DNA from: Haliea sp. E1-2-M8
Lineage (GTDB): Bacteria; Pseudomonadota; Gammaproteobacteria; Pseudomonadales; Halieaceae
DNA: 64,000 bases
Assembly: GCF_030649675.1 (NCBI RefSeq)
Contig: NZ_JAUTDR010000001.1
Location: 62,001 to 126,000 of the forward strand
Direction of reading: 5' to 3'
Shown here: in pieces, positions 1 through 64,000 of the stretch
Position numbering within the stretch: position 1 is the stretch's first letter
How the letters are laid out: every line of letters begins with the position of its first letter
Notes under the pieces: model-generated
The model's database searches: none
What the model was told of the DNA's origin: nothing
What the model saw: the letters and a program-made list of their open reading frames with translations, nothing else
Position numbers and translations under genes: made by a program

Positions 1-1287
<1,287 letters not shown>

Positions 1288-1311
1288 GGCACTGCTGAAG
1301 AGGGTCTGGAG

Positions 1312-1740
1312 ATGGTAATGACAATTCACTGCGACATCGTCAGCGCGGAAGAGGAAATCTTTTCCGGGCTGGTGGAAATGCTGGTGGCCACCGCCGACCT
1401 CGGTGAAATGGGTGTGACCTACGGCCACGCCCCGCTGCTGTCAGCCCTGATCCCGGGCCCGGTTCGCATCGTCAAGCAGGGCGGCGAGGAAGAGGTGTAC
1501 TACGTGTCGGGCGGCTTTATTGAAGTGCAGCCCGGGGTGGTCTCCATCCTTGCCGACGCTGCTCTGCGTGCCGGTGACGTCGACGAGGCCGCTGCGGAGG
1601 AGGCCCGCCGTGAAGCGGTCCATACCCTGACCAACCAGTCGGGCGATTTCGACTACGGCCGGGCCTCAGCGCAGCTCGCCGAAGCCGCCGCTCAGCTCGC
1701 CACCTTGCGCAAGATGCGCAATCGCGCTGGACGCGGCTGA
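1312..1740 (+). CDS. atpC: F1Fo ATP synthase subunit epsilon
   Basis: Central-stalk subunit that couples rotation to catalysis and can inhibit ATP hydrolysis. The 142 residues match the family length (E. coli 139). An N-terminal beta-sandwich carries the conserved stretches GHAPLLSALIPG and VSGGFIEVQPG, and a C-terminal helical hairpin ends in LRKMRNRAG. The start at ATGGTAATGACAATT mirrors the E. coli MAMTYHLD start; an ATG two codons later is possible. It is the last gene of the atp operon, and an 88-base gap with a strong hairpin separates it from glmU. Confidence 0.96.
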   Translation: MVMTIHCDIVSAEEEIFSGLVEMLVATADLGEMGVTYGHAPLLSALIPGPVRIVKQGGEEEVYYVSGGFIEVQPGVVSILADAALRAGDVDEAAAEEARREAVHTLTNQSGDFDYGRASAQLAEAAAQLATLRKMRNRAGRG

Positions 1741-1759
1741 GTCGAGAGATTCGCCTCCG

Positions 1760-1779
1760 GGCCTCGGATTCCCGGGGCC
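1760..1779 (+). terminator. Hairpin after the atp operon
   Basis: GGCCTCGG, a 4-base loop (ATTC), then CCGGGGCC form an 8-bp stem with one G-T pair, 20 bases after the atpC stop. No T-run follows, so this may be a weak or factor-assisted terminator, or a processing hairpin ahead of glmU. Confidence 0.4.
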
Positions 1780-1827
1780 GAATGGGTTATCCTGCGCTTC
1801 AGGTTTTCCTGAGAACGGGGCACCGCA

Positions 1828-3195
1828 ATGTCTCTAGAAGTCGTCATCCTGGCAGCGGGCCAGGGCTCGCGCATGCGTTCAAGCCTGCCCAAGGTGCTGC
1901 ACCTGTTGGCGGGCAAGCCACTGCTTGCGCATGTCATCGACAGCGCGCAACAGCTGTCCCCCACCGCCATTCATGTGGTTGTCGGCCACGGTGCCGAACA
2001 GGTCCGCTCCGTTTTTGGCGAGCAGGCGCTGTTCTGGATTGAGCAGCGGCAGCAGCTCGGCACCGGTCATGCGGTACTGCAGGCCCTGCCCGCTATTGGC
2101 GAGGGGAGCACAGTGCTCGTGCTGTACGGCGATGTGCCACTGGTGTCTCCTGGTATTCTGCAGGCCCTGGTGGCTGCCGCCGCGGGGGCGCCGGCTTTGC
2201 TGACAGCCACATTGGAAGATCCCGCGGGTTACGGTCGTGTCCTGCGTGACGCCGACGGTGCTTTCATGGCGGTAGTGGAACACAAGGATGCCACCGACTC
2301 CGAGCGCGGGGTGCGGGAGGTCAACACCGGCATCCTGGCAGCACCCGCCAGTCTGCTGCACCGCTACCTGCCCAGCGTGGACAACAGCAATCAACAGCAG
2401 GAATACTATCTTCCCGATGTCCTCTCGCTTGCCGTGGCTGACGGCGTGCCGGTGCAAACCGCCTCCGCCGCCAATCCGCTGGAGGTAATGGGCGTCAACG
2501 ACCAGTTGCAGCTCAGCCGTTTGGAGCGCGAATTGCAGCGGCAGCGTGCCGAGGCGCTGATGCAGGCGGGAGTCAGGCTGGCGGATCCCGCCCGGATTGA
2601 CATCCGCGGCAGCCTGCAATGTGGCCAGGATGTGTTTATCGATGTGAACTGCGTGTTTGCCGGCGAGGTGGTTTTGGGTGATGGCGTGTCCATAGGCCCC
2701 AACTGTGTCCTCCAGGACGCCACTGTGGGTGAGGGCAGCGAAATCTGCGCCATGAGTCACCTGGAGTCCGCCAGCGTGGGCAGTGCCTGTAATGTCGGGC
2801 CCTATGCCAGGTTGCGGCCCGGCACCCGCCTGGGTGATCAGGCCAGAGTGGGCAATTTTGTCGAGACCAAAAAAGCCAATATAGGCGTCGGCAGCAAGGT
2901 CAATCACCTGTCCTATGTCGGCGATTGTGAGATGGGTGCTGGGGTCAATGTTGGCGCCGGAACCATTACCTGCAATTATGACGGGGTCAACAAGCATATT
3001 ACCCGTATCGGCGATGGCGCATTTGTGGGTTCCAACGCGACACTGGTGGCCCCGGTAGAGATTGGCGCCGACGGCTTTGTGGCCGCGGGCTCCACCATAA
3101 CCCGCCCGGTTGCCACCGGGGAGCTGGCGGTGGGGCGTGGCAAGCAGCGCAATATTCAGGGCTGGACGCGGCCGGGCAAAACAGACAAGGACTGA
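1828..3195 (+). CDS. glmU: Bifunctional UDP-GlcNAc pyrophosphorylase / glucosamine-1-phosphate acetyltransferase
   Basis: Makes UDP-N-acetylglucosamine from glucosamine-1-phosphate in two steps, feeding peptidoglycan and lipopolysaccharide synthesis in the cytoplasm. The 455 residues equal the usual length. The N-terminal nucleotidyltransferase shows LAAGQGSRM at residues 8-16 with K22, and LGTGHAV around residue 78. From about residue 250 the left-handed beta-helix begins, with hexapeptide-type repeats and the acetyltransferase segments NHLSYVGDCEMG and GAGTITCNYDG. glmS follows after 3 bases, so the two are co-transcribed; the atp-glmU-glmS order is common in gammaproteobacteria. Confidence 0.97.
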   Translation: MSLEVVILAAGQGSRMRSSLPKVLHLLAGKPLLAHVIDSAQQLSPTAIHVVVGHGAEQVRSVFGEQALFWIEQRQQLGTGHAVLQALPAIGEGSTVLVLYGDVPLVSPGILQALVAAAAGAPALLTATLEDPAGYGRVLRDADGAFMAVVEHKDATDSERGVREVNTGILAAPASLLHRYLPSVDNSNQQQEYYLPDVLSLAVADGVPVQTASAANPLEVMGVNDQLQLSRLERELQRQRAEALMQAGVRLADPARIDIRGSLQCGQDVFIDVNCVFAGEVVLGDGVSIGPNCVLQDATVGEGSEICAMSHLESASVGSACNVGPYARLRPGTRLGDQARVGNFVETKKANIGVGSKVNHLSYVGDCEMGAGVNVGAGTITCNYDGVNKHITRIGDGAFVGSNATLVAPVEIGADGFVAAGSTITRPVATGELAVGRGKQRNIQGWTRPGKTDKD

Positions 3196-3198
3196 AAC

Positions 3199-5028
3199 AT
3201 GTGTGGAATTGTTGCCGCGGCGGCCCGTCGCGAAGTCTCTGAAATCCTGCTTGAAGGGCTGCGGCGGCTGGAATACCGGGGCTATGATTCCGCCGGTATG
3301 GCGCTGATCGACAGCGACCACAACCTGCTGTTGCACAAGCGCCAGGGCAAGGTCGCGGAGCTGGAGCAGGCCCAGGCCATGGACCCCAAGTACGGCTGCG
3401 TTGGTATCGCCCACACCCGCTGGGCGACCCACGGCGTACCCTCCGCGGTAAACGCACACCCGCACCTCTCGGGCCAGCGGGTCGCCGTGGTGCACAATGG
3501 GATTATCGAAAACCATGCTGAGCTGCGCGCCGAACTGCAGGCGAGCGGCTACGAATTTCAGTCAGGGACGGACACGGAGGTGATCGTGCACCTGCTGCAT
3601 CGGGAGCTGGAATCGGGCCGCAGCCTGCAACAGGCGATGCTGGCGGTAGTCCCCCGTTTGCAGGGGGCCTATGCCCTGGCCGCCATCGATGCAGAGCACC
3701 CCGATGAGGTGGTCGGCACCCGCGAGGGCAGCCCCCTGGTAGTCGGTGTGGGCATTGGTGAGTACTTCCTCGCCTCCGACCAGTTGGCACTGCGGCAAGT
3801 GACGGACCGTTTCATCTATCTGGAAGAGGGTGACCTGGTCCGGATTACGGCGACCTCCCTGCAAATCACCAACGTCGCCGGGGAGCCGGTGCAGCGCAAG
3901 ATGTCGATGATCTCGTCGGTGGAGGAGAGCACAGGGCTGGGTAATTTCGAGCACTACATGCTCAAGGAAATCTACGAACAGCCCCGGGCCCTGGCTGACA
4001 CCATTCCCGTCGCCGGTGCCCGCGAAATCGAAGACAGCGTTTTTGGCGCCGATGCCGGCGCCATTTTCGATCAGGTCAAGGCTGTGCAGATCGTCGCCTG
4101 CGGCACCAGCTATCATGCGGGCATGGTCGCTCGCTACTGGCTGGAGGAACTGGCCGGTATTCCCTGTGCGGTGGAGGTCGCCTCCGAGTTCCGCTACCGC
4201 AAGCGCGTGACTCATCCCGGTACCCTGCTGGTCACCGTGTCCCAGTCCGGTGAGACCGCCGATACCCTGGCCGCGCTGCGCAATGCCAATGAAGAAGCCT
4301 TTGTGGCGAGAATGGTGATCGCCAACGTGGATCACAGTTCCCTGGTGCGGGAGTCCGACCTGGTATTCCTGACCCGGGCCGGTACCGAAATCGGCGTGGC
4401 TTCGACCAAAGCCTTTACGACCCAGCTGGCGGCGTTCCTGATGCTGACCCTGGTGCTTGGCCGCAGGCACGCGCTGACACCGGCATTGGCTGCCGATATG
4501 GTTTCCGCGCTGCACAGTCTGCCGGACTATGTGGCGCAGACCCTGAGCCTGGACCCGGCAATCAAGCGCATGGCTTCCGCGTTTATTCCACGCCAGCATG
4601 CCCTGTTCCTGGGCCGTGGCATTCATTACCCGATTGCCATGGAAGGTGCGCTCAAGCTCAAGGAAATCTCCTACATCCACGCCGAGGCCTATCCTGCGGG
4701 CGAGTTGAAGCACGGGCCGCTGGCCCTGGTGGACGCGGATATGCCGGTGGTCGCCGTGGCGCCCGGCGACGAGCTGATGGAAAAGCTCAAGTCAAACCTG
4801 GAAGAAGTGCGCTCGCGTGGCGCCGAGCTCTATGTGTTTGCCGACAGCGAGGCCCACTTCGCCGACGAGCCCCGGGTTCACGTACTGGCGCTGCCGAGTT
4901 GCCCGGAGCTGCTCAAACCCATCGTCTACACGGTCGCCCTGCAGCTGCTCGCCTACCACGTCGCGGTACAGAAAGGGACGGACGTCGACAAGCCGCGGAA
5001 TCTGGCGAAGTCGGTGACGGTGGAGTAG
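3199..5028 (+). CDS. glmS: Glutamine-fructose-6-phosphate aminotransferase (isomerizing)
   Basis: First step of hexosamine synthesis: fructose-6-phosphate plus glutamine gives glucosamine-6-phosphate. The mature N-terminus is MCGIVAAAA, with Cys2 as the class II amidotransferase nucleophile. The glutaminase domain carries YRGYDSAGMAL and HTRWATHG. Two SIS domains follow, with ACGTSYHAG, VSQSGETADTL and AMEGALKLKE, and the protein ends in the family-typical DVDKPRNLAKSVTVE. The 609 residues equal the E. coli length. No ribozyme-like leader is possible, because the gene starts 3 bases after glmU. Confidence 0.98.
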   Translation: MCGIVAAAARREVSEILLEGLRRLEYRGYDSAGMALIDSDHNLLLHKRQGKVAELEQAQAMDPKYGCVGIAHTRWATHGVPSAVNAHPHLSGQRVAVVHNGIIENHAELRAELQASGYEFQSGTDTEVIVHLLHRELESGRSLQQAMLAVVPRLQGAYALAAIDAEHPDEVVGTREGSPLVVGVGIGEYFLASDQLALRQVTDRFIYLEEGDLVRITATSLQITNVAGEPVQRKMSMISSVEESTGLGNFEHYMLKEIYEQPRALADTIPVAGAREIEDSVFGADAGAIFDQVKAVQIVACGTSYHAGMVARYWLEELAGIPCAVEVASEFRYRKRVTHPGTLLVTVSQSGETADTLAALRNANEEAFVARMVIANVDHSSLVRESDLVFLTRAGTEIGVASTKAFTTQLAAFLMLTLVLGRRHALTPALAADMVSALHSLPDYVAQTLSLDPAIKRMASAFIPRQHALFLGRGIHYPIAMEGALKLKEISYIHAEAYPAGELKHGPLALVDADMPVVAVAPGDELMEKLKSNLEEVRSRGAELYVFADSEAHFADEPRVHVLALPSCPELLKPIVYTVALQLLAYHVAVQKGTDVDKPRNLAKSVTVE

Positions 5029-5082
5029 GGCGCTGCGGGAATTCGCCCAGCCGACCCGGTCTCCGGCACTTTTCAGTCGGAG

Positions 5083-5433
5083 TTATTCCGGCAGTAGCAT
5101 CATGTATACCTTGCGCACTTTTTCCACGACTTCTGCGGAGCCTTTCCAGCCTTTCGGAAAGACCCAGCTATCGCCGGCTCGAACCTCGGTGACCTTCCCG
5201 GATTCAGAGGTGAATCGCCAGTGACCCTCGAGCAGGTGACAGAATTCGGTGACGTCCAGATCCAGCTGTAGCGTGCCGGGCTCGCACTCCCACGTACCTG
5301 CAATCATATTGTCCTGTTTGAAAAAGCCTTTGTCGGTCTGTGTCGGCAAGGGGCCAACCGGCTCTCCAAACGAATCTGTCAATGCCAGGTCTGTGAGGGA
5401 GGCGCACTGGTGTTGAACACTGATTTCGGGCAT
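5083..5433 (-). CDS. Small cupin-domain protein (DUF861/Cupin_3 type)
   Basis: A 116-residue single-domain cupin. The beta-barrel core is visible from about residue 47 (GTWECEPGTLQLDLD) to the end, with EFCHLLEGHWRFTSESG and the closing GDSWVFPKGWKGSAEVVEK. Members of this family resemble ureidoglycine aminohydrolase and EutQ, and small Cupin_3 proteins often sit in amine or polyamine catabolic clusters. No function can be assigned from sequence. Its 3' end faces glmS, and its 5' end is divergent from the spermidine-dehydrogenase-like gene; the 189-base gap between them carries the shared 20-bp element. It is therefore probably the left edge of the accessory island. Confidence 0.8.
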   Translation of the reverse strand: MPEISVQHQCASLTDLALTDSFGEPVGPLPTQTDKGFFKQDNMIAGTWECEPGTLQLDLDVTEFCHLLEGHWRFTSESGKVTEVRAGDSWVFPKGWKGSAEVVEKVRKVYMMLLPE

Positions 5434-5495
5434 TTCCGAAGCTCTCCAATTCTGAATTCAGTGAAATTCTACGTCAGGGTGTGCCTGCATCGCTA

Positions 5496-5515
5496 CCTGG
5501 CCCATCGGCTCGGAG
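5496..5515. promoter_or_regulatory. Candidate operator, copy 1 of a shared 20-bp element
   Basis: Reads CCTGGCCC then ATCGGCTCGGAG. It differs from the element at 13325-13344 at one of 20 positions. Both copies lie in the gap between divergently transcribed genes of the same island, here between the cupin and the spermidine-dehydrogenase-like gene. Upstream, the pattern CCTG..AT..CGCT also recurs with small spacing differences. The identity is seen directly; binding by a regulator is inference. Confidence 0.5.
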
Positions 5516-5622
5516 ATCAGGGAAAAACCGGTAACTCCCGGTTGCCTCCTGCACTGTCAGCCGTGATGATAAGGAAGCTTGGCTGTGAGTCCGCTGCTCC
5601 CGGCAAAAATGAGGACTAACGC

Positions 5623-7542
5623 GTGGTGAATAAAAAGACAGACACAGAACTTGGTATGGACGCGGTTATTACACGCCGCGATCTGATCCACGACGCCGGC
5701 ATGGCGGCGCTGGCAATGGCGTTGTGTCCGTCTATTGTTGCCGCAGCGCCGGAGAAACCGGCGCCGGCCGCGAGCTCCCCGTCCGCCGCCGATTACCCTC
5801 CGGTCCGAACGGGCATGCGCGGGTCCCACCCGGGCGCCTTCGAGTCCGCCCATGCACTCGCCCGGGAGGGTCGCAGCTTTCCCGAGCCCGTCGATCTGGA
5901 CCAGCACTTTGACCTGGTGATCGTCGGTGCGGGTATCTCAGGACTGGCTGCGGCACGCTTTTACCAGCAGCGTTTCGGTGCGGACAGGCGGATCCTCCTG
6001 CTTGAGAACCACGATGATTTCGGCGGCCATGCGCGGCGCAACGAGTTCCACCAGGCCGGGCGCATGGTGCTGTCGATGGGTGGTACCCACAACCTCGAAT
6101 GGTGGGATTTCAGCGCAACGGTGCAGGAGTTCCTGAAAGACCACGGCGTCGATGTGGATTTGATGCGCGAACGGAAACAGTTCCACTACGGCGACACCGC
6201 GCCCAACAGCCCCGCAATGTGGTTCGATGCCGCAACGTATGGTGAAAACCGCCTGGTCGTCAACTGCGATCTGACCGCGCGCCTCGACTCCACGACGATC
6301 GATCAGATGCCGATCTCCGAGGCGGGTCGCGAGTCATTCAAGCACTTTTATGCCGCTCGCGAGGATCTGCTTGAGCACCTCGACGAGGCGCAAGCTGAAG
6401 ACTACCTGCGCAGCATTTCCTACCCGGAGTTCCTGCGCCGCCATGGCGGCCTCACGGAGGACGCCGTTCAGCTTTTCGCCAAGCTGGAGCACGGCGGCTG
6501 GGGCGTCGAGATGCGTGCGCTCTCGGCGCAGGAGGCGATGGAGAGCGGCTTTCCTGGGGTGCACCTGCTGGGTGGAAGCTGGGACGGGGAGGGCTGGGAC
6601 TATCCCGTAGCCATGTGGCCGGATGGCAACGCCAGCCTGGCGCGGCTGCAGGTGGCTACGTTGATCCCGGGGGTCGCGCCCGGTACCACGGCCGCTAACG
6701 TGGCAGTGGCGCGCTTCAATTACGCCGAGCTCGATCGCCCCGGGAATCCCGTGCGCCTGCGACTGAATTCGACGGTGATCAATACCGCGAATACGGAAGA
6801 CGGCGTTGCCGTGAGCTATATCAACGACGGCAAGGTGTTGCGGGTTACCGCAGGGCACTGCGTGCTCGCCTGCTATCACAGTATCATCCCGCACCTGTGC
6901 CCTGAGCTGCCGCAGTCCCAGCGCGAAGCGCTTGAGTATCAGGTAAAGCACCCCCTGTTGTTGACCAACGTGCTTATCCGCAACACCGACGCTCTCGATA
7001 CGCTCGGTATTGACGGTGTGCGTTGCCCGGGTCGCCTCATGGAGCGTCTGTTTACCTTTCGTGGCATCAACACCGGGGGTTACGAGCACGCCATTGATGA
7101 CTCCGGCCCGGTAGCGCTGGTCTTCTGGGGCAGTATTTCGCCGCCGGCGGACGCCGTGGACATCAAGAGTCAGTTACGTGCGTCGCGGGCTATCATGCTG
7201 GGTATGAGCTTTGAGGACTACGAGCGCGAGGTGCGCACGGTGCTCGACGGTCTGCTTGGTCCCGCGGGCTTCGATGTGCGGCGCGACATCCTGGCCATTA
7301 CCGTCAACCGCTGGCCGCATGGTTATGCCTACGAGTATCTCGACCTCTGGGATCCGGACTGGCCCGAGGACGAGGCGCCCCACGAGATCGCCCGCAAGCC
7401 GTTCGGCAGGATCGCGATCGCCAATACCGATGCGGCCGCGACCGCCTACACACACACTGCGATTGAGCAGGCCTGGCGTGCAGTGCAGGGGTTGCCGACG
7501 CGACGCCCCGCCGGTTTCAGTGAAGACCCGGGACAGCCATGA
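5623..7542 (+). CDS. Spermidine dehydrogenase-like FAD-dependent oxidoreductase, probable Tat export
   Basis: A 639-residue flavoprotein. The N-terminus has TRRDLIHDAG followed by a hydrophobic stretch ending in AAA (about residues 18-42), a plausible Tat signal. The FAD-binding Rossmann segment VIVGAGISGLAAARFY lies at about residues 97-115 and is followed by the family-typical ENHDDFGGHARRNEF. This combination resembles SpdH of Pseudomonas, a spermidine dehydrogenase that cleaves polyamines oxidatively in the cell envelope. Substrate identity is not provable from sequence. The chosen GTG start has GAGG eight bases upstream; a second GTG and an ATG at 5656 are alternatives. The stop overlaps the next gene (ATGA), implying translational coupling. 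Confidence 0.8.
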   Translation: MVNKKTDTELGMDAVITRRDLIHDAGMAALAMALCPSIVAAAPEKPAPAASSPSAADYPPVRTGMRGSHPGAFESAHALAREGRSFPEPVDLDQHFDLVIVGAGISGLAAARFYQQRFGADRRILLLENHDDFGGHARRNEFHQAGRMVLSMGGTHNLEWWDFSATVQEFLKDHGVDVDLMRERKQFHYGDTAPNSPAMWFDAATYGENRLVVNCDLTARLDSTTIDQMPISEAGRESFKHFYAAREDLLEHLDEAQAEDYLRSISYPEFLRRHGGLTEDAVQLFAKLEHGGWGVEMRALSAQEAMESGFPGVHLLGGSWDGEGWDYPVAMWPDGNASLARLQVATLIPGVAPGTTAANVAVARFNYAELDRPGNPVRLRLNSTVINTANTEDGVAVSYINDGKVLRVTAGHCVLACYHSIIPHLCPELPQSQREALEYQVKHPLLLTNVLIRNTDALDTLGIDGVRCPGRLMERLFTFRGINTGGYEHAIDDSGPVALVFWGSISPPADAVDIKSQLRASRAIMLGMSFEDYEREVRTVLDGLLGPAGFDVRRDILAITVNRWPHGYAYEYLDLWDPDWPEDEAPHEIARKPFGRIAIANTDAAATAYTHTAIEQAWRAVQGLPTRRPAGFSEDPGQP

Positions 7543-9137
7543 GCACTGCCAGCAAGGTGCCGATAGAACCCTGGATGCAGGAAACCCTCCGCGAAGGTTT
7601 TGCGCACCTGTCTGCAGGGCGCCCCAGCGAGGCATCGGCCTGCTGTAAACGTCTGCTTGGCGCCAAGGGCGATCTCGTCGAGGCGCATTTCCTCGTCGGG
7701 CTGATCGCCCTCGAACTCAAGCAGACCTGGCGTGCGGTTCAGGCCTTTGGCTCCGTGACCAGGCTACAGCCAGGTCATGCGGCTGCCTGGGCGAATCTTG
7801 CCCGCCTGTTCATGCAGGCGGGCCAGTCTGCCCGGGCGGACGCGGCGCTGGCCAAGGCAGTCGAACACAACGACGGCAACCCGACCGTGATGGATCTGAT
7901 CGGGACCGTGCATGGCCTCCTGGGTGATCAGCAAGAGGCAGGGGAATGGATCGCCCGCGCCCTCGAACAGCGGCCCGATAGTATCCCCTTCCTTCTTAAC
8001 CAGGCCAACAATCACATGTTCCTCGATCGCATAGAGGAAGCGGAAGCCGACCTGGAACGGGTGCTGGCGCAGAGCCCCTCGCATCCCAATGCGCACTGGC
8101 TCTGGTCCGGACTGAGGCGAGTGCAGGGTCGGGAACACGTCGAGCAACTCGAGCGGCTGATCGGCGATGAGTCGCAAAATCCCCGCTCGCTCGCCTTTCT
8201 CTGCTATGCGCTGGGCAAGGAGCTTGAGGATCTCGAGGACTGGGACCCGGCTTTCGAGGCCTTTGCGCGCGGCGCCCGCGCACGGCGCAAGACCATCGAT
8301 TTCGACGAGGCGGCGGAGGACCAGATGTACCAGGCATTTGCCGACACTTTCACTGAGTCCTGGTTATATGATGGTGCGCGGGGGCATGACGACCCGGCGC
8401 CGATCTTCGTGGTCGGCCAGCCGCGCACAGGCACCACGCTCGTGGAGCGTATCATCACCAGTCATTCGCAGGTGCATTCGGCGGGAGAGCTGAAACAGTT
8501 CGGGCACTGTGTTCGCCGTATGGGAGACTACCGCGAGCCTCGGCGCCAGTCCGCGAAGCTCGCGGAAATCGGCGCGGCGATCGACCCGGAGCAACTGGGC
8601 AAGGCTTATTTGCAGGCGACCCGCAAACTGCAGGGAACACAACCGCGCTTCGTCGACAAGTTGCCCCCCAACTACCTCTACCTGCCTTTGATCCTGAAAG
8701 CCCTGCCCAGGGCGAAGATCGTGCACTTGCGCCGCGACCCCATGGATGCCTGTTTCGCAAGCTTCAAGCAACTCTTTGCCGATGCCTATCCACATTCCTA
8801 CGACCAGGCTGAGATGGCGCGCCATCACGCGCGCTACTACCATCTCATGGCGACCTGGCGAGACCGCTTCGGCGACCGTTTCTTTGACATTTCCTACGAA
8901 GACACGGCCGCCAACCTCGAGCCGAATGCCCGCGCGCTTATCGACTTCCTGGAGCTGCCCTGGGAGGAGGCCTGCCTCTCGTTCCACGAGCAGAAAGCAG
9001 CGGTCACCACGGCGAGCGTGGTGCAGGTGCGTGAGCCAGCGCACACGCGCTCCGTCGGTCGCTGGCGTCGCTATGCGGAGCGGCTCTCGACCATGCGCGA
9101 CACGCTGGCTGCCAAAGGTGTCCCGGAAAGCCTCTGA
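7539..9137 (+). CDS. TPR-repeat sulfotransferase family protein
   Basis: A 532-residue two-domain protein. The first half (about residues 20-240) is made of tetratricopeptide-like helices, for example AWANLARLFMQAGQSARAD. The second half is a Sulfotransfer-type domain: the PAPS 5'-phosphosulfate loop VGQPRTGTTLVERII at about residues 291-305, and KIVHLRRDPMDACFASF near residue 392 as the 3'-phosphate site. Such proteins use PAPS or act as protein or metabolite sulfotransferases; the acceptor is unknown. The start ATG overlaps the stop of the upstream flavoprotein, so the two genes are expressed together. No signal peptide is seen, so the protein is probably cytoplasmic. Confidence 0.85.
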   Translation: MSTASKVPIEPWMQETLREGFAHLSAGRPSEASACCKRLLGAKGDLVEAHFLVGLIALELKQTWRAVQAFGSVTRLQPGHAAAWANLARLFMQAGQSARADAALAKAVEHNDGNPTVMDLIGTVHGLLGDQQEAGEWIARALEQRPDSIPFLLNQANNHMFLDRIEEAEADLERVLAQSPSHPNAHWLWSGLRRVQGREHVEQLERLIGDESQNPRSLAFLCYALGKELEDLEDWDPAFEAFARGARARRKTIDFDEAAEDQMYQAFADTFTESWLYDGARGHDDPAPIFVVGQPRTGTTLVERIITSHSQVHSAGELKQFGHCVRRMGDYREPRRQSAKLAEIGAAIDPEQLGKAYLQATRKLQGTQPRFVDKLPPNYLYLPLILKALPRAKIVHLRRDPMDACFASFKQLFADAYPHSYDQAEMARHHARYYHLMATWRDRFGDRFFDISYEDTAANLEPNARALIDFLELPWEEACLSFHEQKAAVTTASVVQVREPAHTRSVGRWRRYAERLSTMRDTLAAKGVPESL

Positions 9138-9247
9138 TGTGGATGGCGCAACGCTCAGCAACGGTGCACGCACTGTTCCGGTGAGGTGCATACTGTCCCT
9201 GTAGGCTGCGAAGCATCAGATTCTGCCTGAACTATAGTCAGTAGCAG

Positions 9248-9276
9248 TTTACAAAAGCGTCATTTTTCACTACTTT
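9248..9276 (+). promoter_or_regulatory. Possible sigma70-type promoter for the TonB receptor gene
   Basis: TTTACA, 17 bases, then TACTTT, inside an unusually AT-rich patch 49 bases upstream of the receptor ATG. The match to consensus is moderate. The 187-base gap between the sulfotransferase and the receptor holds no other gene-like signal. Confidence 0.35.
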
Positions 9277-9324
9277 TAATGAAAATAATGTGCGCGTGTC
9301 GGAAAGACCGCGGAGGAGAAAAGC

Positions 9325-11814
9325 ATGGAGCCTCAACCATCCTCGTATTTTCCCGGAATCAGTACCACCGGCATCGCCTGCCGCGACGCGCGGGGGCTGC
9401 GCTTACCGAGCGCACCACGACGACTGCTGTCGCGGTCCGTGGCGGTGGCCATTCTGAGCGGTGCGGCTGTGACGCCGGCGGCAGCGCAGCAGCTCGAGGA
9501 GGTGATCGTTACCGCGACAAAACGCGCAGAGTCAGTAATGGACGTGCCGATTGCGATCACTGCGATGTCCGGCGCGGAAATCCGCAAGGTCAATCTCAGC
9601 GACATCAAGGACCTGATTTCCTTTACCCCGGGTATCAGCGGCAACAGCAAGGACAGCTTCCTCGATTTTGTCAGCGTTCGCGGCATTCGTACCATCGACT
9701 TTGGTAACGGCGGCGACCCGTCCGTCAGCCTTTACAAGAACGGACTCTATCAGGGCCGTAACGGGGCCGCTGTTTCCAGCCTCTACGATATCGAGCGCGC
9801 CGAGGTACTTCGCGGACCCCAGGGCTTCCTGTTCGGGCGCAACTCGGTGAGTGGCGCCATGAACATCATCACCGAGAAACCCGATGTCTCCGCGACCGAG
9901 GGCTATGCCGAGATCGACGTTGGTGAGCGTGGCGTTCTTACCCTGGAAGGCGCGGTAAACCTGCCCATCACCGAAAACCTCGCTGTGCGCATTGCAGGGT
10001 TTCACTCCGAAGAGGACGGCTATGTCGACAATCTCGCCGGTGGCGATGATCTTATTTCCCACGACAATCAGTCCCTGCGCATCACTACCCGCTACGAGAA
10101 CGAAAAACTGACCGCTGATCTGATTCTGGAATTCGATGACCGCAACCAGTTCGGCAGCGTTTACCGGGCTACCGGTGAGGGTACGGCATTTAAGGTCAAC
10201 CAGACGCGCATCAACGGCGGCGTGCCAATCGAAACCTCCGCGGATGGTCGCACCGTCAATAACGACAACTCGATGACACCCCGGGATGATTCCGATATCT
10301 TTTCCGTCGGCCTGCTTGTCGATTTTGATCTTGGCTGGGCGACGCTGACATCGCTGACCGGCTACAAGGACCACGAGTACGAGTACCTGGAGGATTACGA
10401 TGGGTTGCCCACGATCACCTTCAACTACGGGCAGAGCCAGTCGGGGGAGTATTTCGAGCAGGAGCTTCGCCTCGCGTCCAACAGTGAAGGCCCGCTGGAC
10501 TGGTACGCGGGCGCGTCCCTCTACGACGAGGACATCGACACCATATTTCTCGGCCAGCAGGAAGAGGATGTCTACTGCCTCGGGTACTGGTTCAACACCT
10601 GTTCCGATCTGTTTGACTACTACAACGGCCTGGACAGCTATTACGGTCAGACCACCTACTGTGACTACTACCTGGATTACTACTTTGGCAGCTGCGAATG
10701 GACACCTTCGCCCACCGGGCTGATCAACGACCGCAACCGGGTTGTCGGAAAATACCAGGGGTATTCAGCCTATCTGGATCTGGGCTACCGTTTCAGCGAA
10801 ACCCTCGACGGCTCCCTGGGTGTCCGCTACAGCTACGACGAGAAGGACTTTTCCCAGAATGCCCTGCCCGACCCGGGCGGCTCCCTGCTGCGGTACAAGG
10901 TTCAGACCGGTTTTTCCACCCCGGAAGGCGCGTTGCGCGACAAGCAGGACTGGAGTGAAGTTACCTGGCGCGCGGTGCTCAACTGGCGCCCCAGTCTGGA
11001 TACGTTGCTCTTTGCCAGCGTTGCAACCGGCTACAAGCCCGGTGGTTTTGGCAGCTTCAATATCGAGGGCCCCGGCAGCGAAGGCTGTCCCTTCGGCCTC
11101 TGTGTGGGCTTGCCCGGCCGCGATCGCCCCGGGGATTTCGGGCCTGAAACGGTGCTTTCCTACGAGATTGGCTACAAGGGGACATTGTGGGACGGGCGAG
11201 CCCAGGTAGCGACGACGGCGTTTTATTACGAGTACGAGGACTTGCAGGCGATTTTTGGCGAGGGCCCACGTACCCTCGTTGACAACGTCGGCGAGGTCGA
11301 GGGCATGGGGGTTGAGGTGGAAGCCAGCGTAGCGCTGACAGATCACCTGAAGTTCCGGACGGGGGGCTCCTGGTTCGATTCAGAAGCAACCAACGTCCAG
11401 GCTTTCTGTGGCGCGGGCGAAACGCTCACGGGATCCGCCGATGTCTGCGAGGGCAATTCTGTCCCCTGGGCACCGGAGTACACGGCGTTCGTGGTGCTTG
11501 ATGCCAATTACCCGCTGGGCAACGGTGAGGCCTTTGGCACCATCGCGTGGTCCTGGGAGGATGACTATCGTGGCGACTGGCCGGATAAGGACTTGATCTA
11601 CCAGCGAATCAAGGCTCTGAATCAGACTGACATTATCGTGGGTTATCGCCAGTCCAACTGGCAGGTGAGCGCCTACGTGGAGAATGTGTTCGACGATATC
11701 TGGTACGACGGCAACTACTCAGACGACCCCAGCGAGACCACGCTCTTCGTGCAGCATACCTTCGGTCCCTCCCGACCAAGGACCGCGGGTGTGAGACTGA
11801 GTTACACATTCTGA
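9325..11814 (+). CDS. TonB-dependent outer-membrane receptor with Tyr/Cys-rich loop insertion
   Basis: An 829-residue outer-membrane active transporter that imports a substrate using TonB energy. An export signal ends near AAAQQ (about residue 55). A TonB box EEVIVTA follows, and then the plug with SFTPGISG and a segment EVLRGPQGFLFGRNSVSGA. The rest is the beta-barrel, ending in GVRLSYTF with a C-terminal Phe as usual for outer-membrane insertion. Residues about 413-467 form a Tyr-, Asp- and Cys-rich insertion, most likely an extracellular loop. GGAGGAG lies 11 bases before the ATG. The long unstructured N-terminal part before the signal core leaves the exact start slightly uncertain. Island context suggests an amine-type ligand. 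Confidence 0.93.
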   Translation: MEPQPSSYFPGISTTGIACRDARGLRLPSAPRRLLSRSVAVAILSGAAVTPAAAQQLEEVIVTATKRAESVMDVPIAITAMSGAEIRKVNLSDIKDLISFTPGISGNSKDSFLDFVSVRGIRTIDFGNGGDPSVSLYKNGLYQGRNGAAVSSLYDIERAEVLRGPQGFLFGRNSVSGAMNIITEKPDVSATEGYAEIDVGERGVLTLEGAVNLPITENLAVRIAGFHSEEDGYVDNLAGGDDLISHDNQSLRITTRYENEKLTADLILEFDDRNQFGSVYRATGEGTAFKVNQTRINGGVPIETSADGRTVNNDNSMTPRDDSDIFSVGLLVDFDLGWATLTSLTGYKDHEYEYLEDYDGLPTITFNYGQSQSGEYFEQELRLASNSEGPLDWYAGASLYDEDIDTIFLGQQEEDVYCLGYWFNTCSDLFDYYNGLDSYYGQTTYCDYYLDYYFGSCEWTPSPTGLINDRNRVVGKYQGYSAYLDLGYRFSETLDGSLGVRYSYDEKDFSQNALPDPGGSLLRYKVQTGFSTPEGALRDKQDWSEVTWRAVLNWRPSLDTLLFASVATGYKPGGFGSFNIEGPGSEGCPFGLCVGLPGRDRPGDFGPETVLSYEIGYKGTLWDGRAQVATTAFYYEYEDLQAIFGEGPRTLVDNVGEVEGMGVEVEASVALTDHLKFRTGGSWFDSEATNVQAFCGAGETLTGSADVCEGNSVPWAPEYTAFVVLDANYPLGNGEAFGTIAWSWEDDYRGDWPDKDLIYQRIKALNQTDIIVGYRQSNWQVSAYVENVFDDIWYDGNYSDDPSETTLFVQHTFGPSRPRTAGVRLSYTF

Positions 11815-11833
11815 GGCGGTGAAACTCAGCCTC

Positions 11834-11875
11834 GCGCTGTAGCGGGCGCGGGGTCCACCGCTGTCGCTACAGCGC
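11834..11875. terminator. Inverted repeat between convergent genes, candidate bidirectional terminator
   Basis: GCGCTGTAGCG at 11834-11844 pairs perfectly with CGCTACAGCGC at 11865-11875, with a 20-base loop. It lies directly after the receptor gene, and its right arm contains the stop codon of the convergent glutamine-synthetase-like gene. No T-run is present. Confidence 0.45.
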
Positions 11876-13249
11876 CCGCAGGTACCAGCTGTAGTCCAGG
11901 TCGGGCACCTCTCCGTGATACAGGTCGCTCTCACCCTGGCGTTGCGCCGCATAGGATCGGGCATAGCATTCACCAAGATAGGCGGGAATGATTTTCCCGG
12001 CCCGGAACAGGTCGAGGGCGCCGTCGAGGCGGGTGGGAAAACTGACAGCCGCGGCTGAGAGATCTGCCTCGCGTGCTACCGGCTCGCCCGGGTCCGCGCC
12101 GCTGCGCATGCCATGGTGCAGGCCCGCGAGCACTGCCGCGAGGACGAGATACGGGTTCGCATCGGCACCGGCTATGCGGTGTTCGATGCGTCGGTTTTGT
12201 TCTGACGAAGCGGGAACGCGCAGGGCCACTTCGCGATGATCGTAGCCCCAGGTCGGACCCGACGGCGCAAACGCGCCCGCCTTGAAGCGGCGATAGGAGT
12301 TGGGATTGGGCGCGAAAATGGCCATGGCTTCGTTGACGGTGTTGACGAGGCCGCCGATGCCGTCCAGCAAAGTCTGCGTTATCTGCGGTGGCTCTGCAGG
12401 TTCCCTATGGGCAAAGACATTGACCCCCTCGCCGTTGTAGACGCTCGCGTGTATGTGCAGGCCGCTACCGCCCAGGTCCGCGAACGGTTTTGCCATGAAC
12501 GTTGCGCCAAGGCCATGGCGTCGGGCAATACCTTTGACCAGCCGGCGCAAGAGAAGCGCGTGATCGCCCGCCAGCAGCGCGTCCTGCTGATGGTGCGTGT
12601 TGATTTCCCATTGACCCGGTGAAAACTCGCTGTGGATCGCGGTAAGTGGCACCGACTGCAGTTCGCAGGCAAGGCGCACGTCCTCGAGGAACGCGTCGCA
12701 GTCCAGAAGGTCATCCGGCATGCAGTACTGGATACCGCCCTGGAGAAGTCCCGTGCCAGGCACACGCCCCATGAGCGGTTGCGGGCGCGCGCCGTCGCCA
12801 TCGGCCAGCAGGTAGAATTCAAGTTCCGTGGCGACCACGGGTGCCAGGCCGTCAGCCGCATAATGCTCCAGCACCCGCAGCAGTGGCGCCCGGGGGTCGA
12901 TCCAGCAGTAGCCTCCATCCTTATCCGCAAAGCCCGTGAGCACCTGCGCCGTGGGCGAGTCCAGCCAGGGAATGGGGGCAAGGGTACCGGCAACCGGGCG
13001 CAGGGTCTGGTCCGGATCGCCGCCGATAACAGCCTGATCCTGGCCGCTATACATGTCGCCGCGAACACCCAGGAACGGCACGGTCCGCGGCACCGAGAAC
13101 GAACCGGCAAAAAAGTCGTCGAATTCGCGGCGCTGGATCCGCTTGCAGCGCAGGAGGCCATTCATGTCGGGCATCAACAGCTCGAGCATGTGTGTGTCCG
13201 GATGCTGGCGTAAAAAGTCATCCAGTTCTTGCGGTTGTGCAAAGTCCAT
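11867..13249 (-). CDS. Glutamine synthetase family protein, gamma-glutamylpolyamine synthetase-like (PuuA type)
   Basis: A 460-residue type I/III glutamine-synthetase fold that probably joins glutamate to an amine with ATP. Visible signatures are the metal-binding ELEFYLL, EFSPGQWEINTHH, the GSGLHIHAS core motif, the ATP/glutamate segment YRRFKAGAFAPSGPTWGYDHR, and RIEHRIAGADANPYL near the end. Length and motifs fit PuuA-like ligases better than the biosynthetic GlnA. The start at 13249 (MDFAQPQ) is where homology-like sequence begins; the open frame runs further upstream into a proline-rich stretch that overlaps the divergent promoter. A PuuB-like oxidase in the same island supports a gamma-glutamylated amine pathway. 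Confidence 0.85.
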   Translation of the reverse strand: MDFAQPQELDDFLRQHPDTHMLELLMPDMNGLLRCKRIQRREFDDFFAGSFSVPRTVPFLGVRGDMYSGQDQAVIGGDPDQTLRPVAGTLAPIPWLDSPTAQVLTGFADKDGGYCWIDPRAPLLRVLEHYAADGLAPVVATELEFYLLADGDGARPQPLMGRVPGTGLLQGGIQYCMPDDLLDCDAFLEDVRLACELQSVPLTAIHSEFSPGQWEINTHHQQDALLAGDHALLLRRLVKGIARRHGLGATFMAKPFADLGGSGLHIHASVYNGEGVNVFAHREPAEPPQITQTLLDGIGGLVNTVNEAMAIFAPNPNSYRRFKAGAFAPSGPTWGYDHREVALRVPASSEQNRRIEHRIAGADANPYLVLAAVLAGLHHGMRSGADPGEPVAREADLSAAAVSFPTRLDGALDLFRAGKIIPAYLGECYARSYAAQRQGESDLYHGEVPDLDYSWYLRAL

Positions 13250-13324
13250 GCGCCACCCAACTGATTGCCTGCCGCGCAGGGCAGATGCCTGGAAACTATG
13301 CAGCACCGCCCCTGATTGGCGCTT

Positions 13325-13344
13325 CCTAGCCCATCGGCTCGGAG
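13325..13344. promoter_or_regulatory. Candidate operator, copy 2 of a shared 20-bp element
   Basis: Reads CCTAGCCC then ATCGGCTCGGAG, identical at 19 of 20 positions to 5496-5515. It lies in the 157-base gap between the PuuA-like gene (minus) and the first CrtI-like oxidoreductase (plus), so it could govern both. The recognising protein is unknown; the AraC-family regulator at 21010-21774 is the only clear transcription factor in the island. Confidence 0.5.
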
Positions 13345-13406
13345 GTTCCTCCCCCCTGCCCATTCTAGACTGTGGCAAGATTTCTGGGGGTGGTGGGGGT
13401 TCAGGT

Positions 13407-14987
13407 GTGAGCGACCAGTCGGATGTCATTGTCATTGGTGCTGGCCATAACGGCCTGGTCTGCGCTGGCTACCTGGCGGCTGCCGGTCTCAAAGTGACCG
13501 TCCTCGAGGCCCGGGACCGGGTCGGCGGCGCCGCGATAACAGAAGAGTTCCATCCCGGCTTCCGCAACTCGGTCTACTCCTATTCCATTAGTCTGCTGCA
13601 CCCGAAGGTAATCGCTGACCTGGAACTGGAGAAACATGGCCTTGAGATCATGGAGCGGCCGGCGGGCACGCTCAGTATTCTCGACGGCGACCACCTGCAG
13701 CTGAGCCGGGACGGCAAGCAGGCGCGGGCCGCAGTGGCGCGCTTCTCCCGGCGTGACGCGGAGCGTCTTGAGGCCTTCGAGAACGAGATCGGTTCCGTGG
13801 CCCGGGCGTTGCGAGCCCTGGCCATGGAAGCACCGCCCAATTTTGGCGGCGGCTGGCGCGATGCGCTGGCGCTGCTCAAGGGCGGTAACGCTTTGCGCCG
13901 CTTGAGCAGCAAGCACCAGATGGTACTTGGGGAGCTGATGGTGCGTTCTATCGGCGATCACCTCGATGCCTGGTTCGAGGGCGAAGCGCTCAAGGGCGTA
14001 CTCGGTCTCGAGGGGGTGATCGGCAACTTTGCGGACCCGTATCAGCCCGGCACGGCCTATGTGCTCCTGCACCACGCCTTCGGCGAGGTCAAGGGCCGTG
14101 AGGGGGCGTGGGGCATTGCGCGCGGTGGCATGGGTGCCATCACCCAGGCCATGGCCGCTTCCGCCCGGGCCCGCGGCGTGCGCATCGAGCTGGAGGCTCC
14201 GGTGGCGCGCATTCTTGTAGAGAAGGATCGGGCCTGTGGTGTGGTGACCGAGGACGGGCGCGAATTGCGCGCGCCATTGGTTGCGGCAAACGTTCACCCT
14301 CAGGTTTTGCTGCAGCGGCTGCTGGATGGGCATGGCCTTGATGAGGACGACCAACGGCGCATCGACAACTATCGCAGCCACTCGGCCACCCTGCGGATGA
14401 ACGTTGCGCTGTCGGAACTGCCGCGCTTCACGAGCCTCAAGGGCAGTGACGACTCCCACTTCCTCGGCGCTATTGAGTTCTGCCCCTCTTTACCCTACCT
14501 GCAGAATGCCTACCGCGATGCGCGTGACCAGGGCTGGTCGCAGCGCCCGGTTATTTCCATGCAGATCCCCAGTACCCAGGACGACAGCCTCGCACCCGCC
14601 GGCGGCCATGTTGCGAGCCTGTTCTGCCAGCACTTTCAGCGGCACTTGCCGGACGGCCGCTCGTGGGACGAGGTCCGCGACGAGGTGGCAGATCTTGTTA
14701 TCGATACGATTGACGCCCAGGCGCCAAATTTCCGGGCATCCGTGGTCGGTCGACAGATCAAGACACCGCTGGATATCGAGCGCGATCTGAACATGGTGGG
14801 CGGTGATATCTTTCACGGTGCCCTGCACCTGGACCAGTTCTACTGCATGCGTCCGATCCCCGGCCACGCCGGCTATCGCATGCCCACGGCCGGGGTATAC
14901 CTCTGCGGCTCCGGGGCGCATCCCGGCGGTGGGGTTAGCGGCCTGCCCGGCTATAACGCCGCGCAGGTGATTCTTCGTGATCGATGA
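13407..14987 (+). CDS. CrtI/PYROXD2-like FAD-dependent oxidoreductase A
   Basis: A 526-residue flavoprotein of the phytoene-desaturase/amine-oxidase superfamily (COG1233 type). The N-terminal dinucleotide motif VIVIGAGHNGLVCAGYL is followed by LEARDRVGGAAITEEFHPGF. The C-terminal FAD segment is VYLCGSGAHPGGGVSGLPGYNAA. A GTG start is chosen because the Rossmann fold begins six codons later and the longer open frame overlaps the divergent gene. No carotenoid synthesis gene (crtB, crtE) is nearby, so desaturation of phytoene is unlikely; oxidation of an amine or a small organic molecule is the better guess. It is the first gene of a plus-strand operon with two transporters and a paralogue. Confidence 0.85.
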   Translation: MSDQSDVIVIGAGHNGLVCAGYLAAAGLKVTVLEARDRVGGAAITEEFHPGFRNSVYSYSISLLHPKVIADLELEKHGLEIMERPAGTLSILDGDHLQLSRDGKQARAAVARFSRRDAERLEAFENEIGSVARALRALAMEAPPNFGGGWRDALALLKGGNALRRLSSKHQMVLGELMVRSIGDHLDAWFEGEALKGVLGLEGVIGNFADPYQPGTAYVLLHHAFGEVKGREGAWGIARGGMGAITQAMAASARARGVRIELEAPVARILVEKDRACGVVTEDGRELRAPLVAANVHPQVLLQRLLDGHGLDEDDQRRIDNYRSHSATLRMNVALSELPRFTSLKGSDDSHFLGAIEFCPSLPYLQNAYRDARDQGWSQRPVISMQIPSTQDDSLAPAGGHVASLFCQHFQRHLPDGRSWDEVRDEVADLVIDTIDAQAPNFRASVVGRQIKTPLDIERDLNMVGGDIFHGALHLDQFYCMRPIPGHAGYRMPTAGVYLCGSGAHPGGGVSGLPGYNAAQVILRDR

Positions 14988-15058
14988 TCCGCGCGGGGGT
15001 TCTCAGCCGGCTCCGGTGATGCAGTGCGGCAGCGCTGCCGAGCGGGTACCTGCGGGCC

Positions 15059-16831
15059 ATGGATAGCTACACGCTGACCATCGCCGTCAGCGTGCTGTCC
15101 TTCATCGTGGTGGGGAGCTATGCCGGCCGCCGCGTGCATTCTGTGGAAGACTACTTCGTCGCCGGGCGCCGTGCGCCGACGCTGTTTATTCTCGGCACGC
15201 TGGTCGCCAGTGTCTTCAGCACTTCCCTGTTTCTCGGTGAGGCTGGTTTTACCTACGATGGCCAGATGGGGCCCTACCTGCTCTTGCCGGGGATCGCCGT
15301 TACCGGCTATATCTACGGCGCGCTCTTCTTCGGTACGTTTCTGCGTCGCAGCCGCGCGCCCACCGTAGCCGATTACTTCGGTCACCGTTTCAACAGCCGT
15401 CGTGTGCAGCAGGCAGCTGGGGTGACCATCGTCTTCGGCCTGGGCGGTTACCTGCTCGTCGTCACCCAGGGTGCGGCTCTGCTGCTCGCGGATTTGACGG
15501 CCCTGAACTACGTCGAAGCGGTCCTGGTCGCCTGGCTGAGCTACACAATTTTCACGCTCTATGCGGGTTCACGCGGGGTCATTATCACCGACACGCTCAT
15601 GTTCCTGCTTTTTACCGTGGCAACGGTGCTCTTCGTCGGCAAGCTTGTCGGCGGCTTTGGCGGCGTTGCCACGGCGGTGGAGGCGCTTGCAAGCCAGGGC
15701 AGCAAGCCGGATATTGCCGCCTGGCACGGCACTATCGGCGAGGGCACGCCCTGGCCCAGGGCAGTGGATTTCCTCATCTGGTTCATAATTATCGACCTGT
15801 CCTGGAGCGTGGTCTACGCCGTCAGTCCCTGGCAGGCCAGCCGACATCTCATGGCGCGCGACGAACACGTGGTGTTGCGCGCATCGATCTACGCCTGTTT
15901 CGCCGTGATCATCATGCAGTACCTGATCTACGGCGCGGGTGGGCTGGTGAACCTCGCGCGCACGGATATCGCGCCGTCGGAAACTGTGCTGCTGTGGGCC
16001 GCGCGACACCTCGTACCTGGCTTCCTCGGCGCGCTGCTACTGGCGGGAATCGTTGCTGCGGCGCTGTCCTCTGCTTCCACTTTTTTGTCTCTGGTGGGTT
16101 TCAGCGTCAGCAATGATCTGGGCAGCCGCGACCGGGCGCCGCGTCTGGGCACAACGCGGCTGCTTATGGGTGGTGTCGCGATCGTGGTGCTCGCCCTGAG
16201 CCTGACCGTGCCCGCCAATGTTTTCTGGATCATGCTCTTTATCGGCACCGTATTCGCCTCGTCCTGGGGCCCGGTGGCGTTCATGAGTGTCTGGAGTTCG
16301 CGTATCACCGCCGCCGGCGCGTTCTGGGGACTCGTCGCCGGTTTTGCCGGCAATGTGATCCCGGCGGCGCTCGATTACGCCGGGCTTATTCGGCTACCCA
16401 GCTATCTCAACCCGGCGTTGCTCGGCGCGTTGACAGGCGTGGCGGCCATCTACCTTGCCTCGTCTGGCGCCGGACCGTCAGCCCTGGAGCAGTCCTTCCG
16501 CCAGCGCCTGCACATGACCCCCGCCGGGGACCGGGACCGGCGCAAGACGCTGGTTACTATGCTCGCACCGGCGCTCCTGGTGCTCTACGGCGCGCTCATG
16601 CCGGCGCTTCTGTTGCACTGGTACGTGCTGCCGTATCAACGTGGACGGGGGCTCGTGGGCGCCCTTGGCGGCATCGACTGGAGCCAGGCGGAGCCCTGGT
16701 TCGCCCTCGGCCCGGCACTGTTGTTCGTGCCGCTGGGCCTGATCGCGGCCGCAGTGATCTGGCGTCGCTACAGCCCCGGTGCAACAACCGCTACACTTCA
16801 GCCTGAGGAGGAATCTGTTGCCCCATGGTGA
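15059..16831 (+). CDS. Sodium:solute symporter family protein (SSS)
   Basis: An inner-membrane sodium-coupled transporter of 590 residues with about 13 hydrophobic segments. The N-terminus (SVLSFIVVGSYAGRRVHSVEDYFVAGRRAP) has the typical short first helix, then the DYFVAGRR signature of the family. The usual SSS pattern continues with STSLFLGEAGFTYDGQMGP and an internal segment APTVADYFGHRFNSRRVQ. Substrates in this family include proline, choline, polyamines, urea and sugars, so none can be named. It lies 71 bases downstream of oxidoreductase A and 36 bases upstream of the MFS gene, indicating one operon for uptake and oxidation. Confidence 0.88.
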   Translation: MDSYTLTIAVSVLSFIVVGSYAGRRVHSVEDYFVAGRRAPTLFILGTLVASVFSTSLFLGEAGFTYDGQMGPYLLLPGIAVTGYIYGALFFGTFLRRSRAPTVADYFGHRFNSRRVQQAAGVTIVFGLGGYLLVVTQGAALLLADLTALNYVEAVLVAWLSYTIFTLYAGSRGVIITDTLMFLLFTVATVLFVGKLVGGFGGVATAVEALASQGSKPDIAAWHGTIGEGTPWPRAVDFLIWFIIIDLSWSVVYAVSPWQASRHLMARDEHVVLRASIYACFAVIIMQYLIYGAGGLVNLARTDIAPSETVLLWAARHLVPGFLGALLLAGIVAAALSSASTFLSLVGFSVSNDLGSRDRAPRLGTTRLLMGGVAIVVLALSLTVPANVFWIMLFIGTVFASSWGPVAFMSVWSSRITAAGAFWGLVAGFAGNVIPAALDYAGLIRLPSYLNPALLGALTGVAAIYLASSGAGPSALEQSFRQRLHMTPAGDRDRRKTLVTMLAPALLVLYGALMPALLLHWYVLPYQRGRGLVGALGGIDWSQAEPWFALGPALLFVPLGLIAAAVIWRRYSPGATTATLQPEEESVAPW

Positions 16832-16867
16832 GCTATCTCCAAGCGCAGACCACTGTGTCCTGAACCG

Positions 16868-18091
16868 GTGCCAATGAACGCCGCCAACACCATGTTGCAC
16901 CATGAGCGGACGCTGTTTGACGGCTGGCGTTCGCAAACGATCTCGCTTTATATGACGCTCGTAGGCTACGGCGTGCTCGCGGGCATTCCCGTTATCAGTA
17001 CCGCCTGGGCGACCCAGCTTGGTTTCACGGATGTGCAGACGGGGCGAGTGGCCGGCGCGGACCTCGGTGGGCTCTCTTTTGGTGCCGTTCTCGCTTCCCT
17101 GCTGGTGGCGCGCATAAACCGGCGTTTGCTGGTGGTCATCGCGGCAGCGGTCGCCATGGCTGCCAATGCCTTGTGCATGGTGTTCGTGGACTACGAGCAC
17201 GTCGTCTGGCTGCGATTTCTGGCAGGGTCAGGCAGTGGCGTCTACACGGCGATCGCCGTGGCAAATCTCGGCGCCAGCTCTCGGCCCGCACGCGCCTACA
17301 ACATCATGCTGTTCTGCTTTGCCTTCACCCAGGCGGCCGAAATGTATGCGCTGCCGCGGCTGTCGATGGACGCCATCTACGCCGTCTTTATCGCCGCCTA
17401 TGCGTTCGGGCTGCTTTTCCTGCGCTGGGTGCCCGCCCGGCCCGGGGAGCCCGGGCTGGAGGTCGAGGTCGAGGTGCAGGATCCGGAGGCCGGCGTGATC
17501 GTCGAGCACCGGCATGTGCCGCCGATGGTTCCCTGGCTTTGCCTGGGCGCTATCGCGCTTACTTATGTGAACATCGGCGCCTACTGGACCTACATCGAAC
17601 TGGCCACCGCACGCGCCGGCCTGGAGGCACCCTGGGTTTCCGGTGTGCTGGTCTGGGTATCGCTCATGAGTATCCTCGGTTGTCTGGTCGCCACGATCAT
17701 CAGCAACCGTTTCGGGCTGGTGCGCCCGTTGCTGGTGACGCTGCTGGTGCACGCGGCGGTCGTTGGCATGTTGGCCTTCGGTATTACCAACGTAACCTTT
17801 TTCATTAGCGTATATACTTTCAATTTTCTCTGGATCTTTATCGACGTGTACCAGATGGCGACAGTGGCAAACGTGGATCACTCGGGGCGCTTTGCCTCGC
17901 TGCTTCCGGCGGCGCAGGGTCTGGGCCAGATCATCGGGCCCAATCTCGCGGCTTCGGTGCTCGCCCTGGGCAATGGCTACGACGCGGTGTTCCAGCTTTG
18001 TGCGGCGGCATCCCTGGCCGCCTTCGCGATCTACGCGGGCCTGTATATCCGCCTGCGGCGCACATTGCCGGCCCTGGCGGACGCCCCGTGA
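16868..18091 (+). CDS. MFS transporter
   Basis: A 407-residue, about 12-segment inner-membrane permease of the major facilitator superfamily. The loop between helices 2 and 3 reads LLVARINRRLLVV. A central cytoplasmic loop, rich in Glu and Asp (GLEVEVEVQDPEAG), separates the halves. The GTG at 16868 gives the start MPMNAAN; the ATG at 16874 is equally likely. The stop overlaps the GTG start of the next oxidoreductase by four bases (GTGA), so the two are translationally coupled. A second permease beside an SSS importer could export a product or handle a related substrate. Confidence 0.83.
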   Translation: MPMNAANTMLHHERTLFDGWRSQTISLYMTLVGYGVLAGIPVISTAWATQLGFTDVQTGRVAGADLGGLSFGAVLASLLVARINRRLLVVIAAAVAMAANALCMVFVDYEHVVWLRFLAGSGSGVYTAIAVANLGASSRPARAYNIMLFCFAFTQAAEMYALPRLSMDAIYAVFIAAYAFGLLFLRWVPARPGEPGLEVEVEVQDPEAGVIVEHRHVPPMVPWLCLGAIALTYVNIGAYWTYIELATARAGLEAPWVSGVLVWVSLMSILGCLVATIISNRFGLVRPLLVTLLVHAAVVGMLAFGITNVTFFISVYTFNFLWIFIDVYQMATVANVDHSGRFASLLPAAQGLGQIIGPNLAASVLALGNGYDAVFQLCAAASLAAFAIYAGLYIRLRRTLPALADAP

Positions 18092-19680
18092 CGGCGGTCT
18101 TTGACGCAATTGTCATCGGTGCGGGCCACAATGGTCTGACCACCGCGAACTATCTCGCGCGGGGAGGCATGAAGGTCTGCGTGCTTGAGCGCCGGCACGT
18201 GGTCGGAGGCGCGGCCGTGAGCGAGGAGTTTCACCCGGGTTTCCGCAACTCCGTGGCGTCCTACGTGGTCAGTCTGCTGCGGCCGGAAGTGGTGCGCGAT
18301 CTTGAGCTCACCCGCTACGGGTACGAGCCGCTGCTGCTCAACAATTCGCTGTACCTCGACTCGCGCGGCGATTACCTGCTGCTGAATGGTGACGAGGCCC
18401 ACGACCGTGCCCAGTTCGGAAGGTACTCGGCGCGCGACTATGACGCGTACCTTGCCTTCGAGGAGTCGGTGGCAGTGGTCGGCGAGCTGCTGGCGAGCCA
18501 GTGGCTGCGTGAGCCACCAAAGCTCCACGGCGGGGGCATCGGCGATCTGCTTTCCGCGTTGCGTCTCGGCCTGGGTGCACGCAGGCTCGACGCCGACCAG
18601 CGCTGGCGTCTCATGCAATTTTTCCTCGGCGCACCGGAGACCATCATCGACCGCTGGTTCGAGAGCGACAAGGTCAAGGCCATGGTGGCCGCCCATATCA
18701 TGCCCGCGAATTTTGCGCCGCTATCCCAGCCCGGCGCGAGCCTGGCCATGCTGCATCACGCCGTGGGCGAAATCGACGGCCGCAAGGGGGCCTGGGGCAT
18801 TGTCCGCGGCGGGATGGGCGGTATCACCAGCGCCATGGCGGCGTCGGCCCGGGACAGGGGCGTGGAGATCCGCACGCAGGCGCCCGTGCAGCGCATCCTG
18901 GTCGCGCACGGCAAGGTGCGCGGCATTCGTCTTGCCAGTGGTGAAGAGATTGCCGCGCCGGTGGTGGCCGCGAACACGGAGCCGAAGCGCACGCTGCTGG
19001 AATTTCTCGGCGAGGAGTATTTGCCGGAGGCGTTCGTCCGTGACCTGCGGGCCTTCCGCCAGGAGTCCGCCTCCCTGCGCATCAACCTGGCACTCAGCGG
19101 CCTGCCGCGTTTCGCGGCCCTCGGTGGCGAGGGCGCCGGTCCCGAGCACGAGGCGACCATCACCTTCATCGAGAGCAAGGAGCACCTGGATGCCGCCTAC
19201 CGCAGCGCGCGTGCTGGCGAGCCTGCGTCGCCGCCGATCATCGAGGCGGTGGTCCCGAGCGTTATCGACGACACGCTGACGGACGCCGAGGGTACGCACG
19301 TCATGAGCCTGCTGTGCAAATATATGCCCTACGACCTCGCCGATGGGCGGCACTGGGACACGGAGAAACCACGGGTCCTCGAGGATATTCTGGGCTGGGT
19401 CGAGCGCTTCGTGCCCAACCTGCGCGAGATTCTCGTCGCTACCCAATGCCTGACGCCGCTGGATCTTGAGCGCGACTTCGGCCTGCCCCGTGGTGACATC
19501 TGCCACGGCCGGATGGAACCGGACCAGCTCTTCAGCATGCGCCCACACCCGGACGCGGCACAGTACGCCACCCCCATGCCGGGCCTTTATCTCTGCGGTG
19601 CCGGGTCGCACCCGGGTGGCGGCGTTACCGGCGCACCGGGCTACAATGCCGCCCGGCGGATCCTGAAGGACCGGCGCTAA
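18088..19680 (+). CDS. CrtI/PYROXD2-like FAD-dependent oxidoreductase B
   Basis: A paralogue of oxidoreductase A, 530 residues. The N-terminal FAD motif AIVIGAGHNGLTTANYLARG is followed by RRHVVGGAAVSEEFHPGF. The C-terminus reads LYLCGAGSHPGGGVTGAPGYNAA. The middle keeps the same layout as A (GAWGIVRGGMGGITSAMA). The GTG start follows from the overlap with the MFS stop and the position of the Rossmann fold. It is the last gene of the plus-strand operon; 15 bases separate its stop from that of the convergent PuuB-like gene. Substrate unknown. Confidence 0.85.
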   Translation: MTAVFDAIVIGAGHNGLTTANYLARGGMKVCVLERRHVVGGAAVSEEFHPGFRNSVASYVVSLLRPEVVRDLELTRYGYEPLLLNNSLYLDSRGDYLLLNGDEAHDRAQFGRYSARDYDAYLAFEESVAVVGELLASQWLREPPKLHGGGIGDLLSALRLGLGARRLDADQRWRLMQFFLGAPETIIDRWFESDKVKAMVAAHIMPANFAPLSQPGASLAMLHHAVGEIDGRKGAWGIVRGGMGGITSAMAASARDRGVEIRTQAPVQRILVAHGKVRGIRLASGEEIAAPVVAANTEPKRTLLEFLGEEYLPEAFVRDLRAFRQESASLRINLALSGLPRFAALGGEGAGPEHEATITFIESKEHLDAAYRSARAGEPASPPIIEAVVPSVIDDTLTDAEGTHVMSLLCKYMPYDLADGRHWDTEKPRVLEDILGWVERFVPNLREILVATQCLTPLDLERDFGLPRGDICHGRMEPDQLFSMRPHPDAAQYATPMPGLYLCGAGSHPGGGVTGAPGYNAARRILKDRR

Positions 19681-19695
19681 GACCCTGCCACGGCA

Positions 19696-20997
19696 CTAGA
19701 GCGTGTCGCGCAACTTGAACCAGGCCATGCCGAGCGCCAGCCCCGGGCGCCGCAGAAGCTTGCCGCCGGGAAAGGAATGGTGCGGGATGCGCGCGAACAC
19801 ATCGAAATCCGTCGGCGAGCCGTCGATCATGGCAGCGGTGATGCGCGCCATCACATGGGTCGGTGCCACGCCGTGGCCCGAGTAGGCCTGGATATAGACG
19901 ATGTTGCCGTCCAGGCGCCCGAGCTGTGGCATACGGTTGAGACCAATGCCGATCTGGCCGCTCCAGCCGTAGTCGATACCAACATCCGCCAGCGCCGGGA
20001 ATACCCGCAGCATCTTGCGCCGCAGGGTGCCGACGAGGTCCCGCGGCTCCAGCCCGGTGTAGTTCGACAGGCCGCCGAAGAGCATGCGTTTGTCGGCAGA
20101 GAGACGGAAATAGTCCAGCGCTGTGCGCGGATCGCAGACAGCCACATCCCCCGGGATGAGTGACTGCGCGAGCTTGGCAGGCAGTGGTTCCGTGGCAATT
20201 ACGGAGCTGTTCGAGGGCAGGACACGGCTCGCCAGGCGGGGAATAACCTTGCCCAGGTAGGCGTTGCCGCAGAGTACCACCGTGTTGGCCCGGACGCTTC
20301 CCTGCGCCGTTACCACGCGGGGCCGCGCCCCGGGTATTATTTCGGTTACCCGCGACTGCTCGAATATGCGCGTGCCCAGGGACTCTGCAGCCCTGGCTTC
20401 ACCGAGGCAAAGGTTGAGCGGATGCAAGTGGCCGTTGGCGTGGTTGAGGAGGCCGCCGAGATAGACGTCGGCATTGACGTAGGCTCGCAGTTCCTCCCGG
20501 TCCAGGAGCCAATATTCATGTGGATTGCCGACGGCTGCCTGGTGGTCCCGCCACTCGGCGAACTGCCGCAGATGCCGCGGCTTGAGAGCCACATCGCAGT
20601 AGCCCCATTTGAGGTCGCAGTCGATGCCATAGCGCTCGGCCCGCTCGCGGATGATATCTGGCCCCTCGATACCCAGTTCATGGATGCGCCGGGCCCCATC
20701 GCTGCCGATGTGGCGTTGGAAACGCTCCGGGTCGTGACCGATGCCGCCAATGATCTGGCCCCCGTTTCGCCCCGAAGCGCCCCAGCCGAGGCGATTCGCC
20801 TCCAGCAGCACGACTTCGCGCCCGCGCTCGGCTAGCTCCAGTGCCGTGTTGATGCCCGTGAAGCCAGCACCGACAACGACCACGTCGGCCTCAACGTCGT
20901 TTGCAAGGGGAGCGTAATCGGTCTGCTGGTTGGCGGTAGCCGCGTAATAGGAACTCGTGTGTTCGGCGGTATCCAACGGTGGTCGCAGTCCAAACAT
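19696..20997 (-). CDS. PuuB-like FAD-dependent amine oxidase (DAO family)
   Basis: A 433-residue D-amino-acid-oxidase-type flavoprotein. The N-terminus carries HTSSYYAATANQQTDYAPL, a signature of gamma-glutamylputrescine oxidases, then VVVVGAGFTGINTALEL and RLGWGASGRNGGQIIGG. The C-terminal half has YGWSGQIGIGLNRMPQLG and IQAYSGHGVAPTHV. In E. coli PuuB oxidises gamma-glutamylputrescine to the aldehyde and releases ammonia and peroxide; the PuuA-like ligase in this island would supply such a substrate. It is the last gene of the minus-strand operon and starts 12 bases after the AraC-family gene. Confidence 0.85.
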   Translation of the reverse strand: MFGLRPPLDTAEHTSSYYAATANQQTDYAPLANDVEADVVVVGAGFTGINTALELAERGREVVLLEANRLGWGASGRNGGQIIGGIGHDPERFQRHIGSDGARRIHELGIEGPDIIRERAERYGIDCDLKWGYCDVALKPRHLRQFAEWRDHQAAVGNPHEYWLLDREELRAYVNADVYLGGLLNHANGHLHPLNLCLGEARAAESLGTRIFEQSRVTEIIPGARPRVVTAQGSVRANTVVLCGNAYLGKVIPRLASRVLPSNSSVIATEPLPAKLAQSLIPGDVAVCDPRTALDYFRLSADKRMLFGGLSNYTGLEPRDLVGTLRRKMLRVFPALADVGIDYGWSGQIGIGLNRMPQLGRLDGNIVYIQAYSGHGVAPTHVMARITAAMIDGSPTDFDVFARIPHHSFPGGKLLRRPGLALGMAWFKLRDTL

Positions 20998-21009
20998 GCC
21001 AAAACTCCG

Positions 21010-21774
21010 TTAGCCGTCGCGCAGGGATTCACGGCGGAACTGCGCCGGCGTCTTGCCCGTAGCGCGCTTGAAGGCTGCGTAAAACGTAGATACCGAGTTG
21101 AAACCTACGTCCAGGGCGACGTCGAGGATGCCTGGACAATCCGTCGGTACCAACAGAATCTCTACGGCGTCACGGACGCGGTAGTGGTTGACGAAATCGA
21201 AGAAGCCCACGCCATGTCCCTCGTTGATCGCTTGCGACAGGTGATTGATGGAACAGCCGAGGTTGGTCGCCAGTTCTGGCAGGGACAGAAGGGAGTTGAG
21301 GTAGGCGCGCTCCTCCTCCATGGCTTCGCGCAGCCGACCCAGCAGCGCTTCCCGCGCCGCTGGGCTCAGGCCCGACTTGGCGTAGCGCTCGCTCCTGGCG
21401 GCGGCACCTCGCTCGCGCGTGAGCAGGAGCTGGTCCCGGTAGTAATCCTCAATACGCGTGGCACTGTCCCCGTCCAGGGTAATGAACTCGGCACCCATCC
21501 AGCCACTGGCCTCGAGGCCGTCGCCCGTGGGGCAGGCCAGATACTGGAAGGCAATCGTTTCCCGACCTTCGAGCACTTCGCCTACAAGGATGTAGCGGCT
21601 GGTGTCGCGGCTGAAGTACTCTTCCAGATGTGTGATCAAGTCGCGGCGGGCGAGCTGTCGCAGCTCGCCCATGTCGTGGTAGGTGCCCCCGACCGCGAGA
21701 TGGCCGGCGACACGAGTTGGGTCCTGTGCGTTCCAGGCCTCGATGTAGCTTTTGACGAACTCTGTGGACATCAT
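21010..21774 (-). CDS. AraC-family transcriptional regulator with N-terminal SnoaL-like domain
   Basis: A 254-residue regulator. Residues about 1-125 resemble the SnoaL/NTF2-like fold (FVKSYIEAWNAQDPTRVAGHL, IEDYYRDQ). Residues about 140-254 form an AraC-type double helix-turn-helix (LPELATNLGCSINHLSQAINE, DVALDVGFNSVSTFYAAFKR). An NTF2-like pocket in place of the usual cupin sensor is uncommon. The start at 21774 (first of two adjacent ATG codons) is preceded by AGGAGG at good spacing; the open frame extends further but lacks family-like sequence. It lies between the GcvT-like and PuuB-like genes and is the most likely local regulator. Confidence 0.85.
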   Translation of the reverse strand: MMSTEFVKSYIEAWNAQDPTRVAGHLAVGGTYHDMGELRQLARRDLITHLEEYFSRDTSRYILVGEVLEGRETIAFQYLACPTGDGLEASGWMGAEFITLDGDSATRIEDYYRDQLLLTRERGAAARSERYAKSGLSPAAREALLGRLREAMEEERAYLNSLLSLPELATNLGCSINHLSQAINEGHGVGFFDFVNHYRVRDAVEILLVPTDCPGILDVALDVGFNSVSTFYAAFKRATGKTPAQFRRESLRDG

Positions 21775-21867
21775 TCGGGTCTTCCTCCGCGCGAGTCTTT
21801 GGCTCAACCCGGAGAATACACAAGCCGGCTGCTGGCGGGTAGGCCCCGAAACATACGGCAAACAACA

Positions 21868-21882
21868 CCGCACAGGGTGCGG
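21868..21882 (-). terminator. Hairpin with T-rich tail after the GcvT-like gene
   Basis: On the minus strand CCGCAC, a 3-base loop, then GTGCGG, followed by TGTTGTTTGCC, 24 bases downstream of the GcvT-like stop. It may reduce read-through into the regulator gene. A TATTCT box further downstream on this strand could serve as that gene's own -10. Confidence 0.45.
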
Positions 21883-21905
21883 GCATGAGGTGACTGGCCC
21901 TGCGC

Positions 21906-23102
21906 TCACCGGTCGGGTGCGGGAGTCTGACGGGTGCGCGCAGGTGCCCAGAAAGGCTTGTCACGTACTGTGCAGCGCGCGACCTTGCGGTAGGGGCGCA
22001 ACTCCTTCGGGTAGTAGATCTCGGCGAAGATGTCGCCAGCAAGGTACTTTGTCCTGACCATGGCGAGGGCGATATTGGCCTTGGCAGCCGGTGACCACAT
22101 GGCCGACGTTACATAGCCGATTTCCCCTTTGCAGCGCCGGTCGGCATAGAGGATTGCGTCGTTGGCCGGCTTGTTGCCCTCGATATCGAGCTTCACGAGC
22201 GTGTACTTCGGCCCCTTGTCCCGCTCGCGGAGCAGAGCGCTGCGACCATTGAAATGGGGTTTGCGGAAATCCACAAGCCAGCCGAGATTGAGTTCGAAGG
22301 GCGTCTGGTCGAGTTGGAAATTCACCGTCTTCAGCGCCTCGTTGAACTCCATGGCCGGCATGATGAAGCCCGCCTCGAGACGGGCCATGTTGGTGGCCGC
22401 CTCGCCGTAGGGATGAATGCCGTGGTGCTCGCCCGCGCTGTAGAGCGCGTCCCAGAGGTCCAGGGCCAGCGAGCGGTCGATCCAGAGTTCATAGCCGAGA
22501 TCCCCGCTGAATCCGGTTCGGGAAACCATCAGCGTGTCACCGCGAAAATCGAAGTGCAGGATCCCGAAGGGCTTGAGCTGCTCGATAGCCGCAAGCCCCA
22601 TGGCCTTGAGTACCGCGCAGGCGGTAGGTCCCTGCAGGGACAGACCGGCGCGCTCCTCACTGATATCCCGCACCGTCAGCTCAGTAAAACCGAGGGCGCT
22701 CTGGCGCAGCCAGGCCAGGCAGGGGCTGCCACAGGTCAGCATGTAGTGATCGTCGCCGAGTCGAAAAATGGTGCCGTCGTCGATCATGCGCCCTTCGTCC
22801 GTGCACCAGCAGCAGTAGGTCACCCGGTCTAATTTCAGCTTCGCCACGTCCCGGGTCACCATCCGGTTGAGCATGGCGAGGGCGTCGGCACCGCGGATCT
22901 CGTACTTCTGCATCGGGCAGATGTCGTAGGTGCCGCAGGTATTGCGTATGCAAAAGTACTCGTACTGGGCGTCGTAATAGTAATCGGCGAACTTGTAGCT
23001 GTTCCAGCTGGACCAGGCATCGCGCAGGTTCATGGGCGCCTGCCTGGCATGAAAGGGAGAGAGTTTGAGCCGTTCGCCGGCGAAAGGGTCTGTGTGTTCC
23101 AT
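21906..23102 (-). CDS. Stand-alone GcvT-like aminomethyltransferase family protein
   Basis: 398 residues with the folate-binding GcvT/DmdA/sarcosine-dehydrogenase-tail fold. Seen are RGADALAMLNRMVTRDV near the start of the conserved core, GRMIDDGTIFRLGDDHYML, SRTGFSGDLGYELW and EAGFIMPAMEFNEA. The family moves a one-carbon unit (methylene or methyl) from an amine or sulfonium to tetrahydrofolate. No gcvH or gcvP is nearby, so it is not part of the glycine cleavage system. An unusual Cys-rich N-terminal part is present (CIRNTCGTYDICPMQ). Only 3 bases separate it from oxidoreductase C, which suggests a joint oxidation and C1-transfer step. Confidence 0.82.
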   Translation of the reverse strand: MEHTDPFAGERLKLSPFHARQAPMNLRDAWSSWNSYKFADYYYDAQYEYFCIRNTCGTYDICPMQKYEIRGADALAMLNRMVTRDVAKLKLDRVTYCCWCTDEGRMIDDGTIFRLGDDHYMLTCGSPCLAWLRQSALGFTELTVRDISEERAGLSLQGPTACAVLKAMGLAAIEQLKPFGILHFDFRGDTLMVSRTGFSGDLGYELWIDRSLALDLWDALYSAGEHHGIHPYGEAATNMARLEAGFIMPAMEFNEALKTVNFQLDQTPFELNLGWLVDFRKPHFNGRSALLRERDKGPKYTLVKLDIEGNKPANDAILYADRRCKGEIGYVTSAMWSPAAKANIALAMVRTKYLAGDIFAEIYYPKELRPYRKVARCTVRDKPFWAPARTRQTPAPDR

Positions 23103-23105
23103 GGC

Positions 23106-24725
23106 CTACTCGTCGTAGCAGTCGTCGTCGGGGACTACATTGGGCTTTTTCAGGTCGCGGAGGATTTCCCGCGCCGCGTTGGCTCCGCAGGCCGCGGACA
23201 CGCCGCCGCCGGGGTGCGTCGAGGAACCGCACATATAGAAGTTGCGCAGGGGCATGCGGTACTGCCCATAGCCAGGGAAGGGACGGTTGAAGAGCAGCTG
23301 GTCGATGGTGAGCTCTCCCTGGAAGATGTTGCCCTGGGTGAGCCCGATCTCGGCCTCGATCTCGTGCGGCGTACGCACCTCCATGTGCACGATCAGGTCC
23401 TTGAAGCCGGGGCTGTAGCGCTCCAGCTTGTTGATCACCGTCTGGCCGAAGGCATCGCGTTTTTCCGGGGTCCAGGGACCGTCGGCCAGCTCGGGCGGGC
23501 AATACTGGACGAAGTTTGACATCCAGTGTTTGCCGGCCGGTGCCACGGTCGGGTCCCAGGCGCTCGGTATTATCGATTCGATGAACGGGTCCTCGGACCA
23601 GGTGCCGCGTTTCCAGGCGTCGTAGGCGCGCTCCATGGTTTCCAGGGAGCCCGCGAAAGTCTGGCCACCACGGTTGATATAGCGGTTGTCGGGTAGCCCC
23701 TTGAAGCGCGGCAGGCCCGAGAGCGCGATGTTGACCTTGCCGGAGGAGCCGCGGATCTTGAAGTTCCGCGCCCGCTCGAGGATGCGCGGCGGCAATTCCT
23801 CTGGCTGCAGCAGCCTGGTGAAGGTGCGCTTGGCATCAAGGTTGGACACAACGATATTGGCGTGCAGCTCATCGCCGTTCTCCAGCGCCACGCCCACGGT
23901 GGTGCCGTTGCGCACGAGGATGCGCTCCACCCCGGCGCAGGTGCGGATCTCGCCGCCCGCTTCCCGCAGCGCGTTGGCAATGGCATGGGAAATGGCACCC
24001 ATGCCGCCGCGTGCCAGACCCCAGGCGCCAACGCTGCCGTCGACGTCGCCCATCACATGGTGCAGCAGGATGTAGGCGGAGCCCGGGGACTGTACGCCCA
24101 GCGCCGTGCCGATAATGCCGGGGCTCGCCATCGCCGCCTTGATCAGATCGTTTTCGAAGTAGTCCTCAAGGAAATCCGCCGCGCTCATGGTGAAGAAGCG
24201 CATGTACTCATAGAGTTCGCGCTCCCCGAGCGCCCAGAACTCTTTCGCCAGGAACAGTATTTCGCGGATATCTCGCGGCTTGAAAGACGCCGGATCTGGC
24301 GGCGTGCGCATCAAGGTCTTGCGAATCAGCTGCGCGTAGCGGCCGAGGTCAGCCTGGAAGCGAGACATGGCGTCGGCGTCGTGCGGCGAGTGGCGCTGCA
24401 GCTCCAGGTAGTGCGCCCCTTCATCCGGATAATCGATGAGGGTGTTGCCGTCGTCACCGAAGGCCACCGTACCCAGGTAGGGCACGAGCAGCAGACCGTG
24501 GCGGGAAAGATCGAGATCGCGGTGCAGGGACTGGCGCATCATGCTGCAGACGTAAGAGCAGCTCGAGTAATGCCAGCCCTCGTGCAGTTCCCGCGTGACC
24601 GCAGCGCCGCCGATATAGTCGTTTTTTTCCAGCACGACCACGTCGAGCCCGGCCCGGGCGAGATAGGCCGCATTGGTAAGGCCGTTGTGCCCCGCGCCGA
24701 TAACGATTGCGTCGTAGCGCTTCAC
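23106..24725 (-). CDS. CrtI/PYROXD2-like FAD-dependent oxidoreductase C
   Basis: A third paralogue, 539 residues. The N-terminus reads YDAIVIGAGHNGLTNAAYLA, then EKNDYIGGAAVTRELHEG. The C-terminus has FYMCGSSTHPGGGVSAACGANAA and a tail of acidic residues ending DDDCYDE. The GTG start overlaps the TGA stop of oxidoreductase D, so they are translationally coupled. It is close to the GcvT-like gene, and the two may form a functional pair in which the flavoprotein oxidises an amine and the folate protein takes up the one-carbon group; this is inference. Confidence 0.85.
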   Translation of the reverse strand: MKRYDAIVIGAGHNGLTNAAYLARAGLDVVVLEKNDYIGGAAVTRELHEGWHYSSCSYVCSMMRQSLHRDLDLSRHGLLLVPYLGTVAFGDDGNTLIDYPDEGAHYLELQRHSPHDADAMSRFQADLGRYAQLIRKTLMRTPPDPASFKPRDIREILFLAKEFWALGERELYEYMRFFTMSAADFLEDYFENDLIKAAMASPGIIGTALGVQSPGSAYILLHHVMGDVDGSVGAWGLARGGMGAISHAIANALREAGGEIRTCAGVERILVRNGTTVGVALENGDELHANIVVSNLDAKRTFTRLLQPEELPPRILERARNFKIRGSSGKVNIALSGLPRFKGLPDNRYINRGGQTFAGSLETMERAYDAWKRGTWSEDPFIESIIPSAWDPTVAPAGKHWMSNFVQYCPPELADGPWTPEKRDAFGQTVINKLERYSPGFKDLIVHMEVRTPHEIEAEIGLTQGNIFQGELTIDQLLFNRPFPGYGQYRMPLRNFYMCGSSTHPGGGVSAACGANAAREILRDLKKPNVVPDDDCYDE

Positions 24726-26266
24726 GACAGGATCACCCGCGCCGCATTGTGGCCGGGAGCGCCCGACAGCCCGCCGCCGGGGTGACTGCCCGCGCCACAG
24801 AGGAACAGGCCGGGGATGGGCGTTGCGTACTGGGCGGCCTCGTAGGTCGGGCGCATCATGAGCAGCTGGTCAATGGCGAACTCGGTATGGTGCCAGTGGC
24901 CGCCGGTCACGCCGTGCAGTGTTTCCAGGTCCGCGGGCGTCAGCAGCTCCGCATGCAACACGAGTTTCCGCAGCCCCGGTGCGTAGCGCTCCAGTTCGTC
25001 CAGGAGGCGCGAGGTCAGCGCCTCCCGGGCGTCGGCGGTCCAGCCCCCCTTGAGCCTGGCGGGCACATACATCACATGGGCAGAGAGCAGATGCTGACCC
25101 GGAGGCGCCAGCGCAGGTTCCCGCAGGCTTGGGATCACGATTTCCATGACCGGATCACTGGAGCACTGCCCATACTTGGCATCGTCGAAGGCGAACTCGA
25201 TGGCGTCGAGATCCGGCGCGATGATCATCCTGCCGTCCGCCTGTTCGAGCCCGCGGAACCGGGGTTCTTCCGCGAGGGCGAGGTGCAGCTTGGCGACATA
25301 GCCCTCGCAGCGGAGTCGGCGGATGCGGTTGCTGAACCCAATCTCCAGGTGTCTGGTGCCAACCAGCTCGAGGAATGTACGCTGGGGATCCGCGGAGGAG
25401 ACCACGCGGTCCGCGGCGATACGCTCGCCGCTGGCGAGTTCGACGCCGGTGGCACGTAACCCGGACTCATCGCCTTCGACCAGGATTTGCTTCACCGCCG
25501 CACCCAGACGCAGCTGGGCGCCCGCACCCGTCGCCGCGGCAACCAGCGCGTCGATCAGTCCCCGGATGCCCGCCTGCGGCACGACGTGCTGGCCGCCGTG
25601 TTCGCCGCAAAGACGGTAGAGCAGCATCAGCACGCTCTGGTTTGGCGAACGGGGTGCGAGTCGGCCGCCGATGATGCCGTCCCAGCTGAGTGCGGCCTTG
25701 AGGCGATCGTTGGCGAAGTTCTCGTCCAAGAGATCGCGCATGGGCAAGGTCGCCACGCGGAAGAACTCGAGCATGTCCTCCCGGCCGAGGCGCCGCAGGC
25801 GCAGCCCCAGCTGGGCGAAGGTGAGCAGCTCTTGCGCACTGTTGCCACCGATGCCCGGCATCCGTTTCATCCAGAACGGGGCGAGGGCGTCCCGGAAAGT
25901 CTCCAGCTCTGCCCGGTAGCGCCGATACCTGTCCGCGTCTTCGGCATCGACGCCGCTGACGCCCTCGGCGGTTATGGCAACGTGGTTTCCTTCCGGGTCC
26001 AGCCCGATGGTCGACAGCGGCTTGCCACTGTCGGCATAACCGTGTTTGGCAAGCTCCAGCTCTTTGGCTATCTGCGGCGAAAACTGGTAAACCGTATGCG
26101 CAGCGGCGACGTGGAACCCCGGGTGGAACTCCCGGGTGCTGGCGAGACCGCCGGCTGCGTCGGCGGCCTCGACAAGCAATACGCGTTGACCGTGCCGGGC
26201 CAGGTAGGCGGCACAGATCAGGCCGTTATGGCCAGCGCCAACGATGATGGTGTCGTAGCGGTCCAA
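24722..26266 (-). CDS. CrtI/PYROXD2-like FAD-dependent oxidoreductase D
   Basis: A fourth paralogue, 514 residues from the proposed TTG start. The FAD motif YDTIIVGAGHNGLICAAYLA begins three codons after it, and the C-terminus reads LFLCGAGSHPGGGLSGAPGHNAA. The TTG has GGGAG six bases upstream. An upstream ATG (26410) would add 48 residues without flavoprotein-like features and would overlap the divergent methyltransferase start, so it is rejected. It is the first gene of the minus-strand operon. All four CrtI-like genes in this island begin with GTG or TTG. Confidence 0.82.
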   Translation of the reverse strand: MDRYDTIIVGAGHNGLICAAYLARHGQRVLLVEAADAAGGLASTREFHPGFHVAAAHTVYQFSPQIAKELELAKHGYADSGKPLSTIGLDPEGNHVAITAEGVSGVDAEDADRYRRYRAELETFRDALAPFWMKRMPGIGGNSAQELLTFAQLGLRLRRLGREDMLEFFRVATLPMRDLLDENFANDRLKAALSWDGIIGGRLAPRSPNQSVLMLLYRLCGEHGGQHVVPQAGIRGLIDALVAAATGAGAQLRLGAAVKQILVEGDESGLRATGVELASGERIAADRVVSSADPQRTFLELVGTRHLEIGFSNRIRRLRCEGYVAKLHLALAEEPRFRGLEQADGRMIIAPDLDAIEFAFDDAKYGQCSSDPVMEIVIPSLREPALAPPGQHLLSAHVMYVPARLKGGWTADAREALTSRLLDELERYAPGLRKLVLHAELLTPADLETLHGVTGGHWHHTEFAIDQLLMMRPTYEAAQYATPIPGLFLCGAGSHPGGGLSGAPGHNAARVILS

Positions 26267-26268
26267 GC

Positions 26269-26296
26269 CACACTCCCGCGCTGATGTCAGAGTGTG
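26269..26296. promoter_or_regulatory. Inverted repeat covering the ribosome binding site of oxidoreductase D
   Basis: CACACTC (26269-26275) and GAGTGTG (26290-26296) are perfect 7-base arms with a 14-base spacer. In the minus-strand transcript the right-hand arm contains the GGAG ribosome binding site just before the TTG start. It could be an operator in this 142-base divergent promoter region, or a hairpin that limits translation. Confidence 0.4.
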
Positions 26297-26408
26297 AAAG
26301 CCTAGGAGCGCGCTTCGGGTGCGGCAACCGCGCCTATACGCCGGGACTTGTCTCACAGGGACGGCGCCAACAGGGAAAAACATTCGCCGCTGTGCTTTAC
26401 TGGCAAGC

Positions 26409-27179
26409 ATGAGTCACCGCGATGAATACGATACGGCCATGCTCGCGGCCATGAACCTGATCTGGGGCGAGGGTTTCATGGCGCCGGGCGGAGTGGGGCA
26501 CGTGGAGAAGCTCGTAGCGGGTCTGGCTCTCGCGGACCAGCGGCTGCTCGATATTGGCTGTGGCCAGGGCATGCCGGCGTGCCTGCTCGCGGAGCGCCAT
26601 GGCGCCAGGGTCGTCGGCACAGATCTCGAGCATCACCTCGTGCGCCGCTCCCGGTCCCGGGCCGAGCGCCTGGGTGTCGCCGATCGTGCCACTTTCCTCA
26701 CGGTGCAGCCGGGGCCGCTCTGCTTTGCCGACGGGAGCTTCGACGTGGTGATCAGTACCGGAGCGTTTACCCAGGTAGAGGACAAGCTCGGCATGTTCCG
26801 CGAATGCTACCGGGTCCTGCGGCCCGGCGGGAAGCTGCGCTGTTATGACTGGATGCGCAGCGGGGATGGCTACAGTGATGCGATGCGCCGGTGGTTGAAA
26901 CTGGAGGGCCTTACCTACGCCATGGAAACCGCCGCCGGCCAGGCGGCGCTGCTGACTGAGGCGGGCTTTGGTGACGTACAGGTGATGGATGCCTCTGCCT
27001 GGTATCGCGCCGCTGTGCGCCGCGAATACGAGGCGCTCACCGGGCCGCTGCGGCAACCGCTGACGGCGCTGTTGGGTGCGGATCAGGCAGTGCATTTCAT
27101 CGACAACTGGCGCGCCAGCTGTGACGTCTGTGAACGCGGCGAGATGCGCCAGGTTTACATGCGCGCGTGCCGTCCCTAG
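26409..27179 (+). CDS. Class I SAM-dependent methyltransferase
   Basis: 256 residues with a standard Rossmann methyltransferase fold. Motif I is LLDIGCGQGMPACLLA (about residues 46-61), followed by VVGTDLE, then FDVVISTGAFTQVED and RVLRPGGKLRCYDW. The overall pattern resembles small-molecule or phospholipid-base N-methyltransferases, but the acceptor cannot be named. The start at MSHRDEYD is chosen because the upstream part of the frame is not methyltransferase-like and overlaps the divergent promoter. It is divergent from oxidoreductase D, and so is probably controlled with the island. Confidence 0.82.
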   Translation: MSHRDEYDTAMLAAMNLIWGEGFMAPGGVGHVEKLVAGLALADQRLLDIGCGQGMPACLLAERHGARVVGTDLEHHLVRRSRSRAERLGVADRATFLTVQPGPLCFADGSFDVVISTGAFTQVEDKLGMFRECYRVLRPGGKLRCYDWMRSGDGYSDAMRRWLKLEGLTYAMETAAGQAALLTEAGFGDVQVMDASAWYRAAVRREYEALTGPLRQPLTALLGADQAVHFIDNWRASCDVCERGEMRQVYMRACRP

Positions 27180-27277
27180 GATTGCAGCGCGTCGAGCCCG
27201 AAAAGCTTGCGCTTGCCCTCGGGGGCCAGCGCCGCTTCAAATACCAGGCAACATCCCGGGGGCAAAAGGAGTAATAG

Positions 27278-27766
27278 GTGGAAAACGCTGCATATATAGC
27301 CGAAAGGGTTCGCAACATCGCCGACGGCCAGAGGGACCTTCCCGGTGCCCTGCTGCCAATTCTGCACGCAGTACAGGACGCTCTCGGCTTTATCCCCGAG
27401 GCCGCAATACCGATTATCGCCGAGGTGCTGAACCTCTCCCGCGCCGAGGTACACGGTGTGGTCAGCTTCTACCACCACTTCCGCCGCCAGCTGCCGGGGC
27501 AGCACATTGTGCAGATCTGCCGCGCCGAGTCCTGCCAGGCGGTTGGAGCCCGGGCGCTGGAAGCCGAAGCCAGGGCGCAGCTCGGCATTGACTACCACCA
27601 GACCACGGCCGACCGCTGCATCACCCTGGAGCCGGTGTATTGCCTGGGCAACTGCGCCTGTTCCCCGGCGGTACGGGTCAATGACGAGATTCACGGCCTG
27701 ATGGATGCCGCGAAATTATCCGCCCTGTTGGCTGCCCTGCGCAGCCAGGTTGTGGAGGTACGCTGA
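27278..27766 (+). CDS. fdsG: NAD-dependent formate dehydrogenase, gamma subunit (NuoE-like)
   Basis: 162 residues with a thioredoxin-like 2Fe-2S fold. HGVVSFYHHFRRQLPGQH, ICRAESCQAVG and VYCLGNCACSPAVRVND show the four cluster-binding cysteines. It passes electrons in the soluble, cytoplasmic formate dehydrogenase complex. The GTG start has GGAG upstream. The next gene begins one base after its stop. Pairing with the fused FdsB and the large FdsA excludes respiratory complex I. Confidence 0.9.
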   Translation: MENAAYIAERVRNIADGQRDLPGALLPILHAVQDALGFIPEAAIPIIAEVLNLSRAEVHGVVSFYHHFRRQLPGQHIVQICRAESCQAVGARALEAEARAQLGIDYHQTTADRCITLEPVYCLGNCACSPAVRVNDEIHGLMDAAKLSALLAALRSQVVEVR

Positions 27767-27767
27767 C

Positions 27768-29333
27768 GTGAGCGCGATCACGCTCTATATACCCGGCGAT
27801 ACCACCGCCGCCTCCCTGGGGGCCGACCGGGTGGCGCAGCGGCTGGCGAGTGAGTGCCGAGATCGCGGCCTCGAAGTGGCCATCGTCCGCAACGGCTCCC
27901 GCGGCGCCTTCTGGCTGGAGCCCCTGCTGGAAATCGACGCCGGGGGGAAGCGCATTGCCTATGGCCCGGTACAGCTTGAGGACATCCCGCAGCTGCTGGA
28001 CGACGGCATGCTGGCGGGTAGCACCCGGCCCCCGCAGTGTCTCGGCCCGGTCGAGGATATCCCCTTCCTGAAACAGCAGCAGCGCCTGACCTTCGCCCGC
28101 CAGGGTCTGGTGGACCCACTGTCGGTGGCCAGCTACCGCGCCCACGGTGGCCTCGCCGGGCTAGGGCACGCCCTGGGCATGACGCCCCAGGCCATCGTCG
28201 ACGAAATCACCGAATCCGGGCTGCGGGGGAGAGGCGGTGCCGCCTTTCCTACCGGGATCAAGTGGCAGACGGTACTGAACACGGACGCCGCGCAGAAATA
28301 CATCGTGTGCAATGCGGACGAGGGGGATTCCGGTACCTATTCTGACCGCATGCTGATGGAGGGCGACCCCATGAGCCTGCTGGAGGGCATGATCATCGCC
28401 GGCCTGGCGGTGGGCGCCACCCGGGGCTATATCTACCTGCGGGAAGAATATCCCCGGGCCGGTCGCATGCTGCAACAGGCCATGAATGCCCTGCGCGAGG
28501 CTGGCTACCTGGGAGAGCGCATAGGCGGTTCCGGCCACCGTTTTGAGCTGGAGCTGCGGATCGGCGCCGGGGCCTATATCTGCGGCGAGGAAACCGCGCT
28601 GCTGGAGAGCCTGGAAGGCCGCCGCGGCATGGTCCGCGTGAAGCCGCCCCTGCCGGCGATCCAGGGCCTGTTTGGCCAGCCCACGGTGGTCAACAACGTG
28701 ATCTCACTGGCCACGGTCCCCGTCATTCTCGAGCGCGGCGGGGCCTTCTACCGGGATTTCGGTATGGGCCGCTCCCGGGGTACGCTGCCCTTCCAGCTGG
28801 CGGGGAACATAGCCCGCGGCGGTTTGGTGGAACTGGCCTTCGGCGCCACCCTGCGCGAACTGCTGTATGACTTCGGCGGTGGTAGCCGCAGTGGGCGGCC
28901 GCTGCGGGCGGTGCAGGTGGGGGGCCCGCTGGGCGCCTATTTGCCGGAAGCGCAGTGGGATACGCCGCTGGACTATGAGGCCTTCGCCGCCATGGGAGCG
29001 ATGCTCGGCCACGGCGGTATCGTCGCCTTTGACGACAGCGTGGACCTGCGCGAGCAGGCGCGCTTCGCCATGGAGTTTTGCGCCGAGGAGTCCTGTGGCA
29101 AGTGTACTCCCTGCCGTATCGGCAGTATTCGCGGTGTCGAGGTAATCGACCAGCTGGCAGCAGACCCGGAGGGGAACCTGGCGCTGCTGGAGGAGCTTTG
29201 CGAAACCATGACCGACGGCTCCCTCTGTGCCATGGGGGGCATGACGCCCTACCCGGTACTGAGCGCCGTCCGGCATTTCCCGGAAGATTTTACTGCTGAG
29301 AGGGAGTCAGACGATTCCCGGGAGTCGGTCTGA
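27768..29333 (+). CDS. fdsB: NAD-dependent formate dehydrogenase, beta subunit (NuoF-like)
   Basis: 521 residues; carries the FMN and NAD sites of the complex. A short thioredoxin-like N-terminal domain (about residues 1-110) precedes the NuoF core, with GRGGAAFPTGIKWQ for nucleotide binding, then ICGEETALLESLEGRRG. Near residue 440, EESCGKCTPCRIGS holds a 4Fe-4S cluster. The GTG start at 27768 fits the one-base gap after fdsG; a longer frame exists but overlaps fdsG. The stop overlaps the fdsA start by one base (TGATG). Confidence 0.93.
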   Translation: MSAITLYIPGDTTAASLGADRVAQRLASECRDRGLEVAIVRNGSRGAFWLEPLLEIDAGGKRIAYGPVQLEDIPQLLDDGMLAGSTRPPQCLGPVEDIPFLKQQQRLTFARQGLVDPLSVASYRAHGGLAGLGHALGMTPQAIVDEITESGLRGRGGAAFPTGIKWQTVLNTDAAQKYIVCNADEGDSGTYSDRMLMEGDPMSLLEGMIIAGLAVGATRGYIYLREEYPRAGRMLQQAMNALREAGYLGERIGGSGHRFELELRIGAGAYICGEETALLESLEGRRGMVRVKPPLPAIQGLFGQPTVVNNVISLATVPVILERGGAFYRDFGMGRSRGTLPFQLAGNIARGGLVELAFGATLRELLYDFGGGSRSGRPLRAVQVGGPLGAYLPEAQWDTPLDYEAFAAMGAMLGHGGIVAFDDSVDLREQARFAMEFCAEESCGKCTPCRIGSIRGVEVIDQLAADPEGNLALLEELCETMTDGSLCAMGGMTPYPVLSAVRHFPEDFTAERESDDSRESV

Positions 29334-32233
29334 TGCTGCACATTTACGAACCGGAACGGGATTACGGTACCCCCGCGCCCCTGCCCGAGTACAACGAGGG
29401 CTACGCTGCGCTGGCAACCGTGGAGCTGACCATCGACGGGCGCGCGGTCGCGGTTCCGCAGGGCACCTCGGTCCTGCGCGCGGCCGCGCTGGCGGGGATC
29501 AACATCCCCAAGCTCTGTGCCACCGATGCCCTGGATGCCTTCGGTTCCTGCCGCCTGTGCCTGGTGGAGATCGACGGTCGCAAGGGCTACCCGGCCTCCT
29601 GTACCACGCAGGTGGAGGCGGGCATGGCTGTCACCACCCAGAACGGCAAACTGGCACGCCTGCGGCGCAATGTGATGGAGCTATACATCTCTGATCATCC
29701 TCTCGACTGCCTGACCTGTGCCGCCAATGGCAACTGCGAACTGCAGGACATGGCGGGCGCCGTCGGTTTGCGCGAGGTCCGCTATCCCGAAGGCGGGGAA
29801 AGCCACCTGCAGGCAGAGAAGGATCACTCCAACCCCTATTTCACTTTTGACCCGGCGAAGTGCATCGTCTGTTCCCGCTGTGTGCGCGCCTGTGAGGAGG
29901 TGCAGGGCACCTTCGCCCTGACCATCGCCGGCCGCGGTTTTGACTCCCGGGTGGCGGCGGGGGTGGAGCAGTCCTTCATGGACTCGGACTGCGTGTCCTG
30001 TGGCGCGTGCGTGCAGCACTGTCCCACCGCGACCCTGATGGAAAACAGCATTATCGAGCGGGGTCAGCCCGAGCATGCGGTGGTAACCACCTGCGCCTAT
30101 TGCGGTGTCGGCTGTGGCTTCAGGGCGGAGATGCAGGGCGAGCAGGTGGTCAACATGCTGCCCTGGAAGGACGGCGGTGCCAATCGCGGCCACGCCTGCG
30201 TGAAGGGGCGTTTCGCCTTCGGTTACGCCACCCACCCGGACCGCGTCACCGCGCCGATGATCCGCGACGCCATCGACCAGCCCTGGCAGGTGGTGTCCTG
30301 GGAGGAGGCGATCACCTTTGCCGCCAGGCGCCTGCGCGAGGTTCAGCAGCAGCACGGGCGCAACAGCATCGGCGGCATTACCTCGTCGCGCTGCACCAAC
30401 GAAGAGACCTACCTGGTGCAGAAGATGGTGCGCGCGGCCTTCGGCAACAACAATGTCGACACATGTGCCCGAGTCTGTCACTCGCCCACCGGCTATGGTC
30501 TCAAGAGGACCCTCGGCGAATCCGCCGGTACCCAGAATTTTGATTCCGTGGACCGGGCCGATGTGGTGATGGTGATCGGCGCCAACCCCACGGATGGCCA
30601 TCCGGTGTTCGCCTCCCGCCTCAAGCGGCGTCTGCGCGACGGCGCCCGGTTGATCGTGGTCGACCCCCGCCGCATCGACCTGGTGGAGTCACCCCACGTT
30701 CGCGCCGACTACCATTTGCCGCTGCGCCCGGGCACCAACGTGGCGTTTATCAATGCCATGGCCCATGTCATCGTCAGCGAAGGTCTGGAGGACCGGGAGT
30801 TCATCGAGCAGCGCTGTGACCCGGTAGCGTTCGGGGACTGGCTGGAGTTCATCCGCGACTCCCGGCATGCCCCCGAACAGATAGCTGCGGTAACCGGCAT
30901 TGACGCCGATGCCCTGCGGGCCGCGGCGCGGCTGTATGCCAGCGGCGGCAATGGCGCCATCTACTACGGCCTCGGGGTCACCGAGCACAGCCAGGGGTCG
31001 ACCATGGTCATGGGGATCGCCAACCTGGCGATGCTCACCGGCAATATCGGGCGCGAAGGGGTGGGCGTGAATCCTCTGCGCGGACAGAACAATGTGCAGG
31101 GATCCTGTGATATGGGCTCCTTCCCCCATGAACTCCCCGGTTACCAGCCGATAGGCGATGACGCCGTGCGCAGCCGTTTCGAGCGCAACTGGCAGGTGGA
31201 ACTGGATCCGGTGCCCGGTTTCCGCATCCCCAATATGTTCGATGAGGCGCTGGCGGGCAATTTCCGCGCGCTGTACTGCCAGGGTGAAGACATCGCCCAG
31301 TCTGACCCGAACACCAAACACGTCGAGGCGGCGCTGCGCAATCTCAACTGTCTGATCGTGCAGGACATCTTCCTCAACGAAACTGCCAAGTTCGCCCATG
31401 TGTTCCTGCCGGGCGCCTCCTTCCTCGAGAAAGACGGCACCTTTACCAATGCCGAGCGCCGCATCTCCCGGGTGCGCCGGGTAATGACGCCTTTGGCGGG
31501 GAAGGCGGACTGGGAGGCGACCATGGCCCTGTCCAATGCCCTCGGCTACCCGATGGATTATCGGCATCCCGCGGAGATCATGGCCGAGATCGCCAGCCTG
31601 ACACCTTCATTCCAGGGCGTCAGTTACGAGCGGCTGGAACAGGAGGGTTCCATCCAGTGGCCCTGCAATGACGCCGCTCCCGACGGCACCCCGGTGATGC
31701 ACGTGGACGAATTCGTGCGCGGCAAGGGGCTGTTTGTGGTTACCGAGTACGTACCGACAGAGGAAAAGGTTACCCGCCGTTTTCCGCTGTTGCTCACTAC
31801 AGGGCGGATACTGTCCCAGTACAACGTCGGCGCCCAGACCCGGCGCACAGCCAACAGCGCCTGGCACCCGGAGGACATTCTGGAAATCCATCCCCACGAC
31901 GCCGAGGATCGGGGTATTGCCGAGGGTGACCGGGTGAGCATCGCCAGCCGGGTAGGCGAAACCTCGCTCCACGCCAGCCTCAGTGAGCGGGTGCAACCGG
32001 GTGTTGTGTATACCACGTTTCACCACCCCATCAGCGGGGCCAATGTTATCACCACGGAGAACTCGGACTGGGCCACCAACTGCCCGGAGTACAAGGTAAC
32101 GGCGGTGCAGGTGCGCAGGGCCACCGGGCCATCCGCCTGGCAGCGGCAGCACAGTGAGTTTGACCGGGAGCAACAGCGCCTCGCCAGTGGGGAGCCGATG
32201 GAGGCCGATCAGGATGCAGCCGGAACAGCCTGA
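29333..32233 (+). CDS. fdsA: NAD-dependent formate dehydrogenase, alpha catalytic subunit
   Basis: 966 residues; oxidises formate to CO2 at a molybdenum (or tungsten) bis-pterin centre. Domains in order are a 2Fe-2S ferredoxin-like domain (CATDALDAFGSCRLC), a His-Cys3 4Fe-4S site (HPLDCLTCAANGNC), two 4Fe-4S sites (CIVCSRCVRAC and CVSCGACVQHC), then the molybdopterin domain with CAYCGVGCGF. The metal ligand is the first Cys of DTCARVCHSP or its neighbour, so this is a cysteine and not a selenocysteine enzyme. Length fits FdsA of Cupriavidus and Rhodobacter. The 3' end overlaps fdhD by 20 bases. Confidence 0.95.
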   Translation: MLHIYEPERDYGTPAPLPEYNEGYAALATVELTIDGRAVAVPQGTSVLRAAALAGINIPKLCATDALDAFGSCRLCLVEIDGRKGYPASCTTQVEAGMAVTTQNGKLARLRRNVMELYISDHPLDCLTCAANGNCELQDMAGAVGLREVRYPEGGESHLQAEKDHSNPYFTFDPAKCIVCSRCVRACEEVQGTFALTIAGRGFDSRVAAGVEQSFMDSDCVSCGACVQHCPTATLMENSIIERGQPEHAVVTTCAYCGVGCGFRAEMQGEQVVNMLPWKDGGANRGHACVKGRFAFGYATHPDRVTAPMIRDAIDQPWQVVSWEEAITFAARRLREVQQQHGRNSIGGITSSRCTNEETYLVQKMVRAAFGNNNVDTCARVCHSPTGYGLKRTLGESAGTQNFDSVDRADVVMVIGANPTDGHPVFASRLKRRLRDGARLIVVDPRRIDLVESPHVRADYHLPLRPGTNVAFINAMAHVIVSEGLEDREFIEQRCDPVAFGDWLEFIRDSRHAPEQIAAVTGIDADALRAAARLYASGGNGAIYYGLGVTEHSQGSTMVMGIANLAMLTGNIGREGVGVNPLRGQNNVQGSCDMGSFPHELPGYQPIGDDAVRSRFERNWQVELDPVPGFRIPNMFDEALAGNFRALYCQGEDIAQSDPNTKHVEAALRNLNCLIVQDIFLNETAKFAHVFLPGASFLEKDGTFTNAERRISRVRRVMTPLAGKADWEATMALSNALGYPMDYRHPAEIMAEIASLTPSFQGVSYERLEQEGSIQWPCNDAAPDGTPVMHVDEFVRGKGLFVVTEYVPTEEKVTRRFPLLLTTGRILSQYNVGAQTRRTANSAWHPEDILEIHPHDAEDRGIAEGDRVSIASRVGETSLHASLSERVQPGVVYTTFHHPISGANVITTENSDWATNCPEYKVTAVQVRRATGPSAWQRQHSEFDREQQRLASGEPMEADQDAAGTA

Positions 32234-33038
32234 GGCGCCGGTGAGGGGTGGCGGAGAGCTGCCATCTAGCCCGATCCACACCTGGCGGGCGGGGGAGTTG
32301 TCCGCCAGCCGGGACACACTGGCCGACGAGACCCCGGTGGCGCTGGTCTACAACTGTGTTTCGCACGCGGTGATGATGACCTCGGCGTTGGATCTGGAGG
32401 ACTTTGCCCTGGGTTTCAGCCTCGGCGAGGGCATTGTCGACCAGCCCGGGCAGATTTATGACATCGAGGTACGGCATTGCGAGCAGGGCATTGAGCTGCA
32501 GATTGCGCTGGCCTCCGACCGCCTTGCCGCCCTCAAGGATCGGCGCCGGTTTCTTGCGGGCCAGTCGGGATGCGGTCTGTGCGGCGTTGAGTCGCTGGAC
32601 TATTTTGCCGCGCCGCTGCCGACGGTGACGGCCGGGGTCCGGATCAGCCACCGCGCAATCCAGCGCGCCCTGGCGGCACTACCCGGCCTTCAGCGGCTGG
32701 GCGGCCTCACCGGCGGCATGCATGCGGCGGCCTGGTGTGACCCGGCCGGGGAAATCCTGCTGCTGCGCGAAGATGTCGGCCGCCACAATGCCCTGGACAA
32801 GCTGGTGGGCGCCCTGGCCACAAGTGGGCCGCGCCCGGCGGGATTCGCCCTGGTCTCCAGCCGCGCCAGCTATGAACTGGTACAGAAGGCCGCGAGGGCC
32901 GATATGGCGGTGCTGGTCGCCGTGTCCGCGGCCACGTCACGAGCTGTGGCTATGGCGCGGCAGTGCGGCATGACCCTGGTCGGCTTCGCCCGTCCGGGCA
33001 GGCAGGTGGTGTATGCGGGAGCCGAACGCCTCGACTGA
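32214..33038 (+). CDS. fdhD: Formate dehydrogenase accessory sulfurtransferase
   Basis: 274 residues; inserts sulfur into the molybdenum cofactor of formate dehydrogenase, which is essential for activity (FdsC role). The loop SGCGLCGVESLD has the CxxC pair. LREDVGRHNALDKLVG and FALVSSRASYELVQKAARA are typical of the family. The start ATG inside the fdsA end (MQPEQPEAP) is preferred to the longer frame; an upstream ATG at 32154 would only add residues read out of frame within fdsA. The small FdsD subunit gene that often follows fdsC was not found here. Confidence 0.92.
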   Translation: MQPEQPEAPVRGGGELPSSPIHTWRAGELSASRDTLADETPVALVYNCVSHAVMMTSALDLEDFALGFSLGEGIVDQPGQIYDIEVRHCEQGIELQIALASDRLAALKDRRRFLAGQSGCGLCGVESLDYFAAPLPTVTAGVRISHRAIQRALAALPGLQRLGGLTGGMHAAAWCDPAGEILLLREDVGRHNALDKLVGALATSGPRPAGFALVSSRASYELVQKAARADMAVLVAVSAATSRAVAMARQCGMTLVGFARPGRQVVYAGAERLD

Positions 33039-33045
33039 ATTGCGG

Positions 33046-33051
33046 TAGAAT
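33046..33051 (+). promoter_or_regulatory. TAGAAT -10 box close to the oxyR start
   Basis: TAGAAT ends six bases before the oxyR ATG. If it is used, the transcript would begin at about the A of the start codon and be nearly leaderless. No good -35 is seen; oxyR may equally be read from the fds operon, 18 bases upstream. Confidence 0.35.
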
Positions 33052-33056
33052 GGGCC

Positions 33057-33971
33057 ATGATCTCACTGAAACAACTCACTTACGCCCTCGCGGTTGCGGA
33101 TACCCGCCACTTCAAGAAGGCGGCGGAGCAGTGCTCCATCTCCCAGTCCGCCCTGAGCACCGCCATTTCCGAGCTGGAAGCCCAGCTCGGGACCCAGCTA
33201 TTTGAGCGCGACAACAAGAAAGTGCTGGTAACGCCCGCGGGCGCGAAGATCCTGGAGCGGGCAACGGCGATACAAGTGGAGCTGGAGGACATCTATCGCC
33301 TCGCCCAGACCAGCAAGGAACCCCTGAGCTATCCCCTGAGCATGGGCGTCATTCCCACCATCGGGCCCTATCTGTTGCCCAAGGTGTTGCCTGCGGTGCG
33401 GCGCGACTACCCGGATTTTCGCCTCAGCATTGTCGAGGAACAGTCCCATGTGCTGGTGGAAAAGGTGCGCAAGGGTGAACTGGACTCCGCGGTGCTGGCG
33501 CTGCCCTACAGTCACGAGGGCCTGTTGGCGTTCCCCTTCTGGGAGGAAGACCTGTATCTGGTAACCCACCGGGACAGTCCGCTGGGCAAGCGGACCCGGG
33601 TGAAGGCCGGTGACCTGCGCGAGTTGAGCCTGATGCTGCTCAAGGACGGCCACTGCCTCAAGGACCACGCCCTGGCGGTGTGCCATCTGCAGTCTTCCAG
33701 CCTCGATGAGACCCTGGAGGGCGCCAGCCTCTACACCCTGATCCAGATGGTGGCAGGGCATATGGGCTCTACGCTGGTTCCTGAGATGGCGCTGGATCAG
33801 CTGCTGTCCGGCAGCTCCGAACTCAATGCCCTGCACCTGGATGAACCCGGTCCACACCGGACCATTGCCTTTATCGTGCGCCCCAATTTTGGCGGGGTGG
33901 GCAATATCGAGGTGCTGAAGGGGTTGTTCAAGACAGCGCTGGCTACCCACGTTGCGAAGGCAGCGCGGTAG
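33057..33971 (+). CDS. oxyR: LysR-type hydrogen peroxide sensor
   Basis: 304 residues. The N-terminal winged helix-turn-helix reads FKKAAEQCSISQSALSTAIS. The redox pair is visible in LLKDGHCLKDHALAVC as Cys200 and Cys209, which match Cys199 and Cys208 of E. coli OxyR. Oxidation forms a disulfide that turns on peroxide defence genes. It follows fdhD by 18 bases. Several flavin oxidases upstream in the window would produce peroxide, but a functional link is only inference. No katG, ahpC or recG lies beside it here. Confidence 0.93.
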   Translation: MISLKQLTYALAVADTRHFKKAAEQCSISQSALSTAISELEAQLGTQLFERDNKKVLVTPAGAKILERATAIQVELEDIYRLAQTSKEPLSYPLSMGVIPTIGPYLLPKVLPAVRRDYPDFRLSIVEEQSHVLVEKVRKGELDSAVLALPYSHEGLLAFPFWEEDLYLVTHRDSPLGKRTRVKAGDLRELSLMLLKDGHCLKDHALAVCHLQSSSLDETLEGASLYTLIQMVAGHMGSTLVPEMALDQLLSGSSELNALHLDEPGPHRTIAFIVRPNFGGVGNIEVLKGLFKTALATHVAKAAR

Positions 33972-33997
33972 CCACGCAGGGAATCAGGCTGGAGTGA

Positions 33998-34018
33998 CGC
34001 CGGGGGTCAAGCCCGGCG
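33998..34018. terminator. Hairpin between convergent oxyR and small secreted protein gene
   Basis: CGCCGGG, a 7-base loop, then CCCGGCG, a perfect 7-bp GC stem between two converging stops. No T-run, so termination is likely but not certain. Confidence 0.4.
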
Positions 34019-34025
34019 CGCGGGA

Positions 34026-34394
34026 TCAGCTGGGATTGGCGGCCCGGAACTCGCGGATTTCGGTATTGAACTGGCCTGCAACGGTCTCCTCGGTGGAGAC
34101 GGCTTCGTTGTAGGCGTCTATGGATTTCTCATAAGCCGCTTGCAGAGCCTTCGGGTCTTCCGCCTCGCCCCCCTCGATTTCATTCTTTGCCGCAGTGAAC
34201 TCGCCCTCCAGGCAGCCCATGTACTCGAGATTTTCAGTCTGGAAGGTCTTGACTGCCTGCTGGCCGGCAATCATCTCGTCCATGGTGGCGGCGGCGCCGT
34301 CGGGCAGGCTGGGGGTCTCTGGCTGGACACACTCCGCCATGGCCATGGAACTGCCCAGAGCCATTGCTGCAATCAGGGTATTTACAACTTTCAT
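34026..34394 (-). CDS. Small secreted or periplasmic protein, function unknown
   Basis: 122 residues. A clear signal peptide (MKVVNTLIAAMALGSSMAMA) is followed by a mature protein with two cysteines (ECVQPE and MGCLEG, about 45 residues apart) that could form a disulfide. The remainder is helical and rich in Glu and Ala (EFTAAKNEIEGG, AAYEKSIDAYNEAV). AAGGAG lies eight bases before the ATG, which decides the start over an upstream ATG. I do not recognise the family. It stands alone: 73 bases separate it from the SPOR gene, with nothing in the gap. Confidence 0.75.
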   Translation of the reverse strand: MKVVNTLIAAMALGSSMAMAECVQPETPSLPDGAAATMDEMIAGQQAVKTFQTENLEYMGCLEGEFTAAKNEIEGGEAEDPKALQAAYEKSIDAYNEAVSTEETVAGQFNTEIREFRAANPS

Positions 34395-34467
34395 GATCGT
34401 ACTCCTTAAGTAGTGGGACAAACCTTAGCAGTACCGGAGAGCGCTGCCAAGCTGGGGTGATTGCTGC

Positions 34468-35523
34468 TTATTCCCGGCCTACCCATAGTTTGGACAGTCC
34501 GTAATCCTGTTCCAGTTTCCTGGCGACCGTTTGCGCCTGGCTATCGGATGCCAGGCCGATAACCCGAACGCGATAAAAAGTGCTGCCGTCTTGCTGGGTA
34601 TCGGTAACAGTCACCTGCCCCGAGCCTGGCTTCAGGCGCGCCGACCACTGCTCGGCCACGCTGCGGTCGCTGTAGCTGCCAAAATTGACGAACCAGTCGC
34701 CGCTGCTGGCAGGTGCCGGAGCGGGCTCGGCCGGCGCCGGTTGTGCTGCAGGCTGTTGTGGCTTTGCAGCTGCCGGTGCCGGAGCGGCGCGCGCGGCGGC
34801 ATCGCGTTGGGCGACGAGTTGCTGCTCCAGCCCTGCCAGGGTGTCGCTGAGCTGGCGGTTTTCATCCCGCAGCTCGGTCAGGGCCGTGCGCAACTCGCGA
34901 TTGTCCTCCTGCAGGCTGCCCAGGCTGGCCCGGGTATTGCTGATTGCTTCCGGATTCGCAGCCAGCGCCAGCTGTGCCTGCAACTCGCGAATTTCCTGTT
35001 CCATGGCCGAGCGCTGCTTCATGACCCCGTAGCCCCCCGCGGCCAACAGCACCAGCGCCAGCGCGGCCACCGCGATCAGCCCGATGGGCCAGGTGTCGGT
35101 GAAACGTGCGGGCTCTGTCGGCCGGTACTCGTCCTCGCGCAGCTCTTCATCATCATCCCAGGAATCGGCGTCGTCGTAGTCATCCGCTTCCTCATCGGAA
35201 GATGCCGCATTTTCCTGTGGTCGATAGGCCGGTGGCGCGGTTCTGACCGGGCTCACCGGCGGCAGGACAACCGGCGCGGGATCAACAACCTCGTCGGTGT
35301 CCCCGCCCCCGTCATCCTCGTCTTCATCTTCATCTTCATCTTCATCTTCATCCAGCGGGTCGCGTACGCTGGTTTCATCATAGCGGCGGAATTCGGCCTC
35401 TTCTTCGTCGCTGTCGTGGCTGAAGCTCGGCAGATCCTCTTCGCCGGAATCGTCCTCCAGCCAGGGGTTCCAGTTCTCCGCGGAGTTGTCCTGGTCCTGA
35501 TCGTCGCGCTTGTCGTTGCTCAT
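34468..35523 (-). CDS. Single-pass membrane protein with acidic N-terminus and C-terminal SPOR domain
   Basis: 351 residues. The first 140 residues are cytoplasmic, disordered and very acidic, including a run of alternating Asp and Glu. A transmembrane helix (WPIGLIAVAALALVLLAAGG, about residue 145) is followed by a coiled coil (LGSLQEDNRELRTALTELRD). A Pro/Ala-rich linker then leads to a SPOR-type domain (WFVNFGSYSDRSVAEQWSA, FYRVRVIGLASDSQAQTVARKL). SPOR domains bind denuded septal peptidoglycan, so a role in division or cell-wall remodelling is likely. It is divergent from uvrD. Confidence 0.85.
   Translation of the reverse strand: MSNDKRDDQDQDNSAENWNPWLEDDSGEEDLPSFSHDSDEEEAEFRRYDETSVRDPLDEDEDEDEDEDEDDGGGDTDEVVDPAPVVLPPVSPVRTAPPAYRPQENAASSDEEADDYDDADSWDDDEELREDEYRPTEPARFTDTWPIGLIAVAALALVLLAAGGYGVMKQRSAMEQEIRELQAQLALAANPEAISNTRASLGSLQEDNRELRTALTELRDENRQLSDTLAGLEQQLVAQRDAAARAAPAPAAAKPQQPAAQPAPAEPAPAPASSGDWFVNFGSYSDRSVAEQWSARLKPGSGQVTVTDTQQDGSTFYRVRVIGLASDSQAQTVARKLEQDYGLSKLWVGRE
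35321..35350. repeat. Five perfect copies of a hexanucleotide (TCTTCA)
   Basis: TCTTCA is repeated five times inside the SPOR gene and encodes the alternating Asp-Glu run on the minus strand. Copy-number change would keep the frame and only alter the length of the acidic tract. Confidence 0.9.
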
Positions 35524-35651
35524 CCTTTGACTCCGGTTCGCCCCTGTGGCTATCGCGAATCTTAACAGAGGGCTGCGGCCAATGCTCTGCGACGATACCA
35601 ATAGGACAACAGGAGAGCGGAATTGCTCACTCGCCCGCGCCGGAATTTGGG

Positions 35652-35657
35652 TAGAAT
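35652..35657 (+). promoter_or_regulatory. TAGAAT -10 box close to the uvrD start
   Basis: TAGAAT ends six bases before the preferred uvrD ATG, the same arrangement as at oxyR. This would give an almost leaderless mRNA. A clear -35 is not seen. Confidence 0.35.
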
Positions 35658-35663
35658 GTGGCA

Positions 35664-37814
<2,151 letters not shown>

Positions 37815-37816
37815 TC

Positions 37817-37891
37817 GGGCGGCATCCCGCTGGGCGGCATCCCGCTGGGCGGCATCCCGCTGGGCGGCCCCGCGCCGGGTAGCGCCGCTGG
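37817..37891. repeat. 15-bp tandem repeat array after uvrD
   Basis: Three identical units GGGCGGCATCCCGCT, then two degenerate ones (GGGCGGCCCCGCGCC, GGGTAGCGCCGCTGG), starting two bases after the uvrD stop. The 150-base gap to the DctP gene holds nothing else gene-like apart from an AT-rich stretch near 37925-37950 that may be its promoter. Confidence 0.9.
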
Positions 37892-37964
37892 CCAACCCTA
37901 CCCCCCCGGGGTAGACTGCTGCCACTTGCAATAAATTGATTTTCCACCGCCAAGCAGAATAATC

Positions 37965-39131
37965 ATGGCCGCATCCCCCTTCGAACGTCGCTACACCCCC
38001 GCTATCATCCTGCTTTTGCTGGCCGCTTTGGTGCTGGTCATCGCCCTCTGGGCCAGCGAACGGAGCGGGGGCATAGGCGCCCTGGCGGGGCGCGACGGAG
38101 TGCAGGCTGGCAGCGGCAACCAGGCCCGCTACACCTGGAAGATCGTCACCACCTGGCCCAAGAACCTGCCGGGGCTGGGCTCCGGGCCGGAGAACTTTGC
38201 CCGCATGGTGGGCGAGATGAGCAACGGCCGCCTGACGGCGCGGGTCTACGGCGCGGGCGAGATGGTCCCGGCCTTCGAGGTATTCGATGCGGTGCGCCAG
38301 GGTGTGGCGGACGCCGGCCACGGGGCCTCCTACTACTGGAAAGGCAAGATTCCTTCCTCGGTATTCTTTACCGCCATCCCCTTCGGCATGACCGCCCAGG
38401 AGATCAACGCCTGGCTGCATTACGGCGGCGGCCTGGAACTGTGGCGTGAGGCCTATGCCCCCTCCAATATCATCCCCTTTGCCGGGGGTAATTCCGGGGT
38501 GCAGATGGCGGGCTGGTTCCGCAAGGAAATCAACTCCCTGGCGGACATCCAGGGTCTGAAGATGCGCATCCCCGGGCTTGCCGGTGAGGTATTCACCGCC
38601 GCCGGAGGGAGCTCGGTGCGTATTTCCGGGGGCGAGCTGTATACCTCGCTGCAGACCGGGGTGATCGACGCCGCCGAGTGGGTGGGGCCCTACAACGACC
38701 TGGCCCTGGGCCTGTACGAGGTAGCCAAGTACTACTACTATCCGGGCTGGCACGAACCCGGCGCCATGCTCGAGTTGATCATCAACAAGGACTCCTACGA
38801 GGCCCTGCCACCGGACCTGCAGGCCATCGTCACCACAGCGGCCCGCGCCGCCAACCAGGACATGCTCGACGAGTTCACCGCGCGCAACAACGCGGCCCTG
38901 CAGCAGCTGGTGGAGAATCACGGGGTACAGTTGCGGCGGCTGCCGGATGATGTGTTGCAGGCCTTTCACCGGGCTGGCGAGCAGGCCATGAAGGACCTGG
39001 TGGCGGCGGATCCCATGGCGGCGAAGGTCTACGCCTCATTCATTGAATTCTACGAGGGGGTGCGGGCCTACCACCATATTTCCGAGCAGTCCTATATCAA
39101 TGCCCGGGACGAGGTGCTGGACCGGGACTAG
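37965..39131 (+). CDS. TRAP transporter substrate-binding protein, TakP/FcbT1-like
   Basis: 388 residues. An N-terminal hydrophobic segment (AIILLLLAALVLVIALW) acts as signal or anchor, and a periplasmic binding fold follows. The conserved core reads MRIPGLAGEVFTAAGGSSV, with the Arg that holds the carboxylate, then DAAEWVGPYNDLALGLYEVA and YYYYPGWHEPGAMLE. The last segment is characteristic of the TakP branch that binds 2-oxo acids, lactate or aromatic acids. The membrane subunits are encoded on the other strand, past a thioesterase gene, so the system is split into two transcripts. Confidence 0.88.
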   Translation: MAASPFERRYTPAIILLLLAALVLVIALWASERSGGIGALAGRDGVQAGSGNQARYTWKIVTTWPKNLPGLGSGPENFARMVGEMSNGRLTARVYGAGEMVPAFEVFDAVRQGVADAGHGASYYWKGKIPSSVFFTAIPFGMTAQEINAWLHYGGGLELWREAYAPSNIIPFAGGNSGVQMAGWFRKEINSLADIQGLKMRIPGLAGEVFTAAGGSSVRISGGELYTSLQTGVIDAAEWVGPYNDLALGLYEVAKYYYYPGWHEPGAMLELIINKDSYEALPPDLQAIVTTAARAANQDMLDEFTARNNAALQQLVENHGVQLRRLPDDVLQAFHRAGEQAMKDLVAADPMAAKVYASFIEFYEGVRAYHHISEQSYINARDEVLDRD

Positions 39132-39144
39132 TACCTTGAGGGTA

Positions 39145-39537
39145 CTAGCCGCTGATAGCGCGGGTCCTGCCCTTCTCGTCGATCGCGACGAACACGAATT
39201 CCCCTTCAGTGACTTTTATCGGGTCGCCGTCGTGCTTGGAGTTGATCCAAACCTCTACCACGATGCGCACCGAGCTGCGGCCGACTTCCAGCACATCGCA
39301 ATAGCAGGTCACAACGGCGCCGACGTGCACCGGCGTGAGGAAGGCCATGCCCTCGATCGCCACGGTGGCGACACGGCCCCCCGCCACGTCGGTTGCGGTC
39401 ACTGATCCTGCCATATCCATCTGCGAGACCAGCCAGCCACCGTAGATGTCGCCACTGGCGTTGGTGTCGCGGGGCATGGCAACGACCTGCAGCGCGAGGT
39501 CGCCTTGGGGCATGGGAGCGGAGTCGATGTCGTTCAT
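39145..39537 (-). CDS. yciA: Acyl-CoA thioesterase, YciA type
   Basis: 130 residues; a hotdog-fold hydrolase of acyl-CoA thioesters. PQGDLALQVVAMPRDTNASG and GDIYGGWLVSQMD match E. coli YciA (132 residues) and include the catalytic Asp. GMAFLTPVHVGAVV and TEGEFVFVAIDEKG complete the fold. It lies 9 bases downstream of dctM and is probably co-transcribed with the TRAP permease genes, which hints that the imported acid is handled as a CoA ester. Confidence 0.88.
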   Translation of the reverse strand: MNDIDSAPMPQGDLALQVVAMPRDTNASGDIYGGWLVSQMDMAGSVTATDVAGGRVATVAIEGMAFLTPVHVGAVVTCYCDVLEVGRSSVRIVVEVWINSKHDGDPIKVTEGEFVFVAIDEKGRTRAISG

Positions 39538-39546
39538 GGGATGCCA

Positions 39547-40908
39547 TTACCTCACAGCAGCGGGTAGCCAGGTTGCCAGGGCGGGCCATATCCAGAGGGC
39601 CGCCAACACCAGCAACTGGATGATTATAAAGGGAATCACCCCCCGGTAGATAGCGCTGGTACGCAGCTCGGGTGGCGCTACCCCACGCAGGTAGAACAGG
39701 GCGAAACCAAAGGGCGGGGTGAGAAAGGAGGTCTGCAGATTGATCGCGATCATGATCCCCAGCCAGATCGGGTCCAGACCCATCATCAGCAATACCGGGC
39801 CGACGATTGGCACCACCACAAAGGTGATCTCGATAAAGTCGAGAATGAACCCGAGCAGGAAGATCACCAGCATCACCACCATCGTGGCGCCGAGAACACC
39901 GCCGGGCATCTGTTCGAACCAGTGGTGGATCAGGTCCTCGCCACCGAAGCCGCGGAACACCAGGGAAAATACCGCGGCACCGATCAGGATCATGAACACC
40001 ATGCAGGTCACCTTCATGGTGTCGATCAGCGCCTCCCGCAGCCGCGCCAGGGGCATCTCTCGCTTGGCCAGGGCCAGCAGCAAGGCGCCCACCGCGCCGA
40101 CCCCGGCGGCCTCGGTGGGGGTAGCGGCACCGGCGAGGATGGAGCCCAATACCACGGCGATCAGGAGCAGTGGCGGCACCAGGCTGCCCATCAGCTCGGG
40201 CAGGGCCACCGGCTCGGTTTCGACATTGGGTGCCAGATGCGGCCGGACGCGGGCAATTCCGAGCACATAGGCAAGGTACAGCAGTACCAGCAACAGCCCC
40301 GGGATCAATGCGCCCACAAACAGGTCGCCGACCGAAACCGTCTTCGGGTTGAAAATCCCCATGCTCAGCTGCGCCTGCTGGTAGGCGTTGGAGAGCACAT
40401 CACCCAGCAGCACCAGGGCGATTGAAGGCGGGATGATCTGCCCCAGGGTTCCGGTGGCGCAGATGGTGCCCGCCGCCAGGGATGGGCTGTAGCCACCCTT
40501 GAGCATGCTCGGCAGGGATAGCAGGCCCATGGTCACTACCGTGGCGCCGACAATGCCGGTGCTCGCCGCCAACAGCATCCCCACCAGAATAACCGCGATG
40601 CCCAGGCCACCGCGGAGGGCGCCAAAACTGCGGGACATGGTGCCCAGAAGCTGTTCGGCAATCCGGGACTTCTCCAGGATTACCCCCATCATGATGAACA
40701 GCGGCACCGCGACCAGGGTGTCGTTGTTGATGGTGCCGAATATCCGCGCCGGCAGCGCCGCCAGGAAAGCCGGGTCGAAATGCCCGGCGATAACACCCAC
40801 CGCGGCAAAAGCCAGCGCCGTGCCGGCCAGGGTGAAGGCCACCGGGTAGCCCAGCATCAGCAACAGGCAGATGGCGGCGAACAGGTACAGGGCGATGTAG
40901 CCGTCCAT
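39547..40908 (-). CDS. dctM: TRAP transporter large permease (DctM family)
   Basis: 453 residues, about 12 hydrophobic segments, inner membrane. The N-terminus LYLFAAICLLLMLGYPVAFTL is typical, as are GTINNDTLVAVPLFIMMGVI and GTLGQIIPPSIALVLLGDVL. A large hydrophilic loop near the middle is typical of the branch that pairs with TakP-like binding proteins. The ATG at 40908 overlaps the dctQ stop (ATGA); the longer frame upstream is shadow. It couples solute import to the sodium gradient. Confidence 0.92.
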   Translation of the reverse strand: MDGYIALYLFAAICLLLMLGYPVAFTLAGTALAFAAVGVIAGHFDPAFLAALPARIFGTINNDTLVAVPLFIMMGVILEKSRIAEQLLGTMSRSFGALRGGLGIAVILVGMLLAASTGIVGATVVTMGLLSLPSMLKGGYSPSLAAGTICATGTLGQIIPPSIALVLLGDVLSNAYQQAQLSMGIFNPKTVSVGDLFVGALIPGLLLVLLYLAYVLGIARVRPHLAPNVETEPVALPELMGSLVPPLLLIAVVLGSILAGAATPTEAAGVGAVGALLLALAKREMPLARLREALIDTMKVTCMVFMILIGAAVFSLVFRGFGGEDLIHHWFEQMPGGVLGATMVVMLVIFLLGFILDFIEITFVVVPIVGPVLLMMGLDPIWLGIMIAINLQTSFLTPPFGFALFYLRGVAPPELRTSAIYRGVIPFIIIQLLVLAALWIWPALATWLPAAVR

Positions 40909-41420
40909 CAATCCTGGCCCCCGACCAGGATGGCCGCATTGCGCAGGGTTTCCGCCAGGGCCTGCAGGAACAGGTTCAAGGCCAATAGCGGCAGCAGGCT
41001 CTTCAGCAGGAATACTGCTGGCACGCCGCCGGCCTCGGCGGAGCTTTCGCGGATGATCCAGGATGCTGCCACGTAGTCCCAGCTGGAGACCAGAATAACT
41101 CCGCACAGTGGCATCAGGAATACGATGCCGCCGACGGCGTTGATCCAGGCCTGGCCGCGGGGCGAGAACTTCCGGTAGAAAATATCCACCCGCACGTGGC
41201 CGTCGTGTTGCAGCGTATAGGCTGCGCCCAGCATGAATACGCAGCCGTGCAGGTAAATAATGGCTTCCTGGGCCATGATGGAGCCGGTATCGAAACCGTA
41301 GCGCAGCACTACCACCGCGGTAGTCAGCAGCGCCATCGCCAGCAGCAGCCAGGCCAGGAGCCTGCCGCAGACATCGGTAAAGCGGTCTATGGTGCGTACG
41401 GTGAGCGGTAGCAGGGCCAT
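40908..41420 (-). CDS. dctQ: TRAP transporter small permease (DctQ family)
   Basis: 170 residues with four transmembrane helices (first LLAWLLLAMALLTTAVVVL). The central segment DTGSIMAQEAIIYLHGCVFMLGAAYTLQ is typical of DctQ. It forms the membrane complex with DctM. It is the first gene of the minus-strand dctQ-dctM-yciA unit. Its 5' end is divergent from yaaA, with a 114-base gap. Confidence 0.88.
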   Translation of the reverse strand: MALLPLTVRTIDRFTDVCGRLLAWLLLAMALLTTAVVVLRYGFDTGSIMAQEAIIYLHGCVFMLGAAYTLQHDGHVRVDIFYRKFSPRGQAWINAVGGIVFLMPLCGVILVSSWDYVAASWIIRESSAEAGGVPAVFLLKSLLPLLALNLFLQALAETLRNAAILVGGQD

Positions 41421-41534
41421 CAGTTATTGGTCTTTTTGATCAAACCGGTGCAGGGTATCATAGGGCCTGTAGTCAGGCGCAAGCTGCGGCAGCCTTCGCG
41501 GCGGCCTGATGATGCCCACGATGGACACAATCCC

Positions 41535-42314
41535 ATGCTTACACTGATCTCGCCGGCGAAGACGCTCGATTTCGACACGCCTCCCACCACCCGCAAAAGC
41601 ACCCAACCCCGCTTCCTTGAGCAGTCCACGGCGCTGGTGGAAGATGCACGTAAACTGGACCCGGCCGCCATCCGCGAACTCATGGGTGTCAGCGAGGCCA
41701 TCGCCGACCTCAACTATCGCCGTTTCCACAACTGGGCCACGCCCTTCAGCCTGGACAACGCCAAGCAGGCGGTCCTCGCCTTTCGCGGTGATGTCTATAG
41801 CGGCCTGGATGCGAACAGCCTGGACAAGGCAGAGCTGGATTTTGCCCAGCGCCATCTGCGAATTCTCTCCGGCCTGTATGGCCTGCTGCGGCCGCTGGAC
41901 CTGATGCAGCCCTACCGTCTGGAAATGGGGCTCAAGTTCGCCAACCGCGGTGGCAGCAATCTGTACCAGTTCTGGGGCGCGGAGATCACCCGAGCCATCA
42001 ATACCCAACTGGGCAAGAGCGGCAGCCGGGTTCTGGTCAATCTCGCCTCCATCGAGTACTTCAAGGCTGTGCAGCCCCGCGCGCTGGACGCCGCTATCAT
42101 CACGCCGCAGTTCCGGGATCTGAAAAACGGCAAGTACAAGGTCATCAGCTTCTACGCCAAGAAGGCCCGGGGTCAGATGGCGCGCTTCATTATCCAGAAC
42201 CAGCTCAACGACGCCGAGGGCCTGCAGCACTTCAGCGTCGACGGCTACCGTTACAATCGCCGGGAATCCGGCCCCCTGGAGCCGGTGTTTACCCGCAAGG
42301 CACCCGCTGCCTGA
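41535..42314 (+). CDS. yaaA: Peroxide stress protein YaaA (DUF328)
   Basis: 259 residues, close to the 258 of E. coli YaaA. The N-terminus MLTLISPAKTLDFDTPP and the segments LYGLLRPLDLMQPYRLEMG and NLASIEYFKAV are diagnostic. In E. coli it limits free iron and so lowers oxidative DNA damage under peroxide stress, under OxyR control. An upstream extension of the frame is ignored because homology begins at MLTLIS. Confidence 0.94.
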   Translation: MLTLISPAKTLDFDTPPTTRKSTQPRFLEQSTALVEDARKLDPAAIRELMGVSEAIADLNYRRFHNWATPFSLDNAKQAVLAFRGDVYSGLDANSLDKAELDFAQRHLRILSGLYGLLRPLDLMQPYRLEMGLKFANRGGSNLYQFWGAEITRAINTQLGKSGSRVLVNLASIEYFKAVQPRALDAAIITPQFRDLKNGKYKVISFYAKKARGQMARFIIQNQLNDAEGLQHFSVDGYRYNRRESGPLEPVFTRKAPAA

Positions 42315-42356
42315 AGCGCGGTCCGCTGTCTCCAACAACGATAACAAGGACATTGC

Positions 42357-43823
42357 ATGAACGACGACATTCCGACTCACCAGGTCATCATTATCGGCGC
42401 GGGCATGTCCGGCCTGTGCATGGGTATTCGCCTGCAGGCCATGGGCATCAACGATTTTGTCATTCTGGAGAAGTCTGCCGGCGTCGGCGGCACCTGGTAC
42501 GACAATACCTATCCGGGTGCCTGTTGCGATGTTCCCTCGGTGCTCTACAGCTACTCCTTCGAGCCCAACCCGAACTGGTCCCGCAAGTATTCCCCGCACG
42601 ACGAAATCCGCGCCTACTTCGAGCATTGCGCCGACAAGTACGGTTTGCGCGAGCGCCTGCGTCTGTCGACCGCGGTGCGCTCGGCGCGCTTTGACGAGAG
42701 CGCCGGGGAGTGGGAGGTGACGCTGGAATCCGGCGAACAGCTGCGCGCCAGGGCTGTGGTCAGCGGCCTCGGCCAGCTCAATATGCCCAACACACCGGCG
42801 TTTGCCGGCGCTGATTCCTTTCGCGGCGAGTCTTTCCACTCCGCGCGCTGGCGCCACGATATCGATCTCACCGGCAAGCGGGTGGCGGTGATCGGCAACG
42901 CCGCCAGCGCCCTGCAGTTCATTCCCCACGTCGCCGCGCAGGCGGCACAGCTGTATGTGTACCAGCGCAGCGCGAACTATGTGGTCAAGCGTAACGACAG
43001 CGACTACACCGAAGCCGAGAGAAGCCGTTTCGCGCGCTGGCCCTGGCTACAGAAGCTGCATCGGGCCGGGGTCTACCTCCGCGGGGAGCTGCTGTTCTAC
43101 CCGGTGCTGCGCAACAGTCGGCTGCTGCGGCCGCTGTGGGAAAAGTGGGCCCGGGAACACCTGGAGGAGCATATCCGGGACCCGGAGCTGCGCCGCAAGC
43201 TGACCCCGGACTATCCGGTGGGCTGCAAACGCATCCTGGTGGCGGACGACTATTACCAGGCTTTCGCCCGCGACAATGTGGAACTGGTGACCGCACCGAT
43301 CAGCGCCATCGACGGGGAGGGCGTGGTTGCGGAGGACGGTCAGGCGCGGCCGGTCGATGTGATTATCTATGGCACCGGGTTCAACGCCTCGGCGCTGCTG
43401 TCAGGGGTAGACTTCACCGGCGCCGGCGGGCGCCGCCTGGAGCAGGCCTGGGCCGACGGCGCCGAGGCCTATCGCGGCGTTTGCGTTGCCGGCTTTCCGA
43501 ATCTGTTCATGCTCTACGGGCCCAACACCAACCTGGGCAGCAATTCCATCATTTTCATGGTCGAGCGGCAGGTGAATTACGTTGCCGCCTGCATCGACAA
43601 GCTGCTGGCGCACGAGCTGCGCTCGCTGGCGGTGAACCCGGCGGTCATGCGCGCCTACAACGACCACCTGCAGGGTGACCTGGCGGGAACCGTATGGGTG
43701 GCCAATTGCGATAGCTGGTACAAGAATGCCGCCGGCAAGGTGGTCAACAACTGGCCCCGGTCGACGCTGTATTACTGGTGGCACATGCGCGCGCCGGATT
43801 TCGCCGACTTCGATATGCACTGA
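42357..43823 (+). CDS. FAD-dependent monooxygenase, Baeyer-Villiger type
   Basis: 488 residues. Two Rossmann motifs bracket the Baeyer-Villiger fingerprint: FAD site IIIGAGMSGLCMGIRL (residues 10-25), fingerprint FRGESFHSARW at about residues 156-166, and NADP site VAVIGNAASALQF right after it. GTWYDNTYPGACCDVPS is typical for ketone-oxidising enzymes of this class. It inserts oxygen next to a carbonyl or oxidises a heteroatom; the substrate is unknown. The gene begins 42 bases after yaaA. Confidence 0.88.
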   Translation: MNDDIPTHQVIIIGAGMSGLCMGIRLQAMGINDFVILEKSAGVGGTWYDNTYPGACCDVPSVLYSYSFEPNPNWSRKYSPHDEIRAYFEHCADKYGLRERLRLSTAVRSARFDESAGEWEVTLESGEQLRARAVVSGLGQLNMPNTPAFAGADSFRGESFHSARWRHDIDLTGKRVAVIGNAASALQFIPHVAAQAAQLYVYQRSANYVVKRNDSDYTEAERSRFARWPWLQKLHRAGVYLRGELLFYPVLRNSRLLRPLWEKWAREHLEEHIRDPELRRKLTPDYPVGCKRILVADDYYQAFARDNVELVTAPISAIDGEGVVAEDGQARPVDVIIYGTGFNASALLSGVDFTGAGGRRLEQAWADGAEAYRGVCVAGFPNLFMLYGPNTNLGSNSIIFMVERQVNYVAACIDKLLAHELRSLAVNPAVMRAYNDHLQGDLAGTVWVANCDSWYKNAAGKVVNNWPRSTLYYWWHMRAPDFADFDMH

Positions 43824-43840
43824 CGGCGGCGCGCCGGTGC

Positions 43841-45007
43841 TCAGCTGTCCTGGCGGAAGGGCAGCAGGGTGGCGGCCTCCTGCCGGTAGGCCTCGATGTG
43901 CGGCCGCTCGCGGCGGGTAAAATCGGCGACCGCCGCCGCCAGCTGCGGGTCGGCAATCCAGTGATTGGAGAAGGTCTGCACCGGTCGGAAGCCGCGCTGG
44001 ATCTTGTGTTCGCCCTGGGCGCCCGGGTCAAATCGTTGCAGGCCCTCGCGGATGCAGTATTCGATACCCTGGTAGTAGCAGGCCTCGAAGTGCAGACAGT
44101 CGAAATCCTCGATACAGCCCCAGTAGCGCCCGAACAGGGTACTGTCGGAGCGAAAGTAGAGGGCGGCGGCCACAGGCCGTCCCGCATGCTCTGCGACCAC
44201 CATGATGACCTGCTCCCCCAGTGACGGTGCAGTCTGCAGGAAGAAGTCGCGGGTCAGGTAGCCACCGTGGCCACTGCGCCTGGCGTAGGTCAGCTGGTAA
44301 AAATGGTGAAACTGCTGCCAGTGTGCCCGGGTGATCTCGGCGCCCTGCAGGAGCTGCAGCTGCAGACCCTGTTGGCTGACCCGCTCCCGCTCCCGGCGCA
44401 GGTTCTTGCGCTTGCGACTGGCGAAGGTACCGAGGAAGTCCTCAAAACTGGCGTAGCCCTCATTGAACCAGTGGAACTGGGTCGTCATGCGCTGGGGCAG
44501 CCCGGCGGCGAGCAGGAGGGCCGAAGTATCCTCGTCGGGAAACAGCAGGTGCCAGGAAGAAATACCCCGGGCGCTCGCGAAACTGCGAATGGCGGCCAGG
44601 GCGTAGTCCCACATGGTGCTGCTGTCGAGGCCCGCGGCCACGCACAGGCGCGGCCCGGTGGCGGGGGTGAAGGGGATCGCCGACACCAGTTTGGGGTAAT
44701 AGCTCAGGCCGCTGCGCTGCCAGGCATCCGCCCAGGACCAGTCGAAAACATATTCGCCGTAGGAGTGGGATTTCAGGTACAGGGGCAGCAGCGCCACCAG
44801 CCTCCCGCCCTGGCGCAGCAGCAGATGGCAGGGCTGCCAGCCGGTCGCGGCAGTGGTACAGGCGGTCTGCTCCATGCCCAGCAGGAAGGCGTGGCGCAGG
44901 AACGGGTAATCGGTGGCGGCCACCGCATCCCACTCGGAGGCGCTGACCGCAGCGAGGGAGTCGATAAACTCGGCGACGGGCAAGCCCGCGGTATCGGTTG
45001 CGGCCAT
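43841..45007 (-). CDS. GNAT-fold / FemAB-like protein (DUF482, PF04339)
   Basis: 388 residues. Seen are LRHAFLLGMEQT, PLYLKSHSYGEYVFDWSWADA, FASRKRKNLRRERE and EACYYQGIEYCIREGLQRFDPGAQGEHK, which are features of the PF04339 acyltransferase-like family sometimes labelled peptidoglycan biosynthesis. The real substrate is not established. The start at 45007 is 7 bases from the ubiA stop, so it is read with ubiC-ubiA. The longer open frame overlaps ubiA and is not used. Confidence 0.82.
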   Translation of the reverse strand: MAATDTAGLPVAEFIDSLAAVSASEWDAVAATDYPFLRHAFLLGMEQTACTTAATGWQPCHLLLRQGGRLVALLPLYLKSHSYGEYVFDWSWADAWQRSGLSYYPKLVSAIPFTPATGPRLCVAAGLDSSTMWDYALAAIRSFASARGISSWHLLFPDEDTSALLLAAGLPQRMTTQFHWFNEGYASFEDFLGTFASRKRKNLRRERERVSQQGLQLQLLQGAEITRAHWQQFHHFYQLTYARRSGHGGYLTRDFFLQTAPSLGEQVIMVVAEHAGRPVAAALYFRSDSTLFGRYWGCIEDFDCLHFEACYYQGIEYCIREGLQRFDPGAQGEHKIQRGFRPVQTFSNHWIADPQLAAAVADFTRRERPHIEAYRQEAATLLPFRQDS

Positions 45008-45014
45008 GAGCTTG

Positions 45015-45884
45015 TCAGTGACCGTTGAAGGCGTAATGCAGGGCAATACCCATGAAGATGACCAGTCCCACCCAGTTGTTGTGGCGGAACGCCCTGAAAC
45101 AGGCATCCCGGTCCCGGCTGCGTATCAGGTACTGGTGATAACCGAACAGCAGCGCGACTGCAACCAGACTGAGATAATAGATCCCGCCCAGGCCGAAGCG
45201 TTGGCCGGCGAGGAACAGGGCCAGCAGGCACAGTAGCTGCATGGCCCCCAGCACCGCTCGGTCGGCGTCGCCGAAGAGTATGGCAGTGGACTTGATGCCC
45301 GCCCGGAGGTCGTCATCCCGGTCCACCATCGCATACTGGGTGTCAAAGACCATGGTCCACAGCAGGTTGCCGAGGTACAGCAACCACAGGGCGCTGGGCA
45401 GTTCGCCCTGCTGGGCGGCAAAGGCCATGGGTATCGCCCAGGAAAATGCCGCCCCCAGGACCACCTGCGGCCAGTAGGTAAAGCGCTTCATGAACGGGTA
45501 GGTGGATGCCAGCAGGAGGCCACCCACGGACAACACGATGGTCAGGGTATTGGTCAGCAGTACCAGGCCAAAGGCCGCCAGGCACAGCAGCAGGAACAGG
45601 ATGCGGGCCTGGGTGACGGTGACTTCGCCCGTCACCAACGGACGGGTGCGGGTGCGCTCAACGCTGCCGTCCCAGTGCCGGTCTGCCAGGTCGTTGACGA
45701 TGCAGCCGGCGGAGCGCATCAGGAAAGTCCCGAACACAAAAATCAGCAGCAGCTTTGTATCCGGTACACCCCCCGCGGCTATCCACAGGGCCCACAGGGT
45801 CGGCCACAGCAGCAGCAGGGTGCCGATTGGCTTGTCGATGCGCATGAGTTGCAGCAGGGCGGTGATGGTGACGCGTTGACGCAT
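45015..45884 (-). CDS. ubiA: 4-hydroxybenzoate octaprenyltransferase
   Basis: 289 residues; an inner-membrane enzyme that adds the polyprenyl tail in ubiquinone synthesis. The two Asp-rich metal sites are visible: [12 protein letters not shown] (about residues 69-80) and [34 protein letters not shown] is the usual N-terminal signature. About nine transmembrane helices are seen. It lies 32 bases downstream of ubiC. The longer frame upstream of the ATG at 45884 covers ubiC and is rejected. Confidence 0.95.
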
Positions 45885-45916
45885 GATCTGGAGCGGCCGG
45901 GGAACAAGCAGCAAGC

Positions 45917-46543
45917 TTACTGCTTTCCGCCGCCGATTGCAGCGCTGACCTTGCCGCGCTGGCTGCGGTGCAGCGGCAGCGCGGCGTCCCAGGGGGTGAA
46001 GCCCTGGAGGAAGACTTCGCTGACCAGCAGGCGCTTGCCACCGATATCGAAACAGGAGCGTCGCGCCCAGGCATCCTCCTGCTGGTGTATCCATGGCGCC
46101 ATATAGGCGCTGTCACCGGTGATTCGGGCCAGCTCAAACGGGCTGCGCTGCATGCCCGGAAAGCGGAACAGGATGGCGCCGAGGGAGCGGTTCTGCAGTT
46201 TGCGCAGGTGCGCCAGTTCACCGCTCAGGCTGCTGATGGGAAATACACTGCGGGCGAACACCACGGCGCGTTCATTCAGCCGCAACAGCACCTCCCGGAT
46301 CAGCGCGCGCTGCCGGGGCGGCACTTGCAGCAGGGTTTGCTCGGAGGGCAGTGGCACCTGCCAGCCCTGGTACAGCCGGCGCACACTGAACTCGCCGGCG
46401 TCGAGCGCAATCAGGCGGGCAGTCAGCGAATCGTTGTCCAGCAGCCAGCGGCGACAGGCCGCGGGCAGCTCAAGGGCTGTAAACTGTTGCTCTGGGCGCC
46501 AGCGGGGGTCGCGGTCGCCGCTTGCCGGCGGGTTGGCGGGCAC
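45917..46543 (-). CDS. ubiC: Chorismate pyruvate-lyase
   Basis: 208 residues from the proposed GTG. It removes pyruvate from chorismate to give 4-hydroxybenzoate for Ubi[34 protein letters not shown] and [23 protein letters not shown] match the family. The enzyme is longer than E. coli UbiC (165 residues), with a basic tail of about 20 residues. The start is uncertain: GTG at 46543 just precedes the conserved part, while ATG codons at 46603 and 46636 would place the N-terminus inside a repeated intergenic element, so they are less likely. Confidence 0.85.
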
Positions 46544-46588
46544 AACGCGGGTCTCTCGATTTATCCAAAGGCGGGAGCATGCGCCAGG

Positions 46589-46622
46589 ACCCGGCTGCAT
46601 GCAAGGGCGTTGAGCCAGGGCC
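46589..46622. repeat. Interspersed 34-bp repeat, copy 1
   Basis: Begins ACCCGG and contains CATGCAAGGG. It is identical at 29 of 34 positions to 48901-48934. Both copies lie in gaps between divergent gene pairs in the same orientation. Confidence 0.6.
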
Positions 46623-46711
46623 AGCCGGGCTTGCAACCGGTACGGGGGCTGCGGCGCAACTTGTTATCTGGATCGAATCCCGCTTCTTGGCTACAGTACG
46701 CTGGACCATAA

Positions 46712-46738
46712 AGCGCGCCCGCTGGTTTCCGGCGCGCT
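46712..46738. repeat. Perfect inverted repeat upstream of the small membrane protein gene
   Basis: AGCGCGCC, an 11-base spacer, then GGCGCGCT, 29 bases before the ATG at 46768. It could be a leader hairpin or a protein site. A candidate promoter TTGGCT, 16 bases, TAAAGC ends next to its left arm. Confidence 0.4.
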
Positions 46739-46767
46739 CCGCCAACAGCTAAACAGGTAAAAACGCG

Positions 46768-47004
46768 ATGAGATTGATTGCCGTATTGGTAACGCTGCTG
46801 ATCGTTGGCCTCCTGGTCCAGAAACAGCTGGGCGGCGGCAACGCCGCGTACCCGGACCGCGCATTGGACAGCTCGCGCGAGGGAAAGCCCAGGGTGCCGA
46901 CCAATCCGGGGCAGCTTCCGGCGTTTGAAAAGCAGCTCAATGAATTCGTGGACGAAGAAGCCGCCCGCAGAGCCAGCGAGATGGAGGCGGCCGAGGCTCA
47001 GTGA
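46768..47004 (+). CDS. Small membrane-anchored protein, function unknown
   Basis: 78 residues. One N-terminal transmembrane helix (RLIAVLVTLLIVGLLVQ) is followed by a Gly-rich linker and a Pro-containing stretch (PRVPTNPGQLPAFEKQ). It ends with an acidic helix (NEFVDEEAARRASEMEAAEAQ). The tail probably faces the periplasm. AGGT lies a few bases upstream of the ATG. I do not recognise the family. It is 37 bases upstream of the BKACE-type gene and so may be co-transcribed with it. Confidence 0.65.
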   Translation: MRLIAVLVTLLIVGLLVQKQLGGGNAAYPDRALDSSREGKPRVPTNPGQLPAFEKQLNEFVDEEAARRASEMEAAEAQ

Positions 47005-47041
47005 CAGGAGGCCTCGGGACGAGCATTCAAGGAGCAGTAGC

Positions 47042-47914
47042 ATGTCTGACCAGTCACACCCGGTCATCATCGAGGTAGCCATCAACGGCGTGACCAGCAG
47101 GGAGCAGAATCCCCGGGTGCCCATCACCCCGGAGGAGGTTGCCCGCGACGCCCTCGCCTGTATCGAGGCGGGGGCGGCGGTGGTCCACAACCACACCACG
47201 GTGTTCGGCCAGGGCGCCGAGGCCTCGGCGGATGCCTACCTGGCGGGCTGGGCAGCAGTTTTAGCTGCTCGCCCCGACGCGCTGATCTACCCCACCGTGG
47301 ACTACGACGACAACGGGGTGAGTTACGAACACCTGGCGGTGCTGGCCAGTCGCGGCGGTCTGCGGATCGGTATCTGTGACCCGGGCTCGATCAATCTCGG
47401 TGGCATGGGCGAGCGCGGTCCCGAGGGGATCGTCTATGCCAACAGCTATGAGGTGATCGGCCGGGCTCTGGATATCCACGCGCAGCACCGGTTGGGCCCG
47501 AGCTTCGCCATCTATGAGCCCGGCTTTCTGCGCACGGTACTGGCGTTCCGCAACAAGGGGCGTGTCCCGGACGGGGCCATGCTCAAATTCTATTTCTCCA
47601 CCGAACACGGCCTGTTCGGCGCACCTTTCGGTATGCCGCCAACTATCAAGGCCTTGGAGATATATCTCGACATCCTTGGCGATTGCCCCATCCCCTGGGC
47701 AGTCTCAGTGGTAGGCGGCGACGCCGGCCGCTCCGAAGTGGCGGCTGCCGCGCTGGAGCGAGGGGGACACCTGCATGTCGGGCTGGAATTTTTCCACGGT
47801 GATCGCCAGCCCTCAAATGTTGAGCTGGTGCGGGAAGCCGTGGCCCTGTGTCAGGGCAGTGGCCGCCCGGTGGCCACGCCCAGCCAGGCCGCGGAGATTC
47901 TGGGGTTGCCCTAG
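47042..47914 (+). CDS. Beta-keto acid cleavage enzyme family protein (BKACE, DUF849)
   Basis: 290 residues with a TIM-barrel fold. Characterised members, such as 3-keto-5-aminohexanoate cleavage enzyme, condense a beta-keto acid with acetyl-CoA. VIIEVAINGVTS at the N-terminus and AGAAVVHNHTT (metal-binding His residues) are visible. SVVGGDAGRSEVAAAALERG and HVGLEFFHGDRQPSNVELV complete the C-terminal part; the usual VGLED has become VGLEF, so the substrate may differ. The ATG is 8 bases after GGAG. The longer frame overlaps the preceding small gene. Confidence 0.82.
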   Translation: MSDQSHPVIIEVAINGVTSREQNPRVPITPEEVARDALACIEAGAAVVHNHTTVFGQGAEASADAYLAGWAAVLAARPDALIYPTVDYDDNGVSYEHLAVLASRGGLRIGICDPGSINLGGMGERGPEGIVYANSYEVIGRALDIHAQHRLGPSFAIYEPGFLRTVLAFRNKGRVPDGAMLKFYFSTEHGLFGAPFGMPPTIKALEIYLDILGDCPIPWAVSVVGGDAGRSEVAAAALERGGHLHVGLEFFHGDRQPSNVELVREAVALCQGSGRPVATPSQAAEILGLP

Positions 47915-47921
47915 CCGCGCC

Positions 47922-48803
47922 TCAGTTGTCCGGGCGATACTCCAGGGCACCCGCCAGGCCGGGCACCGGCACCCAGGTGTCGGCGCTGCCGTCGATGGGC
48001 GTGACCGTGACATAACCCTGCTCGAACAGGTGCGCGTCGTCCCCCGCATGGCCGTGGCCACCGACCACCGCGTCGATCAGCAGTTCACCCCCATCTTCGT
48101 CAAAGGGCCGTTCGCCGACACGCCAGTGCATATCCACGTGGCTGGCGGTGGAAAGGGGCGCCAGGCGCAGACCCCGTTCAGGTTGCCAGCCCGCGGGCAC
48201 GTTGACGTTCAGGGCGAGCCCCGCAGGCAACAGCCGCTCGGGGCTGGCCTGTTGCAGCTGCTCCAGCATGGCGGTGAGCAGCTTCCCAGCCGGCCCGAAG
48301 GTGGCGATGGTGGAAGGGAAACGCTGAGGTTTGGCGTCAAACTCATCGAAACGCAGGCCTACGCTGATGGCGATGGCGGGGTAGCCCAGAAATGCCGCCT
48401 GCAGTGCGGCATTCACCGTACCGGACTGGTGGGCCGCGGCCCGCGCCAGGTTCTGGCCGAAGTTGCTGCCGCTGATCACAATATCCGGTGGGTTATCGCG
48501 GAGGATGACCTGCAGGCCGGCGCGCACGGAATCGGAGGGAGTGCCAGCCACCGACCACATGTTGTCAGCCACGCGGTTCACCGCGACATAGCTGCCGACG
48601 TCGGTGTTCATGGCGCCGCCGCGGCCGCTCTGGTCGGACAGCGGTGCCACCAGGGTTACCTTGTGTCCCGCAGCGGTCAGCGCCTTGTAGGCGCTCTGGA
48701 TACCGGGCGCCTGCCAGCCGTCATCGTTGGTGAGCAGGATATTCAGTGCCAACGCGGGGCCGGCCGCCAACGTGGCCAGTACCAGGAAAAGCAATCGGGT
48801 CAT
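47922..48803 (-). CDS. SurE-type 5'/3'-nucleotidase with export signal
   Basis: 293 residues. A signal peptide (MTRLLFLVLATLAAGPALA) is followed directly by the SurE core: LNILLTNDDGWQAPGI, with the metal-binding Asp pair; then VVAPLSDQSGRGGAMN and DIVISGSNFGQNLAR. SurE is normally cytoplasmic and about 250 residues long, so this is a periplasmic or secreted version. It probably removes phosphate from nucleotides outside the cytoplasm. It is convergent with the BKACE gene and divergent from the rubredoxin-fusion gene. Confidence 0.85.
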   Translation of the reverse strand: MTRLLFLVLATLAAGPALALNILLTNDDGWQAPGIQSAYKALTAAGHKVTLVAPLSDQSGRGGAMNTDVGSYVAVNRVADNMWSVAGTPSDSVRAGLQVILRDNPPDIVISGSNFGQNLARAAAHQSGTVNAALQAAFLGYPAIAISVGLRFDEFDAKPQRFPSTIATFGPAGKLLTAMLEQLQQASPERLLPAGLALNVNVPAGWQPERGLRLAPLSTASHVDMHWRVGERPFDEDGGELLIDAVVGGHGHAGDDAHLFEQGYVTVTPIDGSADTWVPVPGLAGALEYRPDN

Positions 48804-48900
48804 GTTCGGATCCTTGCAGCTTCAGTGAAATGGCCGGCAATCCCGGCCCGGAAAGTGTGCCCGCTGGAGGCCATGCTTGCCAACGATAACTCGCGCCCAT

Positions 48901-48934
48901 ACCCGGCCCCATGCAAGGGTGTTGAACCAGCGCC
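48901..48934. repeat. Interspersed 34-bp repeat, copy 2
   Basis: Begins ACCCGG and contains CATGCAAGGG. It matches 46589-46622 at 29 of 34 positions. Just downstream, CCCTTGCA (48962-48969) is the reverse complement of TGCAAGGG in this repeat, so a larger hairpin can form that also covers the -35 box below. The gap from 48804 to 49083 contains this repeat, the promoter below and no gene. Confidence 0.6.
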
Positions 48935-48964
48935 CGGTTCCGCTGCGCCTGCGCCGCAAAGCCC

Positions 48965-48992
48965 TTGCACATTTTTCATACAACTCTATAGT
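48965..48992 (+). promoter_or_regulatory. Sigma70-type promoter for the rubredoxin-reductase fusion
   Basis: TTGCAC, 16 bases, TATAGT, 91 bases before the ATG. The -35 lies in the arm of the inverted repeat formed with the upstream 34-bp element, so repression by an unknown factor is possible. Confidence 0.5.
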
Positions 48993-49083
48993 GTTGCGCT
49001 CGAAATTCGGCCACTTCTGCCCCGGCAACTTTCGAGGATAGCGGCAGCGGCGGCCCGCACAATTGACTGGAGTGAGAGTCCTT

Positions 49084-50454
49084 ATGAGCAAGTGGGAATG
49101 CATTGTCTGTGGCCTGGTCTACGACGAAAAAGAGGGTTGGCCGGACGATGGCATTGCGCCGGGCACCAAGTGGGAAGACGTGCCCGAGGACTGGCTGTGT
49201 CCGGATTGCGGGGTCGGCAAGGAAGATTTCGAGCTGATCGAGGAGACCCCCGTTGACGAAACGCCCCACCATGATGAACCGGTGGCCGACAAGGTGCATG
49301 CGCCGGTTGTTATCGTCGGCACGGGCCTCGCCGGCTACGGCGTGGCCAAGGAGTTCCGCAAGCACGATAGCGAAACCCCGCTGATCCTGATCAGCTCTGA
49401 TGACGGTCGCTCCTACTCCAAGCCCATGCTGTCCACCGGCTATACCAAGGAAACCAGTGCCGACGACCTGGCCCAGCTCGATGCCGGCTCCATGGCCAAG
49501 CAGCTCAAGGCCAGCGTCTGGACCATGACCCGGGTCAGCGACATCGACACTGCGCAGCAGGTCATCCGGGTGGGGGACGCGAAAACAGCGATCCACTACG
49601 GCAAGCTGGTGCTGGCACTCGGCGCCCAGACCATTCAGCCGCCTATTGCGGGCGACGGGCTGGAGCTGGTCTACTCGGTCAATGACCTGCTGGACTACGA
49701 CGATTTCCGCACCGCGATGACCCGGCACAAGGTGCGCAAGGTCTGCATCATCGGCGGCGGGCTGATCGGCTGCGAATTCACCAACGATCTCCTGAACGGC
49801 GGCTTCGAGGTGGAAGCGGTGGATCCGCTGGGCTACTGCCTGCCCACCCTGCTGCCCGAAGCGGCCGGCAAGGCGGTGCAGGCCGCATTGGAAGAGAAGG
49901 GTGCCAAGTTCCACTTCGGCCCGCTGGTGACGGCGGTAAACCGCGCCGAGCAGGGCGTTGCGGTCAGCCTCAACAATGACGTGACCATCGCCGCGGACCT
50001 GGTGGTATCGGCAGTGGGCGTGCGCCCGCGCGTGGATCTGGCGAAGGCCGCCGGGATCGAGGTCAATCGCGGTATTGTCACCAACCGCCTGCTGGAAACC
50101 AGCGCTGCCAATGTCTATGCGCTGGGCGATTGCGCCGAAGTGGCCGGCCAGGTGCTGGTCTACGTGGCGCCGCTGGTAGCGGCCTCCCGGGCACTGGGCA
50201 AGACCCTGGCTGGCGAACCCACCGAGGTGGTCTACCCGCCCATGCCGGTGACGATCAAGACGCCGGCCTGTCCGGTGGTGGTGGCACCGCCTGCCATCGG
50301 CGCGGCGGGCGAGTGGCAGATCGAGGCCGATGGCGTCAATGTGCGCGCCGAGTTCCGCAACGGTGCCGGTGACCTGCTGGGTTTCGCCCTGACCGGCGAT
50401 GCCACCAGGGCCAAGATCGAGCTGCAGAAGGCGCTGCCGGCGATCCTGCCCTGA
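49084..50454 (+). CDS. Rubredoxin fused to rubredoxin-NAD(+) reductase
   Basis: 456 residues. Residues 1-55 are a rubredoxin with both knuckles ([14 protein letters not shown] and [13 protein letters not shown]), which hold one iron. After a short acidic linker the reductase begins: FAD site [19 protein letters not shown] site [17 protein letters not shown], and the C-terminal [12 protein letters not shown]. The protein moves electrons from NADH to its own rubredoxin, usually for an alkane monooxygenase or for reduction of oxygen species. No alkB lies in the window. In most relatives rubredoxin and reductase are separate genes. Confidence 0.92.
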
Positions 50455-50455
50455 G

Positions 50456-50530
50456 CGGGCTGCGATCAGTGGGCCGCCATCGGTCGGGGCTGCCATGAGC
50501 CGGGCTGCGATCAGCGGGGTGCCGCTCAGC
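50456..50530. repeat. Degenerate 15-bp tandem repeat array between rubredoxin-reductase and DUF1415 genes
   Basis: Five units on a 15-base period, for example CGGGCTGCGATCAGT and CGGGCTGCGATCAGC, separated by more diverged units. It begins one base after the reductase stop and runs through the proposed start of the next gene. Confidence 0.8.
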
Positions 50531-51088
50531 GCCGCCCGGGCCGAGCGCCAGCTGCTGGCCTGGCTGGAAAGCAGTGTGGTCGGCCTGAACCTGTGCCCCT
50601 TCGCCCGGCCCCTGCTGCAGGGGCCGGGTTTGCGCGTCGCGGTGTGTGCGGCGGATGACAGCGAGCAGGGGCGGCAGTGCATGCAGGAACAGTTGCTGCG
50701 GGAGCTGGACCTGTTGCAGGGCACCGGCGCCGAGGAAATTGCCACCACGCTGCTTGCCTTCACCGGCGGCCTCGCCGAGTTCGACGACTACCTGGACTTT
50801 CTCGACCATGCCAACGCCTTGTTGGAGGCGGCGGGCCTTGAGGGCGTGATCCAGCTGGCCAGCTTCCACCCGGACTACCAGTTCGCCGGTGAGCCGCCCA
50901 ATGCCGCCAGCCACTACAGTAATCGCGCGCCGCTACCGGTTATCCACCTGCTGCGGGAGGACATGGTGGAGAGGGCGCTGACTGCCTGGCCCGAGCCGGA
51001 AAAGATCCCGCAGGCAAATATTGCCCGGCTGAACGCCATGGGGCGGGACGAACTCGCCGCCCGGCTGGCTCGACTGCGGAAGCTCTAG
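50495..51088 (+). CDS. DUF1415 family protein
   Basis: 197 residues; function unknown. The family-typical segments are VVGLNLCPFARP (about residues 23-34), ASFHPDYQFAGEPPNAASHYSNRAPLP split around FHPDYQF, and IHLLREDMVERA. The single conserved Cys in LNLCPFA is notable. The ATG lies within the 15-bp repeat array, so its first eight or so residues (MSRAAISG) come from repeat DNA; a GTG at 50519 is an alternative start. It follows the rubredoxin-reductase gene by 40 bases. Confidence 0.82.
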   Translation: MSRAAISGVPLSAARAERQLLAWLESSVVGLNLCPFARPLLQGPGLRVAVCAADDSEQGRQCMQEQLLRELDLLQGTGAEEIATTLLAFTGGLAEFDDYLDFLDHANALLEAAGLEGVIQLASFHPDYQFAGEPPNAASHYSNRAPLPVIHLLREDMVERALTAWPEPEKIPQANIARLNAMGRDELAARLARLRKL

Positions 51089-51094
51089 CGGGTT

Positions 51095-53326
51095 TCAGAC
51101 CTCGGCAAAGCGCGCTTTGCTGCCGGTCCAGCGCTGGATCAGCTCGTCTACCACCGCCGGATCTTCCCTTTGCAGGTTGCCGGCGATGGCCTGTACCTGG
51201 TCCAGCAGATGATTGTGGGTCGGCAGCTCGGCAATGCGGAAGGCCATTAGCCCGGTCTGGCGGGTGCCCAGTACCTCTCCCGGCCCGCGCAGCTCCAGAT
51301 CCCGCTCGGCAATGTAGAAGCCGTCGTTGCTCTCGCGCATCGCCACCAGCCGCTGCTTGCCGCCGCGCGACAGCGGGGACTGGTACAGCAGCACACAGTG
51401 ACTGGCGCCGCCCCCGCGCCCGACCCGGCCGCGCAACTGGTGCAACTGCGCCAGACCCAGCCGTTCCGGGTTCTCGATAATCATCAGGCTGGCATTGGGC
51501 ACGTCCACGCCCACTTCGATCACGGTGGTCGCCACCAGCAGTGCCACCGTGCCCGCCTTGAATGCAGCCATGACCGCGGCCTTGTCCGCGGGCTTCATGC
51601 GCCCGTGCACCAGGCCGATTGTCAGCTCCGGCAGAGCTTCCTGTAACAGCTCCGCGGTGGCCTCCGCCGCCTGGGCCTGCAACGCATCGCTCTCCTCGAT
51701 CAGGGTGCATACCCAGTAGGCCTGGCGGCCCTCGCTACAGGCGCTGGCCACCCGGGCAATTACCTGTTCCCGGCGCTGGCTGTCCACCAGCAGGGTGGTC
51801 ACCGGCTGGCGACCCGGCGGCAGCTCATCAATGACCGAACAGTCGAGGTCGGCGTAGGCGACCATGGACAGGGTGCGGGGGATGGGGGTGGCAGTCAGCA
51901 CCAACTGGTGCGGGCGCCCGTCGATGCCGGCCTTTTCGCTCAGGGCCAGACGCTGGTGAACCCCGAATTTGTGCTGTTCGTCGACCATGACCAGGCCCAG
52001 ACGGTGGAAACCCACATCCTCCTGGAACAGGGCGTGGGTACCGATCACCATGGCCGCTTCACCGGAGGCGATTCTGTCGGTCGCCGCCTTGCGCGCCCTG
52101 CCTTTCACCCGGCCGCTGAGCCATTCCAGGCCGATACCCAGGGGCTCAAACCAGCCGGCAAAGTTCAGCCGGTGCTGCTCGGCGAGGATTTCGGTGGGTG
52201 CCATCAGCGCGACCTGGTAGCCGTTGGCAATGGCCTGCAGGGCGGCGTGGGCAGCGACCAGGGTTTTGCCCGAGCCGACATCCCCCTGGACCAGGCGCAG
52301 CATGGGTAATGGCCTGGCGAGGTCGCGGCCGATTTCCTGCATCACCCGCAACTGGGCAGCGGTGGGGTCGAAGGGCAGCCCGGTCAGCAGGGCCTGCTGC
52401 AGTGGCCCTGCCCGCCGCGATTGCAGGGCGGGCGCGGCTCGCTCCTGCTGCTTCTCCCGCAGCCGCAGCAGGGACAGGTTGTGCGCGACCAGCTCCTCCA
52501 GCGCCAGGCGCAGTTGGGCCGGGTGGGTCCCGGTCAGCAGCTGGTTCAGGGGTGCATCCGGGGGCGGTGCATGCAGGTAGCGCAGTGCCTCCACCAGGGT
52601 GAAGCGCAGACCGCTGCCCGCGGGCAAAAGATCCCGCGGCTGCGCCTGCTCCAGCCGTTGCAGTGCCTGAGCGCAAAGCTTGCGCCACTGGGCCTGCCCT
52701 ATGCCGTTGGTCGTTGGATACACCGGCGTCAGCGTCTCCTCCCCCTGCTTGTGGATTCCCTCCTTGTGGGAGCTCGCTCCGCGAGCGATCCCCTCAATGT
52801 GGGAGCCCGCTGGCCCAGGCCACTTTCTCTGTCCGCTGCGCGGCCATTCACCTTGTCCGCGGGCGATGCCCCCCCCCTCCTGATCCCCGGTCACCACCCG
52901 ATACTCCGGGTGAAAAATCTCATAGCCACTGGCGCCGCGTCGCACCTGGCCAAAACAGCGCACCCGGGCACCGGGCTGCAAACTGTGCTTTTGTGCTGCG
53001 GTGAAGTGGAAGAAGCGCAGGGTCAGGGTGCCGGTGCCGTCCTGGATCCGAGCCACCAGGCTGCGGCGGCGCCCGAACACGATGTCAGCGAGCCGCACTT
53101 CGCCCTCCACCGACACCTCGCCACCTTCCTGCAACGCAGCGATCGGCGTGACCCGGGTGCGATCCTGATAGCGCAGGGGCAAGTGGAACAGCAGGTCCTC
53201 TACCTGGGTAACGCCATAGTCCGCGAGCTGTTGGGCGAGCCGGGGCCCGACCCCGCGCAGGGCGGTTACCGGCAGGGTTTCAAGCACGGCCAAGGTCGAC
53301 GGCTCCGAAGGATGGGATGCGGGCAC
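51095..53326 (-). CDS. recG: ATP-dependent DNA helicase RecG with repeat-derived insertion
   Basis: 743 residues against 693 in E. coli. RecG reverses stalled replication forks. The wedge domain is at the N-terminus (LPLRYQDRTRVTPI, IFHPEYRV). Helicase motifs are GDVGSGKTLVAA, DEQHKFGVHQRLAL, VATTVIEVGVDVPNA and HQLRGRVGRGG. Between HPEYRV and TLTPVYPTT, where E. coli has about 11 residues, this protein has about 53 (residues about 142-194). That extra part is encoded by palindromic repeat DNA in frame, rich in Gly, Arg, Ser and His. The frame is intact, so the gene is probably functional. Confidence 0.95.
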   Translation of the reverse strand: MPASHPSEPSTLAVLETLPVTALRGVGPRLAQQLADYGVTQVEDLLFHLPLRYQDRTRVTPIAALQEGGEVSVEGEVRLADIVFGRRRSLVARIQDGTGTLTLRFFHFTAAQKHSLQPGARVRCFGQVRRGASGYEIFHPEYRVVTGDQEGGGIARGQGEWPRSGQRKWPGPAGSHIEGIARGASSHKEGIHKQGEETLTPVYPTTNGIGQAQWRKLCAQALQRLEQAQPRDLLPAGSGLRFTLVEALRYLHAPPPDAPLNQLLTGTHPAQLRLALEELVAHNLSLLRLREKQQERAAPALQSRRAGPLQQALLTGLPFDPTAAQLRVMQEIGRDLARPLPMLRLVQGDVGSGKTLVAAHAALQAIANGYQVALMAPTEILAEQHRLNFAGWFEPLGIGLEWLSGRVKGRARKAATDRIASGEAAMVIGTHALFQEDVGFHRLGLVMVDEQHKFGVHQRLALSEKAGIDGRPHQLVLTATPIPRTLSMVAYADLDCSVIDELPPGRQPVTTLLVDSQRREQVIARVASACSEGRQAYWVCTLIEESDALQAQAAEATAELLQEALPELTIGLVHGRMKPADKAAVMAAFKAGTVALLVATTVIEVGVDVPNASLMIIENPERLGLAQLHQLRGRVGRGGGASHCVLLYQSPLSRGGKQRLVAMRESNDGFYIAERDLELRGPGEVLGTRQTGLMAFRIAELPTHNHLLDQVQAIAGNLQREDPAVVDELIQRWTGSKARFAEV
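52766..52792. repeat. Short palindromic repeat (hairpin type) within recG
   Basis: GTGGGAGCTCGC, TCC, GCGAGCGATCCC: a GCTCGC/GCGAGC stem with a 3-base loop. It resembles 54375-54400 (GTAGGAGC...GCGATCC), where a different stem sequence has the same outer bases. It lies 9 bases from the 66-bp repeat. Confidence 0.7.
52802..52867 (+). repeat. 66-bp interspersed repeat inserted in frame in recG
   Basis: Starts GGAGCCCGCTGGCCCAGG and ends TTGTCCGCGGGCGAT. It is identical at 64 of 66 positions to the reverse complement of 54299-54364. It encodes about residues 154-175 of RecG (IARGQGEWPRSGQRKW...). Confidence 0.88.
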
Positions 53327-53403
53327 CGGTGCAGTACACTGTGATCACGGCGGCGGGCTCATTGGGTCAAAGCCGCACAGTGTAACCAGTCAGGGAAGGG
53401 CAG

Positions 53404-54318
53404 ATGAAGAACAAAAGCGTGCTGATTGTTGGCTGTGGCGACCTTGGCGCCCGCGCCGGCGCCATTTTGCAGGAAGCCGGCTGGACGCTGACCGGTCTGC
53501 GGCGCAATACCCGGCACCTGCCCCAGGGCTTTGCCGGGATCGCAGCGGATTACGCAGCGACCGACGCGCAGCTATCCATGCTGGAAGCGCTGGCGCCGGA
53601 TTATCTCATCCTGACCCTGAAACCGTCTGGCAGCGGCGAGGAGGGATACCGCGCGGGGTTCAGCCGGGCCATGCACAATGTCCTGACGGGCCTGGGTGAA
53701 CACCGGCCGGCGGGAATCATCATGGTGTCCAGCACCCGCGTCTATGCCGAGTCGGAGGGCGGCTGGGTGGAGGACGGCAGTCCCCTGGCGACCTCGGATC
53801 CCGCGGCCCTGGCGATCATCGACGCCGAGCGGCAGCTACTGGCATCGGGGCATCCGGCCTGTGTGCTGCGCTGTGCCGGCATCTATGGCGACCCGGAGGG
53901 CTACCTGCTGCACCGGATCGCCGGCGGCGAGCTATGTTCCCAGACGCCGTTGCGCTACAGCAACCGGATTCACCGGGACGACGTGGGCGGGCTGCTGGCC
54001 TGGCTGCTGCAGCAATGGGATCGGGGTGTTGCCCCGGCGCGGACCATGATCGCGGTGGACAATGAACCCGCCCCACAGTTCGAGGTGGAACTGTGGCTGG
54101 CGCGGGAGCTGGGATTCACCGGGTGGCGGACCCGGCGGGCCACCGACATGCGCGCTGGTGGCCTGCGCGGCGGCGGCCTACGCGGCAGCGGCCTGCGCGG
54201 CGCGGACCACAAGCGTTGCCGCAACCGAGCGTTACAGACATCCGGTTATGTCCTCCGGTATCCGGATTACCGCAGCGGCTATGCCGCGGTGTTGCGTGAT
54301 CGCCCGCAGACAAGGTGA
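53404..54318 (+). CDS. NAD(P)-dependent epimerase/dehydratase family protein (YeeZ-like SDR)
   Basis: 304 residues of the extended SDR type. The N-terminal motif VLIVGCGDLGARAGAIL binds the dinucleotide. The catalytic-site region is VSSTRVYAESEGGW, with Ser and Tyr but no clear YxxxK. RCAGIYGDPEGYLLHRI and YSNRIHRDDVGGLL are typical of YeeZ-like proteins. Function unknown. Near the C-terminus a 15-bp tandem repeat encodes AGGLR-GGGLR-GSGLR, and the last codons (RPQTR) and stop lie in a 66-bp interspersed repeat, so the tail has been built from repeat DNA. Confidence 0.82.
   Translation: MKNKSVLIVGCGDLGARAGAILQEAGWTLTGLRRNTRHLPQGFAGIAADYAATDAQLSMLEALAPDYLILTLKPSGSGEEGYRAGFSRAMHNVLTGLGEHRPAGIIMVSSTRVYAESEGGWVEDGSPLATSDPAALAIIDAERQLLASGHPACVLRCAGIYGDPEGYLLHRIAGGELCSQTPLRYSNRIHRDDVGGLLAWLLQQWDRGVAPARTMIAVDNEPAPQFEVELWLARELGFTGWRTRRATDMRAGGLRGGGLRGSGLRGADHKRCRNRALQTSGYVLRYPDYRSGYAAVLRDRPQTR
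54154..54213. repeat. 15-bp tandem repeat inside the SDR gene
   Basis: GCTGGTGGCCTGCGC, GGCGGCGGCCTACGC, GGCAGCGGCCTGCGC and a degenerate fourth unit; it encodes repeats of the form GGLR. The peptide resembles pentapeptide-repeat units but is too short to form that fold. Confidence 0.85.
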
Positions 54319-54364
54319 ATGGCCGCGCAGCGGACAGAGAGAGTGGCCTGGGCCAGCGGGCTCC
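54299..54364 (-). repeat. 66-bp interspersed repeat, second copy
   Basis: Reverse complement of the element in recG with two differences in 66. It contains the last codons and stop of the SDR gene, then continues into the gap. Confidence 0.88.
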
Positions 54365-54374
54365 TGCAGGTATT

Positions 54375-54400
54375 GTAGGAGCGCAGTCCCTGCGCGATCC
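54375..54400. repeat. Short palindromic repeat, second copy
   Basis: GTAGGAGCGCAGTCCCTGCGCGATCC forms a GCGCA/TGCGC stem with a 5-base loop. It lies 10 bases from the 66-bp repeat, as the related hairpin does in recG, but its orientation relative to the 66-bp unit differs. Confidence 0.65.
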
Positions 54401-54422
54401 AACGCTGCTGCAGCCCCGGGTC

Positions 54423-54806
54423 TCAGAGGGCGAGGATGGCCTCGACCTCGATAGCGACACCCTTGGGCAGGCCGGCGACCTGGACGCAGGCTCGTGCCGG
54501 GAAGGGCGCTTGCAGGAATTCCGCCATGACTTCGTTGACGGCGGTGAAGTCGCCCATGTCAGTCAGGGAGATGTTGATCTTCACCGCGCTGTTCAGCGTA
54601 CCGCCGGCGGCTTCCGCCACCGCGGTCAGGTTGCTGAATACCTGCCGCGCCTGACCGCGGATATCCCCGGTGACCAGTTCCATGGTGCCCGGCACCAGCG
54701 GAATCTGGCCCGACAGCCACACCGTGTTGCCCACTTTGACGGCCTGGGAATAGGGTCCGATTGCCGCGGGGGCATCGGGGCTGGAGATAATGGCGCGGTT
54801 GGTCAT
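54423..54806 (-). CDS. ridA: RidA family reactive intermediate deaminase
   Basis: 127 residues; hydrolyses reactive enamines and imines formed by PLP enzymes. SSPDAPAAIGPYSQAVKVGNTV, with the signature GPYSQA, is at the N-terminus. The substrate-binding Arg is in FPARACVQVAGLPKGVAIEVE. The ATG overlaps the spoT stop, so it is co-transcribed with spoT, an arrangement common in gammaproteobacteria. Confidence 0.95.
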   Translation of the reverse strand: MTNRAIISSPDAPAAIGPYSQAVKVGNTVWLSGQIPLVPGTMELVTGDIRGQARQVFSNLTAVAEAAGGTLNSAVKINISLTDMGDFTAVNEVMAEFLQAPFPARACVQVAGLPKGVAIEVEAILAL

Positions 54807-56959
54807 TTGGCTGTTCCCTGTTTCGGGCGCCTCGCAGGCGCCTCATTCTTGAGTCGCGATACCCGGCGCACGGAGTTGATCGTGCGCAGGCGCTTCATGA
54901 TCCGGGCGAGGTGAATCCGGTTGTTGACCTGCATGGCCAGGTCGACGAAGGTGAATTGGTAGTCCTTGTCCTCGGTGGAGATTTTCTCGATGTTCACGCC
55001 CATGCTGTTGATCCGGGTGGCGAGCACCGCGATCATGCCGCGGCGGTTTTCCACCTCAATGCGCAGTTCGGTAAGGTATTCACCCTGTACCTGTTCATCC
55101 CAGCGCAGGGCCACCAGGCGCTCGCGATTCTCGCGCATTTCCGCCAGGTTCTTGCAGCGCTCGCGGTGCACGACCACGCCTTTTTCCGAACTCAGGTAGC
55201 CCTCGATCGGGTCGCCCGGAATCGGGTGGCAGCAGCGCGCATAGGTGACCATGAAGCCTTCTGTGCCGCGTATGGCCATCGGCTGTGGTTTTTGCTCGGC
55301 CGGTTCCAGCAGGCCGGCCGCCAGTTCGCCGAGGATCTGCTGGGCGGTAATTGGCGGCAGGCGGTTGCCGCGGGCGATGTCCTCCAGCAGATCGTCAAGT
55401 TCGGCGTACTCGTGCCGTTTCAGGTAGTCCTGCAACTGGCTGGCGGGGAGCTGTTCCACGCCGGTGTCGAAGGCCTGCAGGGCCTTGTCCAGCAGGCGCC
55501 GGCCCAGGGCGACCGAGTCTTCCCGGGTCTGGTGCTTGAGAAAGTGGCGGATGTTGGTCCGCGCCTTGGCGGTCACCGCGTAGTTGAACCAGGACGGGTT
55601 GGGACGTGCGCCGGGCGCGGTGAGAATCTCGACGGTCTGGCCGCTCTGCAGGGGCTCGGACAGGGGCGCGAGGCGCCGGTTGATGCGGCAGGCCACGCAG
55701 CTGTTGCCGACGTCCGTGTGCACCGCATAGGCGAAATCCACCGCCGTGGCGCCGCGCGGCAGCTCCAGGATCCGGCCCTTGGGCGTGAATACGTAAATCT
55801 CATCCGGAAACAGGTCAATCTTGACGCTTTCGATGAACTCCAGCGAGTTGCCCGCCCGCTGCTGCATCTCCAGCAATCCCTGTACCCACTCCCGGGCCCG
55901 GGCATGGCTGCCGTTGGCCGACTGGCCGTCGCTCTTGTAGAGCCAGTGGGCCGCGATACCGTTGTTCGCCATTTCCTCCATTTCCCGGGTGCGGATCTGG
56001 ATCTCGATGGGCACGCCATGCATTCCCATCAGCACCGTGTGCAGGGACTGGTAGCCATTGGCCTTGGGGATCGCAATATAGTCGCTGAACTCCCCGGGCA
56101 CGGGCTTGTACAGGCTGTGCACGGAACCCAGCACCCGGTAGCACGTGTCCACCGAGTCGACGATGATGCGGAAGGCATAGATGTCCATGATCTCGGCGAA
56201 GGATTTCTTCTTCGACTTCATCTTGCTGTAGATGCTGTAGAGGTGCTTCTCGCGGCCGATCACCTCCACGTCGTGCCCTTCGTGCTCGAGGGTGGACTCA
56301 ATCTGGTGGCGAATCTTGTCGACCAGCTCCTTGCGATTGCCGCTGCCGGCCCGCATCGCCGCGGCTATGCGGGTGGCGCGCATCGGGTACAGGGCGTTGA
56401 AGCCGAGATCCTCGAACTCGATACGCGCGGCGTTCATCCCCAGGCGCATGGCGATGGGAGCGTAGATTTCCAGGGTTTCGCGGGCAATGCGGCGGGCCTT
56501 GTCCTGGGGCAGGACTCCCAGGGTGCGCATGTTGTGCAGGCGGTCGGCCAGTTTCACCAGGATCACGCGGATGTCCCGGGCCATGGCCAGGGCCATTTTC
56601 TGGAAGTTCTCTGCCTGTTTTTCCGCCAGCGAGCTGAATTCCATCTGGGTCAGCTTGCTGACCCCGTCGACCAGTTCCGCCACCGCCGGCCCGAACTGGC
56701 CGCCGATGGAGTCCTTGTCGATGCCGGTGTCCTCGATGACGTCGTGCAGCATGGCCGCCATCAGGCTCTGGTGGTCCATGTGCATGTCGGCGAGGATGCC
56801 GGCGACGGCGAGGGGGTGCGTGACATAGGGCTCGCCGCTGCGACGGATCTGGCCGAAATGCGCCTGTTCGGCGAAATAGTAGGCGCGACGGACCTGCCGG
56901 GCCTGATCGGCGTTCAGATAACTGCGCAGGGTGGAATCAAGGGCATCGATGGTTTGCAT
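54803..56959 (-). CDS. spoT: Bifunctional (p)ppGpp synthetase/hydrolase
   Basis: 718 residues, against 702 in E. coli. It makes and degrades the stringent-response alarmone. Domains in order are the HD hydrolase (HFGQIRRSGEPYVTHPLAVA, HDVIEDTG), the synthetase (IYSKMKSKKKSFAEIMDIYAF, IAIPKANGYQSLHT), TGS (YVFTPKGRILELPRGATAVD), a conserved Cys helical region (YARCCHPIPGDPIEGY) and a C-terminal ACT domain. The intact HD motif shows hydrolase ability, so it is SpoT and not RelA. It follows rpoZ by 41 bases. Confidence 0.95.
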   Translation of the reverse strand: MQTIDALDSTLRSYLNADQARQVRRAYYFAEQAHFGQIRRSGEPYVTHPLAVAGILADMHMDHQSLMAAMLHDVIEDTGIDKDSIGGQFGPAVAELVDGVSKLTQMEFSSLAEKQAENFQKMALAMARDIRVILVKLADRLHNMRTLGVLPQDKARRIARETLEIYAPIAMRLGMNAARIEFEDLGFNALYPMRATRIAAAMRAGSGNRKELVDKIRHQIESTLEHEGHDVEVIGREKHLYSIYSKMKSKKKSFAEIMDIYAFRIIVDSVDTCYRVLGSVHSLYKPVPGEFSDYIAIPKANGYQSLHTVLMGMHGVPIEIQIRTREMEEMANNGIAAHWLYKSDGQSANGSHARAREWVQGLLEMQQRAGNSLEFIESVKIDLFPDEIYVFTPKGRILELPRGATAVDFAYAVHTDVGNSCVACRINRRLAPLSEPLQSGQTVEILTAPGARPNPSWFNYAVTAKARTNIRHFLKHQTREDSVALGRRLLDKALQAFDTGVEQLPASQLQDYLKRHEYAELDDLLEDIARGNRLPPITAQQILGELAAGLLEPAEQKPQPMAIRGTEGFMVTYARCCHPIPGDPIEGYLSSEKGVVVHRERCKNLAEMRENRERLVALRWDEQVQGEYLTELRIEVENRRGMIAVLATRINSMGVNIEKISTEDKDYQFTFVDLAMQVNNRIHLARIMKRLRTINSVRRVSRLKNEAPARRPKQGTAK

Positions 56960-57000
56960 GGCAGTAATATTAGCTGACTAGCAAGGATGCCCGGGAGACA

Positions 57001-57264
57001 TCAGAACGACTCGTGGGATGCCGCCATGACTTCGGCGAACTCGTCTTCCGCGTCCATTTCTTCTTCACGGGTGAGGATTGACGCCGTGACCAGGCCCTCG
57101 GCGATTTCGCGCAGGGCAATGACGGTGGGCTTGTCTGACTCTTCGTCCACCAGCGGATCCTTGCCGCCGGTCGCGATCTGACGGGCGCGCTTGCTGGCGA
57201 CCATGACCAGTTCAAAACGGTTATCAACGTTTTCCAGACAATCTTCAACGGTTACGCGTGCCAT
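57001..57264 (-). CDS. rpoZ: RNA polymerase omega subunit
   Basis: 87 residues, usual for the family. [21 protein letters not shown], split here as [10 protein letters not shown] and [15 protein letters not shown], and the segment [13 protein letters not shown] are diagnostic. It helps assemble RNA polymerase and links it to ppGpp, which fits its place before spoT. A TATACT box lies at 57301-57306 on the minus strand, about 37 bases upstream of the start. Confidence 0.96.
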
Positions 57265-57375
57265 CTGTGTATCAGTCCTGTGGAGGTGAACGAACCGGTA
57301 AGTATACCTGTATTGGCCTGAATAAGGTACAGCACCGAAGGGTCGCCGGGCGATGTGAATAATGCCGCACCGGAG

Positions 57376-58955
<1,580 letters not shown>

Positions 58956-59097
58956 GGGGACGCCTCACTGGTGAAGGGAAGCGTCCAGTCTAGCAGCTTG
59001 CACAGCCGGCTCACAGCGCGGGGACAGCGCCGTGCCTGCAGCTTGCGCGCGGCTCGCGTATACTGTCGCGCTGCCAATCCCAACGGAGTTCCAACCC

Positions 59098-59817
59098 ATG
59101 CAAAGACCCAGTGGCCGCGCGCCCGCCGACCTGCGAAACGTTACCATGACGCGGGACTACACCTGCCACGCCGAGGGCTCCGTGCTGGTTGAATTCGGAG
59201 CCACCAAAGTGATTTGCACGGCTTCGGTGGATGCCGGTGTGCCTCGTTTCCTGCGCGGTACCGGCAGCGGCTGGGTGACCGCCGAGTACGGCATGCTGCC
59301 GCGTTCTACCGGTTCGCGCATGGACCGCGAGGCCAGCCGCGGCAAGCAGGGCGGGCGGACGCTGGAAATCCAGCGCCTCATCGGCCGCTCCCTGCGCTCC
59401 GCCGTGGACCTGAAAAAGCTGGGCGAATACACCATTACCGTGGACTGTGACGTCATCCAGGCCGACGGCGGCACCCGCACCGCGGCCATCACCGGCGCCT
59501 GCGTGGCCCTGGTCGATGCCCTCAACCACCTGCAGCGCAAGAAACTGATCACCACCGACCCGCTATTGCAGATGGTTGCCTCAGTCTCGGCAGGTATATT
59601 CCAGGGCGTGCCAGTACTCGACCTGGACTACCGCGAAGACTCCAAGGCTGACACCGACATGAACGTGGTCATGGGCGAAGACGGCGGCTTCATCGAAATC
59701 CAGGGCACCGCCGAAGGCAAACCCTTCCACCGCGCCGAAATGGATGCAATGCTCAATCTGGCGGAATCAGGCATCCGCCACCTGTTCGCCCTGCAGAAGC
59801 AGGCCCTGGCAGGCTAA
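59098..59817 (+). CDS. rph: Ribonuclease PH
   Basis: 239 residues, matching the 238 of E. coli. It trims tRNA 3' ends with phosphate. [20 protein letters not shown] at the start, the phosphate-site [20 protein letters not shown] in the middle, and [18 protein letters not shown] are diagnostic. The upstream extension of the frame is not conserved. A TATACT box at 59059-59064 is a possible -10. Its stop overlaps that of the convergent crc gene by four bases. Confidence 0.97.
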
Positions 59818-60578
59818 ACTTCGATATCGTAATCCATGATTACCGGCGCGTGACTGGAAAACACCCGCGCCTTGTAAATCGCCCCATAATCCACAGCGTA
59901 CTTCAGCCCCTTCGACACAACCTGGAAATCAGTGCGCCAGCCATTGCTGCCGGGCTCACCGTCGGGCCACCAGCTGAACTCATCGCTGTCGGAGTTGATC
60001 TCGCGGAAGGCGTCCACATAGCCTGACTCCACCAGCTCATCCATCCACTGCCGCTCTTCAGCGAGAAAGCCGGGGGTGGTGCTGTTGCGCTCGGTGTCCT
60101 GCACATCGGCCGCGGTGTGGGCGATATGCCAGTTGCCGCAGATGATGAACTCCCGGCGCTTGTTGCGGACTTTTTGCAGGTGGTGCTGCAGCAGGCCGTA
60201 GAACTCCGTCTTGCGCCGCAGCTGTTCCGCATTGCCGGGTTCCGCGTAGGGCGCCAGCAGGCAGCCGACGCTGAGGTTTTCGTAGTCCGCCTGGATATAG
60301 CGGCCTTCCATGTCAAAGTCCGAGAAGCCCAGCCCGGTCATGATGGCCTTGGGCAGCTTCCGGCAGTAGATGGCCACGCCATCGGACTTGCCGTCCATGT
60401 GGTCGAAGAAATAGGCGTTGTATTCCGGCGGGAAGTAGAGATCGTCCCGCAAATCATATTCTGTGCAGCGCAGATCCTGGATGCAGACAAAGTCGGCATC
60501 CTGCTCGCTCAGCCAGTCATAGAAACCATTGCCCGCGGCGTGCTGGATGCCGTCGGCACTGAAACTGATGATCCTCAT
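59814..60578 (-). CDS. crc: Crc-like catabolite repression control protein (degenerate ExoIII fold)
   Basis: 254 residues of the exonuclease III fold, but key residues have changed. The N-terminal N-x-N-G is SADG; the metal-binding Glu of LQETK is Asp (IQDLR); the catalytic GDxN is GNWH; and SDHAPV is SSHAPV. Only the Asp in GWRTD and the final His remain. [33 protein letters not shown] and [15 protein letters not shown] resemble Pseudomonas Crc, and the rph-crc-pyrE order is the same as in Pseudomonas. Crc works with Hfq to repress translation of catabolic mRNAs. Nuclease activity is unlikely. The ATG at 60578 is chosen by homology; the longer frame covers pyrE. Confidence 0.85.
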
Positions 60579-60740
60579 GCGTGGCCCCTTGCAGAGAGAG
60601 CGTGTATCATGGTTTTTGTTGGATTTAGCGCAACCTGTTTGCGGTGCGCGGTTACAGGCGCCCATGATAACGGCGCCGACAGGAAAGCATAACCCCAATC
60701 CCCCGATTTCGCAGCTTTTTACCCTGCACCGGATTAGCGC

Positions 60741-61385
60741 ATGAATGTATACCAGCAGGAGTTCATTGAACTGGCCCGTCGCTACGAGGTGCTTAGATTC
60801 GGTGAATTTACCCTGAAATCCGGGCGCATCAGCCCCTACTTTTTCAACGCCGGTGGCTTTGCCAGTGGCGCCGCACTGGCCTCCCTGGGGCGCTGCTACG
60901 CCCAGCGTATTGTTGCTGCCGGGTTGCAATTCGATGTGCTCCTGGGCCCGGCCTACAAGGGTATTCCACTGGCTGCGGCGACCGCGATAGCGCTGGCGGA
61001 CCAGTACGGGCGCGATGTTCCGTTCGCCTACAATCGCAAGGAAGCGAAGACCCATGGCGAGGGTGGGGTGCTGGTGGGGGCGCCCCTGCGCGGGCGGGTG
61101 CTGGTTATCGACGATGTGATAACCGCGGGCACCGCTGTCCTCGAGGTCATCGCGATGATCCAGGCGGCTGGCGCCAGCCTGGCCGGTGTCGCTATTGGCC
61201 TGAACCGGCAGGAACGCGGCGCCGGGGAACTATCCGCAATCCAGGAAATCGAACTGGAGCACGGTATTCCAGTGCTCAGCATCATAGATATGAACCACAT
61301 CATTGCCTACCTCGAGGCTGCCGGTGACGACCACGCAGACGTGCTTGCAGCCATGCGCAGCTACCGTCAACGCTACGGAGTGTGA
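60741..61385 (+). CDS. pyrE: Orotate phosphoribosyltransferase
   Basis: 214 residues (E. coli 213). It converts orotate and PRPP to OMP in pyrimidine synthesis. [16 protein letters not shown] and [18 protein letters not shown] are family signatures. The PRPP loop is [14 protein letters not shown]. It is divergent from crc across a 162-base gap that contains no gene and probably both promoters. The next gene begins 37 bases after its stop. Confidence 0.97.
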
Positions 61386-61422
61386 CTTGTTTGCCCGAAG
61401 TGCAGGTTCTATATTGGGTCCG

Positions 61423-62088
61423 ATGACCGAAGTACGCCCGCTGCTGCTGTCCTGTTTGCTGCTTTTGCTGGCAGCAGTTGCCTCGCTTGCGCACGCCCAG
61501 GGCAAGGAGTTCTACCGCTATCGCAATGCGGAGGGCAACGTGGTAGTTGACCACCGGGTGCCTCCCGAATATGTCGCCGGCGGCTACGAGGTCCTCAGCG
61601 ACCGCGGTGTGGTGCTGCGTGTGGTGCCGCGAACGCCTTCGGAGGAAGAGCGCGCCGACGCCAGCGCGCAACAGCGACTGGATGCGGCCGCGCGGGCAGA
61701 AGAAGAGCGCCTGCGGGAGTGGGACCAGACCCTGCTGCTGCGCTATAGCTCGGTGGCGGACATCGAAGCTGCCCGCGACCGATCTTTGCGCGACCTGCGC
61801 GTGCGCCTGACAATTCTCAACAACAATCGCCACGGTCTCCGGGCACAGATTGAGAGCCACCAGGCCCAGGCCGCGGATCTGGAGCGCCGTGGCCGGGAGG
61901 TGGATGAAACGCTGCCCAAAACCATCGCCACTTTGCAGCGGGAAATTGCCGTCATTGAGCGCCAGATTGCCGAGCACGAGTGCGAGGCGGCAGAGGTAGA
62001 GAAGAGTTTCGCCGAGGATATTCAGCGGTTTTCACAATTGGAAGAGATCGTCCAGCTGCGTCGCGCCGCCGCCCGTCAGGATGATTAG
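61423..62088 (+). CDS. Exported coiled-coil protein with N-terminal DUF4124-like domain
   Basis: 221 residues. The signal peptide runs to about residue 26 (LLLSCLLLLLAAVASLAHAQ). Residues about 27-65 (FYRYRNAEGNVVVDHRVPP) look like a small DUF4124-type domain, and the rest is a long charged coiled coil (for example TLQREIAVIERQIAEHECEA). It is periplasmic, of unknown function. A similar hypothetical gene follows pyrE in Pseudomonas. The ATG was chosen for the signal peptide; the ribosome binding site is weak. The stop is inside a 14-bp repeat array. Confidence 0.8.
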   Translation: MTEVRPLLLSCLLLLLAAVASLAHAQGKEFYRYRNAEGNVVVDHRVPPEYVAGGYEVLSDRGVVLRVVPRTPSEEERADASAQQRLDAAARAEEERLREWDQTLLLRYSSVADIEAARDRSLRDLRVRLTILNNNRHGLRAQIESHQAQAADLERRGREVDETLPKTIATLQREIAVIERQIAEHECEAAEVEKSFAEDIQRFSQLEEIVQLRRAAARQDD

Positions 62089-62142
62089 GTGCGGCCGGCC
62101 AGGTGGGGCCGCCCAGGTGCGGCCGGCCAGGTGGGGCCGCCC
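62087..62142. repeat. 14/28-bp GC-rich tandem repeat between convergent genes
   Basis: Two copies of a 28-base unit, itself two related 14-mers (AGGTGCGGCCGGCC and AGGTGGGGCCGCCC), with a partial third. It lies between the DUF4124-like gene and slmA and can form GC-rich hairpins that might end transcription from both sides. Confidence 0.9.
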
Positions 62143-62154
62143 AGGTAGCGCCGT

Positions 62155-62784
62155 TTAGGCCTGCCCTGCCACCTGGGTCGTCGCAGTCTGGCGAAAAAAA
62201 CCGGCCATCAACAGTTCCCACTGGTCCTGCCAGTTCGCCGTTGGCGAGCGGGTGAAGCCGCTGCGCACGAATTGGGCAATACGCCCCTCAGCGGTCGCCA
62301 TCAGCAGATTGGCCGCCGCTCCCAGGGGAATCACCGGCCGCACACCCTCCCGCATTTCCGCTTCCCTGAGCACCTGTTTCAGTTGGGTTTCGTAGCGGTC
62401 AAAGAGCTGTGCCACCCGCTGATGCAGGCGCTCGGTTTCACCCGTCAGGGCGTCACCGGTAAGGATGCGGGTTATACCCGGATTGCGTTCGGTGAAGGCC
62501 AGCAGCAACAACAGCATTTTTTCACAGCGCGCGGCCGCGCCAGATTCTTCGTTGAGGATGATGCTGATGCGGGAGAAGAGGGTGTCCTCGATGAATTCGA
62601 TCAGGCCCTCGAACATTTTGCCCTTGCTGGGGAAGTGGCGATAGAGCGCTGCTTCCGAGACCCCTACCTGGCGTGCCAGACCTGCGGTAGTGATGCGCGT
62701 GCCGGGGCTGGCTTCCAGCATCTGGGCGAGTGCTTCCAGAATCTGCTGGCGGCGTTGGGATTTTTTCGGCGGCATGTCGCTCAC
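62155..62784 (-). CDS. slmA: Nucleoid occlusion factor SlmA (TetR family)
   Basis: 209 residues from the GTG; the ATG three codons later is also possible. It binds DNA sites on the chromosome and blocks FtsZ ring formation over the nucleoid. The helix-turn-helix [20 protein letters not shown] and the following [19 protein letters not shown] match SlmA nearly exactly. [17 protein letters not shown] and [11 protein letters not shown] close the C-terminal domain. It is near pyrE, as in many gammaproteobacteria. Confidence 0.94.
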
Positions 62785-62869
62785 GGTCAGCGGAGAGTGT
62801 GATTATGCTAGCGACTCGCCGTCGGTCCTGCAATAAGCCTCGGGCCGATAGCGGGGCTTTTTCCCCGAG

Positions 62870-64000
<1,131 letters not shown>

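Follow-up and report, generated by a model that had tools for sequence, protein, structure and literature searches.

A conserved unit of two CrtI-superfamily flavoproteins and a GcvT-like protein, a candidate for folate-coupled N-demethylation, in an amine-gene cluster of Haliea sp. E1-2-M8

Introduction

A stretch of 64,000 nucleotides of Haliea sp. E1-2-M8 (contig NZ_JAUTDR010000001.1, positions 62,001–126,000; hereafter the window) carries four flavoproteins of the CrtI superfamily together with a GcvT-like folate protein, transporters and genes of polyamine type. What might such flavoproteins do beside a folate protein? Folate-coupled N-demethylation has so far been the domain of DAO-type flavoenzymes, of TMAO demethylase (Tdm), or of DmmD together with an oxygenase. 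In heterotetrameric sarcosine oxidase and in dimethylglycine oxidase/dehydrogenase, oxidation of an N-methyl amine by a flavin is coupled to a GcvT-type folate site.

The original prediction, made from the sequence alone, knew of no described pathway with this gene set. This agrees with the open-access papers searched, in which we found neither such a pathway nor a description of the trio OxA-OxB-GcvT discussed below. The cobalamin route of glycine betaine, as presented in PMC12478193, is distinct from the trio, and the open-access literature yielded nothing usable for the idea of homarine.

Organization of the locus

All genes named in the original prediction lie where it had placed them (Table 1), and family scans backed its SSS, MFS, GcvT, AraC, methyltransferase, TonB receptor and Gln-synt_C assignments. 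The layout in two converging transcription units was also right: the plus-strand unit (13407–19680) has the order Ox1-SSS-MFS-Ox2, and the minus-strand unit (26266–19696) the order OxB-OxA-GcvT-SnoaL/AraC-DAO, with OxB overlapping the start of OxA by 4 bases. Position 5083, formerly given as the beginning of the island, belongs to a cupin gene on the minus strand (5083–5433), whose relatives adjoin Ox1 in NOR5-3, HTCC2148 and a MAG locus (L113). In relatives an SSS symporter is found near Ox1 or Ox2, and the methyltransferase cluster was revealed in 12 of 97 loci, the window counted. The number of promoter and terminator sites in the region 19600–27400 was about that in shuffled sequence, and the membrane protein c12 had no family match in Pfam and NCBIfam scans.

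Table 1. Features of the amine-gene cluster in the window
Feature	Coordinates	Strand	Evidence and remarks
Cupin_3 protein	5083..5433	-	PF05899, 74.9 bits
SpdH homologue	5623..7542	+	match to solved SpdH 7d9i/7d9f
TonB-dependent receptor	9325..11814	+	PF00593, 109 bits
PuuA-like gamma-glutamyl-amine ligase	11867..13246	-	pocket residues; start set by relatives' length
Ox1, CrtI-superfamily FAD protein	13407..14987	+	own clade
Sodium:solute symporter (SSS)	15059..16831	+	PF00474, 89.8 bits
MFS transporter	16868..18091	+	PF07690, 63 bits
Ox2, CrtI-superfamily FAD protein	18088..19680	+	own clade
DAO-type amine oxidase, PuuB-like	19696..20997	-	DAO, 235 bits
SnoaL-like/AraC regulator	21010..21774	-	HTH_18, 64 bits; SnoaL_2 sub-threshold; start set by relatives' length
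GcvT-like folate protein, third trio member	21906..23102	-	PF01571, 189 bits
OxA (Ox3), CrtI-superfamily FAD protein, trio member	23106..24725	-	conserved with GcvT; model pLDDT 83.5
OxB (Ox4), CrtI-superfamily FAD protein, trio member	24722..26266	-	separate clade; model pLDDT 88.2
SAM-dependent methyltransferase	26403..27179	+	Methyltransf_11, 78 bits; divergent from OxB

The OxA-OxB-GcvT trio in other genomes

The GcvT-like protein had been described as lone. This does not hold: as a conserved partner it goes with two of the oxidases, OxA and OxB, in the three-gene unit OxA-OxB-GcvT (21906–26266). Among the matches listed for 293 genomes of the order (OxA identity at least 59%; up to four OxA and six GcvT candidates scored per genome), GcvT was located within 2 kb of OxA at all 26 OxA places. 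In the phylum sample of 398 genomes, with three OxA and four GcvT candidates scored in each, the listed matches to OxA (E ≤ 1e-150) and to GcvT (E ≤ 1e-75) fall in the same 11 genomes, one of them the host's own; in the other 10 the two are separated by a gap of 1.6–1.9 kb, with room for an OxB.

The best of 584 relatives gave 79 named loci; 74 of these have a complete trio on one strand, and four of the five loci without it stop at a contig end. The matched segments within these named loci have median separations of 2–125 nt. Distance matrices over 79 trios were correlated with r of 0.83–0.90, the permutation maximum being 0.09. One locus (L120) has OxA alone, and one genome (G099, locus L190) encodes a GcvT-like protein of 41% identity with no OxA or OxB match nearby. 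Judging by record titles, the carriers are diverse Proteobacteria (among them Halieaceae, Woeseiaceae, Porticoccaceae, Mesorhizobium, Rhizobium and Kiloniella), and their trio genes are currently annotated as 'NAD(P)/FAD-dependent oxidoreductase' and 'aminomethyltransferase family protein'. On these comparative grounds, OxA, OxB and GcvT almost certainly form a conserved functional unit.

Relationships of the flavoproteins and of the GcvT-like protein

The four flavoproteins are indeed paralogues, with mutual identity of 33–45% over almost their full length. As one functional group they did not stand: in the phylogeny they fall into four separate clades. The tree was built by a quick search with no bootstrap, the four window proteins being added after filtering; four of 81 matches were dropped, namely a truncated OxB-like sequence, a second copy of an Ox1 and two amine oxidases that were too distant. 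Ox1-like proteins also occur in seven searched genomes with no match to the window's GcvT at E 1e-40, and eight neighbours of Ox1-like genes at four trio-free loci have no amine theme in common.

The nearest named models for all four are CrtO and CrtI, and CrtI is the first match of the OxA profile. The FAD-binding motifs of the trio flavoproteins are kept, as are the GAGHNG and HPGGG segments of the window's flavoproteins; these segments and the fold are shared with CrtI- and CrtO-type flavoproteins and, presumably, with those of PYROXD2 type. In Foldseek searches with the models of OxA and OxB the nearest fold was a carotenoid desaturase, with no known N-demethylase nearest; the neighbours of both also include NicA2 and putrescine oxidase. 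Unlike CrtI and CrtO themselves, the window proteins remain far below the family cut-offs (TIGR02734, crtI_fam, 96–128 against 238.1 bits; NF045689, CrtO, 228–260 against 1000 bits). These scores, a constant folate-protein partner and the company of amine genes make it very improbable that the proteins desaturate carotenoids or other lipids beside unrelated amine genes, despite the nearest models and fold.

The GcvT-like protein keeps the folate motifs. Tdm has a modest lead over canonical GcvT, both among NCBIfam models (237 against 197 bits) and among solved proteins (9q5a, 156 bits; GcvT 1yx2, 142 bits), and the DDGT and TG(E/D).G(Y/F)E segments are common to the window protein and Tdm. Tdm, which likewise belongs to a methylated-amine context, is a single protein of about 770–800 aa with another N-terminal half, whereas here a separate GcvT of 398 aa is accompanied by two flavoproteins. 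The match to NF053776 covers only positions 388–760 of this two-part profile of 763 positions, and its 237 bits compare with the more than 1100 required of a full TMAO demethylase. Sarcosine oxidase alpha and the dimethylglycine enzymes combine flavin oxidation with a GcvT-type folate site, as we propose for the trio, but their folate domain is fused to a DAO-type flavin part; here there are three separate proteins, GcvT being a gene of its own and OxA and OxB fitting CrtI-type models best.

Polyamine-type genes and the company of the trio

Three further enzymes are akin to polyamine enzymes. The ligase shows 35% identity to PuuA against 25% to GlnA, in accordance with its original naming. At pocket positions familiar from the GS literature, it keeps the ATP and glutamate residues and has lost the ammonium pocket D50/Y179/E327, as PuuA has; by these residues it looks like a gamma-glutamyl-amine ligase of PuuA-like type, although its 192.7 bits are below the cut-off of 650 for strict PuuA (NF045547). 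The DAO-type oxidase is homologous over its full length to E. coli PuuB (46.7% identity over 424 aa), with L-pipecolate oxidase AmaA as its best NCBIfam model (187 bits, cut-off 600). Kinship with SpdH was borne out by about 427 bits to the solved protein over residues 42–624 of 639, and this near-full-length homology identifies the gene product as an SpdH homologue. As in the Puu pathway, a ligase that lacks the pocket and a PuuB-type oxidase occur together; here they are joined to the trio, and tblastn gave no match to PuuC or PuuD within the window.

We compared the surroundings of trios, taking only loci that span 15 kb or more (72 of 97: 56 ABG regions and 16 BAG regions, BAG being the window's class; 71 without the window for C1 genes) with 40 control regions from 13 genomes of the order; the control counts were the same when self-matches were removed. 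ABG regions contained class III aminotransferase (38/56; no control), Pot polyamine transporter genes (36/56; 3 controls), GbcA-like Rieske genes (32/56; 1 control) and BetI-like TetR genes (44/56; no control). In BAG regions we found DAO (10 of 16; 1 control), gamma-glutamyl ligase (5 of 16; no control) and the SnoaL-like/AraC regulator, which occurs in 12 of 16 and is absent from all ABG and control regions. Pot genes are rare there (2/16), GbcA-like Rieske genes were found in none of the 16, another Rieske type in one (L043, two genes), and five BAG regions have none of five amine families. Because the families were picked for their recurrence by trios, the queries came from those loci, ancestry is shared and many ABG regions belong to other groups, these counts are a descriptive contrast, for which p values are no sound guide.

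C1 genes were not enriched beside trios (FolD 1/71; PurU 2/71, with 1/40 in controls; MetF 0/71), and FdsB and FdhD were found beside none of the other 71; therefore, the formate dehydrogenase adjoining the window's cluster is not counted as support.

The original interpretation stood in part. Its conserved amine-catabolic set was supported: a large share of these genes lies together in NOR5-3, HTCC2148, HTCC2080 and a Halieaceae MAG, and gamma-glutamyl-amine chemistry and SpdH kinship speak for it; the trio itself is widespread without the remaining cluster genes.

Proposed function and alternatives

We infer the reaction, the formation of a complex by the trio and the identity of its substrate as follows. 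Oxidation by one or both flavoproteins would turn an N-methyl amine, R-N-CH3, into the iminium R-N=CH2+, with electrons leaving through FAD. GcvT, by its likeness to Tdm's folate domain, would take up the carbon, as imine or as formaldehyde, to give 5,10-methylene-THF, the transfer being channelled or passing through free formaldehyde. That the trio performs such folate-coupled N-demethylation appears likely. In the window it is linked with a gamma-glutamyl route, represented by the PuuA-like ligase and the PuuB-like oxidase, and with uptake genes of the SSS, MFS and TonB types. Because of this link, the most likely substrate would be a di- or polyamine that has N-methyl groups in addition to a primary amine, and, given N-demethylation, we lean towards a methylated di- or polyamine. 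The trio and the gamma-glutamylation route together can then with reasonable confidence be read as folate-coupled oxidative N-demethylation of methylated di- or polyamines, and the cluster as a whole may provide the originally predicted pathway from uptake to oxidation.

The best-surviving alternative, which we regard as rather unlikely, is that the substrates of the trio are N-methylated amino acids, such as N6-methyllysines or N-methylpipecolate, with Pot, ligase and oxidase serving a side product or another nutrient. The AmaA model of the PuuB-like oxidase fits it, as does human PYROXD2, which we take to be a relative of the window flavoproteins; no PYROXD2 entry appeared among matches in the PDB, the only source of eukaryotic proteins compared. 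PYROXD2 is the gene closest to lead variants for blood N6-methyllysine, dimethyllysine and N-methylpipecolate (PMC8109053; for methyl- and dimethyllysine also PMC9730628), and its variants are associated with trimethyllysine as well (PMC8109053). The frequent Pot genes of ABG regions, the likeness of the ligase to an amine ligase and the SpdH homologue within the window argue against amino acids.

It is improbable that OxA and OxB are ordinary amine-deaminating oxidases while GcvT only scavenges formaldehyde produced elsewhere, e.g., by a Rieske oxygenase. There is a parallel in DmmD, a separate GcvT-domain protein whose gene, as PMC5520151 describes, is co-located with dimethylamine monooxygenase genes in screened marine Roseobacter isolates, and which is proposed there to reduce formaldehyde toxicity. 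The dmmDABC system resembles the trio in that a stand-alone GcvT-domain protein is encoded beside an N-demethylating system (PMC5520151), but DmmABC is a monooxygenase and the trio has FAD proteins of CrtI type. The GbcA-like genes of ABG regions would suit scavenging; however, OxA and OxB keep GcvT where no GbcA-like gene was found in the region, in 24 of 56 ABG and all 16 BAG regions.

Still less probable is direct methyl transfer by GcvT to 5-methyl-THF in the manner of DmdA or LigM, followed by dehydrogenation of the carbon skeleton by the flavoproteins. The DmdA, LigM and DesA models do match GcvT (143, 66 and 70 bits), but Tdm and canonical GcvT fit better, MetF was found in none of the 71 trio regions, and such a transfer would not require flavoproteins linked so strictly to GcvT.

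Significance

We tentatively suggest that the trio may represent a folate-coupled N-demethylase of a new class, with two CrtI-superfamily flavoproteins in place of the DAO-type flavin part. It would then serve many methylated amines as an exchangeable module, and might hint that human PYROXD2 dehydrogenates N-methyl amines (methyllysine). The precise function of PYROXD2 is little known (PMC8777681). If the proposal is true, this separate three-gene design of CrtI type would give a function to vaguely annotated oxidoreductase and aminomethyltransferase genes and could open a marine route for the nitrogen of methylated polyamines; if the flavoprotein chemistry transfers, it would also offer a testable idea for the function of PYROXD2.

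Organization of the Gene Cluster

The source genome (4.8 Mb, 94 contigs) belongs to the same family as strains NOR5-3 (G221), HTCC2148 (G241) and HTCC2080 (G280). The original prediction described the region 5083–27179 as a catabolic island with four oxidases. All the listed genes were found in the window, and the observed gene cluster was confirmed. It includes four FAD flavoproteins of the CrtI superfamily (Ox1, Ox2, OxA and OxB), and OxA, OxB and a GcvT gene are referred to here as the trio. The OxB and OxA genes overlap by four bases, and between the OxA stop and the GcvT start there is a gap of three bases.

Location of the cluster genes and their neighbors in the window
Feature	Position	Strand	Comment
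Cupin	5083–5433	-	Upstream part
SpdH homologue			Upstream part
TPR-sulfotransferase	7539–9137	+	Upstream part
TonB receptor			Upstream part
Glutamine-synthetase-like ligase	11867–13246		Divergent from Ox1; start set by relatives' length
Ox1, SSS carrier, MFS carrier, Ox2	13407–19680	+	
OxB, OxA, GcvT, SnoaL-like/AraC protein, DAO-type oxidase	26266–19696	-	
AraC-type regulator	21010–21774	-	Same protein as the SnoaL-like/AraC one in the row above; SnoaL-like N-terminal half (sub-threshold)
FdsG, FdsB, FdsA types (NAD-linked formate dehydrogenase), FdhD	27278–33038	+	Directly after the cluster

FdsB and FdhD were absent from 71 other trio regions, formate dehydrogenase being found only beside the window's copy; its adjacency may therefore be due to chance. 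The TPR-sulfotransferase cluster was present in 12 of 97 trio loci, the window counted.

The Trio as a Conserved Unit

In 293 genomes of the order we found at least 26 OxA places (identity of 59% or more) spread over 16 genomes, each lying no more than 2 kb from a GcvT of this kind; since at most four OxA and six GcvT candidates were scored per genome, additional copies may be missed. The GcvT match of genome G082 was split in two pieces, and contig C201 of G113 contained a further GcvT place (48%) with an OxB fragment adjoining at the contig start. Among 398 genomes of the phylum, OxA and GcvT were held by the same 11 genomes, our own included, at the thresholds used. In the best 79 loci from a named-genome scan of 584 relatives, OxA, OxB and GcvT lay in a row on one strand in 74; the incomplete loci either end at a contig end (L082, L103, L111, L114) or contain OxA only (L120). 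Similarly, 20 regions of relatives chosen by GcvT match, together with three from among the 169 matching plasmid records, contained 26 OxA, 26 OxB and 26 GcvT genes, forming 26 trios. The distance matrices of the trio proteins (79 trios, 74 loci) correlated at 0.83–0.90 versus at most 0.09 in 500 permutations, as expected for genes travelling together. By these genomic comparisons, OxA, OxB and GcvT are one unit.

Two gene orders were revealed among the best 79 loci, OxA-OxB-GcvT (ABG, 59/79) and OxB-OxA-GcvT (BAG, 20/79), the latter being that of the window; five loci contained both. Two nearby trios, one ABG and one BAG, were located in each of L071, L074, L078, L085 and L091, and two nearby ABG trios on opposite strands in L044, L049 and L050.

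A deeper relative of the trio was observed in L186 (about 7.4–11.8 kb) and L188 (about 10.2–13.9 kb), with 34–35% (GcvT) and 48% (OxA-like) identity to the window proteins and an OxB-like protein 35–36% identical to its nearest reference. L190 (genome G099) encodes at about 10.4 kb a GcvT-like protein (40–41% identity), with no OxA or OxB match nearby.

The GcvT Protein and the Four Flavoproteins

The trio GcvT retains the DDGT and TG(E/D).G(Y/F)E segments. Its nearest solved relative is TMAO demethylase (Tdm, 156 bits), followed by canonical GcvT (142 bits). The top NCBIfam model was TmaoDeMthMsil (237 bits versus a cut-off of 1100, the match covering only the C-terminal half of the profile), and the canonical GcvT model scored 197 bits. 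In a tree with the root placed by choice on E. coli GcvT, 24 trio GcvT proteins formed a single group (support 86), which together with three other GcvT-like proteins adjoined the Tdm folate domains. Tdm-type proteins are a precedent for the use of a GcvT domain in methylated-amine breakdown; another is described for DmmD, a separate GcvT-domain protein (PMC5520151).

The four flavoproteins share 33–45% pairwise identity and are old paralogues. In an 81-row tree (quick search, no bootstrap; rows labelled by best-matching window protein) they formed four separate groups, each set apart by a branch with SH-aLRT 99–100; they are not the product of a local amplification. None of the four reached the cut-off of the CrtI or the CrtO model. 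The first structural match of the AlphaFold models of OxB (pLDDT 88.2) and OxA (83.5) was gamma-carotenoid desaturase 4rep; further matches include 3ka7, CrtI, NicA2 and putrescine oxidase, and the OxA model additionally matched Rab GDI.

Ox1-like proteins (50–52% identity) were the best match in seven of 14 genomes searched, and the trio GcvT had no match in these seven at E 1e-40; Ox1 therefore constitutes a separate family. An Ox1-like gene without a trio (L177, 9727–11301) lies in the same stretch as an oligopeptide-type ABC transporter and gamma-glutamyltranspeptidase. Ox2 adjoins the SSS gene in HTCC2080 and G009.

The window flavoproteins may be PYROXD2-like. The precise function of PYROXD2 is described as little known (PMC8777681), and variants of the human gene are reported as lead associations for N6-methyl- and dimethyllysine, among others, in blood (PMC8109053, PMC9730628). 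These associations are in keeping with N-methyl-amine oxidation by the superfamily; they prove nothing on the bacterial trio.

Neighbors of the Trio

Regions of 15 kb or longer, 56 ABG and 16 BAG (three of the BAG regions hold an ABG trio too), were compared with 40 control regions. The controls were taken from 13 genomes of the order that carry a trio, and were distant from trios and without a trio match. Removal of self-matches left all counts unchanged; they are descriptive and do not amount to a test, since the families were chosen for their recurrence beside trios, the regions share common descent and many of the ABG regions belong to groups other than those of the controls.

Regions containing neighbor families
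Family	ABG	BAG	Controls
Class III aminotransferase	38/56	3/16	0/40
Pot transporter	36/56	2/16	3/40
GbcA-like Rieske	32/56	0/16	1/40
BetI-like TetR	44/56		0/40
Ligase	12/56	5/16	0/40
DAO	8/56	10/16	1/40
SnoaL-AraC	0/56	12/16	0/40
One or more of Pot, Rieske, aminotransferase, ligase, DAO	51/56	11/16	5/40

The families were named from an HMM scan of one representative each: the Pot representatives were of PotF, G, H and I types, the GbcA-like ones scored 143 and 286 bits (below the cut-off of 670), and the aminotransferase exceeded the PRK07036 cut-off. The BAG region L043 contains two Rieske genes, not of the GbcA-like type. A hydrophobic protein about 285 aa long (L062, 12817–13710, and relatives), without a Pfam or NCBIfam match, was present in 14 of 23 BAG loci and three others, and was not seen in the window. 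Directly upstream of OxB, NOR5-3 encodes a molybdopterin oxidoreductase (L042, 4257–6308; 683 aa); at this position L113, from a Halieaceae MAG, has a 680-aa gene, located in a stretch with a 22% match to FdsA.

Putative Substrate and Pathway

In an alignment with the E. coli enzymes GlnA and PuuA, the window's ligase retains E129, E131, E212, E220, H269, R321, R339, R344, E357 and R359; at D50, S53, Y179 and E327 it has other residues or gaps, and PuuA does likewise. The DAO-type oxidase is 46.7% identical to PuuB, and the SpdH homologue matches solved SpdH across residues 42–624. Together, these similarities suggest that the substrate is a di- or polyamine carrying a free primary amino group.

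NOR5-3 has the trio, regulator, ligase, DAO, cupin, Ox1, SSS, MFS and Ox2, and L113 has the trio, regulator, ligase, DAO, cupin, Ox1 and Ox2. A large part of the window set was also found in HTCC2148 and HTCC2080, whose stretches read lacked Ox2 and Ox1, respectively. For the proposed conserved amine pathway there is partial support.

We infer the individual reaction steps as follows. A methylated amine would be taken up, its N-methyl groups would be removed by the trio through flavin oxidation with the carbon handed to THF, and the primary amine end would be processed by the ligase and the PuuB-like oxidase. In ABG regions, the GbcA-type Rieske oxygenase could act first, opening a trimethylammonium group. 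Counting against this mechanism are FolD, PurU and MetF, which showed no enrichment beside the trios, the lone occurrence of formate dehydrogenase, and the carotenoid-desaturase-like folds predicted for the flavoproteins. The actual finding is the three-gene unit, together with the folate-coupled demethylation that it would likely carry out.
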